DNA of 64,000 nt from Mimachlamys varia (lineage: Eukaryota; Mollusca; Bivalvia; Pectinida; Pectinidae). The first letter of the stretch is position 1. Each line of letters starts with the position of its first letter. Location: NCBI GenBank assembly GCA_947623455.1, contig OX392527.1:9916001-9980000 (forward strand). The letters run 5' to 3'. Below the pieces are notes generated by a model. That model saw nothing but the letters and a program-made list of their open reading frames with translations. It did not search any database and was not told the origin of the DNA. Below, piece by piece: positions 1 to 64,000 of this stretch. The position numbers and the translations under genes were made by a program.

Positions 1-882
1 CACCTTGTACTCTAACTATACTGACCAGGTCCCACCTCACTCTGACTGGGGAATCACCACCTTGTACTCAAACTGTACTGGCCAGGTCCCACTTCACTCT
101 GACTGGGGAATCACCACCTTGTACTTTAACTATACTGATCGGGCCCCACTTCACTCTGACTGGAGAATCACCACCTCGTACTCAAACTGTACTGACCAGG
201 TCCCACTTCACTCTGACTGGGGAATCACCACCTCGTACTTAAACTATACTGACCGGGCCCCACTTCACTCTGACTGGAGAATCACCATCTTGTACTCTAA
301 CTATACTGACCAGGCCCCACTTCACTCTGACTGGGGAATCACCACCTCGTACTCAAACTGTACTGACCAGGCCCCACTTCATTCTGACTGGAGAATCACC
401 ATGTCATACTCAAACTGTACTGGCCATGTCCCACCTCACTCTGACAGGGGAATCACCATGTCATACTCAAGCTATACTGACCAGGTTCCACCTCACTCTC
501 ACTGGGGAATCACCATGTCATACTCAAACTGTACTGACCAGGCCCCACTTCACTCTGACTGGAGAATCACCACCTTGTACTCAAACTGTACTGACCAGGT
601 TCCACCTCACTCTGACTTGGGAATCACCATGTCATACTCAAACTGTACTGGCCAGGTTCCACCTCACTTTGACTGGGGAATCACCATGTCATACTCAAAC
701 TGTACTGGCCAGGTCCCACCTCACTCTGACTGGAGAATCACCATGTCATACTCAAACTGTACTGGCTATGTCCCACCTCACTCTGACAGGGGAATCACCA
801 TGTCATACTTAAGCTATACTGACCAGGTTCCACTCACTCTGACTGGAGAATCACCATGTCATACTCAAACTGTACTGACCAG
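1..882. repeat. 57-bp minisatellite, ~15 copies
   Basis: Tandem units of 57 bp containing CTCTGACTGGGGAATCACC and GTACTCAAACTGTACTGACC. As 57 is a multiple of three, the array stays open as a 19-residue repeat over 330 codons (5-997), but this is a by-product of the period. The array runs off the left edge. One unit near 830 has a 1-bp deletion. Confidence 0.95.
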
Positions 883-884
883 GA

Positions 885-1621
885 TTATAGTCAAGAAGGG
901 CCGAGTGAGCTTATGTGACAGTGCGGCATCCGTCGTCCATCTTTTGTCTGTCCTATGCCTGTCAACTTTTCCTTTAAATGTTTTTTTTGACTGGTAGCTT
1001 CCTTTGATGACGCCAAACAAAGTTTGCGAAAAGAAATGACCTTGACCCATATTCAAGGTTACAGGGGTAAAATCTTTTAAAAAACTTTAAACGACTTCTA
1101 CTTATAAACCAAAAGTCCTAGAAGCATGATATTTGGCGTAAAGGTTCCTTGGATGAAGCCTGATATTGAGTGCAAACAGAAATGGCATTTCTGATATTCA
1201 AGGTCACAGGGGTCAAATCTGTTAAAACCTTTGTACAACTTCTTTTGAAATACCAAAAGGCCTAAAAGCATGATATTTGACTGAAAAGTTCCTTGGATGA
1301 AGCCTGGCAAAGTTTGCGAAAAGAAATGACCTAGGCCCATATTCAAGGTAGCAGAAGTCAAATCTGTTTAAATCTTACAACAACTTCTTCTGATTAATCA
1401 AAAGGCTTAGAGACATGATATTTGGCTGTTAGCTTCCTTAGAAGAAGCAGAACAAAGTTTGCGAATGAAAATGACCTTGTCTTACTTTCAAGGTCACAGC
1501 TGGGGTAAAATAGGTTTTTCTGAATGTGTTACAGTAGCGGTAATAGATTTTAGGCGACTTCCGGTTTCAAATAAGAGATTGATACCAGGTTAGCGATGCA
1601 GGCCCATTGGGCCTCTCGTTT
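885..1621. repeat. Dispersed repeat, GGGCCTCTYGTT family
   Basis: AT-rich non-coding copy starting GGGCCGAGTGAGCTTATG and ending GATGCAGGCCCATTGGGCCTC. Inside it are three or four imperfect ~145-bp subunits with ATGATATTTGGC, TTCCTTGGATGAAG and CCTTGACCCATATTCAAGG. Related copies lie at 5127, 6040, 7553, 47845 and 50041. No transposase was seen, so it is probably a non-autonomous element. Confidence 0.75.
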
Positions 1622-1683
1622 TGTGTTGACATGGATGATATTGTGATTCAGGGTATTATTTTGTGTTGATACCGGTGACATTG

Positions 1684-2494
1684 TGATACAATGTACCATT
1701 AGATACTCCAGGAGGGGGTGAATACATTGTGATACAATGTACCATTAGATACTCCAGGAGAGGGTGAATACATTGTGATACAATGTACCATTAGATACTC
1801 CAGGAGAGGGTGAATACATTGTGTTACAATGTACCATTAGATACTCCAGGAGAGGGTGAATACATTGTGATACAATGTACAATTAGATACTCCAGGAGGT
1901 GGTGAATACATTGTGATACAATGTACCATTAGATACTCCAGGAGGGGGTGAATACATTGTGATACAATGTACCATTAGATACTCCAGGAGGGGGTGAATA
2001 CATTGTGATACAATGTACCATTAGATACTCCAGGAGGAGGTGAAAACATTGTGATACAATGTACCATTAGATACTCCAGGAGGAGGTGAATACAATGTAC
2101 CATTAGATACTCCAGGAGGGGGTGAATACAATGTACCATTAGATACTCCAGGAGGAGGTGAATACATTGTGATACAATGTACCATTAGATACTCCAGGAG
2201 GAGGTGAATACATTGTGATACAATGTACCATTAGATACTCCAGGAGGAGGTGAAAACATTGTGATACAATGTACCATTAGATACTCCAGGAGGAGGTGAA
2301 TACAATGTACCATTAGATACTCCAGGAGGGGGTGAATACAATGTACCATTAGATACTCCAGGAGGGAATACATTGTGATACAATGTACCATTAGATACTC
2401 CAGGAGGAGGTGAATACAATGTACCATTAGATACTCCAGGAGGGAATACATTGTGATACAATGTACCATTAGATACTCCAGGAGGAGGTGAATC
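1684..2494. repeat. 46-bp minisatellite, ~18-20 units
   Basis: Units carry TACCATTAGATACTCCAGGA then GGGGGTGAATACATTGTGAT. Later units drop the ATTGTGATACA part, giving shorter variants (~33 bp) mixed with full ones. Confidence 0.95.
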
Positions 2495-2620
2495 ACGGTA
2501 ACTTATATAGACCAGTAGTACCATTAGTCACATGTGGCATGTTCAGCAGTTGTCAACCCACACAGACAGAGGTGGCTGAGTGTTAACACATGCTAGGCTG
2601 TACTGGAAACAGTTTCTGTT

Positions 2621-2842
2621 ACACTGACAACAGTCCCCCCACACCCCCTCCTGCCTGTGTCCCCCCCACTGACAACAGTCCCCCTCCCCCCACACACTGA
2701 CAACAGTCCCCCTCCCCCCCTCACACTGACAACAGTCCCCCTCCCCCCCACTGACAACAGTCCCCCTCCTCCACACACACTGACAACAGTCCCCCTCCCC
2801 CCACACACTGACAACAGTCCCCTTCCTGTCTGTGTCCCTCCC
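2621..2842. repeat. C-rich ~28-32-bp tandem repeat
   Basis: Seven or eight units of ACTGACAACAGTCCCCCTCC plus a variable C/ACAC tail. The minus strand is strongly G-rich. Short ORFs on both strands are repeat artefacts. Confidence 0.9.
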
Positions 2843-5126
2843 ACAAGGCAAAACTACACCCACAGGTGGCAGTCAAGTTCCATTCATAAATTATACAATC
2901 AGAGTCCTACTTCTTTTCTTATTAATTCTGATAAAACTTGATATTGCCAAGGACAGAAATTACTTCATGTTGCAGTATAGAAAATTGCTGACTTTTTTCA
3001 GATATATATTCAATGCCACATCATTTATGGGGTGCATGTAGTTTTACCTATGCCACAATCCCTTATAACAAATATTGATCAGATCTGTATCACAAGATTC
3101 CAAGGACAAGGTCACTGGAACTGTTTATAGAAATCAGTTGATCGCTTAAACAATACCACTAATGGTCTTTTTAAACATATGATACAATTTCAGTGTTTGT
3201 CTTTTTAAACAGATTGTGATACAATTTCAGTCTTTGTATCTCCAACCCATGTACCTATATCAGTAGAAATAAAGCTTCATAATAGTGACATTTTAAAGAC
3301 TCATTATATAGCCTAAACTGGTCACTATTTCCTCACAGTCATGAACAGAGAACTACAGATTATACCCTTACTTTATGGAGTAACTACCAAGTGCATGCAT
3401 ATCGCACGCATATTGCTCCAGTGTTATACTAAAGTTGATCATGTTTGGTTGAAATTTTGAAGTTTGCTCAATGCAACACATTGAGGGGTTGGGGTGGCAG
3501 TGATGTCTCAGGTCAAGTATGATGGATGAGGAGAATGTGGTCACTGGTCTTTAAAAATTAATCCTCGTTTGGGCTGATTTGTTCCGAAGTGTGCATCGCT
3601 GCGGCTACCACTTAGGACAAACCATATTACTATTGGTGTATTATCCTTAGACGCAAGCACACCCTCACAGCACTCAAAACACACACATGTTAACTTCATA
3701 CTCGCAAATAGCCCAAACATGTTTGTGACTAATGGAAGAAATGAAGGAAGTGTTTGTTGGTACTATCACTTGAACTGGATTGTCTTCTCTCCTCTTCCAA
3801 CTAATACATTTACACATCACATTTCAAGACTTGTTAAAAATGGACATTTTCAACTTCAGGCAGATAGGAGGGGCACTACAAAGTCACTTAGTTAGACCAC
3901 ACTCATCATGTTTCCCATACAAAACGCTGCAATCAGGAAACACTTAGCAGGTAAAAAAAGAACAGAAAAAAGGTAAAGAGAAGTGATGAAAAAAAGAGAT
4001 GGTAATTTGAAAGTTAAGAAAGGAGAATTGCTTATGTTAGAATGATAGTTGTGTGATGTAATTTGCAACTGTATATTCCCTAGAACGGGGGAGATTGGAC
4101 GGGAAGGTTTTCCTGCCAGTCTTCTAGTGTCAGTGGGAAGATAATACCTGAGGGTGTTGGTCTGACGGGGGACACATCAAACACTCGACGCCCCTCCCAC
4201 CTGACCTTGAGGTGTGAGAGGTCAAACACTGCTAGTCTCGAGGTGCAATATCAAGGCAGTTGTTGTTTGTTTGCACTTTTACCTGGCACAACACAAATCA
4301 CAATTACAACACACACCGATGCTTATAAATACTTGAAGACAAGCTCACACAGATCTTTGCCAATTTAGAAAATTAATATATCATCTGTTTCTGCCAAATA
4401 CAATTGTACTCAAAGCCTTACTCAAGATGCTTTCTGGTTACCAGGTTCTAGTCAACGTTTTATTCATCTATCATTTGGGTTTTGATAAATACTTTCACAC
4501 ATCTGTTTTTCAATCAATTTTGAAATTTGGAAACACATTTTTGGCAAAATGCATGCATCAAGAATGCTGGAATGAATTGTCTGCGTTCTGTAAACAAGGT
4601 GGAATATTAAGCCGAGTTGTGCATGTGTACTGTTTCTTGTCGATCCCAATTTCAAGGTGTGACTCTGTTAAGTAAATAATATGATGACTTTTTTAAGAGT
4701 TAATTTTCACTAATGCTACAGTAGAATAAGAGAAATGTTCTCAGTTTGATGGACAATTAACTGCTAGATGAATTAGTGGTTAATTGTGTACGGGGAGTGA
4801 GTGGATGGTATTAGATTGGAGAGGCCTACACTGTACTCGTCTAAAACATTGAACATTTGTTGAATCAGTGAGCCATAATTGACTGAGGCTGGAGATTGGC
4901 CTGAAGGAAACATATGTAGTAGAGAAGATACGACTCCATTCATGGTGATGAATTACATACTGAAGATAATGGAATTAAAAAAGGAAATAATCTGTTTTTA
5001 CTAATTAACATGCAATATTGTAGCCAGTAAAGTTTAGGTGTAAAAGTGGACCAAGCTTGCACTTTTCATATAGAAATCTGTCTCAAAGTTAATAATTTAC
5101 TAAATAAAACTATATTTTCTGTTTTT
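2843..5126. other. No gene seen, AT-rich single-copy-looking DNA
   Basis: No family-recognisable coding stretch. An 82-codon ORF at 4427-4675 has no recognisable domain and no convincing splice context. A short conserved-looking GC-rich patch (4085-4250) shows no clear open frame. Confidence 0.6.
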
Positions 5127-5895
5127 AGCTCACCTGGCCATGGCTTGAAGGGTCAAGTGAGTTTATGCCATGGTGTGGGATCAGTCCATTCAGCATCAAC
5201 TTTTCCATTTAAACGACTTCTTCTTAATAACCAAAAGGCCTAGACCTTGATATTTGGCTGAAAGGTTCCTTGGATGAAGCCCGACAATGAGTGCGAACAA
5301 AAATGGCATTTACCGATATTCAAGTTCACAAGGGCCAAATCTGTTGAAACCTTTGAACAACTTCTGCTGATTAACCAAAAAGCCTAGAACATTGATATTT
5401 GTTATCAAAAACAAATTGTTTGCAAAAAAAAAGATAAAAAGACCTTGACCCATGGGCCATATTCAGGGTCACAGGGGTTAAATTTGTTGAAACCTTTTAA
5501 CAACTTCTTCTGATAATAAAAAGGTCTAGATCTAGAACCTTGATATTTGGCTAAAAAGGTTTCTTGGATGAATCGATCCCGATTAAGTTTGCGAAAAAAA
5601 TTACTAATCAGGTCACAGGGGTCAAATCTGTTAAAATCTTTTAACAACTTCTCCTGATAAACCAAAAGTTCTAGAAGCATGATATGTGGCTAATTATAGC
5701 TTCCTTGGAAGGAGCCATACCCATTTTGAAAATGAACATTACCTTGTCTTACTTTCAAGGTCACAGGGGTCAAAAATGTTAACTTGTTCTTTTGAATGAC
5801 TTACAGTTATAAGAGTTTAGGCCACTTTAGGGTAGGCTACAAGTACGAAATATTGATACCAGGTGAGTGATGCAGGCCCAATGGGCCTCTTGTTG
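5127..5895. repeat. Dispersed repeat, GGGCCTCTTGTT family
   Basis: Begins AGCTCACCTGGCCATGG and ends CCAGGTGAGTGATGCAGGCC then a GGGCCTCTTGTT tail. The near-terminal CTCACCTGG and CCAGGTGAG are inverted copies. Inside, ~145-bp imperfect subunits contain CTTTTAACAACTTCTTCTGAT and GGTCACAGGGGTCAAA. No coding capacity. Confidence 0.8.
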
Positions 5896-6039
5896 TTATT
5901 TCTTTTAAGATACACATTTGTTTCATCCAGGCAAAATATCTTTACAAATCTGCAATGTTATTGTTAACAATCAAGTAAATAAAAAAAACCCCATATTATC
6001 TGCTTTTATTAATTTTAGTTTACATGATGCGAATTGCCA

Positions 6040-6800
6040 GTTGAGATTACAATATGGTGTGTTGTCCATCATCTGACATCCCTTGTACAGCTCCCATCAA
6101 CTTTTCTTTTAACAACTACTTTTTAAGAGCCAAGGCACATAGAGCTATGATAATTGGCCAGTAAGTACCTGGTAAAAAGTGCTTTAAAGTTTCAAATAAA
6201 TGACCTTGACCTACTTTTGAGGACACAGGGGTTAAGTATGTAAAACAGTAAAAGAAAACCTTTTAAACATCTGATGATGATTAACCAGGAGGCCAAGAGC
6301 AATAATATTTTGCCAGTAGGTTCCTCAACTGAAATTCTGTGAAATGTCTTTAATGAATGACCTTGTACTACTTTCATGGTCAAAGGGTTCAAATTTGGGG
6401 GTGGGGGGAATCTTCTACTGAATAATCAGGAGTTACAGAGTACTGATACTTGGCCAGTATGTACCAGGCATTAAGTTCTGCAACATTTCCTCAAATAAAG
6501 ATCTTGATTTACTTTGAAGGGAATAGGGGTCAATAAAGTGAAAACTTTTAAAAATCTTCTTCTGAATAGCCAGAAGGTCCAGAGTACTGATACTTGGCCA
6601 GTTGGTACCTGACATTAAGTACTATAATATTTCTCAAATGAATGATCTTGACCCACTTTAAAGGTTGTGGGTTTCCAATTTGTTAAAAAAAAAAAAACAA
6701 TTAAAAAGCTTCTTTTGCAATACCAGGAGGCGCTGGGTGTCAGGAATATTCTTAAGCCAATGATACCCTGTGGGCCTTTGTTTTGTGGACCTCTTGTTTT
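6040..6800. repeat. Dispersed repeat, diverged copy
   Basis: Starts near TGGTGTGTTGTCCATCATC, has four ~140-bp subunits with ACTGATACTTGGCCAGT and TGACCTACTTTGAGG, and ends with a diverged tail (CCTGTGGGCCTTTGTTTTG then ACCTCTTGTTTT). Confidence 0.7.
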
Positions 6801-7552
6801 GAAGATATTGCGATTGTTTCATCCAAGCAATCGTTCCAAATTATTTCGGGCTATGATTTTGAACATAAAACTGTGTTGTAATGATAAGGCTATGAATGGC
6901 AGGATATGACTAGACAATAATGTAGACGGGTGAAAGATTAGAATTGTGATGTCCTGTTGGATGATGATACCTCATACAGTCGGACAACCATCATTCTAAC
7001 ATCAAAGATTCAAATTTCTAGATACATCAAACTTATGGCAAAATTCTGTTTTTTCCCCTCATATATTGCACTACCGATATTCTGATCATATTCAAATTCC
7101 GCAATGTTTCCAAGTATATGAAAAATATGTTTGTTATGAAAACACTCAATGTAACTAATAAATTGAAGACAAGAATTGACCTGTATGAGAACAACAAAAT
7201 GTCAATGTCCTGCATTCATTGTACTACGTTCACAGTCATGTTTCGGTATCCAGTGAAAAGAATCGGTGACCATGTTTACACAACCAGTATCAATCATTCA
7301 CAGGTAACAAACACACATATATTGCTCACTTGAACACATGTGTATGAAGTATTTGGACACAAAGTGATAATTAATTGACTTGGTTACATTTTGTAAGGTA
7401 CATCATATCAATGGTTAATATATAGGCCTGTCCTTAAGAAAATGCTTTATGACTCTTCGGTACAAATGTATGTTTATTGGTTTATGATACTATTCACTTC
7501 TCTGTGTGATTTTTTTCAATTTAATTGATAACAATATTTTATTTGTTTTTGT
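6801..7552. other. No gene seen
   Basis: AT-rich sequence between dispersed repeats; small ORFs on both strands (7033-7333) overlap each other and match nothing I recognise. Confidence 0.6.
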
Positions 7553-7871
7553 TTGGCTTATGCGATGGTGCGGTGTCTGTTTTCTGTCCGTCTGTCCTTC
7601 TCCTGTCCGGTGTCCGTCAACTTTTCCTTTCAACAACTTCTTCTGAAATACTGAAAGGCCTAGTGACATGATATTCGGTTAGTAGTTTTCTTGGAAGAAG
7701 CCGAACAAAGTTGTAGAATGAAAATGTCATTGTCGTACTTTCAATGTCAGAGGGGTAAAATATGTTGGAATCTTAACATGTTCTTCTGAATGTCTTACAG
7801 TATTAGATTTCTAGTCAACTTAAGGGATTGATACCAGGTGAGTGATGCAGGCTCATTGGGCCTCTTGTTTT
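7553..7871. repeat. Dispersed repeat, short copy
   Basis: Starts TGGCTTATGCGATGGTG, contains CGTCAACTTTTCCTTTCAAC, and ends GTGAGTGATGCAGGCTCATT then GGGCCTCTTGTTTT. It has only two of the internal subunits found in longer copies. Confidence 0.75.
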
Positions 7872-8536
7872 ATTGAAAACAAATGACCAACCTGTACAGG
7901 AATAACTGTCACGTATTGGGCAAGATCAACATGGTACAGGCTTAGGAAACTTAATAGGCCGATCAAAACATTTTCTAACTGATTTCAAATGAAGGAAAAT
8001 GTTTTTCAGAGAAGACGTATATTTTTGAATTTGTTTATCTTGTCTGTGATCCTTAGAACCTTACTTAGTGTGCATGCTTACTTAGACACCAAGGGGAGCC
8101 TATGTGTATGCTTACAAACCCTTTACCATTTGAGAAAGTTGGTATTGTTGCCTAAAATTGTACAGGCCTACAGCTATATAGAAGGAAACATATTATTTGG
8201 TCCCATATTATGAGATGATTTAGTGTTGAGGAGACCAGCTATGGTGGTTTTATCTTGGAACCTGTGTAGAACCTGGCTAGTGCTGTAGGGCTCTGGTAGA
8301 TTTCCTTATGAATGGTTTCCTGTATTGGGTGCCTGATGTTATCCCACTGATGGCCACTGACAGACACATATCTCCCCAGCCCATTCAGCTAGCTTCTGTG
8401 ATAGACAAGCCATTCCCAATAGACAATAAAATCTACACTGGCATGTCTTTACTGTTTGCCCTTCTTGTTTTAAAGGGATGGCACTTCCGTCATCAGGCCT
8501 GTGTTTTCCATTACTGCCAGTATTTCTGGTGTTTGT
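7872..8536. other. No gene seen
   Basis: Holds ORFs of 74 (7989) and 87 codons (8308) without recognisable domains; the second runs into the adjoining minisatellite. Confidence 0.55.
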
Positions 8537-10880
8537 GCCCCTGTATAACTGGCTTCTGTGCCCTTGTATAACTGACCTGTGTGCCCTTGTATAACTGGTA
8601 TGTGTGCCCTAGTATTACTTGTCTGTATGTCCCAGTATTACTGGTCTGTATGTCCCAGTATTACTGGTCTGTATGCCCCAGTATTACTGGTCTGTGTGTC
8701 CCAGTATTACTGGGCTGTGTGTCCCAGTATTACTGGTCTGTATGTCCCAGTATTACTGGTCTGTATGCCCCAGTATTACTGGTCTGTGTGTCCCAGTATT
8801 ACTGGTCTGTATGTCCCAGTATTACTTGTCTGTGTGCCCTAGTATTACTTGTCTGTACGTCCCAGTATTACTGGTCTGTATGTCCTAGTATTACTGGTCT
8901 GTATGTCCCAGTATTACTGGTATGTGTGTCCCAGTATTACTGGTCTGTGTGTCCCAGTATTACTGGTCTGTGTGCCCCAGTATTACTGGTCTGTATGTCC
9001 CAGTATTGATGGTCTGTGTGTGCCAGTATTACTGGTCTGTATGTCCCAGTATTTACTGGTCTGTATGCCCAAGTATTACTGGTCTGTGTGTCCCAGTATT
9101 ACTGGTCTGTATGTCCCAGTATTACTTGTCTGTATGTCCCAGTATTGATGGTCTGTGTGTGCCAGTATTACTGGTCTGTATGTCCCAGTATTTACTGGTC
9201 TGTATGCCCAAGTATTACTGGTCTGTATGTCCCAGTATAACTGGTCTGTATGTCCCAGTATTACTGGTCTGTATGCCCCAGTATTACTGGTCTGTGTGTC
9301 CCAGTATTACTGGTCTGTATGTCCCAGTATTACTTGTCTGTGTGCCCTAGTATTACTTGTCTGTATGTCCCAGTATTACTGGTCTGTGTGTCCCTGTATA
9401 ACTGGTATATGTGTGCCCCAGTATTACTGGGCTGTGTGTCCCAGTATTACTGGTCTGTGTGCCCTAGTATTACTTGTCTGTATGTCCCAGTATTACTGGT
9501 CTCTATGGCCCAGTATTACTGGTCTGTATGCCCCAGTATTACTGGTCTGTGTGTCTCAGTATTACTGGTCTGTGTGTCCCAGTATTACTGGTCTCTATGG
9601 CCCAGTATTACTGGTCTGTATGCCCCAGTATTACTGGTCTGTGTGTCTCAGTATTACTGGTCTGTGTGTCCCAGTATTACTGGTCGATGTGTCCCAGTAT
9701 TACTGGTCTGTGTGTCCCAGTATTCCTGGTCTGTGTGCCCCAATATAACTGGTCTGTGTGTCCCAGTATTACTGGTCTGTGTGTGCCAGTATTACTGGTC
9801 TGTATGTCCCAGTATTTACTGGTCTGTATGCCCAAGTATTACTGGTCTGTATGTCCCAGTATAACTGGTCTGTATGTCCCAGTATTACTGGTCTGTATGC
9901 CCCAGTATTACTGGTCTGTGTGTCCCAGTATTACTGGTCTGTATGTCCCAGTATTACTTGTCTGTGTGCCCTAGTATTACTTGTCTGTATGTCCCAGTAT
10001 TACTGGTCTGTGTGTCCCTGTATAACTGGTATATGTGTGCCCCAGTATTACTGGGCTGTGTGTCCCAGTATTACTGGTCTGTATGTCCCAGTTTTACTGG
10101 TCTGTGTGCCCCAGTATTACTGGTCTGTATGTCCCAGTATTACTGGTCTGTGTGCCCTAGTATTACTTGTCTGTATGTCCCAGTATTACTGGTCTCTATG
10201 GCCCAGTATTACTGGTCTGTATGCCCCAGTATTACTGGTCTGTGTGTCTCAGTATTACTGGTCTGTGTGTCCCAGTATTACTGGTCTCTATGGCCCAGTA
10301 TTACTGGTCTGTATGCCCCAGTATTACTGGTCTGTGTGTCTCAGTATTACTGGTCTGTGTGTCCCAGTATTACTGGTCGATGTGTCCCAGTATTACTGGT
10401 CTGTGTGTCCCAGTATTCCTGGTCTGTGTGCCCCAATATAACTGGTCTGTGTGTCCCAGTATTACTGGTCTGTGTGTCCCAGTATTACTGGTCTATGTGT
10501 TCCAGTATTTCTTGTCTGTGGGTCCCAGTATTACTGGTCTATGTGTCCCAGTATTACTGGTCTGTGTGGCCCAGTATTACTGGTCTGTGTGGCCCAGTAT
10601 TACTGGTCTGTGTGTCCCAGTATTACTGGTATGTGTGTCCCAGTATTACTGATCTGTGTGTCCCAGTATTACTGGTATGTGTGTCCCAGTATTACTGATC
10701 TGTGTGTCCCAGTATTACTGGTATGTGTGTCCCAGTATTACTGGTATATGTGTCCCAGTATTACTGGTCTGTGTGTCCCAGTATTACTGGTCTGTGTGTC
10801 CCAGTATTACTGGTCTGTGTGTCCCAGTATTACTGGTCTGTGTCCCCCTGTTTTACTGTTCTGTGTGCCCCTGTATTACT
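8537..10880. repeat. 23-bp minisatellite, ~100 copies, with block duplication
   Basis: Units are close to CCCAGTATTACTGGTCTGTG plus TGT or TAT. As 23 is not a multiple of three, the same 23-residue repeat appears in all three + frames, giving many overlapping ORFs of up to 274 codons. Variant pattern shows a duplicated block: features at 9158 recur at 9782 (offset 624) and the second copy has three extra units near its end (offset 693 by 10441). Confidence 0.96.
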
Positions 10881-12443
10881 GGTTTTACGTGTATTACTTT
10901 ATCTTATAAAATTATGCCTTCCAGTTACTTGAATTTGTTGAAATGAGTGCTGTTGGTATATCTTCACATTCATTATCTTGCTCCTCCACCTGTTCTGTAG
11001 CTATCTCTTATCTTATTTACTGTCTACTTATTAATTCTCAACTTACTTTTCTCAATAAATCTTGTCTTTTGCCATAGCCATTAAATATTTTCAGTCGTGA
11101 GTTTCATCAGCATCTCCTGCACTTTGTGAACTTGTACAAGTAAATACTGGTCATTAGGAGAGAAGACTTCCTAAAACACATGCGTCTGTCACGTAATATC
11201 CCTAAAAAATGGCATTCTTATCACGGTTTAACACACTGCCGACTACATATGGTTGGAATTTGAAAACAAAAAAGGAACTGTGATCTGATATATATTGAGC
11301 ATTTGATGCCTAGTTTGACTAAATGTATCTGGTCTTTCTTCCATCTTACTGGTACAGAAAGCATGCTGTAATATCACCTTCCTACAAAAACAAAATGTTC
11401 ATTTTATTGCATGGCCATTCCATATAATGTGTTTTACACATATGTATACTATAGGTATTATTGTTTTTTAAAATACAGGTCAATAATGTCGATATTATAA
11501 ATGATTGTTTTATAACATATAGGTACGTCGATATTATAAATGATTGTTTTATAAAATATAGGTATGTCAATATTATTACCATAATTATGTGCATCATTGT
11601 AATGATAACTGTAAATTGAGTTTTATAAAACACAAAAGGAGTTTTAATAGAACAAATTTATGTATTAGATATTGTCCAACTTTCCTGAATTCTCATTGGC
11701 TTAAATATCCATATTTTGTGATATTGACCTGATGTTTCTTTATTTGGAAATAGTCATTATTGCGCTTAGGACGTCATAATCATTGTGACGTGACAGTGCC
11801 CAACTTCGAATTTCATGCTATTAATAGATATAATGCAATTTAAGTCTTTTGCAAAGAAGTTTCATATCTGGTAATATAGAAATTAAGGACCTTTGATTTG
11901 GTCAATATGATATACCGACCTAATAGAATCTAAAATAATGACCTCGGACTTCATCCTCGGTCAATATTTGATTCTACCAGGTTGGTATAACACCTGCATA
12001 TTGATCTCATCGAAGGTCCTTAATTGATAAATATTATGTGTAATTTGAAATGATTGTGGGTACTTTCTTTCATGGGTTGAAGCCTTTGGGATTGTTTCAT
12101 ACTACAATTTAAAACATTGGAGGATATATCCTATACTGTATAGAGGTTCAGTAGCAACCATACTAACTCAGAAATGTTTATTCACAAGGACCTTTTCATG
12201 TGTTAACAGTGTTTGTGGGACTTTATATAATGCTATGTGTTACAGTGTTTGTGGGACCTTATATAATGCCTATGGTGTGAGGATTGGTGTACCTGTGTAG
12301 GATCTTTGACTGTGAGTGGTAGTTGTAACATGTACAAACCACCCAAGGTGTCTGTCTACTAAAACAGTCCACATGTATCAATTAATGACACGTTTAACAG
12401 AGTTTGAAACAGATTTATGAAAAGTCTGTTCTGAGATTTATCA
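10881..12443. other. No gene seen; small local duplications
   Basis: AT-rich. A ~39-bp unit (GTCGATATTATAAATGATTG) is present about 2.5 times at 11477-11575, and a ~38-bp duplication with CAGTGTTTGTGGGAC lies at 12205-12265. A foldback element at 11881-12025 is listed separately. A candidate exon at 11094-11143 was considered and rejected. Confidence 0.6.
11881..12025. mobile_element. Foldback (MITE-like) element, 145 bp
   Basis: The ends AATTAAGGACCTTTGAT and ATCGAAGGTCCTTAATT are inverted copies differing at one base. Inverted similarity continues inward (TATACCGACC against GGTTGGTATA; GACCTCGG against CCTCGGTC) to a short loop, so nearly the whole element folds on itself. No coding capacity; type inferred from structure only. 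Confidence 0.7.
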
Positions 12444-13020
12444 GGAGACAGTAGGGTTATACAAGTACTGTGACCTTGGTGTACCAGACAGGGGAGGTAC
12501 CTCTATAAGGATCACCCAGAGACAGTAGGGTTATACAAGTACTGTAACCTTGGTGTACCAGACAGGGGAGGTACCTCTATAAGGATCACCCAGAGACAGT
12601 AGGGTTATACAAGTACTGTGACCTTGGTGTACCAGACAGGGGAGGTACGTCTATAAGGATCACCCTGAGACAGTAGGGTTATATAAGTACTGTGACCTTA
12701 GTGTACCAGACAGGGGAGGTACCTCTATAAGGATCACCAAGAGACAGTAGGGTTATACAAGTACTGTGACCTCAGGGGAGGTACCTCTATAAGGATCACC
12801 CAGAGACATTAGGGTTATATAAGTACTGTGACCTCAGGGGAGGTACCTCTATAAGGATCACCCAGAGTCATTAGGGTTATATAAGTACTGTGACCTCAGG
12901 GGAGGTACCTCTATAAGGATCACCCAGAGACAGTAGGGTTATATAAGCACTGTGACCTCAGGGGAGGTCTTTCTATAAGGATCACCCAGAGACAGTAGGG
13001 TTATACAGGTACTGTGACCT
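12444..13020. repeat. 74/62-bp minisatellite, ~9 copies
   Basis: Units begin GAGACAGTAGGGTTATACAA and contain GGGGAGGTACCTCTATAAGG. The first four are 74 bp; the later ones lack the segment TTGGTGTACCAG and are 62 bp, so the array is split into an older and a derived half. Confidence 0.94.
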
Positions 13021-13499
13021 GATATATCTGTTATGTCAATGAGACTTGAATTTTGAGATTCTCCCCTTTCCTTGAAAGGATTCAGCAAATGATCAGGTTC
13101 AGACTAAATGGTGCATTTCAATGAGGAATTTCTGCCGATATTTGAATCTTTCAATTTTGCTGGGGTTTCTTTTTCCAAAAAAAACAAAGACTTTAAAATA
13201 ATGAATGAAGACTGTAGTATCACTTAGTTACACAGGTTATATAAGTACGAGTTATCTTAATGTTATAGATATTGGAGAGTACTCCCGGCCATGTGGGAGA
13301 ATTCTGTGGTGCGTAATTGTGCTTAACATTTCAAACATATTTGGGTGTTATTTACAAGAAAGCATGCTAAAATCAGATGTTAAAAACGTGAGACTTTATA
13401 ATTTCAAAGGTAGACTTGTAGAGTTGTAACACCACATGCTGTAGATATGCTGACACAGGTCTTGAATGAACATGTTTGTTCATAAGTATCCAATTATGT
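13021..13499. other. No gene seen
   Basis: AT-rich spacer between two minisatellites. A 74-codon ORF at 13205-13429 has no recognisable features. Confidence 0.55.
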
Positions 13500-15424
13500 T
13501 TACTCTTCGTTACGTATGGGTGTTTGGTTGGCCTGCCCTTACTCTTCGTTACGTATGGGTGTTTGGTTGGCCTGCCCTTACTCTTCGTTATGTATGGGTG
13601 TTTGGTTGGCCTGCCCTTACTCATCGTTACGTATGGGTGTTTGGTTGGCCTGCCCTTACTCTTCGTTACGTATGGGTGTTTAGTTGGTCTGCCCTTACTC
13701 TTCGTTATGTATGGGTGTTTGGTTGGCCTGCCCTTACTCATCGTTACGTATGGGTGTTTGGTTGGCCTGCCCTTACTCTTCATTACGTATGGGTGTTTGG
13801 TTAGTCTACCCTTACTCTTCATTACGTATGGGTGTTTGGTTGGCCTGCCCTTACTCTTCGTTACGTATGGGTGTTTGGTTGGCCTGTCCTTATCTTCGTT
13901 ACATATGGGTGTTTGGTTGGTCTACCCTTACTCTTCGTTACGTATGGGTGTTTGGTTGGTCTTCCCTTACTCTTCGTTACGTATGGGTGTTTGGTTGGCC
14001 TGCCCTTACTCTTCGTTACGTATGGGTGTTTGGTTGGTCTACCCTTACTCTTCATTACGTATGGGTGTTTGGTTGGCCTGCCCTTACTCTTCGTTACGTA
14101 TGGGTGTTTGGTTGGCCTGCCCTTACTCTTCGCTACGTATGGGTGTTTGGTTGGCCTGCCCTTACTCTTCGTTACGTATGGGTGTTTGGTTGGCCTGCCC
14201 TTACTCTTCGTTACGTATGGGTGTTTGGTTGGTCTACCCTTACTCTTTGTTACGTATGGGTGTTTGGTTGGCCTGCCCTTACTCTTCGTTACGTATGGGT
14301 GTTTGGTTGGCCTGCCCTTACTCTATGTTACGTATGGGTGTTTGGTTGGTCTTCCCTTACTCTTCGTTACGTATGGGTGTTTGGTTGGTCTGCCCTTACT
14401 CTTCATTACGTATGGCTATTTGGTTGGCCTGCCCTTACTCTTCGTTATGTATGGGTGTTTGGTTGGTCTTCCCTTACTCTTTGTTACGTATGGGTGTTTG
14501 GTTGGCCTGCCCTTACTCTTCGTTACGTATGGGTATTTGGTTGGCCTGCCCTTACTCTTCGTTATGTATGGGTGTTTGGTTGGCCTGTCCTTATCTTCGT
14601 TACGTATGGGTGTTTGGTTGGTCTACCCGTACTCTTCGTTACGTAGGGGTGTTTGGTTGGCCTGCCCTTACTCTTCGTTACGTATGGGTGTTTGGTTGGC
14701 CTGCCCTTACTCTTCGCTACGTATGGGTGTTTGGTTGGCCTGCCCTTACTCTTCGTTACGTATGGGTATTTTGTTGGCCTGCCCTTACTCTTCGTTACGT
14801 ATGGGTGTTTGGTTGGCCTGCCCTTACTCTTCGTTACGTATGGGTGTTTGGTTGGTCTACCCTTACTCTTTGTTACGTATGGGTGTTTGGTTGGCCTGCC
14901 CTTACTCTTCGTTACGTATGGGTGTTTGGTTGGCCTGCCCTTACTCTATGTTACGTATGGGTGTTTGGTTGGTCTTCCCTTACTCTTCGTTACGTATGGG
15001 TGTTTGGTTGGTCTGCCCTTACTCTTCGTTACGTATGGCTATTTGGTTGGCCTGCCCTTACTCTTCGTTATGTATGGGTGTTTGGTTGGTCTTCCCTTAC
15101 TCTTTGTTACGTATGGGTGTTTGGTTGGCCTGCCCTTACTCTTCGTTACGTATGGGTATTTGGTTGGCCTGCCCTTACTCTTCGTTATGTATGGGTGTTT
15201 GGTTGGCCTGTCCTTATCTTCGTTACGTATGGGTGTTTGGTTGGTCTACCCTTACTCTTCATTACGTATGGGTGTTTGGTTGGCCTGCCCTTACTCTTCG
15301 TTACGTATGGGTGTTTGGTTGGCCTGCCCTTACTCTTCGTTACGTATGGGTGTTTGGTTGGCCTGCCCTTACTCTTCGTTAAGTATGGGTGTTTGGTTGG
15401 TCTGCCCTTACTCTTCGTTACGTA
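13500..15424. repeat. 39-bp minisatellite, ~49 copies
   Basis: Units of CTTACTCTTCGTTACGTATG followed by GGTGTTTGGTTGGCCTGCC. Since 39 is a multiple of three the array is open in several frames (709 codons at 13476-15605, 516 codons at 13832). Occasional 38-bp units (CTGTCCTTATCTTCG) switch frame. A block of 15-16 units is repeated: CGCTACGTAT at 14131 and 14715 (offset ~585), CTCTATGTTA at 14321 and 14945 (offset 624). The last unit is split by the mariner element. Confidence 0.96.
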
Positions 15425-16759
15425 CGAGGGGTGTTCCATAAATAATGTCATCTGTGCTTTATTTGCGGAAATCGTGCAATTTATGCACAAAACCACCTGG
15501 TGTCGATTGAGTGATCACTGGCTCGTGACACAGGTAAATATCTTTCCACACGTTCACTGGCCTCGGTACAGTGTACATCGTTTCATAGCCTATTCGTTAG
15601 ACTAGACCCAAAATGACAGGAAAACGAGCTGAAAATGATCTTGAAATTAGGGCCTATATAAAAGGTAGGTCATTATTCGGCATAAAGGCTGTAGATATTC
15701 ACCGCGAGGTGTGTGACATTTATGGGGAGGGCCAAATGTCTCACAGGACTGTTTGTAGGTGGGTAGGTAAATTTAGTGCTGGGCAGCAGCAACTGAAAGA
15801 TGCTGCTCACCCAGGTCGTCCTGCAATAACTACACCAAAGGTAACATAGAAAAAATCCGAAATATCCTCCAAACTGATGCTCGATTCACGGTAAGACAAT
15901 TGGCTCGAATGACAAACTTGTCGTTAGCAAGAGTTCATGCAATTTTGAAGAAACACCTAAAAGTTAGAAAGATAAATGCAAGATGGATACCCCATTTGTT
16001 AACGGATGAGCAACAGAAGACATGTGTAACAATGGCAAAAAACTTTTCAAAATGTACCAAAAATATAGTAAAAAGGCTTTTGATAATATAGTCACTGGTG
16101 ATGAGACCTGGGTGTATTATTTTGAACCAAAGCGGAAAGTTGCCAACCGAATATGGGCCACTAAAAAATGCCAGATACCCAAGTATTGCCAAATGAATAC
16201 GAACGGTAAAGAAGGTTTTGTATGCTGTTTTTTTCACTAATAAAGGTCCAGCTATTCAAATCCCGGTGCCAAAAGGCAGAAAGGTCACAGGCAAGTTCTA
16301 TAAAAACGTTGTTCTGAGAAAGTTGAAGAACTACTACAAAAGTTGCCGCCCCAAAACAGCACTTAAGTATGTCCGACTTTTGCATGATAATGCACCCGCT
16401 CACAAGGCACGTATTGTGACTGACTTTTTGGAGTCAGAGAAGGTTACCGTCCTTCCGCACCCTCCGTATTCGCCAGACTTGGCCCCCTGTGACTATTTTC
16501 TCTTTCCAAAACTTAAATATCATTTATCTGGAAGGAGATACAATTCGAGAAATGCCCTTGGATCTGCTGTTTATCAGTGTCTGATGGGTGTACCCATTGA
16601 AGAGTATGAAAAATGCTTCCAAAAATGGATTGACCGGCTAAAAAGGTGTGTTCTGGCTGGCGGAGAGTATTTTGAAGGGCAGAGCAAATTAAAATGAACA
16701 AAAGCACTTCCGCTATATGAGCACCGATGCAAGTGACATTATTTTTGGAACACCCCTCG
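15425..16759 (+). mobile_element. mariner transposon, 1335 bp, inserted in the 39-bp minisatellite
   Basis: The 26-bp terminal inverted repeats are at 15425-15450 and 16734-16759; both begin CGAGGGGTGTTCCA when read inward and differ at one base. The target duplication is TA (15423-15424 and 16760-16761). Removing the element would restore ACGTATGGGTGTTTGG of the surrounding repeat, so the insertion point is certain. The internal gene encodes a DD34D transposase with frameshifts, so the copy cannot move by itself. Confidence 0.97.
15613..16697 (+). pseudogene. mariner DD34D transposase, frameshifted
   Basis: The N-terminal part (15613-15849) has the helix-turn-helix region of mariner transposases (HREVCDIYGEGQMSHRTVCRW) and a GRP motif in the linker. 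The catalytic Asp residues are in TGDETWVY (Asp codon at 16100), LLHDNAPAH (16386) and APCDYF (16491); the last two are separated by 34 residues, the mariner DD34D signature, and HPPYSPDLAP precedes the third. The reading frame changes near 15845, between about 16045 and 16080, and between about 16195 and 16240, so the gene is broken in at least three places. The stop is at 16695-16697. Confidence 0.95.
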
Positions 16760-16792
16760 TATGGGTGTTTGGTTGGCCTGCCCTTACTATAT
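16760..16792. repeat. Right remnant of the split 39-bp minisatellite unit
   Basis: TATGGGTGTTTGGTTGGCCT plus GCCCTTACT continues the 39-bp unit on the right of the mariner element, after which single-copy sequence begins. Confidence 0.93.
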
Positions 16793-18224
16793 ACATCGTT
16801 TACCTTTGTAAAGGTACAGGTAGTAGTGCACCTCACATGAAATCTGTCAAGTGTACAAATATTGGGGGCTTTTGTCTTTGATAGGGAGGTGAGGATTGAC
16901 ATTTGATTCTTTTCTCAATGTACTTTTTAAAGCACTTGACTGTATCCCAGTACTGCATATAGACAGATTTGGTACAAAGTGGCTGTGTATCCAGGCTTAT
17001 CTTGTAGAGAGTGTAGTGACTCTACCACCTTTTATTGTCCTTTACCTTGAATTAAACAGAATTAAAACACAGGTGTACTGTACCGTATGATTCATATTGT
17101 AAATGCTATCAATTGCTTTTGGGGAAGTACAGATTACTGTTTTAGATTTCAGTCTTGGAAACTTGGGCATTTTCTAATTTCAAAATAGTTTTTTTCATAT
17201 TTGATTATACCTATAGGTTAAAGTTGGTCCCGTTTCATTACATGGCCAGTGAAAAGTTTACATAGGCTTAATAGCGCTGTGGTGATATCAATAACTAAAT
17301 GGCTTCATAGAAACTTAAGCATTTGAAATTGAAAAACTGATATTTCCATCAACAGTTTGAATATTTTTTTCTTTGATCTTTGAATATATACAGCAAAAGT
17401 GATTTGTATAATTACTCAATATTTATCAGGAAACCCACATTGATTTAGTATAAAATACATGTTGTTGTATGTTCTGGTTTCAGACTTCTTGTCATAGTAA
17501 ATGTTGAAGGGGAATAAAAATTACAAATAAAAAAAGCCTTTTAATTTATAACAATATGGTCAAAGTAAATTAAGTGGCATGTGAAATTGCCTGCAGTAAA
17601 ATCCAAAGTGCCTGGAGAATGATTAAGCCAGGTTCTGTATAACTTTGGTGTATGAAGTGTTTTTTGAATTCCTGCAGCCTTATTTTAGTGTTAACTTGTA
17701 AATGTAGTTGTACATTCCTATGTGTAAGGAGAACGTTATGTGATGTTTGTTTATAGCTTTAGGCTTGGCAGTCTTTTTTCTGACCATCCCCAATACTCAT
17801 TTCTTGGTCAATATACATAGTATACAAATGCATATTTTGTTTGTCAAAGATTTTTAAATGTCTTTTAACAGATGTCAGAAGAATTTTTTGAAATGTGGAA
17901 TTGGCAAATTTCAGTGTCAGTCCATCCAAATTTCTGTCAAGTGAGAGATTGAGCTTGACACTAGCTTCCTGTAAATTGTTTTGTAGATTTGTGAGAAAGT
18001 TTGTCACACATATCTCATTGGTAGACTGTACAATATCATGTTACAAGATTGATCCTATGTCCAGTACTTTCCACCATGGCTGTTTGATTCTTGTTTTGTG
18101 TGAGGGGTGTTTGTACATCATTGTACCTGTATAGGTGTTCATTGATTAAGTAGACTGTGTGCGACACAGTAATCCAGGCAGACTTAACATTGACACCAAT
18201 TGTTCTACAATCAATTACTTTACT
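16793..18224. other. No gene seen
   Basis: AT-rich sequence. ORFs at 17759-18007 (-) and 17895-18134 (+) overlap on opposite strands and show no known motif. Confidence 0.6.
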
Positions 18225-19787
18225 ACAGTCCCTTTATCAGGGGCCTCCTCAATACAGACTCAGGATAGCTCACCCCACAGTCCCTTTATCAGGGGCCTCC
18301 TCAATACAGACTCAGAATAGCTCACCCCACAGTCCCTTTATCAGGGGCCTCCTCAATACAGACTCAGGATAGCTCACCCCACAGTCCCTTTATCAGGGGC
18401 CTCCTCAATACAGACTCAGGATAGCTCACCCCACAGTCCCTTTATCAGGGGCCTCCTCAATACAGACTCAGAATAGCTCACCCCACAGTCCCTTTATCAG
18501 GGGCCTCCTCAATACAGACTCAGAATAGCTCACCCCACAGTCCCTTTATCAGGGGCCTCCTCAATACAGACTCAGGATAGCTCACCCCACAGTCCCATTA
18601 TCAGGGGCCTCCTCAATACAGACTCAGAATAGCTAACCCAACAGTCCCTTTATCAGGGGCCTCCTCAATACAGACTCAGGATAGCTCACCCCACAGTCCC
18701 TTTATCAGGGGCCTCCTCAATACAGACTCAGAATAGCTCACCCCACAGTCCCTTTATCAGGGGCCTCCTCAATACAGACTCAGAATAGCTCACCCCACAG
18801 TCCCTTTATCAGGGGCCTCCTCAATACAGACTCAGGATAGCTCACCCCACAGTCCCATTATCAGGGGCCTCCTCAATACAGACTCAGAATAGCTAACCCA
18901 ACAGTCCCTTTATCAGGGGCCTCCTCAATACAGACTCAGGATAGCTCACCCCACAGTCCCTTTATCAGGGGCCTCCTCAATACAGACTCAGGATAGCTCA
19001 CCCCACAGTCCCTTTATCAGGGGCCTCCTCAATACAGACTCAGAATAGCTCACCCCACAGTCCCTTTATCAGGGGCCTCCTCAATACAGACTCAGGATAG
19101 CTCACCCCACAGTCCCATTATCAGGGGCCTCCTCAATACAGACTCAGAATAGCTAACCCAACAGTCCCTTTATCAGGGGCCTCCTCAATACACACTCAGG
19201 ATAGCTCACCCCACAGTCCCTTTATCAGGGGCCTCCTCAATACAGACTCAGGATAGCTCACCCCACAGTCCCTTTATCAGGGGCCTCCTCAATACAGACT
19301 CAGAATAGCTCACCCCACAGTCCCTTTATCAGGGGCCTCCTCAATACAGACTCAGGATAGCTCACCCCACAGTCCCTTTATCAGGGGCCTCCTCAATACA
19401 GACTCAGGATAGCTCACCCCACAGTCCCTTTATCAGGGGCCTCCTCAATACACACTCAGGATAGCTCACCCCACAGTCCCATTATCAGGGGCCTCCTCAA
19501 TACAGACTCAGGATAGCTCACCCCACAGTCCCTTTATCAGGGGCCTCCTCAATACAGACTCAGGATAGCTAACCCAACAGACCCTTTATCAGGGGCCTCC
19601 TCAATACAGACTCAGGATAGCTCACCCCACAGTCCCTTTATCAGGGGCCTCCTCAATACAGACTCAGGATAGCTAACCCAACAGTCCCTTTATCAGGGGC
19701 CTCCTCAATACAGACTCAGGATAGCTCACCCCACAGTCCCTTTATCAGGGGCCTCCTCAATACAGACTCAGGATAGCTCACCCCACA
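18225..19787. repeat. 52-bp minisatellite, ~30 copies, 5-unit higher order
   Basis: Units contain ACAGTCCCTTTATCAGGGGC, CTCCTCAATACAGACTCAGG and ATAGCTCACCCC. Copies differ by few bases. A variant unit with CCCATTATC followed by AGCTAACCCAACAG recurs at 18594, 18854 and 19114, exactly 260 bp (five units) apart, so part of the array was amplified as a pentamer. Confidence 0.97.
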
Positions 19788-19890
19788 TTGCTAAGGGGAA
19801 TGACATTTTCATCCCAGTGTCTTTTTTCCCTTGTTTATGGGAACATACCATCAGAAATTCTTCCCTCTACTTTTGGTGGCAGCCAACAAT

Positions 19891-20900
19891 GTAGCTTCAC
19901 CATGTTGACAGGTTGGGGGTGATTCGTGAAGTTTCTATGTGTAGCTACACCATGTTGATAGGTTGGGGGTGATTTGTGAAGTTTCTATATGTAGCTTCAC
20001 CATGTTGACAGGTCGGGGGGTGATTCATGAAGTTACTATGTGTAGCTTCACCATGTTGACAGGTTGGGGGTGATTCGTGAAGTTCCTACATGTAGCTTCA
20101 CCATGTTGACAGGTCAGGGTGATTCGTGAAGTTACTATATGTAGCTTCACCATGTTGACAGGTTGGGGGTGATTCGTGAAGTTCCTATATGTAGCTTCAC
20201 CATATTGACAGGTTGGGGGTGATTCGTGTGGTTACTATATGTACATGTAGCTTCACCATGTTGACAGGTTGGGGGTGATTCGTGAAGTTACTATATGTAG
20301 CTTCACCATGTTGACAGGTCAGGGGTGATTTGTGAAGTTCCTTTATGTAGATTAACCATGTTGACAGGTTGGGGGTGATTTGTGAAGTTTCTATGTGTAG
20401 CTACACCATGTTGACAGGTTGGGGGTGATTCGTGAAGTAACTATATATAGCTTCACCATGTTGACAGGTCGGGGGTGATTCGTGAAGTTCCTGTATGTAG
20501 ATTCACCATGTTGACAGGTTTGGGGTGATTCGTGAAGTTCCTGTATGTAGATTCACCATGTTGACAGATTGGGGGTGATTCGTGAAGTTACTATATGTAG
20601 CTTCACCATGTTGACAGTTTGGGGGTGATTCGTGAAGTTCCTATATGTAGCTTCACCATGTTGACAGGTTAGGGGTGATTCGTGTGGTTACTATATGTAC
20701 ATGTAGCTTCATCATGTTGACAGGTTGGGGGTGATTCGTGAAGTTACTATGTGTAGCTTCACCATGTTGACAGGTTGGGGGTGATTCATGAAATTCCTAT
20801 ATGTAGCTTCACCATGTTGACAGGTTGGGGGTGAATCGGGAAGTTACTATATGTAGCTTCACCATGTTGACAGGTCGGGGGTGATTCGTGAAGTTACTTT
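19891..20900. repeat. ~50-bp minisatellite, ~20 copies
   Basis: Units of GTAGCTTCACCATGTTGACA, GGTTGGGGGTGATTCGTGAA and GTTACTATAT. Two units (about 20240 and 20695) have an extra GTACAT. Confidence 0.96.
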
Positions 20901-22642
20901 ATGTGTTGATTCATGTTACAATTTATTAAGATAGAAGCATTTAAGTAGACATTTTTGTTTTTGAATGGAAAACCCATCATTTTTCTTTTAGTGCTTTGCC
21001 TTGTGTGGGGTAGTGTATCACTGACAAGCATTTCAAAAAGCATTGTATATAATATATAACTGTACACTGAGTGACTATTAACAAATTTAAAGTAGGACAA
21101 CATTTAGAAGCTTACAAAGGGTTGCATGTATTGAAATTAAATGATTTAGGAATCACCTTGTGAATGTTGGATACATCCTTGGAACCTTAATTATTATACC
21201 TGTGATGGTAATATGATACAACCATATATACACATTTTGAAAACACTTGAAGGTTTTTAAAAAGCACACTCTACAGATTTGTATGGAAGGTTTTGGAATT
21301 AAGGATTAACAAGTTATGAAGTGAGTTTCAAGATTTTTGGTATTTAATAAAACACACACACACGGTGCACTGTTCACCTGGATAAGAGATAAGTATATAG
21401 AGGATTGGCAAGTTGTTGAAGTTTTGGAGGGTTATGTAGACTGAACTGATTGTCTAGAAAGTCTAAGATTAGCCCTGTACGGCTGACACATGCTCCCCCA
21501 GGATACAGGTATCCGGGACGCCCAGGAATGCCCTATCATTGAACTTACCACGTCCCTAATTAGTCAAAGTGACTGACTGCCGCCTTTGTTTGAAACAAAT
21601 GGTAGTAGTTGAAGAATAAAGGAATTGAACTTTTTAAAAGGACTTGAGATTGTCAATGATTCATATTCAACAATATTTTAGCTTGACTTTTATAGATAAA
21701 ATATTGGTGATAGGTAACAATAGCATGAGTTATATAATTATAAGCCTCGGTTCCCCATGCTTGTTGATAATGTCTCGGAATGGTGGGCCTTGGTTGTCTG
21801 ATACTCTGTCAGAATTAGATATAGTAAACCGAGGCCAATGGAAGTCAGGGTTTTATTAGGAGGTTTTGGGAATTGGACCCCGAGATCAAATTGGGAAAAA
21901 TTGATCGACATAACAGCTTTTTTGGAAATTTTGACAAACACTATTATGACAACTAAATACATAATTTTTTTTCTAAATTAATATTTAAAGCACTGTCTGC
22001 TGTCAGTACTCATGACATTTACAGCCCATATCTTTCTTGTTTCTTATTAAACTTAATGTCACAAGAAGCTCCTCAAACATGTAAACCCACAAAAAATTTT
22101 TCAAGTGCCTGAATTGGGAATTTTTTGGGGGAAATTTGGGGAAAATCACACCTTTTTTTCATTGGGAATAGGTCCGTTTACCAGACCTAAAAAGAGAGGT
22201 GATAAAGCCCTGAAGTCGAACTTATTCTTATCATATCATCATCTTTTTTTACAATAAAAATCTTGGGAGGTTTATAGGTTTTTCTTTCTTTGGACTACAT
22301 ATTATTGTTGCTGTGATAATTTGATTGTATACAATACATTAAATCAAGTTTAAAAAAGACTATTTTGTGTTTTGTTTTTTTTGTGGCAACTGTACAACTG
22401 CTAAAATGACAATTTTTGCAGAATTTCGTACTCTGGTTAATTCAGAAATAATGTGCTATCAGTGGTGTATTTTTGTGGAATGTACATGTATGTATTATGA
22501 TAACTACAAAAAATAAATGATTTTGTTACTCTCATCCTTAAACACATCTGATCTAAGTCTTGGTTAACCAATTATTTTCTGTATGGAAACATCTAGTAGT
22601 AGAAGATAGTGGATTAAAGTTGTTTGTGGTTTGCACTTTCAG
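20901..22642. other. No gene seen; intron sequence upstream of the first BICC1 exon found
   Basis: AT-rich sequence ending in the acceptor of exon 22643-22722. I looked here for the preceding BICC1 exon (expected to encode a WPSKLKIG-like stretch) and did not find it. Confidence 0.6.
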
Positions 22643-22722
22643 ACCCACACATCAAGGTGATAGGGAACCCAGAAGATGTCAAGGCAGCCAAGGACAGCAT
22701 CATGACCATTCTAGACACAAAG
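22643..22722 (+). CDS. BICC1: BICC1 exon: end of the first KH-like region
   Basis: The 80-nt exon follows a pyrimidine-rich acceptor (GCACTTTCAG) and ends at AAG|GTCAGT. With one G from the previous exon it reads DPHIKVIGNPEDVKAAKD and then SIMTILDTK, matching the human segment DPHIKVSGKKEDVKEAKE that closes the first KH-like region. It enters in phase 1 and leaves in phase 0, which fits the next exon. The preceding exon, which should encode the conserved WPSKLKIG region, was not found in the 22.6 kb upstream. A 45-bp minisatellite starts directly at this exon's donor. Confidence 0.88.
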
Positions 22723-23043
22723 GTCAGTACAAGGTCACACACAAGTAGGTCACAGCACCCCTGGGTGATCAGTACCAGGTCACACACAAGTAGGTCACAG
22801 CATCCCTGGGTGATCAGTACCAGGTCACACACAAGTAGGTCACAGCATCCCTGGGTGATCAGTACCAGGTCACACACAAGTAGGTCATAGCACCCTGTGT
22901 GATCAATACCAGGTCACACACAAGTAGGTCGCAGCACCCCTGGGTGATCAGTACCAGGTCACACACAAGTAGGTCACAGCACCCGTGGGTGATCAGTACC
23001 CGGTCACACACAAGTAGGTCACAGCACCCGTGGGTGATCAGTA
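22723..23043. repeat. 45-bp array starting at a BICC1 donor, ~7 copies
   Basis: Units of GGTCACACACAAGTAGGTCA, CAGCACCCCTGGGTGATCAG and TACCA. The real donor reads AAAG|GTCAGTACAAGGTCAC; the copies read GATCAGTACCAGGTCAC, so the splice GT has become AT in each. The array starts at the splice junction itself. Confidence 0.93.
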
Positions 23044-23706
23044 CAAATCACTTAGAAATTTCTCCCAAGGAAAATAGACTATCAATCTTTTTTAGTTTTG
23101 AAAAAATAGAGAAGTAAGATGAAGTAGGATGTATCCCATATAGAAAGTCTGCACTGTTATAAAGACATAGGCGTTAGTGATAACAGTCGATGCTGGAGTT
23201 GATATTTACGAAAAAAACTTACCAGTGTTATTTTATTTTTGTTCAGTTATTAAAAAAATGCAATTCTTTCCCATGATGTTTTTGAGTAGTCGTCAAACTA
23301 CTTAGTTAGAAAACATTTTTAATTAGAAATTTATTACAAGCAGATGGTTTAATTAATGTACTTGATGTGTAAAAAGTTCTTCATGAAGTTTTAACTGACC
23401 TGATGTGGTAAACATCATAACGTAATAGGCAGTCAGTGCTGTTATTATCAGTCTATTACAAGATAAATCAGATAGGACAGGGCTTGGGGGGAAAGTTGAA
23501 TTTAAGTCCCTTCCATGTAAAGGAAATGGAAATATATATTAAAATGAAGGAGTAAAATCTATCACTTGGCTGGTGTAATGTGCGGCGGCACTTGACTTTA
23601 TCTGACATTCAACCATCATTGTAATTGAAATAAGATGTAAGTCTGAAAAAGATATGACATAGGGGGAGTGTGGAATGAGTCATAGTGCTGGGACAGGCTT
23701 ATATAC
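23044..23706. other. Intron sequence, nothing recognised
   Basis: AT-rich, between the 45-bp array and the 7-kb compound array. No ORF or element recognised. Confidence 0.6.
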
Positions 23707-26700
23707 ACTACAATACCCAGGGGAAGGGACACCGGTACTACAATACCCAGGGGTAGGGGCACCAGGACTATAATACCCAGGGGTAGGGACACCAGTACTA
23801 TAATACCCAGGGGTAGGGGCACCAGTTACATAATACCCAGGGGTAGGGGCACCAGTACTATAATACCCAGGGGTAGGGACACCAGTACTATAATACCCAG
23901 GGGTAGGGGCACCAGTTACATAATACCCAGGGGTAGGGGCACCAGTACTGTAATACCCAGGGGTAGGGACACCAGTACTACAATACCCAGGGGTAGGGAC
24001 ACCAGTGCTATAATACACAGGAGTAGGGGCACCAGTTATATAATACCCAGGGGTAGGGACACCGTTACTACAATACCCAGGGATAAGGGCACCAGTACTA
24101 CAATACCCAGGGGTAGGGGCACCAGTACTACAATACCCAGGGGTAGGGACACCAGTACTACAATACCCAGGGGTATGGGGCACCAGTACTACAATACCCA
24201 GGGGTAGGGACACCAGTACTATAATACACAGGGGTAGGGACACCAGTACTATAATACCCAGGGGTAGGGACACCAGTACTATAATACCCAGGGGTAGGGA
24301 CACCAGTACTATAATACACAGGGGTAGGGACACCAGTACTATAATACACAGGGGTAGGGACACCAGTACTATAATACCCAGGGGTAGGGACACCAGTACT
24401 ATAATACCCAGGGGTAGGGACACCAGTACTATAATACCCAGGGGTAGGGACACCAGTACTATAATACACAGGGGTAGGGACACCAGTACTATAATACACA
24501 GGGGTAGGGGGCACCAGTACTATAATACACAGGGGTAGGGACACCAGTACTGTAATACCCAGGGGTAGGGACACCAGTACTACAATACCTAGGGGTAGGG
24601 GGCACCAGTACTACAATACCCAGGGGTAGGGACACCAGTACTACAATACCCAGGGGTAGGGGGCACCAGTACTACAATACCCAGGGGTAGGGACACCAGT
24701 ACTATAATACCCAGGGGTAGGGGGCACCAGTACTATAATACCCAGGGGTAGGGGCACCAGTACTACAATACCCAGGGGTAGGGGGCACCAGTACTATAAT
24801 ACCCAGGGGTAGGGACACCAGTACTATAATACCCAGGGGTAGGGACAGCAGTACTACAATACCCAGGGATAGGGACACCAGTACTATAATACCCAGGGGT
24901 AGGGACACCAGTACTACAATACCCAGGGGTAGGGACACCAGTACTACAATACCCAGGGATAAGGGCACCAGTACTACAATACCCAGGGGTAGGGGCACCA
25001 GTACTACAATACCCAGGGGTATGGGGCACCAGTACTACAATACCCAGGGGGAGGGACACCAGTACTGTAATACACAGGGGTAGGGGGCACCAGTACTATA
25101 ATACACAGGGGTAGGGACACCAGTGCTATAATACAAAGGGGTAGGGACACCAGTACTATAATACCCAGGGGTAGGGACACCAGTACTATAATACCCAGGG
25201 GTAGGGACACCAGTACTATAATACCCAGGGGTAGGGACACCAGTACTATAATACACAGGGGTAGGGACACCAGTACTATAATACACAGGGGTAGGGGGCA
25301 CCAGTACTATAATACACAGGGGTATGGGGCACCAGTACTATAATACCCAGGGGTACGGACACCAGTACTATAATACCGAGGTGTAGGGACACCAGTACTA
25401 CAATACCCAGGGGTAGGGGCACCAGTACTGTAATACCCAGGGGTAGGGACACCAGTACTGTAATACCCAGGGGTAGGGACACCAGTACTACAATACACAG
25501 GGGTATGGGGCACCAGTACTATATTACACAGGGGTATGGGGCACCAGTACTATAATATACAGGGGTAGGGACACCAGTACTGTAATACCCAGGGGTAGGG
25601 ACACCAGTACTACAATACCCAGGGGTATGGACACCAGTACTACAATACCCAGGGGAAGGGACACCAGTACTACAATACCCAGGGGTAGGGACACCAGTAC
25701 TACAATACCCAGGGGTAGGGGGCACCAGTACTGTAATACCCAGGGGTAGGGACACCAGTACTGTAATACCCAGGGGTAGGGACACCAGTACTACAATACC
25801 CAGGGGTATGGACACCAGTACTACAATACCCAGGGGAAGGGACACCAGTACTACAATACCCAGGGGTATGGGGCACCAGTACTATATTACACAGGGGTAT
25901 GGGGCACCAGTACTATAATACACAGGGGTAGGGACACCAGTACTGTAATACCCAGGGGTAGGGACACCAGTACTACAATACCCAGGGGTAGGGACACCAG
26001 TACTACAATACCCAGGGGAAGGGACACCAGTACTACAATACCCAGGGGTAGGGACACCAGTACTACAATACCCAGGGGTAGGGACACCAGTACTACAATA
26101 CCCAGGGGTAGGGACACCAGTACTACAATACCCAGGGGTAGGGGGCACCAGTACTACAATACCCAGGGGTAGGGACACCAGTACTACAATACCCAGGGGT
26201 AGGGGGCACCAGTACTACAATACCGAGGGGTAGGGACACCAGTTCTATAATACCCAGGGGTAGGGGGCACCAGTACTATAATACCCAGGGGTAGGGACAC
26301 CAGTACTACAATACCCAGGGGTAGGGGGCACCAGTACTACAATACCGAGGGGTAGGGACACCAGTACTATAATACCCAGGGGTAGGGACACCAGTACTAC
26401 ATTACCCAGGGGTAGGGACACCAGTACTATAATACCCAGGGGTAGGGACACCAGTACTATAATACACAGGGGTAGGGACACCAGTACTACAATACCCAGG
26501 GGTAGGGACACCAGTACTACAATACCCAGGGGTAGGGACACCAGTACTACAATACCCAGGGGTAGGGGGCACCAGTACTACAATACCCATGGGTAGGGAC
26601 ACCAGTACTACAATACCCAGGGGTAGGGGGCACCAGTACTACAATACCGAGGGGTAGGGACACCAGTACTATAATACCCAGGGGTAGGGGGCACCAGTAC

Positions 26701-27055
26701 TATAATACCGAGGGGTAGGGGCACCAGTACTACAATACCCAGGGGTAGGGGGCACCAGTACTATAATACCCAGGGGTAGGGACACCAGTACTATAATACC
26801 CAGGGGTAGGGACACCAGTACTACAATACCCAGGGGTAGGGACACCAGTACTATAATACCCAGGGGTATAGGGACACCAGTACTATAATACACAGGGGTA
26901 GGGACACCAGTACTACAATACCCAGGGGTAGGGGGCACCAGTACTACAATACCCAGGGGTAGGGACACCAGTACTATAATACCCAGGGGTAGGGACACCA
27001 GTACTGCAATACCCAGGAGTAGGGGCACCAATACTATAATACCCAGGGGTATGGG
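23707..27055. repeat. 30-bp minisatellite, ~110 copies (part 1 of compound array)
   Basis: Units of CCAGGGGTAGGGACACCAGT plus ACTATAATAC, with 31-bp variants in the G run (GGGGGCACC or TATGGGGCACC). The period is a multiple of three, giving apparent ORFs on the minus strand of up to 267 codons. The + strand has two runs of three to five G per unit. Confidence 0.97.
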
Positions 27056-27470
27056 GCATCAGTTTATTTACAATACACAGGGTAAGAGGGCACCAGTACA
27101 TTTACAATTCACAGGGTAAGAGGGCACCAGTACATTTACAATACACAGGGTAAGGGGGCACCAGTACATTTACAATACACAGGGTAAGGGGGCACCAGTA
27201 CATTTACAATACACAGGGTAAGGGGGCACCAGTACATTTACAATACACCGGATAAGGGGGCACCAGTACATTTACAATACACAGGGTAAGGTGGCACCAG
27301 TACATTTACAATACACAGGGTAAGGGGGCACCAGTACATTTACAATACACAGGGTAAGGGGGCACCAGTACATTTACAATACACAGGGTAAGGGGGCACC
27401 AGTACATTTACAATGCACAGGGTAAGGGGGCACCAGTACTTTTAAAATACCCAGGGTTAGGGGCACCAAT
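27056..27470. repeat. ~35-bp minisatellite, ~11 copies (part 2 of compound array)
   Basis: Units of GGGCACCAGTACATTTACAA plus TACACAGGGTAAGGG. It keeps the G-run and CACCAGTAC of the 30-bp units and introduces the CATTTAC segment of the 36-bp units, so it is a transitional form. Confidence 0.93.
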
Positions 27471-30400
27471 ACATTTACTACCATACCCAGGGTAAGGGGG
27501 CACCAGTACATTTATTATCATACCCAGGGGTAGGGGGCACCAGTACATTTACTATCATACCCAGGGGTAGGGGGCACCAGTACATTTATTATCATACCCA
27601 GGAGTAGGGGCACCAGTATATTTATTATCATACCCAGGGGTAAGGGGACACCAGTACATTTATTATCATACCCAGGGGTGGGGGACACCAATACATTTAC
27701 TATCATACCCAGGGGTAGGGGACACCAGTACATTTACTACCATACCCAGGGGTGGGGGCACCAGTACATTTACTACCATACCAAGGGGTAGGGGACACCA
27801 GTACATTTACTACCATACCCAGGGGTAGGGGACACCAGTACATTCACTACCATACCCAGGGGTGCGGACACCAGTACATTTACTACCATACCCAGGGATA
27901 GGGGGCACCAGTACATTTACTACCATACCTAGGGGTGGGGACACCAGTACATTTACTACCATACCCAGGGATAGGGGGCACCAGTACATTTACTACCATA
28001 CCCAGGGGTGGGGGCACCAATACATTTACTACCATGCCCAGGGGTGGGGGACACCAATATATTTACAACCATACCCAGGGGTAGGGGACACCAATACATT
28101 TACTACCATACCCAGGGGTGGGGACACCAGTACATTTACTACCATACCCAGGGGTAAGGGGCACCAGTACATTTACTACCATACCCAGGGGTGGGGGCAC
28201 CAGTACATTTACTACCATACCCAGGGGTGGGGACACCAGTACATTTACTACCATACCCAGGGATAGGGGGCACCAGTACATTTACTACCATACCCAGGGG
28301 TGGGAACACCAGTACATTTGCTACCATACCCAGGGATAGGGGGCACCAGTACATTTACTACCATACCCAGGGGTGGGGACACCAGTACATTTACTACCAT
28401 ACCCAGGGGTTGGGACACCAGTACATTTACTACCATACCCAGGGATAGGGGGCACCAGTACATTTACTACCATACCCAGGGGTGGGGACACCAGTACATT
28501 TACTACCATACCCAGGGGTGGGAACACCAGTACATTTACTACCATACCCAGGGATAGGGGGCACCAGTACATTTACTACCATACCCAGGGGTGGGGGCAC
28601 CAGTACATTTACTACCATACCAAGGGGTAGGGGACACCAGTACATTTACTACCATACCCAGGGGTAGGGGACACCAGTACATTCACTACCATACCCAGGG
28701 GTGCGGACACCAGTACATTTACTACCATACCCAGGGATAGGGGGCACCAGTACATTTACTACCATACCTAGGGGTGGGGACACCAGTACATTTACTACCA
28801 TACCCAGGGATAGGGGGCACCAGTACATTTACTACCATACCCAGAGGTGGGGACACCAGTACATTTACTACCATACCCAGGGATAGGGGGCACCAGTACA
28901 TTTACTACCATACCCAGGGGTGGGAACACCAGTACATTTGCTACCATACCCAGGGATAGGGGGCACCAGTACATTTACTACCATACCCAGGGGTGGGGAC
29001 ACCAGTACATTTACTACCATACCCAGGGGTTGGGACACCAGTACATTTACTACCATACCCAGGGATAGGGGGCACCAGTACATTTACTACCATACCCAGG
29101 GGTGGGGACACCAGTACATTTACTACCATACCCAGGGGTGGGAACACCAGTACATTTACTACCATACCCAGGGATAGGGGGCACCAGTACATTTACTACC
29201 ATACCCAGGGGTGGGGACACCAGTACATTTACTACCATACCCAGGGGTGGGGACACCAGTACATTTACTACCATACCCAGGGGTGGGGGGCACCAGTACA
29301 TTTACTACCATACCCAGGGATAGGGGGCACCAGTACATTTACTACCATACCCAGGGGTGGGGACACCAGTACATTTACTACCATACCCAGGGGTGGGGAC
29401 ACCAGTACATTTACTACCATACCCAGGGATAGGGTCACCAGTACATTTACTACCATACCCAGGGGTGGGGACACCAGTACATTTACTACCATACCCAGGG
29501 GTGGGGACACCAGTACATTTACTACCATACCCAGGGGTGGGGACACCAGTACATTTACTACCATACCCAGGGGTGGGGACACCAGTACATTTACTACCAT
29601 ACCCAGGGGTGGGAACACCAGTACATTTGCTACCATACCCAGGGATAGGGGGCACCAGTACATTTACTACCACACCCAGGGGTGGGGACACCAGTACATT
29701 TACTACCATACCCAGGGATAGGGGGCACCAGTACATTTACTACCATACCAAGGGGTGGGGACACTAATACATTTACTACCATACCCAGGGGTGGGGGGCA
29801 CCAGTACATTTACTACCATACCAAGGGGTGGGGACACTAATACATTTACTACCATACCCAGGGGTGGGGGGCACCAGTACATTTACTACCATACCAAGGG
29901 GTGGGGACACTAATACATTTACTACCATACCCAGGGGTGGGGGGCACCAATACATTTACTACCATGCCCAGGGGTGGGGGACACCAATATATTTACAACC
30001 ATACCCAGGGGTAGGGGACACCAATACATTTACTACCATACCCAGGGGTGGGGACACCAGTACATTAACTACCATACCCAGGGGTGGGGACACCAGTACA
30101 TTTACTACCATACCCAGGGGTGGGGACACCAGTACATTTACTACCATACCCAGGGGTAAGGGACACCAATACATTTACTACCATACCCAGGGGTAAGGGA
30201 CACCAATACATTTACTACCATACCCAGGGATAGGGGGCACCAGTACATTTCCTACCATACCCAGGGGTGGGGACACCAATACATTTACTACCATACCCAG
30301 GGGTGGGGGCACCAGTACATTTCCTACCATACCCAGGGGTGGGGACACCAATACATTTACTACCATACCCAGGGGTGGGGGCACCAGTACATTTCCTACC

Positions 30401-30690
30401 ATACCCAGGGGTGGGGACACCAGTACATTTACTACCATACCCAGGGGTGGGGGGCACCAGTACATTTACTACCATACCCAGGGGTAAGGGGCACCAATGC
30501 ATTTACTACCATACCCAGGGGTGGGGGCACCATTACATTTACCACCATACCCAGGGGTGGGGACACCAGTACATTTACCTCCATACCCAGGGGTAGGGGG
30601 GCACCAATACATTTACTATCATACCCAAGGGTAGGGGGTATCTGTACATTTACTACAATACCATGGAGTATGGGGCACCAGTACATTTCC
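27471..30690. repeat. 36-bp minisatellite, ~88 copies (part 3 of compound array)
   Basis: Units of CCCAGGGGTGGGGACACCAG plus TACATTTACTACCATA, with 37-bp variants (GGGATAGGGGGCACC). Variant order shows internal block copies: patterns at 28248 recur at 28868 (offset 620) and patterns at 27862 recur at 28701 (offset 839). Confidence 0.97.
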
Positions 30691-32222
30691 AGTTTGAGAA
30701 ACTGTTATTTTACACTGTTATGTCCCCAAGGAGACATATATTATCTTCATAAAATGTCACAATCAATTGCTTTTATGCAGAACTTAAACCATATACCACC
30801 TTTATAATTTCAATCAAGTATTAATCTAATAAATTGTCTAGCCTAAACGTTTGAAATCTGCATTGTTGGTGCTGTCAGAGTATGAGTAATAACCTTATAT
30901 CTGACATGGGTGTCTGCTTCACTGTCGAAGGGACCAGGCAAAGAAGGGACCATGTATAACTGACACTTCTGTCTAGTATATTTGAAAATATAGTCAGTAA
31001 GCTGTCATCTTGTGTATTTTAATTATGGATCCTTGAGAAAGACCCTTATTGCCAGCTAAAACAAAAATTATATATTTTTTATACAAATTGTGCTGTAGTA
31101 ACACATTTTTATAACAATGTGACACACCCACACACACATCAGTATAACTACATAAAGAACAAAGGCCTTACATTGCTTTGGGTGTTTACAGACGTACTGA
31201 CATTTTGAAGAAAGTTGCTTGTACAAATTCTCTTTGCAGACAAGTTCTCATTTGTTCAAGACAATCTTTCTGTTATTCTTTTTAACACTAAAGTTACAAT
31301 CTGTTGGAATTAACGTTTTGATTGAGAGGCAACTATTGTGTTAAAATATTAATATTGCCCAGTTTCAAAACTCCAGTGACTGTTTAATGGCCCATTGGCC
31401 TAGTTGTGCCCTTTTGATTTTGGGACCAATCAGGGAAACAAAATTGCTAACAAGCGACCATCTTTGATTTGGCGGTTAAAGACTTTCATTTTATTTCTTA
31501 AATAGAGGATTTTACATGAATGTCAATGTAATATGGAATTTATTAAACAAGTTCAATAATTTGATATGGCAAAAGCCTTAGGTGAGTGAGATGTTAAATT
31601 ATTTAATGAGTTTAATAAACTCAATATTACATTGAGATGAATCAACTCTCAAATTTATTTCCCTTTAAGAAAGGCAAATTTCTAATCTGACCGTACAAAT
31701 ATTACTATGAAGACAATCATGTAATGTTACAAGGGCTACTTTATGAAGGATGAAGTATTATTACACTATATATTGCTATACTTTATTCATGACTATGCTG
31801 GACTTTTGACGTATTAAAATGGTTCATGCAGTTATGTGATCACAGTTATTCTCAAATTTCATTAAATTAAGAGCAAATAAGAGGAAACAAGAAAAGAACA
31901 AATGGAAATCAAACATTTGTGGGCCTCGGGGTCCCTTTGGTATCTCTTGTTGAAATAAGAGAACACACACAATGGCAAAATTAATGAAAAAGTGACGGTC
32001 AGAACAGAGGACATAATACTCACCTGTAATATGGTGTTGTACATCTCACAAAATTAACATCGGTGTCAGTTTTCAAAGACACACTTTTCCAAATCTTGAC
32101 AATACTAATCGAATTCGATATTTTTGCTATCTAATTGTCAAGTTGACATTCATGTTACATGTAGTTCCATGGTTGATTGTTTATATCATAGTGGTATACA
32201 AGAATTCTTCTGTTTTGAGCAG
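30691..32222. other. Intron sequence, nothing coding recognised
   Basis: AT-rich; includes a foldback at 31521-31639 (listed separately). A 60-codon minus-strand ORF (31862-32044) has no recognisable feature. Confidence 0.6.
31521..31639. mobile_element. Foldback element, 119 bp
   Basis: The left arm (31521-31563, with CAATGTAATATGGAATTTAT and TAAACAAGTTC) is the inverse of the right arm (31596-31639, with TTTAATAAACTCAATATTAC). The loop is about 32 bp. Probably a small MITE or a palindromic fold; the type is inferred from structure. Confidence 0.6.
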
Positions 32223-32384
32223 AGTAACCGTGTGACACTAAAGATGGATGTATCCCACACAGACCACTCCCATGTGATAGGCAAGGGAGGTAACAACATC
32301 AAAAGGGTGATGCAGGAAACAGGCTGTCACATCCACTTTCCAGATTCAAACAGAGGCAACAATGTACAGGAGAAGAGTAACCAG
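32223..32384 (+). CDS. BICC1: BICC1 exon: first canonical KH domain (GKGG)
   Basis: The 162-nt exon has an acceptor TTTTGAGCAG and a donor CAG|GTAAGT. Its 54 codons begin SNRVTLKMDVSH. The RNA-binding GXXG loop is GKGG (residues 20-23 of the exon product), flanked by VI and NNIKRVM, followed by ETGCHIHFPDSN, the signature of Bicaudal-C KH domains. It is nearly identical to human BICC1 over its length, with a few substitutions in the GNNVQEK stretch. Phase 0 at both ends. This is the strongest single piece of evidence for the gene. Confidence 0.97.
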
Positions 32385-32497
32385 GTAAGTAGAGGGATTA
32401 CCTGTACTTAAGTATGTCCAAACCATTTGTAAATAGGCTGAGACTTTATTTAAATTTATATTTTATATCTATAATTATTTGTGTTAAGTAACCGTGA

Positions 32498-33146
32498 TCT
32501 ATCGGTACACTGTCTGGTACCATGAATGATCTTGACCTAGCATTATACTGGTACAGTGACCGACCTTGACCTGTCTGTAAACTGTCTGGTACAGTGACTG
32601 ACCTTGACCTGTCAGTACACTGTCTGGTACAGTGACTGACATTGACCTGTCAGTACACTGCTGGTACACATGACTGACCTTGACCTGTCAGTACACTGTC
32701 TGGTACAGTGACTGACCTTGACCTGTCAGTACACTGTCTGGTACAGTGACTGACATTGACCTGTCAGTACACTGCTGGTACACATGACTGACCTTGACCT
32801 GTCAGTACACTGTCTGGTACAGTGACTGACCTTGACCTTCCTGTACACTGTCTGGTACACTGACTGACCTTGACTTGTCAGTACACTGTCTGGTACCATG
32901 ACTGACGTTGACCTGCCTGTACACTGTCTGGTACGGTGACCCACCGTGACCTGCCAGTACACTGTCTGGTACAGTGACCGACCTTGACTTGTCAGTACAT
33001 GGTATGGTACAGTGACCGACCTTGACTTGTCAGTACACTGTCTGGTACGGTGACCGATCTTGTCCTGTCAGTACACTGGTATACAGTGACTGACCTTGAC
33101 CTTTTGATATACTGTCTTGTACAGTGATTGACCCTGACCTATCAGT
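32498..33146. repeat. ~38-bp minisatellite, ~16 copies
   Basis: Units of ACCTGTCAGTACACTGTCTG plus GTACAGTGACTGACCTTG, with shorter variants lacking CTGTCTG. It fills most of the intron between the GKGG exon and the next one. The minus strand carries CAAGGTCAGT in most units, which resembles a 5' splice site. Confidence 0.95.
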
Positions 33147-33179
33147 TCTGTGAATGATTTTAACTACTTCCCATTTTAG

Positions 33180-33233
33180 GTATCTATAGCAGGACAACCA
33201 GCAGGAGTAGAATCTGCTCGGGCACAAATTAGG
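33180..33233 (+). CDS. BICC1: BICC1 exon: VSIAGQPAGVESARAQIR, end of KH
   Basis: This 54-nt exon encodes 18 residues, VSIAGQPAGVESARAQIR, the last strand and helix of the first canonical KH domain; human BICC1 has VSIAGQPAGVESARVRIR. The acceptor is CCCATTTTAG and the donor AGG|GTAAGT, phase 0 on both sides. Its last 18 nt together with the donor are repeated in tandem just downstream (33234-33483). Confidence 0.96.
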
Positions 33234-33483
33234 GTAAGTGTATATACCAGCTCGGGCACAAATTAGGGTAAGTGTATATACCAGCTCGGGCACAAATTAG
33301 GGTAAGTGTATATACCAGCTCGGGCACAAATTAGGGTAAGTGTATATACCAGCTCGGGCACAAATTAGGGTATGTGTATATCCAAGCTCGGACACAAATT
33401 AGGGTATGTGTGTATACCATATCAGGCACAAATTAGGATATGTGTATATACCAGCTCAGGCACAAATCAGGGTAAGTGTATAT
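33216..33483 (+). repeat. 34-bp array of the BICC1 exon end plus 5' splice site
   Basis: Each unit is the last 18 nt of exon 33180-33233 (GCTCGGGCACAAATTAGG) followed by GTAAGTGTATATACCA. The real donor GT is at 33234 and copies follow every 34 bp (33268, 33302 and on), seven after the real one. The first three copies keep GTAAGTG, two have GTATGTG, one has lost the GT, and the last again has GTAAGTG. In frame, TAG at 33264-33266 precedes the first duplicate donor. Confidence 0.95.
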
Positions 33484-33486
33484 ACC

Positions 33487-34985
33487 CACGGGCTAGGGCA
33501 GGGCCCCAAAGGGAAAATTATCCTAAATTTCAAAATATTTATTCTCCAGACTCAGAGGTACTACAGCCGATTTCTCTACATGGATAGAAAAGTATACTAT
33601 AGTTTATATAGGGAAATAACACTTTTGGGAAGCCCCAAAGAGGAAATTTTACAAAATTTCAAAAATGTTCTTCTTGGCAGACTCATGGATAGAAAGATCA
33701 TCGTAGGTTTTAGTTAATTATGTCCCCCAAACGAATTGGGGGGACATATTGTTTTTGCTCGGTTTCTTATTATTATTATTATTTTTGTTTCTTCCACTTT
33801 CTTCCGTCGCGGAGGTTTCCGACCGTTTTCTCAAAAACTACTGGACGGATCTTCACGAAACTTCGCACACATACTCATTAGGGGCGGGGTGTGTGAAAAC
33901 GGGTTGTTTTTTCGCGACCGGAAGTCCAAGATGGCCGCCAGAGCTAATTTCCGGTTTTCAAAATTCAGTCTCCGATTTCAGTAAAAATTGGTACATGGGT
34001 GTTTTAAGGGATGCTGAATAACATGGTAACATTTTCGTAAAGTTTGGTTGCCACCGAAACGAAAATGGAGGCCTCTGATTGGTCGAAATTTATATATTGT
34101 CCGATTTCAATGAAATTTAATATATATGTGTAGTATAACACGAACAACATTGTCGTCACATCCGTTTCATGATTCGTCAACATGGCCGCTATTTCCTGGC
34201 TTCTGATTGGTCGAAATTTATATATTGTCCGATTTCAATGAAATTTAATATATATGTGTAGTATTACACCAATAACATTGTCGTAACCTCCGTTTCGTGA
34301 TTCGTCAACATCGCCGCTATATCCTGGCTTCTGATTGGTCGAAATTTATATATTGTCCAATTTCAATGAAATTTTATATATAACTGTAGTAGGACACCAC
34401 GGACATTGTCGTAACCTCAGTTTCGTGATTCGTCAACATGGCCGCTATTTCCTGGCTTCTGATTGGTCGAAATTTATATATTGTCCGATTTCAATGAAAT
34501 TTTATATGTAACTGTAGTAGGACACCACGGACATTGTCGTAACCTCCGTTTCCTAATTCGTCAACATGACCGCTGATATATGGGGTGTCAGCTATATTTC
34601 CATTGTGAGTTCATTGGGCTCATCAGTTCCGACCAAAGGGGTAGTTTGGGGGACATCTGTAATGGTACCCCATTACAATTAGCACTTGTTTGTAAATTTC
34701 AGTACCCCTGGGCTATCCATCTTCATCAGAGAGGGTCCTGGTAAAGTTTACTATAGTTTATATTTGGAAATTGACTTTTAAGGTATATTTTGTCCATATT
34801 CTTTGAGGAAACCATTCCTACTTGGTGACCATCATTTCAAAAGTTTTAGAATTCTTTTCCTGTAATGAAATAACAAATGTCATATTTCACCTAGTTAACA
34901 TGTTGATTTCATCATTACAATTGAGCTACCATACCTATAACATTACTCAGGTGACTACTAAGCCCTTGGGCCTCTTGTTTTTATT
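33487..34985. repeat. Dispersed repeat interrupted by a second element
   Basis: Starts GGGCTAGGGCAGGGCCCCAA and ends CAGGTGACTACTAAGCCCTT then GGGCCTCTTGTTTT. Two subunits with TACTATAGTTTATAT lie at about 33590 and 34750, now separated by the element at 33720-34656. Its tail matches the other GGGCCTCTTGTT repeats in this window. Confidence 0.65.
33720..34656. mobile_element. Non-autonomous element with ATGTCCCCCAAAC inverted ends
   Basis: The 13-bp ends ATGTCCCCCAAAC (33720-33732) and GTTTGGGGGACAT (34644-34656) are exact inverted copies. Inside are about four tandem ~125-bp subunits with TCTGATTGGTCGAAATTTAT, ATTGTCCGATTTCAATGAAA and CGTCAACATGGCCGCTAT. There is no transposase. I could not find a clear target duplication, so the outer limits may be slightly wider. 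Confidence 0.7.
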
Positions 34986-35162
34986 ATCAAAACACAAATT
35001 AGGGTTATTATATACCAGGTCAAACTTGTGACTCAGTTGTTTACTGTTCATTACTTGTGGCAATTAATGGACTTATTTAACTTTATTTTCACTGAAAATC
35101 AAATTTATTTTATACAGGTTTGTTTCAAATTAAGGAAACTTTGGTAACATTGGTTTGTTCAG

Positions 35163-35275
35163 AAGTTGTGACAAGTATTGTGATACGTATCATATCTTAA
35201 TCAATATATCGTGATATGTGTCATATCATAATCTATGTATAGTGATACGTATCATATCATAATCTATGCATACTA
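35163..35275. repeat. ~41-bp tandem repeat, ~2.7 copies
   Basis: Units contain GTGATACGTATCATATCATA plus ATCTATG; GATACGTATC is itself a palindrome. It abuts the next array. Confidence 0.8.
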
Positions 35276-36890
35276 ACTTGCCTGACGAGGGTTTTCAGGT
35301 TTCTGTAACGCTTCTACATGACGAGGGTTTTCAGGTTTCTGTAAGACCTCTACATGAAGAGGGTTTTCAGGTTTAAGTAACACCTCTACATGACGAAGGT
35401 TTTCAGGTTTCTGTAACACCTTTACATGACAAGGGTTTTCAGGTTTTTGTAACACCTCTGTATGACGAGGGTTTTCAGGTTTCTGTAACACCTCTACAAG
35501 ACGAGGGTTTTCTGTAACACCTTTACATGACAGGAGTTTTCAGGTTTCTGTAACACCTTTACATGACAAGGGTTTTCAGGTTTCTGTAACTCCTCTACAT
35601 GACCAGGGTTTTCAGGTTTCTGTAAGACCTCTACATGACGAGGGTTTTCAGGTTTGTGTAACACATTTACATGACAGGAGTTTTCAGGTTTCTGTAACAC
35701 TCTACATGACGAGGGTTTTCAGGTTTCTGTAACAACTTTACATGACAAGGGTTTTCAGGTTTTTGTAACACCTCTGTATGACGAGGGTTTTCAGGTTTCT
35801 GTAACACCTCTACATGACGAGGGTTTTCTGTAACACCTTTACATGACAGGAGTTTTCAGGTTTCTGTAAGACCTCTACATGACAAGGGTTTTCAGGTTTC
35901 TGTAACTCCTCTACATGACCAGGGTTTTCAGGTTTCTGTAAGACCTCTACATGACGAGGGTTTTCAGGTTTGTGTAACACATTTACATGACAGGAGTTTT
36001 CAGGTTTCTGTAACACTCTACATGACGAGGGTTTTCAGGTTTGTGTAACACCTCTACATGACGAGGGTTTTCTGTAACACCTCTACATGACGAGGGTTTT
36101 CAGGTTTCTGTAAGACCTCTACATGACGAGGGTTTTCAGGTTTCTGTAAGACCTCTACATGACGAGGGTTTTCAGGTTTGTGTAACACCTCTACATGACG
36201 AGGGTTTTCAGGTTTCTGTAAGACCTCTACATGATGAGGGTTTTCAGGTTTCTGTAAGACCTCTATATGACGAGGGTTTTCAGGTTTCTGTAACACCTGT
36301 ACATGACGAGGGTTTTCAGGTTTCTGTAACACCTGTACATGACGAGGGTTTTCAGGTTTGTGTAACACCTCTACATGGTGAGGGTTTTCAGGTTTCTGTT
36401 AGACCTCTATATGAGGAGGGTTTTCAGGTTTCTGTAAGACCTCTACATGACGAGGGTTTTCAGGTTTGTGTAACACCTCTACATGACGAGGGTTTTCAGG
36501 TTTCAGTAACACCTCTACATGACGAGGGTTTTCAGGTTTCAGTAACACCTCTACATGACGAGGGTTTTCAGGTTTCTGTAACACCTCTACATGACGAGGG
36601 TTTTCAGGTTTCTGTAACACCTCTACATGACGAGGGTTTTCAGGTTTTTGTAACACCTCTACATGACGAGGGTTTTCAGGTTTCAGTAACACCTCTACAT
36701 GGTGAGGGTTTTCAGGTTTGTGTAACACCTCTACATGGTGAGGGTTTTCAGGTTTCAGTAACACCTCTACATGACGAGGGTTTCAGGTTTCAATAACACC
36801 TCTACATGACGAGGGTTTTCAGGTTTCTGTGACACCTCTACATGACGGGGTTTTCAGTAACACCTCTACATGACGAGGGTTTTCAGGTTG
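35276..36890. repeat. 36-bp minisatellite, ~45 copies
   Basis: Units of CATGACGAGGGTTTTCAGGT plus TTCTGTAACACCTCTA; some are shortened. Minus-strand ORFs with a 12-residue LQKPENPRHVEV repeat are period artefacts. A block with the same variants recurs at an offset of 316 bp (35494-35700 against 35810-36016). Each + strand unit has TTTTCAG|G, which resembles a weak 3' splice site. Confidence 0.96.
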
Positions 36891-38099
36891 CTGTTGATGG
36901 GTTTAACAGCTTAATTACATATAAATAAACATATTGAGAAGGACTACCCATTCTTAATTTATGGACCAATATTATTGACCTGTCGTAAAATGTTCACATT
37001 TAGGTGGAATAACATTCTCAAGCTCTATGCAGCAATAAAATTGATTTTGTGTGAATAAACATTTGGATGTTTTAAAAATGATTAATTGCTTGGCACAGAA
37101 TAAAAAACCGACAAGGTGCTACAGACATTGACAGGGAACAGAAGGCTTTTCACTAAAGCATGTTAGATACATCTCGGGTAAAACATTTATAAAACTTGCC
37201 AATTTCTCAAACATTCGAAGTGCAACAAATTTCATTTTATACTAACTGGTTACATACGAGACATTGGATAGCATTACTAACAATATCAGCCGGAGATGGC
37301 AGTGATCTACAGCACATGTGATCATCCTGTACGTGTTCCAGTGTCAGCGTATTAACCAACACCAACTTCCTCTACACTCAGTTATGTGCATGGCTGCCAT
37401 GAAATGCACAAGATCCAAAGGCTTCAACACAATGTTAGAGAAGAATGTTAAAATATCCTATTTTTATACCCAGAATGTTTAAAAGTTCCAGTCCTGTATC
37501 AGTTGTCAACAGAAAGAAGCATTGTGATTTTTATGTAAAATGTATGTGAGCTGGTTTAAGTGCCAAGCAAGAGCTGAGACTTTCTGTTTGGTAGTGCAGA
37601 CTTACACATCATTTAAATTAGAGAGAAAAGTTTACAGTAGAGATGTTTAGCTCACCTGCCCCAAAGGTACCCATATAGTGTGCAGTTTGATTTGAAACCA
37701 CATTCATGTTGGCTTGTGCCAGACTTACTTTGACTGTCAGCTTCATGTTGCATTTGAATGCATAATCTATGAGGCTACCTTCTGATTGTTTAGCTGGTTT
37801 CCATTTCAAATTCCCATAAACATTTTTCATTTTAAATTTTTACCTTATACATATATGGCTATGGCAGAATTTGGCAATCTTGACAATATCCTTTTATTTT
37901 GAGTTATTGTAAACATTCAGCTTAGTATACGTAGAAAGCCTGTAAACTTGTTTACCGTTCTGCTTCAAGATCATCATCTTAATTGGTATCAACACTAAAG
38001 CATAATTATGAGCAAGAGAAGCCAGCAGGGATAAGCATTTTATTACTGTGGTATTCACACTTATGTGGACATTTCATTTTTTGAAAACCTTTATGAAAC
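36891..38099. other. Intron sequence, nothing coding recognised
   Basis: AT-rich single-copy-looking DNA; a 70-codon minus ORF (37618-37830) is not supported by any motif. Confidence 0.6.
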
Positions 38100-39188
38100 A
38101 CTAGGTACATTAACTGTGTTTTGTACTTTCTGTCACACGGAACTGTTACCGTTAGAGTTATAGAACTAGGTTCCTTAACTGTGTTTTGTACTTTCTGTCC
38201 CACGGAACTGTTACCGTTAGAGTTATAGAACTAGGTACCTTAACTGTGTTTTGTACTTTCTGTCCCACGGAACTGTTACCATTAGAGTTATAGAACTAGG
38301 TTCCTTAACTGTGTTTTGTACTTTCTGTCCCACGGAACTGTTACCGTTAGAGTTATAGAACTAGGTTCCTTAACTGTGTTTTGTACTTTCTGTCACACGG
38401 AACTGTTACCGTTAGAGTTATAGAACTAGGTACCTTAACTGTGTTTTGTACTTTCTGTCACCAGAAACTGTTACCATTAGAGTTATAGAACTAGGTTCCT
38501 TAACTGTGTTTTGTTCTTTCTGTCACACGGAACTGTTACCGTTAGAGTTATAGAACTAGGTACCTCAACTGTGTTTTGTACTTTCTGTCACCAGGAACTG
38601 TTACCGTTAGAGTTATAGAACTAGGTTCCTTAACTGTGTTTTGTACTTTCTGTCACACGGAACTGTTACCGTTATAAGAGTTATAGAACTAGGTTCCTTA
38701 ACTGTGTTTTGTACTTTCTGTCACACGGAACTGTTACCGTTAGAGTTATAGAACTAGGTACCTTAACTGTGTTTTGTACTTTCTGTCACCAGAAACTGTT
38801 ACCATTAGAGTTATAGAACTAGGTTCCTTAACTGTGTTTTGTTCTTTCTGTCACACGGAACTGTTACCGTTAGAGTTATAGAACTAGGTACCTCAACTGT
38901 GTTTTGTACTTTCTGTCACCAGGAACTGTTACCGTTAGAGTTATAGAACTAGGTTCCTTAACTGTGTTTTGTACTTTCTGTCACACGGAACTGTTACCGT
39001 TATAAGAGTTATAGAACTAGGTTCCTTAACTGTGTTTTGTTCTTTCTGTCACACGGAACTGTTACCGTTAGAGTTATAGAACTAGGTTCCTTAACTGTGT
39101 TTTGTTCTTTCTGTCACACGGAACTGTTACCGTTATAAGAGTTAAAGAACTAGGTTCCTTAACTGTGTTTTGTACTTTCTGTCACCAG
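38100..39188 (+). repeat. 65-bp array of a BICC1 3' splice site plus exon start
   Basis: About 16 units precede the real acceptor. Each has TTCCTTAACTGTGTTTTGTA, CTTTCTGTC, then the acceptor region and GAACTGTTACCGTTAGAGTT, a diverged copy of the first bases of exon 39189-39428 (GAACTGTTGCCGTTGGTGTT). Most copies have lost the AG (CACACGGAAC or CCCACGGAAC); two keep CACCAGGAAC and two have CACCAGAAAC. All copies read ELLPLEL then TAG. A five-unit block with the same variants occurs twice (offset ~329). Confidence 0.94.
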
Positions 39189-39428
39189 GAACTGTTGCCG
39201 TTGGTGTTTATGTTTGAGTTACCAGTGTCGGGAGTACTGCAGCCTCTCCCCGACGCTTCGTCACCAACCATTCTGCAGCTACAACAGCAGTACAACGTCG
39301 CTATCAGCTTCCGCCAGCGACCTCGTGTCTATGCAACGACAGTGATTGTGAGGGGCACTGTATGTAACGCCAAGTCTGTGAAGGAGGGCACAGCTAGTCT
39401 TATGGAGCACCTAACAAGCAATGTGTCT
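39189..39428 (+). CDS. BICC1: BICC1 exon: KH-like domain
   Basis: The 240-nt exon (80 codons) starts ELLPLVFMFELPVSGVLQPL and ends KEGTASLMEHLTSNVS. It corresponds to the human segment ELLPLVLMFELPIAGILQPV through VKEGTAMLLEHL, a KH-like domain that lacks the GXXG loop and serves in protein contacts. The acceptor TTTCTGTCACCAG and donor TCT|GTAAGTA are canonical, phase 0 at both ends. About sixteen tandem copies of the acceptor plus the first coding bases lie immediately upstream. Only the final copy continues into the open reading frame; the others carry an in-frame TAG after seven codons. Confidence 0.95.
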
Positions 39429-39680
39429 GTAAGTATATCTGTCTGACTATCTCCTGAACAGTCGTATTGTCAAGGAGTGTTATTTCATAGCAATCTGTAT
39501 GTGTTTTCCATCTCAACATCACAGTTTGTCTACATTAAAGGCAATGTATGTATGCTGTCTCACAACTTGTATCACAGGCAGTATACCTATTATGCATCTG
39601 TCTGTGTGTCTCTCCGTCCATGTCTCCCATTATTTTACGTAGAATATCTATACCAAATATATACCAAAATCATATTGTTT

Positions 39681-42600
39681 TATACCATATGTACAGAGTT
39701 ACCGCCCTTTGTTCGTGCTATATGTACAGAGTTACCGTCTTTGTTTGCCCCATATGTACAGAGTTACCGTCCTTTGTTTGCCCGATGTGTACAGAGTTAC
39801 TGTCTTTTGTTCGTGCTATATGTACAGAGTTACCGCCCTTTGTTCGTGCTATATGTACAGAGTTACAGTCCTTTGTTTGCCCCATATGTACAGAGTTACC
39901 GTCCTTTGTTTGCCCCTTATGTACAGAGTTACTGTCTTTTGTTCGTGCTATATGTACAGAGTTACCATCCTTTGTTTGCCCCATATGTACAGAGTTTCTG
40001 CTCTTTGTTTGCCCAATGTGTACAGAGTTACCGTCCATTGTTTGCCCAATATGTACTGAGTTACCGTTCTTTGTTTGCCCGATGTGTACAGAGTTACTGT
40101 CTTTGTTTGCCCAATATGTACTGAGTTACCGTTCTTTGTTTGCCCAATGTGTACTGAGTTACCGTCCATTGTTTGCCCGATGTGTACAGAGTTACCGTCC
40201 TTTGTTTGCCCAATATGTACTGAGTTACCGTCCATTGTTTGCCCGATGTGTACAGAGTTACCGTCCTTTGTTTGCCGGATGTGTACAGAGTTACCGTCCT
40301 TTGTTTGTTCCATATGTAAAGAGTTACAGTCCTTTGTTCGTTCCATATGTACAGAGTTACCGTCCTTTGTTTGCCCGATGTGTACAGAGTTACTGTCTTT
40401 GTTTGCCCAATGTGTACTGAGTTACCGTCCTTTGTTTGCCCAATGTGTACTGAGTTACCGGCCATTGTTTGCCCGATGTGAGCTGAGTTACCATCCATTG
40501 TTTGCCCAATATGTACTGAGTTACCGTCCTTTGTTTGCCCAATATGTATTGAGTTACCGTCCATTGTTTGCCCGATGTGTACAGAGTTACCGTCCTTTGT
40601 TTGCCCGATGTGTACAGAGTTACCGTCCTTTGTTTGTTCCATATGTACAGAGTTGCTGCTCTTTGTTTGCCCAATGTGTACAGAGTTACCGTCCATTGTT
40701 TGCCCAATATGTACTGAGTTACCGTCCATTGTTTGCCCGATGTGTACAGAGTTACCGTCCTTTGTTTGCCCAATATGTACTGAGTTACCGTCCATTGTTT
40801 GCCCGATGTGTACAGAGTTACCGTCCTTTGTTTGCCCTATGTGTACAGAGTTACCGTCCTTTGTTTGTTCCATATGTAAAGAGTTACAGTCCTTTGTTCG
40901 TTCCATATGTACAGAGTTACCGTCCTTTGTTTGCCCGATGTGTACAGAGTTACTGTCTTTGTTTGCCCAATATGTACTGAGTTACCGTCCTTTGTTTGCC
41001 CAATGTGTACTGAGTTACCGGCCATTGTTTGCCCGATGTGAGCTGAGTTACCATCCATTGTTTGCCCAATATGTACTGAGTTACCGTCCTTTGTTTGCCC
41101 AATATGTATTGAGTTACCGTCCATTGTTTGCCCGATGTGTACAGAGTTACCGTCCTTTGTTTGCCCGATGTGTACAGAGTTACCGTCCTTTGTTTGTTCC
41201 ATATGTACAGAGTTGCTGCTCTTTGTTTGCCCAATGTGTACAGAGTTACCGTCCATTGTTTGCCCAATATGTACTGAGTTACCGTTCTTTGTTTGCCCGA
41301 TGTGTACAGAGTTACTGTCTTTGTTTGCCCGATGTGTACAGAGTTACCGTCCTTTGTTTGCCCGATGTGAGCTGAGTTACCGTTCTTTGTTTGCCCGATG
41401 TGTACAGAGTTACCGTCCTTTGTTTGCCCGATGTGAGCTGAGTTACCGTCCTTTGTTTGCCCGATGTGTACAGAGTTACCGTCCTTTGTTTGCCCGATGT
41501 GTACAGAGTTACTGTCTTTGTTTGTTCCATATGTAAAGAGTTACAGTCCTTTGTTCGTTCCATATGTACAGAGTTACCGTCCTTTGTTTGCCCGATGTGT
41601 ACAGAGTTACTGTCTTTTGTTTGCCCAATGTGTACAGAGTTACCGTCCTTTGTTTGCCCGATGTGAGCTGAGTTACCGTCTATTGTTTGCCCGATGTGTA
41701 CAGAGTTACCGTCCTTTGTTTGCCCGATGTGAGCTGAGTTACTGTCCTTTGTTTGCCCGATGTGTACATAGTTACCGTCCTTTGTTTGCCCGATGTGTAC
41801 AGAGTTACTGTCTTTGTTTGTTCCATATGTAAAGAGTTACCGTCCTTTGTTCGTGCTATGTGTACAGAGTTACCGCCCTTTGTTTGCCCGATGTGAGCTG
41901 AGTAACCGTCCTTTGTTTGCCCCATGTGTACAGAGTTACCGTCCTTTGTTTGCCCGATGTGTACAGAGTTACTGTCTTTTGTTTGCCCGATGTGAGCTGA
42001 GTTACCGTCCTTTGTTTGCCCCATATGTACAGAGTTACCGTCCTTTGTTTGCCCCATATGTACAGAGTTACTGTCTTTTGTTCGTGCTATATGTACAGAG
42101 TTACCGTCCTTTGTTTGCCCCATATGTACAGAGTTTCTGCTCTTTGTTTGCCCAATGTGTACAGAGTTACCGTCCATTGTTTGCCCAATATGTACTGAGT
42201 TACCGTTCTTTGTTTGCCCGATGTGTACAGAGTTACTGTCTTTGTTTGCCCAATATGTACTGAGTTACCGTTCTTTGTTTGCCCAATGTGTACTGAGTTA
42301 CCGGCCATTGTTTGCCCGATGTGAGCTGAGTTACCATCCATTGTTTGCCCAATATGTACTGAGTTACCGTCCTTTGTTTGCCCAATATGTACTGAGTTAC
42401 CGTCCATTGTTTGCCCAATATGTACTGAGTTACCGTCCTTTGTTTGCCCGATGTGTACAGAGTTACTGTCTTTTGTTCGTTCCATATGTAAAGAGTTACA
42501 GTCCTTTGTTCGTTCCATATGTACAGAGTTACCGTCCTTTGTTTGCCCGATGTGTACAGAGTTACTGTCTTTTGTTTGCCCGATGTGTACAGAGTTACCA

Positions 42601-44410
42601 TCCTTTGTTTGCCCGATGTGAGCTGAGTTACTGTCCATTGTTTGCCCGATGTGTACAAAGTTACCGTCCTTTGTTTGCCCGATGTGAGCTGAGTTACCGT
42701 CCATTGTTTGCCCGATGTGTACAGAGTTAACGTCCTTTGTTTGCCCGATGTGAGCTGAGTTACTGTCCATTGTTTGCCCGATGTGTACAGAGTTACCGTC
42801 CTTTGTTTGCCCGATGTGAGCTGAGTTACCGTCCTTTGTTTGCCCGATGTGTACAGAGTTACCGTCCTTTGTTTGCCCGATGTGTACAGAGTTCCTGTCT
42901 TTGTTTGTTCCATATGTAAAGAGTTACAGTCCTTTGTTCGTTCCATATGTACAGAGTTACCGTCCATTGTTTGCCCGATGTGTACAGAGTTACCGTCCTT
43001 TGTTTGCCCGATGTGAGCTGAGTTACCGTCCATTGTTTGCCCGATGTGTACAGAGTTACCATCCTTTGTTTGCCCGATGTGAGCTGAGTTACCGTCCTTT
43101 GTTTGCCCGATGTGTACAGAGTTACCGTCCTTTGTTTGCCCGATGTGTACAGAGTTACTGTCTTTGTTTGTTCCATATGTAAAGAGTTACCGTCCTTTGT
43201 TCGTGCTATTTGTACAGAGTTACCGCCCTTTGTTTGCCCGATGTGAGCTGAGTTACCGTCCTTTGTTTGCCCGATGTGTACAGAGTTACCGTCCTTTGTT
43301 TTCCCCATGTGTACAGAGTTACCGTCCTTTGTTTGCCCGATGTGTACAGAGTTACTGTCTTTTGTTTGCCCGATGTGAGCTGAGTTACCGTCCATTGTTT
43401 GCCCGATGTGTACAGAGTTACCGTCCTTTGTTTGCCCGATGTGTACAGAGTTACCGTCCTTTGTTTGCCCGATGTGTACAGAGTTACCGTCCATTGTTTG
43501 CCCGATGTGTACAGAGTTACCGTCCTTTGTTTGCCCGATGTGAGCTGAGTTACCGTCCTTTGTTTGCCCGATGTGTACAGAGTTACCGTCCTTTGTTTGC
43601 CCGATGTGTACAGAGTTACTGTCTTTGTTTGTTCCATGTGTACAGAGTTACCGTCCTTTGTTTGCCCGATGTGTACAGAGTTACTGTCTTTTGTTTGCCC
43701 GATGTGAGCTGAGTTACCGTCCATTGTTTGCCCGATGTGTACAGAGTTACCGTCCTTTGTTTGCCCGATGTGTACAGAGTTACCGTCCTTTGTTTGCCCC
43801 ATATGTACAGAGTTACTGTCCATTGTTTGCCCGATGTGTACAGAGTTACCGTCCTTTGTTTGCCCGATGTGAGCTGAGTTACCGTCCATTGTTTGCCCGA
43901 TGTGTACAGAGTTACCGTCCTTTGTTTGCCTGATGTGAGCTGAGTTACCGTCCTTTGTTTGCCCGATGTGTACAGAGTTACCGTCCTTTGTTTGCCCGAT
44001 GTGTACAGAGTTACTGTCTTTGTTTGTTCCATATGTAAAGAGTTACCGTCCTTTGTTCGTGCTATATGTACAGAGTTACCGCCCTTTGTTTGCCCGATGT
44101 GAGCTGAGTTACCGTCCTTTGTTTGCCCGATGTGAGCTGAGTTACCGTCCTTTGTTTGCCCGATGTGTACAGAGTTACCGTCCTTTATTTGCCCGATGTG
44201 AGCTGAGTTACCGTTCTTTGTTTGCCCGATGTGAGCTGAGTTACCGTCCTTTGTTTGCCCGATGTGTACAGAGTTACCGTTCTTTGTTCGTTCCATATGT
44301 AAAGAGTTACAGTCCTTTGTTCGTTCCATATGTACAGAGTTACCGTCCTTTGTTCGTTCCATATGTACAGAGTTACTGTCCTTTGTTTGCCCAATGTGTA
44401 CAGAGTTACC
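39681..44410. repeat. 33-bp minisatellite, ~143 copies
   Basis: Units of GTACAGAGTTACCGTCCTTT plus GTTTGCCCGATGT, with GAGCTGAG and TTCCATATGTAAAGAG variants. As 33 is a multiple of three, many ORFs (up to 301 codons) are open on both strands; all are artefacts. The rare variant GAGTTACCGG occurs at 40452, 41012 and 42294, showing a 560-bp (17-unit) block copy plus a further one. Confidence 0.97.
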
Positions 44411-44643
44411 TCCCTTCAGGCCATATTTTATACCCTCGTCCCACAATTATAAGGTTTAGTACACAAAGACTTTAGGGATGGTGTGTTGTTTTTGCCTAAA
44501 GTTTGATGTCAGAGTTATGGCCCTTTCCGTCTTTCTCATACCAAAATTTGTCTGGGTGCAGGCAATCATCAGATACTTGCCATACATACACTGTTGGCCA
44601 CTAAGTGATTAGTCAGTATTGAATGTGGTTTTCTGTGTCTCAG
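44411..44643. other. Intron sequence before the second GXXG KH exon
   Basis: Short single-copy intron end with a pyrimidine-rich acceptor (TTTTCTGTGTCTCAG). Confidence 0.7.
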
Positions 44644-44856
44644 GCACCACTGCCGGTCAGTATGCAGCTAGAGATTGCCCCTCAGCACCACTTGTTCATC
44701 ATTGGCCGAGGTGGTATGAACGTGAAGCAGATTATGACGAGGACAGGGGCGAGTATCCACTTTCCGGATCCCACCACTGTCACGCCTCAGAGAAAGGGCA
44801 CCTTCTACATCACTGGTAACATAGAGAGTGTATTCCTGGCACGCCAGCATCTCATC
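44644..44856 (+). CDS. BICC1: BICC1 exon: second canonical KH domain (GRGG)
   Basis: The 213-nt exon (71 codons) begins APLPVSMQLEIAPQHHLFII. The GXXG loop reads GRGG (human GRNG) and is followed by MNVKQIMTRTGASIHFPDP, then a KGTFYITGNIESVFLARQHL strand-helix end. Acceptor TTCTGTGTCTCAG; donor ATC|GTAAGT, phase 0 at both ends. Residue identity to vertebrate Bicaudal-C is high around the loop and the IHFPDP motif. Confidence 0.96.
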
Positions 44857-45096
44857 GTAAGTTATCAACCTGTTCACAGATTTCCTCAATGATTTGGATA
44901 AAAAAAAACTACATAAATCTTATTAATGTTCACAGTCTAGGCCACTGCTTTATCAGGGTTAGTCTTGGCCTTTATTGAAGAACAACTCCAAATCAAAAGT
45001 TCATTCTTTGTGCTAAACTGTATTAGATATTTTGAGATTGTAACAAAGTTGTCCTATTACAATGACCCCAGTTGATCAACAAATTTTCAAATAGTG

Positions 45097-45822
45097 TAAC
45101 TCATGTGAATGAATTCTGGTAACTTAGCAGCAGTGACTGATGTGAATGACTTCTGGTAACTTAGCAGCAGTGACTCATGTAAATGACTTCTGGTAACTAA
45201 GCAGCAGTGACAGATGTGAATGACTTCTGGTAACTTAGCAGCAGTGACAGATGTTAATGACTTCTGGTAACATAGCAGCAGTGACTGACTGATGTGAATG
45301 ACTTCTGGTAACTTAGCAGCAGTGACTGACAGATGTGAATGACTTCTTGTAACTTAGCAGCAGTGACTGATGTGAATGACTTCTGGTAACTTAGCAGCAG
45401 TGACTCATGTAAATGACTTCTGGTAACTAAGCAGCAGTGACAGATGTGAATGACTTCTGGTAACTTAGCAGCAGTGACAGATGTTAATGACTTCTGGTAA
45501 CATAGCATCAGTGACTGACTGATGTGAATGACTTCTGGTAACTTAGCAGCAGTGACAGATGTTAATGACTTCTGGTAACATAGCATCAGTGACTGACTGA
45601 TGTGAATGACTTCTGGTAACTTAGCAGCAGTGACTGACAGATGTGAATGACTTCTTGTAACTTAGCAGCAGTGACTGATGTTAATAACTTCTTGTAACTT
45701 AGCAGCAGTGGCAGATGTTAATGACTTCTGGTAACTTAGCAGCAGTGACAGATGTTAATGACTTCTGGTAACTTAGCAGCAGTGACAGATGTTAATGACT
45801 TCTGGTAACTTAGCAGCAGAAA
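45097..45822. repeat. ~36-41-bp minisatellite, ~20 copies
   Basis: Units of TGAATGACTTCTGGTAACTT plus AGCAGCAGTGACTGATG. Variants (CATAGCAGC, CTCATGTAAATG) recur in the same order about 235 bp apart, so a block was duplicated. It lies in the intron 44857-45934. Confidence 0.95.
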
Positions 45823-45934
45823 TCTTTCTGATCTGATACACATAGTCACACATAAGGCTGTGATATTGTACAATAATCTACGAAACGTTGTTAATGTTGT
45901 ATCTTGGATGACATGTGCTGAATTTCCTTTACAG

Positions 45935-45992
45935 GGTTGTCTGCCCCTGGTCCTTATGTTTGATGTAAAAGATGAGATAGACATGGATCAAG
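45935..45992 (+). CDS. BICC1: BICC1 exon: GCLPLVLMFDVKDEI segment
   Basis: A 58-nt exon with acceptor TTCCTTTACAG and donor AAG|GTAAAG encodes GCLPLVLMFDVKDEIDMDQ and leaves one G (phase 1). The human counterpart begins GCLPLVLMFDMKEEIEVD. It opens the second KH-like domain. Confidence 0.95.
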
Positions 45993-46450
45993 GTAAAGTC
46001 TTTGTGTTGAGTTCTTCAAATTGTAGGATAGATATCTTAGTTATATCTTTAATTGTTCAGTTTTAAGATACCAGGTAGATATATGTTCTTCTGTACTTGG
46101 TAATATTCATGAAATAAAGCTGGAAATAAAACATCAGAAGTTAATTTCTGAATAATAGAAAAGATCAGTCTTCATTCAGATTGAATTTTAATAAGATCTG
46201 AATTTTAGTGGTAGAAATTGAAATCTCAATAAGTTGATACTGGTATCCATTATGTGGGTAAACCAATACATCCGAAGCATCTTGTCCAGAAGAGGTATAT
46301 GTACTTCAACGAGATGTGTAATATATCACTCACATGTTTGTACCCTCAAGGTCAACGTCACAGTAAGAGGTTAAATTGTGGTTCAGTTATACAACCATTG
46401 TGTGAACCAATATTTCTGAACTACTGTTCTGAACAATTTGTCTTTTCCAG
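45993..46450. other. BICC1 intron, nothing further recognised
   Basis: The only long-repeat-free intron between BICC1 exons in the window (458 bp). It begins AAG|GTAAAG and ends TTTTCCAG. Confidence 0.8.
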
Positions 46451-46524
46451 CTCGCATAACGCAACTGATGGAGCAGCTTGATGTCTTTATCAGTGTCAAA
46501 CCAAAACCCAAACAACCAAGCAAG
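46451..46524 (+). CDS. BICC1: BICC1 exon: QLMEQLDVFIS and KPKPKQPSK linker
   Basis: A 74-nt exon with acceptor CTTTTCCAG completes an Ala codon with the G from the preceding exon and continues RITQLMEQLDVFISVKPKPK then QPSK. Human BICC1 has AQLMEQLDVFISIKPKPKQP followed by SK. The donor is AAG|GTATGT and the exit phase is 0. The last 27 nt of the exon plus 11 nt of intron form the 38-bp unit of the downstream array. Confidence 0.95.
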
Positions 46525-47018
46525 GTATGTCCTCTAAACCAAAACCCAAACAACCAAGGAAGGTACGTCCTACTAACCAAAACCAAAACAACCAAGCAAG
46601 GTATGTCCTCCTAACCAAAACCAAAACAACCAAGCAAGGTATGTCCTCCAAACCAAAACCCAAACAACCAAGCAAGGTATGTCCTCTAAACCAAAACCAA
46701 AACAACCAAGCAAGGTACGTCCTCCTAACCAAAACCCAAACAACCAAGGAAGGTACGTCCTACTAACCAAAACCAAAACAACCAAGCAAGGTACATCCTC
46801 CTTACCAAAACCCAAACAACCAAGCAAGGTACGTCCTCCTAACCAAAACCCAAACAACCAAGCAAGGTACGTCCTCCTAACCAAAACCCAAACAACCAAG
46901 CAAGGTATGTTCTACTAACCAAAACCCAAACAACCAAGCAAGGTATGTTCTACTAACCAAAACCCAAACAACCAAGCAAGGTATGTTCTACTAACCAAAA
47001 CCCAAACAACCCAGCAAA
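46498..47018 (+). repeat. 38-bp array of the BICC1 exon end plus 5' splice site, ~13 copies
   Basis: Each unit is the last 27 nt of exon 46451-46524 (AAACCAAAACCCAAACAACC then AAGCAAG) plus 11 nt of intron (GTATGTCCTCT). The real donor GT is at 46525; the next is at 46563. Most copies keep AAG|GTATGT or AAG|GTACGT. Donors one or two units down would shift the frame, and TAA at 46612-46614 stops readthrough before the third. Confidence 0.96.
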
Positions 47019-47844
47019 GTTGATTTAAACGTTGATCTATTTACCCAATGTTGGTGGAGAGCACCACCCACCCCCCACCCAACCCCCACCCAACCCCCAC
47101 CCACCCCTTGTGGACTGTGATATGTACACCACACAGCTGGTGGTGAAATGGTACTGTAAACAAGTAGTAACAGGCATTCACAAAGTTATAATGATGACAC
47201 ACCGGTTCATAAAGAAATATCTAATAAATTGACGGACAGGTGATATTTTAGGTAGCAGAATAATGGCCTCTGTGATAGTTGATAGTTATGTAATGTGATT
47301 AGTATACAGATTGATAATGCCCCAGTGTGTGTGGAATGTGTTGAAGAAGGCTTATTCATGATTTTTAATGAATGTACATAAAGCTTCAGGTTAATGTATA
47401 ATTAACTACATATAGTAATCCACGTATATAGTCCAGCTATTGGACATTGGAGAATTGATCATTTCAGATAACATTTTAAAAACACAATTTATTTCAAATT
47501 GGAGCTAAGGAATTTAAAAATGCAAAATAAAATGTTACATGTGCCAATATACTCTAATGTGTTTCAGCAAAAGAAATTAATAACAGGTTATTAAATGTTT
47601 ATAGGAAAAGGGTATTATTAAATGTATTTATTTTGTTCGGAAATGTCCATTTAGACTTGACTTATATCCTGGTACATGAATCCTGTGAGGATATTCAGTG
47701 AGGTTACCCGTATCCGTGAAAGTGTTTTAATCTCTCCTGGCCTAAATGTATTCAGACTAAATCTGATCTGCAGCATCCTCAGGGCTAAATAGAACAAAGT
47801 TAATGAAGTAATTTTAGCCTATATAGGTCAAAGGGATTCATTGT
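47019..47844. other. Intron sequence with a C-rich tract
   Basis: A tract of CACCCAACCCCCACCC type lies at 47065-47106. The rest is AT-rich with no recognised element. Confidence 0.65.
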
Positions 47845-48580
47845 TAGCTCACCTGGTCCAAAGGACCGAGGTGAGCTTATGCCATACCGTGGCGTCCGTC
47901 CGTCGTCCGTCAACAATTTCTTTAAACGACTTCTCCTCCATAACCACTAATAGGAAATCAACCTAATTTGGCAGGAAGCATCCTTGGGTGCCCAGGATTC
48001 AAAATTGTACTAATGGTGGGACTGACCCCCTAGGGGGCTGAGGGGCGGGGCCAAAAAGGGTTATTTAGCTATATTAGTTTAAGCGACTCCTTCTCCATAA
48101 CGACTAATTGGAAATCAGCCTTATTTGGCAGAAAGTATCCCTAGGTGCTCAGGATTCAAAATTGTACTAATGGTGGGACTGACCCCCTAGGGGGCTGAGG
48201 GGCGGGGCCAAAAATGGTTAATTAGCTATATTGGTTCAGTCGACTTCTTTTCCATAACCACTGATTGGTAATCAACCTTATTTGTCAGGAAGCATCCCTA
48301 GGTGCTTAGGATTCAAAATTGTACTCATGGTGGGACTGACCCCCTAGGGGGCTTAGGGGCAAGGCCAAAAATGGTTAATTAGCTATATTGGTTCAATCGA
48401 CTTCTTCTCCATAACAACTGATTGGAAATTAACCTTATTTGGTAGGAACCATCCGTAGGTGCTCAAGATTCAAAATTGTACTAATGGTGGGACTGACCCC
48501 CAAAAAGAAAAGATTTTATCATGATTACCTAGATACCAATGTATCCAGGTGAGCGATACTGGCCCTCTGGGCCTCTTGTT
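47845..48580. repeat. Dispersed repeat with four 157-bp internal tandem units
   Basis: Starts TAGCTCACCTGGTCCAAAGG and ends CCAGGTGAGCGATACTGGCC then CTCTGGGCCTCTTGTT. GCTCACCTGG and CCAGGTGAGC are exact 10-bp inverted copies near the ends. The internal subunit, marked by GGTGGGACTGACCCC, recurs at 48021, 48178, 48335 and 48492, exactly 157 bp apart. No coding capacity. Confidence 0.85.
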
Positions 48581-49162
48581 GTATAAATGGAGGGTGTCAG
48601 AAGGGATAGGATCCAAAAGGGAAAATGTAGTTACATCATAACAATTATCCTTTTTATAGAAAAGGCAGTTTACTACAGTATGGAGCAGAATCTGATGTTA
48701 TAACTTATAACAATGATATTGTAAAACCAAATGATATTGTAAAACCAAGATGTGGTCACTTTGTGAGAGTGACAGGCCACAGTTTCATCAATGTTCCTTA
48801 ACGTAAGGAAATTCCTTAACTTAAAAATCTCCATAAGAAAGCATTACATAATTTAAGGAAAGTTCCTTAGCTAAGGATTTCCTCGTAAATTGTGTAATGC
48901 TTTCCTATGGAGATATTTAATTTAAGGAGTTTCCTTAAGTTAATGATTGTTGATGAAACCGGGGCCAGGACACGATAGAGGGAATAGAGTGTAACTGTTA
49001 GATCTAATCCTTGAGTGAATCTGGTATATCAGATTAACCTTAGTGGGTATGGAGCATCCATGTACAATGTAAATTGTACCCCGTTTATACACCTTAGGGA
49101 ACTTTCCAGTGTTTATGAGTCCCTTCTCAGCAAGTCCATATTTGGTATTCTAATTAACAATA
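48581..49162. other. Intron sequence, with a foldback
   Basis: Contains the foldback at 48775-48966. The remainder is AT-rich and unrecognised. Confidence 0.6.
48775..48966. mobile_element. Foldback (MITE-like) element, 192 bp
   Basis: Left end GGCCACAGTTTCATCA and right end TGATGAAACCGGGGCC are inverted copies. Inverted similarity continues inward (CTCCATAAGAAAGCATTAC against GTAATGCTTTCCTATGGAG), so it forms one long hairpin. Several TTCCTTAA/TTAAGGAA palindromes lie inside. Confidence 0.75.
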
Positions 49163-49485
49163 AAGGGATATACAGTCTAACCCAGGGAAAATCGTCAAGT
49201 TATCGGATAAGGGATATACAGTCTAACCCAGGGAAAATCTTCGAGTTATCCGATTAGGGATATACAGTCTAACCCAGGGGAAATCGTCGAGTTATCCGAT
49301 TAGGGATATACAGTCTAACCCAGGGAAAATCTTCGAGTTATCCGATTAGGGATATACAGTCTAACCCAGGGAAAATCTTCGAGTTATCCGATTAGGGATA
49401 TACAGTCTAACCCAGGGGAAATCGTCGAGTTATCCGATTAGGGATATACAGTCTAACCCAGGGAAATCTTCGAGTTATCCCATTA
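49163..49485. repeat. ~46-bp minisatellite, ~7 copies
   Basis: Units of AGGGATATACAGTCTAACCC plus AGGGAAAATCTTCGAGTTAT and CCGATT. Confidence 0.94.
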
Positions 49486-49825
49486 TTCAAGTTAAGTAAG
49501 TTTAAAGTGTAGTGTAAAGTTTAAAGCTTTAGTGTAAAGCTTGACCGGGACTAACGAAACAGGTTTAATTTTACAGGGTCTTTGAGTTATACAAGTTTGA
49601 GATAACAAATTTCGACTGTAAAAGGAATTCTTCAACATAAACATGATTTATATATCTACATCACCTATAATTTACTGTAAATCACTTAGATTTCATGAAC
49701 ACTTTATTTTGTAAACTGTACCAGACTCCTCCAGTCAGTGTCACCAACAGCACTATATACTGTACCTGTGTGAAAGACGCCCCAACTTATACCAGACTCC
49801 TTTACACTATCTGTGTTACTTGTAG

Positions 49826-49988
49826 TCTGTGATTGTGAAGAGTATAGAGAGGAATGCTCCCAACATGTACCTGGCCCGTCTGACCATGCTAGGACTGAAG
49901 AGAGACGACAAAGCTTACCCTATCAGTAAAGCTGTGGATACAGATACAGGCATCCTTCAGAACAATGGACTCGGACTCTCAACTCTCG
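49826..49988 (+). CDS. BICC1: BICC1 exon: SVIVKSIERNAPNMYLAR, end of KH-like 2
   Basis: A 163-nt exon with acceptor TACTTGTAG and donor TCG|GTAAGG. It reads SVIVKSIERNAPNMYLAR then LTMLGLKRDD, matching human SVIVKSVERNALNMYEARKC, and afterwards diverges into a linker ending NNGLGLSTL (human has a similar GLGLTGLGLL stretch). Phase 0 in, phase 1 out. Confidence 0.93.
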
Positions 49989-50040
49989 GTAAGGTTTTAA
50001 ACTCATTTGGCACACTCGGTATCTGGAACAGAGTGCTATA

Positions 50041-50721
50041 AAGTTTCCTCAAATAAATGATCTTGCCTCACTTTCAAGGTCACGGGTCAAACATGTAAAA
50101 CCTTTAACAATCTTCCTCTCAGAAGACCCAGAGTACTGATACTTGGCCTGTAGGTTCCTAGCATGAAGTCATATCAAGTTTCTTCAAACAATTGACCTTG
50201 ACCTATTGTCAAGTTCACAGGGGTCAAACATGTAAAAACCTTTAAAAATTGTCATCTCAATAACCAAAAAGCCCAAAGTGTTTATACGTAGCCTGTATGT
50301 TCCTGGCATGAAGTTATATGAAATGTTCTCAAACAGTTGACCTTGACCTACTTTCAAGGTCATAGAGGTCAAATATGTTAAAAAAAATCTCTTTAAAATT
50401 TTTATCCCAATAACCAGAATGCCCAGAGTAGTGATTCTTGGCTAAGAGGTAACTGGCATGTTATACTATAAAGTTCCTTCACACAAATAACCTTAACCTA
50501 CGTCAAGGTCATTGGGGTCTAAAATCTTGGCCTTGTGGGATGATATTTCACCATTAGCATGTTTGGATACAGTTGCATACTGTTTTATTAAGTCTGGAAC
50601 ATTCTTTAGTCAAGGAGACTTAATATTTTGACATATTTGCTCAAAAGTACTTTCATTTAGAATATTTCCAATGATTGCACAACTATCCAGGTGAGCAATA
50701 CAGGCCCTCTGGGTCTCTTGT
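50041..50721. repeat. Dispersed repeat, GGGTCTCTTGTT end
   Basis: Four ~145-bp subunits with TTGACCTTGACCTACTTTCA and AAGGTCATAGAGGTCAAA; ends ATCCAGGTGAGCAATACAGG then GGGTCTCTTGTT. The 5' end is uncertain because the repeat begins about 50 bp after exon 49826-49988. Confidence 0.75.
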
Positions 50722-50737
50722 TCTGGCTAGATTTTTG

Positions 50738-51348
50738 TCTCGCCTCGACGATAGTTGAGAAAGCGAGACTTAGGTGTTACTTTTCCCACGGCGGCGGCGT
50801 CAACATTTGCTTTAAAGTCCACTTTTGACAGTGTTATAATTATCCAATTGAATTGAAAGTAGGTCACATTGTTTTGGTGTTTTGGGGCAAAAACATGGGA
50901 ATTTTGAGAATTTGCGTTAAAGTCCACTTTTTATATTGTTACAGATATCCGATTGAATTGAAACTTTATGTAGTTACTGAACATCTTAGTGAAATTTGGA
51001 GTAAATTTATATACAAGTTTTGCTGTTTTGGGTCAAAAACATGGGAATTTTGATAATTTGCGTTAAAGTCCACTTTTTATAGTGTCACTGATATCAGATT
51101 CAATTGAAACTTACAGTAGTTACTGATATCATCATACTGAACACCTTACTGAAAATTGGAGGAAATTTTGGGTTAAAAACATGGGAATTTTGAGAATTTA
51201 CGTTAGCATCCACTATTTATAGTGTTATTGATATGTAATTAAATTGAAACTTGGCTATGTTACAGATATAATCTTGCTGTATATATTTTGTCATATTAGT
51301 TTTTACGTTGGGACTTAAATATTATCGGCAAATCGGGAAAGGCGAGAC
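50738..51348. repeat. Dispersed element with GTCTCGCC / GGCGAGAC ends
   Basis: Begins GTCTCGCCTCGACGATAG and ends GGAAAGGCGAGAC, 8-bp inverted ends. Internal subunits of about 130 bp contain TTTGCGTTAAAGTCCACTTT and AACATGGGAATTTTGA. Non-coding, probably non-autonomous. Confidence 0.75.
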
Positions 51349-52699
51349 GTATAATTACGTGTAATTCTTGTGTTTAGTAAATGTTAATTCTAGTGTAGCT
51401 CACATGTGGTAGGATTGTGTGAAAATCATGTCTGCTTAATACATTCCAATATCGTTCAGTATCTAGTGTCCTTAAAGTCTTTATCATTTAACTTGAACCA
51501 ACTTTTTCTCACTTTACTTGGCAAACAATAGGAGGGAATGATAAGTACAGACAATTGTTGTTGTTAGTGCCCTCCATTGGAAACACAATAATCACATTGT
51601 CCACTGTCTGTACATCCAAGATTATCTCCTGGTACAGAAGACTAATCTTTCTGAAACTTGAAATAAAGATACACCAGTCATTTAGACGTTTCTGAGGTCA
51701 AGATCAAAATTACTGTTGCTAAAAGTAGACCACAAGGATTACAGTCCTTATCTACCAAACTTTTTCAAATGTTACAAAATATGATTAGCTGTCACTAAAT
51801 AGACTATTGGTATTATCATGATAAAACACAAGCCAGGAAGACATTTCTTTTTGTATACTTGGTCAGGACAAACATTTTGTTTGAAGGACTTAATAAGTAA
51901 CAGTAAAACTTTTGTATAGAGAACAAAGGTTAATTTGGGATGTAGATACATGAACAAGTAGCGATTATGAGATATTAACTTATATGGGAAGTGGTTGGCC
52001 AGGCATAAGAGCAAGTTACTGTGTTCTGTGCTGACCTCTGTAAACTTCACTGAAGGCTGTGATGGCACATGTGCACTTGGAAAATATCAGGACCTTGTGT
52101 TGAATGGAAAAATAATTTTAACAACTTAAATTCATTCATTAAAGTCAGCACTAAATTCCTAACCTCTGAAAACAGCACAATTTCCAGTGTTTCATATCGT
52201 AAAGAAGAGCACATCAAACTGGCATCATGTACCTCGGGGAGAAGATAAGGCAGTATTTCCTGTACATGTGAGAACGCATTGTCCTCTGATCAACACTAAG
52301 TCTGTGTGTTTAGGAAGACACAGACAGGATGTCTTTATCCTGTCTCGTAGACAACCTTCTGATTTGTGATCTACGGCATATGAATACAACAAACTGGGAA
52401 TGTGTAGTATACTCGGGTTACATGTTAAATCTGTACCTGTCAGAAAATCATCACAATCTACCAGAAAGGTTTGCTGGCATGATAAGATATGACCTCAGAG
52501 TAGTAAATGCAGAGTTATATAACATTAAAACAGTGATAGGTTTTGACAGTTAGCAATATAAACTTCTTCTCAATGAAAGTCCTGTCCATATCTTGTAATA
52601 CCCGATCATTGATGCTGAAAGGGGGACTTACTTTAGAGCTATATAACAGTGATAGACTATACAATGCTTAAGGTTTAAACCAGTGGCTTATAATTTCTT
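51349..52699. other. Intron sequence, nothing recognised
   Basis: AT-rich single-copy-looking DNA with only short unsupported ORFs on both strands. Confidence 0.6.
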
Positions 52700-53820
52700 G
52701 TTTTAAGTTTGGCCAAGTGACTGTTAGTTTCTTGGTAAGCTTATGTCAGTTGCTGTTAGTTTCTTGGTAAAGGTTTGTGTAATTGGCTATTATATTTATA
52801 CCCCCCCCCCCCCCCCCCCCCCCCCCGACACACAAACACACAAAAGGAAGTTAGGGAGGTATACTGAAATCAGCCTGTCTGTCCGTAGAATAAGTTTGTC
52901 CGGACAAGTCCTCTTAAACCGCTTGGCCAATTTCAATGAAACTTCACAAAGATATAAAGGACCATGTGTAGATGTGCATGCAGCATTTCTTTTCTCAAAA
53001 TTGTGGTTGCTATGGTAACAGGTCACTATAAACAGGTTTTTTGCAGAAAAAGATTGTCCAACTCCTTAACCACTTGGCCAATTTCAATGAAACTTTGTCA
53101 TTTACATATGCATGCAAAATTCATTGCATTTGTAAAAATTCTAAACAAAGTAAAGTGTCAGTACAACAAAACTGTATTTTGCAAACAACATGGAGCAGGG
53201 GTGGGGGGGGGGGGGGGGGGGCGGTATCTGTCAGCCATCAGCTTACAGTTCCAGTTAGTTTCTGGTTAAGGTTTGTGTCACTGGCTGTTAGTTTCTTGTT
53301 AAAGTTTTTTGTCACTGGCAGTTAGTTTCTGGTAAAGGTTTGTGTCAGTGGCGGTTAGTTTCTGGTAAAGGTTTGTGTCAGTGGCTGTTAGTTTCTGGTA
53401 AAGGTTTGTGTCACTGGCTGTTAGTTTCTGGGTAAATGTTTGTGTCACTGGCTGTTAGTTTCTGGTAAAGGTTTGTGTCACTGGCTGTTAGTTTCTGGTA
53501 AAGGTTTGTGTCACTGGCTGTTAGTTTCTGGGTAAAGGTTTGTGTCACTGGTTGTTAGTTTCTGGATAAAGGTTTGTGTCACTGGCTGTTAGTTTCTGGT
53601 AAAGTTTTTTGTCAATGGCTGTTATTTTCTGAGTAAAAATTTGTATCATTGACGGTTAGTTTTTGAGTAAAAATTTGTATCATTGACTGTTAGTTTCTGA
53701 GTAAAAGTTTGTATCATTGACTGTTAGTTTCTGAGTAAAAGTTTGTATCATTGACTGTTAGATTTTTTTGTCAGTGGCAGTTAACATCTGAGTAAAGGTT
53801 TGTGTCACTGGCTGGCTTCA
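52700..53820. repeat. 33-bp minisatellite, ~19 copies, split by an inserted element
   Basis: Units of GGCTGTTAGTTTCTGGTAAA plus GGTTTGTGTCACT. Two or three diverged units lie at 52700-52785 and the main block at about 53250-53820; between them is the element at 52785-53250. Confidence 0.9.
52785..53250. mobile_element. Non-autonomous element bounded by poly-C and poly-G
   Basis: A run of 26 C (52801-52826) near the left end and a run of 19 G (53203-53221) near the right end are inverted to each other, with matching flanks (GGCT...ATACC on the left, GGTATCTGTCAGCC on the right). Inside, CTTGGCCAATTTCAATGAAA occurs twice. The right end (CAGCCATCAGCTTACAGTTC) recurs at about 62450, which marks a family. 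No coding capacity. Confidence 0.7.
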
Positions 53821-54596
53821 GTTGCCGACGTGGATGTTTTCTATTAATGACAATGAATGTGATTGTTTATGTGATGTGTTCAGATATTGGTGATGTGATC
53901 TTGTGATTGGCAGACAGAAACAGGTGAGATGGATGGAGAACTGGTAGGAATACATTAATTATACAACTAAAGTTTAGTGTGAGAGCGTTGTTTGTGCTGG
54001 TTTTGTATTTAAAAAGTCTCAGAGCTGAGTCACTTACAGTTTAAACGCTCCATACACCATTGAAGTCTTCAAAAGTCATTAAATTCAGGATGGATTTAGA
54101 ATTTTACTGGGAAGTAAAAACATGTTATGTCAATTAGCAGGAAATAGTTACGTCTGCTTGGCTGTGTATAATTTTCATGTGTGTGTGGGTATAGATAGAT
54201 TTATTTTAAATTTGCTAGGGGGAAAAAAGGAAATTCTACAAAAGTTTTAAAAAATAAAGAGAAAAAAAACATGACAGCAATGTTTTTACCAATTTATTGT
54301 TGTTTAATAATTCAAGACCAGGTGTATGTTTTAAAATAGCAGGTATTGAGATATAAAAGATTCCACCACATACACCTGATTAATTTACAGATCAGGTAAA
54401 TTTACAAAAGAATGTTATTATACCCATCATGTAAATTTATAGACCAGGAAAACATACACACCAGGTAAACATAAATACCAGGTAAATTTAAAGATAAGGT
54501 TAACATAAATACCAGGTAAATTTGCGGACTAGATAAACATAAGTACCAGGTAAAATACAGATCGGAAAACATACACACCAATTAACCTGAACCATT
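53821..54596. other. Intron sequence with short loose repeats
   Basis: AT-rich. At 54380-54580 a loose ~30-bp motif (ACCAGGTAAATTTA, ATAAATACCAGGTAAA) recurs six or so times; it contains CAGGTAAA. Confidence 0.6.
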
Positions 54597-57500
54597 GTCT
54601 AAATATGTTGTCACCTCTGTTTATCCTTACCTGTTGTCACCCCTGGTTATCCTTACCTGTTGTCACCTCTGTTTAACCTTACCTGTTGTCACCTGTGTTT
54701 AGCCTTACCTGATGTCACCTCTGTTTATCTTTACCTGTTGTAACCTCTGTTTATCCTTACCTGTTGTCACCCCTGTTTATCCTTACCTGTTGTCACCTCT
54801 GTTTAACCTTACGTGTTGTCACCTGTGTTTAGCCTTACCTGATATCACCTGTGTTTATCTTTACCTGTTGTAACCTCTGTTTATCCTTACCTGTTGTCAC
54901 CTCTGTTTAACCTTACCTGTTGTCACCTCGGTTTATCCTTACCTGATGTCACCTCTGTTTATCCTTACCTGTTATCACCTCTGTTTATCGTTACCTGTAG
55001 TCACCTCTGTTTATCCTTACCTGTTGTCACCTGTGTTTATCTTTACCTGTTGTAACCTCTGTTTATCCTTACCTGTTGTCACCTCTGTTTAACCTTACTT
55101 GTTGTCTCCCCTGTTTATCCTTACATGTTGTCACCTCTGTTTATCCTTACCTGTTGTCACCTCTGTTTAACCTTACCTGATGTCACCACTGTTTATCCTT
55201 ACCTGTTGTTACCTCTGTTTATCCTTACCTGTTGTCACCTCTGTTTATCCTTACCTGTTGTTACCTCTGTTTATCCTTACCTGTTGTCACCCCTGTTTAT
55301 CCTTACCTGTTGTCACCTCTGTTTAACCTTACCTGTTGTCACCTCAGTTTATCCTTACCTGATGTCACCTCTGTTTATCCTTACCTGTTGTCACCTCTGT
55401 TTATCGTTACCTGTTGTCACCTGTGTTTAGCCTTACCTGATGTCACCTCTGTTTATCCTTACCTGTTGTCACCTCTATTTATCCTTACCTGTTGTCACCT
55501 CTATTTATCCTTACCTGTTGTCACCCCTGTTTATCCTTACCTGTTGTCACCTCTGTTTAACCTTACCTGTTGTCACCTGTGTTTAGCCTTACCTGATATC
55601 ACCTGTGTTTATCTTTACCTGTTGTAACCTCTGTTTATCCTTACCTGTTGTCACCTCTGTTTAACCTTACCTGTTGTCACCTCGGTTTATCCTTACCTGA
55701 TGTCACCTCTGTTTATCCTTACCTGTTGTCACCTCTGTTTATCATTACCTGTAGTCACCTCTGTTTATCCTTACCTGTTGTCACCTGTGTTTATCTTTAC
55801 ATGTTGTAACCTCTGTTTATCCTTACCTGTTGTCACCTCTGTTTAACCTTACTTGTTGTCACCCCTGTTTATCCTTACCTGTTGTCACCTCTGTTTAACC
55901 TTACCTGTTGTCACCTCTGTTTATCCTTACCTGTTGTAACCTCTGTTTATCCTTACCTGTTGTCACCCCTGTTTATCCTTACCTGTTGTCACCTCTGTTT
56001 AACCTTACCTGTTGTCACCTGTGATTAGCCTTACCTGATGTCACCCCTGTTTATCCTTACCTGTTGTCACCTGTGTTTAGCCTTACCTGGTGTCACCTCT
56101 GTTTAACCTTACCTGTTGTCACCTCTGTTTATCCCTACTTGTTGTCACCTCTGTTTATCCTTACCTGTTGTCACCTGTGTTTAGCCTTACCTGATGTCAC
56201 CTCTGTTTATCCTTACCTGTTGTCACCTGTGTTTATCCTAACCTGATGTCACCTCTGTTTATCCTTACCTGCTGTCACCTCTGTTTAACCTTACCTGTTG
56301 TCACCTCTGTTTATCCTTACCTGTTGTCACCTCTGTTTATCCTTACCTGTAGTCACCCCTGTTTATCCTTACCTGTTGTCACCTCTGTTTATCCTTACCT
56401 GTAGTCACCTCTGTTTATCCTTACCTGTTGTCACCTCTGTTTAACCTTACCTGTTGTCACCTGTGTTTAGCCTTACCTGATGTCACCTCTGTTTATCCTT
56501 ACCTGTTGTCACCTCTGTTTAACCTTACCTGTTGTCACCTCTATTTATCCTTACCTGTTGTCACCTGTGTTTATCCTTACCTGTTGTCACCTCTGTTTAA
56601 CCTTACCTGTTGTCACCTCTGTTTATCCTTACTTGTTGTCACCTGTGTTTAGCCTTACCTGTTGTCACCTCTGTTTATCCTTACCTGATGTCACCACTGT
56701 TTATCCTTACCTGTTGTCACCTCTGTTTATCCTTACTTGTTGTCACCCCTGTTTATCCTTACCTGTTGTCACCTCTGTTTAACCTTACCTGTTGTCACCT
56801 GTGTTTAGCCTTACCTGATGTCACCACTGTTTAACCTTACCTGTAGTCACCTCTGTTTAACCTTACCTGATGTCACCACTGTTTATCCTTACCTGTTGTC
56901 ACCTGTGTTTAACCTTACCTGATGTCACCTCTGTTTAACCTTACATGTTGTCACCTCGGTTTATCCTTACCTGATGTCACCTCTGTTTATCCTTACCTGT
57001 TGTAACCTCTGTTTATCCTTACCTGTTGTCACCTGTGTTTAACCTTACCTGTTGTCACCTCGGTTTATCCTTACCTGATGTCACCTCTGTTTAACCTTAC
57101 CTGTTGTCACCTCTGTTTATCCTTACCTGTTGTCACCTGTGTTTAACCTTACCTGTTGTCACCTGTGTTTAGACTTACCTGATGTCACCACTGTTTAACC
57201 TTACCTGTTGTCACCTGTGTTTAGCCTTACCTGATGTCATCACTGTTTATCCTTACCTGTTGTCACCTCTGTTTATCCTTACCTGTTGTCACCTCTGTTT
57301 ATCCCTACTTGTTGTCACCTCTGTTTATCCTTACCTATTGTCACCTCTGTTTAACCTTACCTGTTGTCACCTGTGTTTAGCCTTACCTGATGTCACCTCT
57401 GTTTATCCTTACCTGTTGTCACCTGTGTTTATCCTAACCTGATGTCACCTCTGTTTATCATTACCTGTTGTCACCTCTGTTTAACCTTACCTGTTGTCAC

Positions 57501-58925
57501 CTCTGTTTATCCTTACCTGTTGTCACCTCTGTTTATCCTTACCTGTAGTCACCCCTGTTTATCCTTACCTGTTGTCACCTCTGTTTATCCTTACCTGTAG
57601 TCACCTCTGTTTATCCTTACCTGTTGTCACCTCTGTTTAACCTTACCTGTTGTCACCTGTGTTTAGCCTTACCTGATGTCACCTCTGTTTATCCTTACCT
57701 GTTGTCACCTCTGTTTAACCTTACCTGTTGTCACCTCTATTTATCCTTACCTGTTGTCACCTGTGTTTATCCTTACCTGTTGTCACCTCTGTTTAACCTT
57801 ACCTGTTGTCACCTTTATTTATCCTTACCTGTTGTCACCTGTGTTTAGCCTTACCTGTTGTCACCTCTGTTTATCCTTACCTGATGTCACCACTGTTTAT
57901 CCTTACCTGTTGTCACCTCTGTTTATCCTTACTTGTTGTCACCCCTGTTTATCCTTACCTGTTGTCACCTCTGTTTAACCTTACCTGTTGTCACCTGTGT
58001 TTAGCCTTACCTGATGTCACCACTGTTTAACCTTACCTGTAGTCACCTCTGTTTAACCTTACCTGATGTCACCACTGTTTATCCTTACCTGTTGTCACCT
58101 GTGTTTAACCTTACCTGATGTCACCTCTGTTTAACCTTACATGTTGTCACCTCGGTTTATCCTTACCTGATGTCACCTCTGTTTATCCTTACCTGTTGTA
58201 ACCTCTGTTTATCCTTACCTGTTGTCACCTGTGTTTAACCTTACCTGTTGTCACCTCGGTTTATCCTTACCTGATGTCACCTCTGTTTAACCTTACCTGT
58301 TGTCACCTCTGTTTATCCTTACCTGTTGTCACCTGTGTTTAACCTTACCTGTTGTCACCTGTGTTTAGACTTACCTGATGTCACCACTGTTTAACCTTAC
58401 CTGTTGTCACCTGTGTTTAGCCTTACCTGATGTCATCACTGTTTATCCTTACCTGTTGTCACCTCTGTTTATCCTTACCTGTTGTCACCTCTGTTTATCC
58501 CTACTTGTTGTCACCTCTGTTTATCCTTACCTATTGTCACCTCTGTTTAACCTTACCTGTTGTCACCCCTGTTTATCCTTACCTGTTGTCACCTCTGCTT
58601 ATCCTTACCTGTTGTCACCTCTGTTTATCCTTACCTGTTGTCACCTGTGTTTATCCTTACCTGTTAATGTCACCTCTGTTTAACCTTACTTGTTGTCACC
58701 CCTGTTTATCCCTACTTGTTGTCACCTCTGTTTATCCTTACCTGTAGTCACCTCTGTTTATCCTTACCTGTTGTCACCCCTGTTTATCCTTACCTGTTGT
58801 AACCCCTGTTTATCCTTACCTGTTGTCACCTCTGTTTATCGTTACCTATAGTCACCTCTGTTAATCCTTTCCTGTTGTCACCCCTGTTTATCCTTACCTG
58901 TTGTCACCCCTGTTTATCCTAAACT
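54597..58925. repeat. 26-bp minisatellite, ~165 copies, with a 1196-bp block duplication
   Basis: Units of CACCTCTGTTTATCCTTACC plus TGTTGT. Every variant pattern from about 56190 to 57385 recurs 1196 bp (46 units) downstream, so one large block was duplicated in tandem. The + strand motif ATCCTTACCTG matches the U1 snRNA 5' end at 10 of 11 positions; the minus strand reads CAGGTAAGG, a 5' splice-site consensus. Apparent ORFs are artefacts. Confidence 0.97.
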
Positions 58926-58950
58926 ATTATCAACATGATCATAATTGTAG

Positions 58951-59109
58951 GCTTCCTTAGTCAAAACCTGCTGTCAGTCAACACTACCAATGCACTGCTG
59001 ATGCTCAATGGAAGTCCAGGCGGTACTTCGAGCCCCAACTCCGTCCCAAGTCCTCAGAATGTAAATGTCTCCTGTAGCAGTCCCAACCACTGGGTCACAC
59101 CTCCTCCAG
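58951..59109 (+). CDS. BICC1: BICC1 exon: low-complexity middle region
   Basis: A 159-nt exon (acceptor CATAATTGTAG, donor CAG|GTAAGT, phase 1 at both ends) encodes GFLSQNLLSVNTTNALLMLN followed by a Ser/Pro/Asn-rich stretch ending NHWVTPPP. Human BICC1 has a similar LSLNTSTTPNSLLNALN then SPTLWAPP stretch at this point. Similarity is weaker than in the KH exons but order, phase and composition fit. The exon end GTCACACCTCCTCCAG is the seed of the 25/26-bp donor array downstream. Confidence 0.88.
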
Positions 59110-60945
59110 GTAAGTTATGGTCACACCTCCTTCAGGTAAGTTATGGTCACACCTCCTCCAGGTAAGTTATGGTCACACCTCCTCCAGGTAAGTTACGGTC
59201 ACACCTCCTCCAGGTAAGTTAAGTCACACCTCCTCCAGGTAAGTTAAGTCATACCTCCTCCAGGTAAGTTATGGTCACACCTCCTTCAGGTAAGTTAAGT
59301 CACACCTCCTCCAGGTAAGTTACGGTCACACCTCCTCCAGGTAAGTTAAGTCACACCTCCTCCAGGTAAGTTAAATCATACCTCCTCCAGGTAAGTTAAG
59401 TCATACCTCCTCCAGGTAAGTTAAGTCACACCTCCTCCAGGTAAGTTAAGTCACACCTCCTCCAGGTAAGTTAAGTCACACCTCCTCCAGGTAAGTTAAG
59501 TCACACCTCCTCCAGGTAAGTTAAGTCACACCTCCTCCAGGTAAGTTAAGTCACACCTCCTCCAGGTAAGTTACGGTCACACCTCCTCCAGGTAAGTTAA
59601 GTCATACCTCCTCCAGGTAAGTTAAGTCATACCTCCTCCAGGTAAGTTAAGTCACACCTCCTCCAGGTAAGTTAAGTCACACCTCCTCCAGGTAAGTTAA
59701 GTCACACCTCCTCCAGGTAAGTTAAGTCATACCTCCTCCAGGTAAGTTAAGTCATACCTCCTCCAGGTAAGTTAAGTCACACCTCCTCCTGGTAAGTTAA
59801 GTCACACCTCCTCCAGGTAAGTTAAGTCACACCTCCTCCAGGTAAGCTACGGTCACACCTCCTCCAGGTAAGTTAAGTCATACCTCCTCCAGGTAAGTTA
59901 AGTCATACCTCCTCCAGGTAAGCTACGGTCACACCTCCTCCAGGTAAGTTAAGTCATTCCTCCTCCAGGTAAGTTAAGTCATACCTCCTCCAGGTAAGTT
60001 AAGTCATACCTCCTCCAGGTTAGTTAAGTCATACCTCCTCCAGGTAAGTTACGGTCACACTTCCTCCAGGTAAGTTAAGTCATACCTCCTCCAGGTAAGC
60101 TACGGTCACACCTCCTCCAGGTAAGTTATGGTCACACCTCCTCCTGGTAAGTTAAGTCACACCTCCTCCAGGTAAGTTAAGTCATACCTCCTCCAGGTAA
60201 GCTACGGTCACACCTCCTCCAGGTAAGCTACGGTCACACCTCCTCCAGGTAAGTTATGGTCACACCTCCTCCAGGTAAGTTAAATCATACCTCCTCCAGG
60301 TAAGTTAAATCATACCTCCTCCAGGTAAGTTAAATCATACCTCCTCCAGGTAAGTTATGGTCACACCTCCTCCAGGTAAGTTAAATCACACCTCCTCCAG
60401 GTAAGTTAAATCATACCTCCTCCAGGTAAGTTATGGTCACACCTCCTCCAGGTAAGTTAAGTCATACCTCCTCCAGGTAAGTTATGGTCACACCTCCTCC
60501 TGGTAAGTTAAGTCATACCTCCTCCAGGTAAGCTACGGTCACACCTCCTCCAGGTAAGTTAAGTCACACCTCCTCCAGGTAAGTTAAGTCACACCTCCTC
60601 CAGGTAAGTTAAGTCACACCTCCTCCAGGTAAGTTAAGTCATACCTCCTCCAGGTAAGTTAAGTCATACCTCCTCCAGGTAAGTTAAGTCATACCTCCTC
60701 CAGGTAAGTTAAGTCATACCTCCTCCAGGTAAGTTACGGTCACACCTCCTCCAGGTAAGTTAAGTCATACCTCCTCCAGGTAAGTTATTGTCACACCTCC
60801 TCCAGGTAAGTTAAGTCATACCTCCTCCAGGTAAGTTATGGTCACACCTCCTCCAGGTAAGTTAAGTCATACCTCCTCCAGGTAAGTTAAGTCATACCTC
60901 CTCCAGGTAAGTTACGGTCACACCTCCTCCAGGTAAGTTAAAGTA
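59094..60945 (+). repeat. 25/26-bp array of the BICC1 exon end plus 5' splice site, ~74 copies
   Basis: Each unit is the last 16 nt of exon 58951-59109 (GTCACACCTCCTCCAG) followed by GTAAGTTAT or GTAAGTTAA. The authentic donor GT is at 59110. Nearly all copies keep a perfect CAG|GTAAGT; a few read GTAAGCT or GTTAGT. In the exon frame, readthrough ends at TAA at 59163-59165. Confidence 0.97.
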
Positions 60946-61130
60946 ACCTTACATTTAAGTAAAGGTGATTTCACATGTAAGGATGTGTATCAAGTAATGA
61001 GGAATTACTCAAGAATGACCACCAAATGGTGTCCAAAAATGGAAACAATGATAGCCTGTTTAACTTTAAAACTAATGTTTATTGTTGATGCATGAAAACA
61101 TAACTATAATTTGCACACTGATGGTTTTTA
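60946..61130. other. Intron sequence, nothing recognised
   Basis: Short AT-rich spacer between the donor array and the next dispersed repeat. Confidence 0.6.
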
Positions 61131-61713
61131 GGTCATCTGACGTCACGATGACCTATAGTCATCGTGCTTTGTCCGCCACAGCTGCCATCTTGAAAAACAC
61201 ATTTCAAACTTCTTCTTAAGTTCCACTTGTGCGATTGAGCTGAAACTTACCTGACCAATCCTGAGATGGTCCCCGACAAAGTGTTGTTATTTTTCGGGTC
61301 GATCCAAAATCCAATATGGCCACCACAGCTGCCATCTTGAAAAACAACATTTCAAACTTCTGAAGTTCTATTGGTGCAATTGAGCTGAAACTTACTTGAA
61401 ATGATCCAGAGATGGTTCCGACCAAATGTTGTTATTTTTCGGGTCAGTCCAAAATTCAAGATGGCAGTCAAAGCCGTTATCTTGAAAAACACATTTAAAA
61501 GTTTTTACCAAGCTCCACTGGTGCAGTTGAGTAGAAAATTGGTGGGGTGTTAAGGATGAGAAGTCCATTAAAGTGTTGTTAATTTTATGATTCAAGAAAA
61601 CTTTGACATGGAAACCTATGCGGCCATTTTGTGACATTATTGTGCAATCACATTAGTATGATGAACTTTTAATTGATAGTCAGATGAACGTTAAGGCCCT
61701 TGGGCCTCTTGTT
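61131..61713. repeat. Dispersed repeat with GCCATCTTGAAAAAC subunits
   Basis: Near-terminal TCATCTGAC and GTCAGATGA are inverted; the 3' end is AAGGCCCTTGGGCCTCTTGT. Three ~140-150-bp subunits carry CACAGCTGCCATCTTGAAAA and GTTGTTATTTTTCGGGTC. The tail links it to the other GGGCCTCTTGTT repeats although the body differs. Confidence 0.78.
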
Positions 61714-62470
61714 TACTGATTGATATTTTGTTGTGATATTATGAAGCAAAGTTGGTCAGAATCAAACAAGGTGTCAACTGACCATACCTCAAGGTCACCA
61801 GGTCAAAGTTCAAGGTCATATTTTGCATTCATTAATTGCTTGACATTTTGAAAGAAAGTTGGTCAGCATATACAGATTTGCTTATAAGGGACGTGTATGT
61901 TTTTGTTCACTGAAACAAGTTTCTAGTTATATTTGATAATTAAGGAGTGGTCTACAATATCTACAAGCGAAATAAAATGGGGTCAATAATGGCCCCTCCA
62001 GGGGGTGCTTAAGGGTAAAAATTCAAATTTGTGTAATTTTAAACAAATTTGATAGAAAGCATCCCCTAGTGAAGGAGATATGAGTTTATGATAAAAAGTG
62101 GTTGTGATCCCTTGGACTCATAAGGGAGCAAAAGGGGTCAAAAACAATATCAACGAAACTTGGTTGCAATAATCTTTATACATTGTAGATATGCATAATC
62201 TATATAAGGTGGTTTGAAAGTTTGGTTGCCATGGTAATCAGGTCACTATACTTCAGTACTTTTTTTGGAGGGGGGGGGGGATTTGTCCAGACAACACATC
62301 ATAAACCAGTAAAAAGTTTTCAGGTTTTAAGGAACGTTAGAGATGATGTGTACATGTATCTGAAGTTAAAAGTTTTGTTGTCATCAACGTTGCATTATAA
62401 AAGTCATTGCAAAGGGTGGGGGAGTGGTGGAGTCTGGTAGCGGGGGGTATTAGTTAGCCATTTGCTTACA
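61714..62470. repeat. Dispersed repeat fragment, poly-G element family
   Basis: Contains TACCTCAAGGTCACCAGGTC, GGTTGCCATGGTAATCAGGT, a G run at 62269-62280 and the end TTAGTTAGCCATTTGCTTAC. The end and the GTTGCYATGGTAAYAGGTCA motif are shared with the element at 52785-53250. Limits are approximate. Confidence 0.6.
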
Positions 62471-62534
62471 GTTCTTGTTCGAAAGTACCCATACCAGTAT
62501 GTTTTTCTGTATTTGCCAATTTTATACAATCTAG

Positions 62535-62684
62535 GAATATATGGTCCTATGGTAGTCCTGAATCCGTCCACAACTTGTTCCGTCCAGAACCAGCTTGATC
62601 TAATTACACAATGTGGTGATCTGAGCAACAAGGACCTTCCTCAGAATGGATCATTCATTAATGTGCCTACATCCACCGATCAGG
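62535..62684 (+). CDS. BICC1: BICC1 exon: Ser/Asn-rich linker
   Basis: A 150-nt exon with acceptor ACAATCTAG and donor CAGG|GTAAGT, phase 1 at both ends, encodes GIYGPMVVLNPSTTCSVQNQ and ends FINVPTSTDQ. The linker is poorly conserved in the family, so the call rests on the clean open frame, matching phase, codon quality and position downstream of the other exons. The next intron begins with a tandem array of this donor. Confidence 0.78.
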
Positions 62685-64000
62685 GTAAGTGTGTTGACCT
62701 GGTCCACTAACCAGGGTAAGTGTGTTAACCTGGTCCACTAATCAGGGTAAGTGTTAACCTGGTCCACTAACCAGGGTAAGGGTTAACCTGGTCCATTAAC
62801 CAGGGTAAGGGTTAACCTGGTCCATTAACCAGGGTAAGTGTGTTGACCTGGTCCACTAACCAGGGTAAGTGTTAACCTGGTCCACTAACCAGGGTAAGTG
62901 TTAACCTGGTCCACTAACCAGGGTAAATGTGTTGACCTGGTCCATTAACCAGGGTAAGTGTGTTGACCTGGTCCACTAACCACTGTGAGTGTGTTGACCT
63001 GGTCCACTAACCAGTGTGAGTGTGTTGACCTGGTCCACTAACCAGGGTAAGCATGTTAACCTGGTCCACTAACCAGGGTAAGTGTGTTAACCTGGTCCAC
63101 TAACCAGGGTAAGTGTGTTGACCTGGTCCACTAGCCAGGGTTAGTGTGTTGACCTGGTCCACTTACCAGGGTAAGTGTGTTGACCTGGTCCACTAACCAG
63201 TGTGAGTGTGTTGACCTGGTCCACTAACCAGGGTAAGCATGTTAACCTGGTCCACTAACCAGGGTAAGTGTGTTGACCTGGTCCACTAACCAGGGTAAGT
63301 GTGTTGACCTGGTCCACTAGCCAGGGTTAGTGTGTTGACCTGATCCACTAACCAGGGTCAGTGTGTTGACCTGGTCCACTTACCAGGGTAAGTGTGTTGA
63401 CCTGGTCCACTAACCAGGGTAAGTGTGTTAACCTGGTCCACTAACCAGGGTCAGTGTGTTGACCTGGTCCACTAACCAGGGTAAGTGTGTTAACCTGGTC
63501 CACTAACCAGGGTAAGTGTTAACCTGGTCCACTAGCCAGGGTAAGTGTTAACCTGGTCCACTAACCAGGGTAAGTGTTAACCTGGTCCATTAACCATTGT
63601 AAGTGTGTTGACCTGGTCCACTAACCAGTGTGAGTGTGTTGACCTGGTCCACTAACCAGGGTAAGCATGTTAACCTGGTCCACTAACCAGGGTAAGTGTG
63701 TTGACCTGGTCCACTAGCCAGGGTTAGTGTGTTGACCTGGTCCACTAACCAGGGTTAGTGTGTTGACCTGGTCCTTTAACCAGGGTAAGTGTTTTGTCCT
63801 GGTCCATTAACCAGGGTAAGTGTGTTGACCTGGTGCATTAACCAGGGTAAGTGTGTTGACCTGGTCCACTTACCAGTGTGAGTGTGTTGACCTGGTCCGA
63901 TAAACCAGGGTAAGCATGTTAACCTGGTCCACTAACCAGGGTAAGTGTGTTGACCTGATCCACTAACCAGGGTAATTGTGTTAACCTGGTCCACTAACCA
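62672..64000 (+). repeat. ~31-bp array of the BICC1 exon end plus 5' splice site, ~43 copies, runs off the window
   Basis: Each unit is TCCACTAACCAGG, a diverged copy (10 of 13) of the exon end TCCACCGATCAGG, followed by GTAAGTGTGTTGACCTGG. Some units are shorter (GTAAGTGTTAACCTGG). The real donor GT is at 62685. Most copies keep CAGG|GTAAG; a minority read TGTGAGT or GTTAGT. In the exon frame TAA at 62708-62710 comes before the next donor. Confidence 0.95.

Follow-up and report, generated by a model that had tools for sequence, protein, structure and literature searches.

In amphioxus, tandem repeats spanning exon-intron boundaries, the so-called mirages, have been described in Adh3, the globins BflGb6 and BflGb9, troponin C and PGBD5; they are found at 5' and 3' boundaries, carry many intact AG and GT copies and reportedly leave splicing undisturbed, and their units measure 10-72 bp in Adh3 and 150-160 bp in the globins (PMC3087553, PMC3902484). 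In humans the 31-bp VNTR of CBS, c.1444_1467+7(16_21), has by its name a unit of 24 nt of exon plus the first 7 nt of the intron, and 844ins68 in the same gene is a duplicated intron 7/exon 8 junction of which the distal copy is spliced, yielding normal mRNA (PMC2630376). Additionally, internal tandem repeats detected with TRF at exon-intron boundaries of duplicated human genes may give rise to alternative splicing or to introns (PMC2812944), and AGGT-bearing duplication provides spare splice sites (PMC4974935, PMC3443670). The TSSK1-like gene of abalone harbours a 27-bp intronic minisatellite, which the accessible part of the article does not describe as junction-spanning (PMC6905558).

We have analysed the window, i.e. 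the whole 64,000-nucleotide stretch of scallop DNA, together with further junctions of the same genome. The arrays found at its splice junctions have the same structure as the amphioxus mirages, with donors and acceptors both affected in either animal (PMC3087553), and their kind is already known; new are the mollusc host, the many cases and the counts against controls. The amphioxus reports, in the parts available, describe single genes and do not set the number of cases against a chance expectation, whereas in the scallop 6-8 of 40 BICC1 junctions are affected (by two criteria), in addition to myosins and a protease. Studies of amphioxus also report instability and RT-PCR data; the scallop arrays are known from one assembly. 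The CBS VNTR has the same build as the 25-38-bp scallop donor units, but it concerns one human gene and the scallop arrays many junctions within one genome. The human boundary repeats are likewise tandem repeats found with TRF, but they were studied in segmental duplications, and there the repeat is often also kept in a transcript. Spare splice sites are common to AGGT-bearing duplications and the scallop arrays, and in the latter existing introns appear to have been lengthened. Neither a mollusc mirage nor an earlier count against chance was recognised in the open-access papers searched.

Junction arrays of the scallop BICC1 gene

The window contains exons 4-13 of the 21-exon scallop BICC1 (bicaudal C) gene (Table 1). 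These ten exons splice into an open frame of 450 amino acids with GT donors and AG acceptors throughout; the protein matches Pecten maximus BICC1 with 96% identity over 100%, and scallops are the top protein matches of the gene, for which reason amphioxus was rejected as the origin of this DNA. RNA families gave no match in the window at the gathering threshold.

Table 1. BICC1 exons and associated tandem arrays in the window
Feature	Position	Strand	Description	Basis
Exon A	22643..22722	+	donor GTCAGT	open frame
45-bp array	22724..23044	+	7.2 copies from intron base +2, not a junction copy	TRF, junction alignment
Exon B	32223..32384	+	without detectable junction copy	
Exon C	33180..33233	+	VSIAGQPAGVESARAQIR	open frame, protein alignment
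Donor array, exon C	33216..33486	+	34-bp unit x 8; 18 nt exon + 16 nt intron, GTAAGT donor inside unit	TRF, junction alignment
Acceptor array, exon D	38100..39202	+	65-bp unit, 16 upstream copies + functional copy	TRF, junction alignment
Exon D	39189..39428	+		open frame, protein alignment
Exon E	44644..44856	+	without detectable junction copy	
Exon E2	45935..45992	+	without detectable junction copy	
Exon F	46451..46524	+	terminal residues KPKPKQPSK	open frame, protein alignment
Donor array, exon F	46499..47017	+	38-bp period x 13.7; 26 nt exon + 12 nt intron	TRF, junction alignment
Exon G	49826..49988	+	without detectable junction copy	
Exon H	58951..59109	+		open frame, protein alignment
Donor array, exon H	59094..60941	+	25-26-bp unit x 73; 16 nt exon + CAG|GTAAGT donor in most copies	TRF, junction alignment
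Exon I	62535..62684	+		open frame, protein alignment
Donor array, exon I	62681..64000	+	31-bp unit, ~43 copies within window	TRF, junction alignment

A near copy of the 30-nt junction sequence was detected in the adjoining intron at 5 of the 20 window junctions (four donors and one acceptor), with alignment scores of 17-30 against maxima of 12-17 in 300 shuffles each. It was confirmed that the donors at 33234, 46525, 59110 and 62685 carry arrays of junction-crossing units, and that 16 copies of the acceptor at 39189 lie upstream of it, as the initial annotation had stated. The exon share, put there at 13-27 nt for the donors, is 18, 26 and 16 nt by TRF at the first three donors and 14 nt at the acceptor; at 62685 only 4 nt are exact, and about 13 nt are obtained if mismatches are allowed. 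This last array continues outside the window as far as region coordinate 164576 (window-equivalent 64576). The acceptor unit of exon D comprises a branch-like sequence, a pyrimidine tract, the acceptor and the first 14 nt of the exon. A further array claimed at donor 22723 had to be withdrawn as a junction array: it starts inside the intron, in which no copy of the junction sequence was detected (alignment score 9, p 0.72). The supposed six of ten junction-bearing exons are corrected to five of ten exons, or five of twenty junctions.

The same five window junctions, without donor 22723, show the unit typical of mirages, composed of exon and intron of one boundary. Both 5' and 3' boundaries are involved (four donors and one acceptor in the window, and the acceptor y2 outside it), and the unit lengths, 25-65 bp in the window and 20-75 bp in the myosins, lie in the reported range. 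At the junctions examined each array unit corresponds to its own junction, and the units vary among loci. Since the unit consists of the exon end and the splice site, and the other aligned molluscs share its exon part as a conserved sequence (e.g. KPKPKQPSK at 46525), the exon is the source, which supports the original idea that the arrays were seeded from exon-intron junctions. Their one-way extension, away from the exon, was also seen; it is demanded by an intact mRNA, hence it is no independent evidence.

That these repeats were collapsed or inflated during assembly and are absent from the animal is extremely improbable. Array lengths are uncertain in any assembly, and one such array was aberrantly assembled in the B. 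floridae draft (PMC3087553), but the copies within the scallop arrays differ from one another, the arrays sit on a 65.8-Mb contig, and they occur at unrelated loci, each with a locus-specific unit.

Counts of junction arrays against chance

Tandem arrays occupy 58% of the window, therefore some overlap with junctions is expected by chance. Random placement of the exons over the whole window gave a mean of 0.68 overlaps against the observed 5 of 20 junctions (P for at least five, 0.0006), placement in the gene part only a mean of 0.76 (P for at least five, 0.00095), and a rotation null 0.32 (P 0.0002). Array edges lay near 8 of the 20 junctions, 1.60 being expected under the null (P 0.0001). 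GC bias was rejected as the cause of the excess (weight 1.06), adjustment for it raising the expected overlaps from 0.68 to 0.72.

Another 20 BICC1 junctions, located beyond the window, gave three overlaps against 0.50-0.63 (P 0.012-0.026; P 0.06 under a looser 45-nt cut) and array edges near seven junctions against 1.2-1.5 (P 0.0001-0.0003). For the whole gene this amounts to 8 of 40 junctions, compared to 1.2-1.3 expected along the gene with the 30-nt cut. When the control was taken inside the same 450-nt flanks, the expectation rose to 3.66, i.e. an approximately twofold excess, and six junction copies stood against 3.81.

The arrays are not restricted to one gene, further cases being present in myosins and in a serine protease, at the donor of the TAGHCF motif, the latter outside all test counts. 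The myosin sample comprised 74 rows with 148 junctions elsewhere in the genome, of which 11 with weak splice-site scores were dropped, leaving 137. Under the first site rule, rows 1-40 (77 of 80 junctions) gave two overlaps against 1.64 (P 0.49) and edges near 6 of 77 junctions against 3.6 (P 0.15). This rule took the second donor copy in L057, and it was revised to prefer the site closest to where the match ends; this revised rule was set before the analysis of rows 41-74 and used on all 74 rows. It yielded 7 overlaps at the 137 junctions against 2.2-2.4 (P 0.008-0.011), or against 3.3-3.4 with the 45-nt cut (P 0.05-0.06), and junction copies at 9 of 137 against 3.5. By halves, with the 45-nt cut, there were 3 against 2.4 in rows 1-40 and 4 against 1.1 in rows 41-74. 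Three cases escape the overlap count, namely L045, whose array is called one unit late, L069 with about 70 nt of exon, and L058 with two copies; L093 is wrongly included, because its donor was called one unit too far, so that its array in fact begins at the junction without overlap. The verdict "beyond coincidence" of the initial annotation is thus moderately supported by the window, the further BICC1 junctions and the myosins, but in BICC1 the local control leaves only the approximately twofold excess mentioned above.

Splice junctions might be true mutational hotspots, duplicated in tandem more often than other intronic DNA, although we consider this rather doubtful. Such a hotspot would account for the excess of BICC1 and the myosins relative to other intron positions, for almost none of it being due to GC content, and for the clustering of array edges at BICC1 junctions (8 of 20 inside and 7 of 20 outside the window); AGGTAAGT-like sequence, breaks linked to replication or transcription, and RNA-DNA hybrids at splice sites are among its possible causes. 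On the other side stand the first-rule results of myosin rows 1-40 and the donor-like motifs, of which the 29 window arrays away from junctions show no clear excess when real GC-matched DNA serves as the control. With shuffled units as control, the antisense donor motif was found in 8 of these 29 arrays (Fisher 6e-6) and the sense motif in 2 (0.058); with real GC-matched DNA the figures were 2 (Fisher 0.013) and 2 (0.18). Donor-motif seeding was dropped as the main explanation, since the antisense signal fades under this control, and k-mer counts indicated that the array units are simply G-richer. Because the local control reduces the excess in BICC1 to about twofold, and the myosin P value reaches 0.05-0.06 with the 45-nt cut, the hotspot proposed initially is to be regarded as no more than a possibility. 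The same doubt applies to the notion that in the scallop lineage junctions are hotspots several-fold above the neighbouring intron DNA owing to a junction-tied process, in which splice sites would spawn intron-lengthening minisatellites. A longer survival of junction arrays would explain the excess as well.

Persistence, splicing and origin of the arrays

Such survival might come about if duplications arose everywhere and selection held the exon-proximal unit, which could re-seed and homogenise the array and keep it recognisable for longer. We can advance this only tentatively: in arrays C (rank 1/5) and I (rank 1/41) none of the copies compared is more typical than the exon-proximal one, and the donor GT is retained in the aligned copies of arrays F, H and I, but in arrays F (rank 12/12) and H (rank 68/71) the exon-proximal copy ranks with the least typical ones, and in array D the AG is kept in 4 and lost in 12 of the 16 upstream copies. 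A consistent polarity of the copies was rejected, as the arrays disagree. Loss of AG from upstream acceptor copies was discarded as a general rule, since the acceptor array y2 keeps it in 19 of 21 copies reading TTGACC.

It has also been considered that many donor copies could recruit U1 snRNP and thereby aid exon recognition or shield long introns from premature polyadenylation. The approximately 73 mostly intact CAG|GTAAGT units of array H and the 58 copies of GTAGGTT that follow exon y6, outside the window, would suit such a function, but conservation at positions +1 to +6 does not exceed that of the remaining unit in arrays C (0.92 vs 0.96), F (0.91 vs 0.95) and I (0.93 vs 0.95), and does so only slightly in H (0.98 vs 0.95). 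Furthermore, acceptors bear such arrays as well and most junctions have none, hence a functional role appears very unlikely.

None of the 120 distal G|GTA/G sites of the four window donor arrays keeps the frame open, and with 116 of them the lengthened exon would contain a stop. No insertion is seen at the array joints in the protein model of P. maximus, nor in that of Mizuhopecten where covered, which is weak evidence on splice choice. Judged from the sequence, RNA splicing probably takes the exon-proximal copy.

We consider it likely that the arrays are mirages, i.e. junction-spanning tandem duplications which have expanded and are tolerated since the copy next to the exon still serves in splicing. 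Each would have begun with 20-75 bp or so duplicated in tandem across an exon-intron boundary and then grown through slippage or unequal exchange, each array being derived from its own junction, as every unit matches its own exon end. A junction duplication would be tolerated where one within the exon often would not be, because the exon-adjoining copy retains a complete splice site and all extra copies fall in the intron. The moderate excess at junctions is best regarded as a mixture of this tolerance, high array turnover in the genome and perhaps a junction-linked bias in origin or persistence. In three BICC1 cases the array starts at the junction but includes no real copy of the exon, namely at donor 22723 and at the two y6 junctions, where the arrays share only 1-2 nt of exon; a pure model of seeds spanning the junction does not predict such cases.

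For scallop gene prediction these arrays call for caution, as they present dozens of false but well-formed splice sites. With the present counts, mirages, so far an oddity in a handful of amphioxus genes, become a frequent, countable feature of a mollusc genome, and being countable there, they make it testable whether tandem duplication favours junctions and how the spliceosome chooses among dozens of identical sites.

BICC1 and its junction arrays

The window spans positions 9,916,001-9,980,000 of a 65.8-Mb contig, in an assembly of 975 Mb in 71 contigs, and its plus strand carries ten BICC1 exons with GT donors and AG acceptors, which give an open frame of 450 codons when joined; after 200 kb of flanking DNA had been added, the full gene could be mapped as 21 exons, giving 1,101 codons and a stop with no internal stops. 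The source is a scallop, since the best relatives of the protein are scallops (the closest full-length one being Pecten maximus BICC1, 96% over 100%, followed by Mizuhopecten yessoensis, 98% over 77%).

Six junctions of this gene had been claimed in the initial annotation to carry tandem arrays built from the junction itself. Five of them were recovered by TRF, and the same five among the 20 window junctions showed a junction copy (alignment scores 17-30; shuffled maxima 12-17) in a comparison independent of TRF, which aligned 30 nt of sequence at each junction with the adjoining 400 bases of intron and with 300 dinucleotide-shuffled versions of them. Donor 22723 had to be dropped: the same 30-nt alignment to its adjoining intron revealed no junction copy, and the array there starts at intron base +2.

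BICC1 exons and junction arrays in BICC1 and myosin genes (window coordinates; y2 and y6, BICC1 exons outside the window; L numbers, myosin exon matches)
Feature	Position or locus	Strand	Unit and copies	Exon nt	Remark
BICC1 exon	22643-22722	+
BICC1 exon	32223-32384	+
BICC1 exon	33180-33233	+
BICC1 exon	39189-39428	+
BICC1 exon	44644-44856	+
BICC1 exon	45935-45992	+
BICC1 exon	46451-46524	+
BICC1 exon	49826-49988	+
BICC1 exon	58951-59109	+
BICC1 exon	62535-62684	+
Donor array	33234		34 bp x 8	18	TRF
Acceptor array	39189		65 bp x 16.8	14	TRF
Donor array	46525		38 bp x 13.7	26	TRF
Donor array	59110		25 bp x 73	16	TRF
Donor array	62685		31 bp x ~43 in window	4 exactly	TRF
Acceptor array	y2		46 bp	17	outside window
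Acceptor array	y6			2	outside window
Donor array	y6			1	outside window
Donor array	L045		35 bp x 12		clear by eye
Donor array	L057		33 bp x 14		clear by eye
Donor array	L046		73 bp x 2.6		clear by eye
Donor array	L069		75 bp x 5		clear by eye
Acceptor array	L038				clear by eye
Acceptor array	L058				clear by eye
Acceptor array	L082				clear by eye
Donor array	L062		two copies
Array	L093				begins exactly at likely donor; overlap overstated by automatic call
Array	L063				6 nt overlap, without strong copy
Array	L036				doubtful

Tandem arrays are very unevenly distributed in this genome, making up 58% of the window and about 60% of the 264-kb region that contains it (contig 9816001-10080000, units of at least 10 bp), against about 10% of myosin intron flanks elsewhere. 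Two BICC1 introns are almost wholly one donor-to-acceptor array (region coordinates 164845-165819 and 169239-171619, locus L002). Antisense near-consensus donor sequences (CAGGTAAGG, CAGGTAAGT) were seen in the arrays at 54606-58920 (about 166 copies) and 61176-61531; no antisense exon was noticed there. At 15777-16697 a DNA transposon remnant, probably a decayed Tc1/mariner-like copy, is marked by matches to Pfam HTH_24 (E 5e-6) and DDE_3 (E 2e-8), which fall in two open stretches separated by stops.

Junction arrays against chance expectation

Because the arrays are so dense, exons of equal lengths were placed randomly in array-free DNA, which gave a mean of 0.68 overlaps for the whole window and 0.76 for its gene part (P of at least five, 0.0006 and 0.00095); rotation of the exon set gave 0.32 (P 0.0002). 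Adjustment for GC raised the expectation from 0.68 to 0.72 only, and the excess was stable across TRF score cut-offs of 50-400. Array edges fell between -30 and +40 nt of the junction in 8/20 cases (null 1.60, P 0.0001). It should be noted that the P values for overlap are optimistic, since the window was chosen by a reader who had noticed the pattern; therefore sequence new to that reader was tested.

In the rest of BICC1, three of 20 junctions were overlapped by an array (null mean 0.50-0.63, P 0.012-0.026; P 0.06 with a 45-nt cut). Only y2 had a strong junction copy (score 27), the y6 acceptor (p 0.010) and donor (p 0.023) being marginal; edges within the same -30 to +40 nt were found at seven of the 20 (1.2-1.5 expected, P 0.0001-0.0003). 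Over all 40 junctions, 8 overlaps were observed where 1.2-1.3 were expected with the 30-nt cut and 1.8 with the 45-nt cut (P from <0.0001 to 0.0007). Under a stricter control within the same 450-nt flanks the excess was about twofold or less: 8 overlaps were seen where 3.66 were expected, and 6 junction copies where the expectation was 3.81.

Other genes

Searching with the myosin-head profile of Pfam yielded 74 exon matches, all of which were taken with 450-nt flanks; 11 of the 148 junctions were set aside for weak splice-site scores, and the remaining 137 were compared with pseudo-junctions within the same flanks, where array cover is 10% (49% in BICC1 flanks). Seven overlaps were found against 2.2-2.4 expected (P 0.008-0.011; with a 45-nt cut 3.3-3.4, P 0.05-0.06), together with nine junction copies against 3.5. 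By half, rows 1-40 gave 3 overlaps (2.4 expected) and rows 41-74 gave 4 (1.1 expected); under the first site rule, later changed, rows 1-40 had given 2 against 1.64 (P 0.49). Donors (10/89) and acceptors (5/88) did not differ significantly (P 0.28). A coding scan near BICC1 also uncovered a gene taken by its motifs to be serine-protease-like, which has a three-copy donor array, outside all test counts, at the end of its TAGHCF exon (region coordinates 235095-235190, L015).

Origin, splicing and known relatives

The unit of each array derives from the junction at which the array lies, and its exonic portion is conserved across the other aligned molluscs, which makes the exon the source of the unit. 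A duplication spanning the boundary would leave one complete site beside the exon body, while the remainder would fall in the intron, and slippage or unequal exchange might then multiply the unit. The exon-proximal site is probably the one used in splicing: of the 120 donor copies lying distally in the four arrays of the window, 116 would introduce a stop and not one preserves the open frame, and the protein models of related scallops, which may or may not carry the arrays themselves, contain no insertion at these joints. The one-way growth initially described follows from this model. No sign of selection on the extra donor sites was found, positions +1 to +6 being about as variable as the remaining unit; AG is lost in 12 of the 16 upstream acceptor copies at 39189 and kept in 19 of 21 copies at y2.

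The list of amphioxus mirages, minisatellites whose unit spans an exon-intron boundary, was extended with PGBD5 and troponin C (PMC3902484). In human CBS, the VNTR named c.1444_1467+7(16_21) (PMC2630376) has, going by that name, the same build as the scallop donor arrays, and the same source reports 844ins68, a duplicated junction spliced to normal mRNA; internal repeats at human exon-intron boundaries are surveyed in PMC2812944. The kind of structure is already known; the novelty lies in its occurrence in a mollusc, in how many cases there are and in the counts made against controls. The junction excess over nearby intron DNA may reflect a mutational bias, the longer persistence of arrays that a selected copy anchors, or partly chance.
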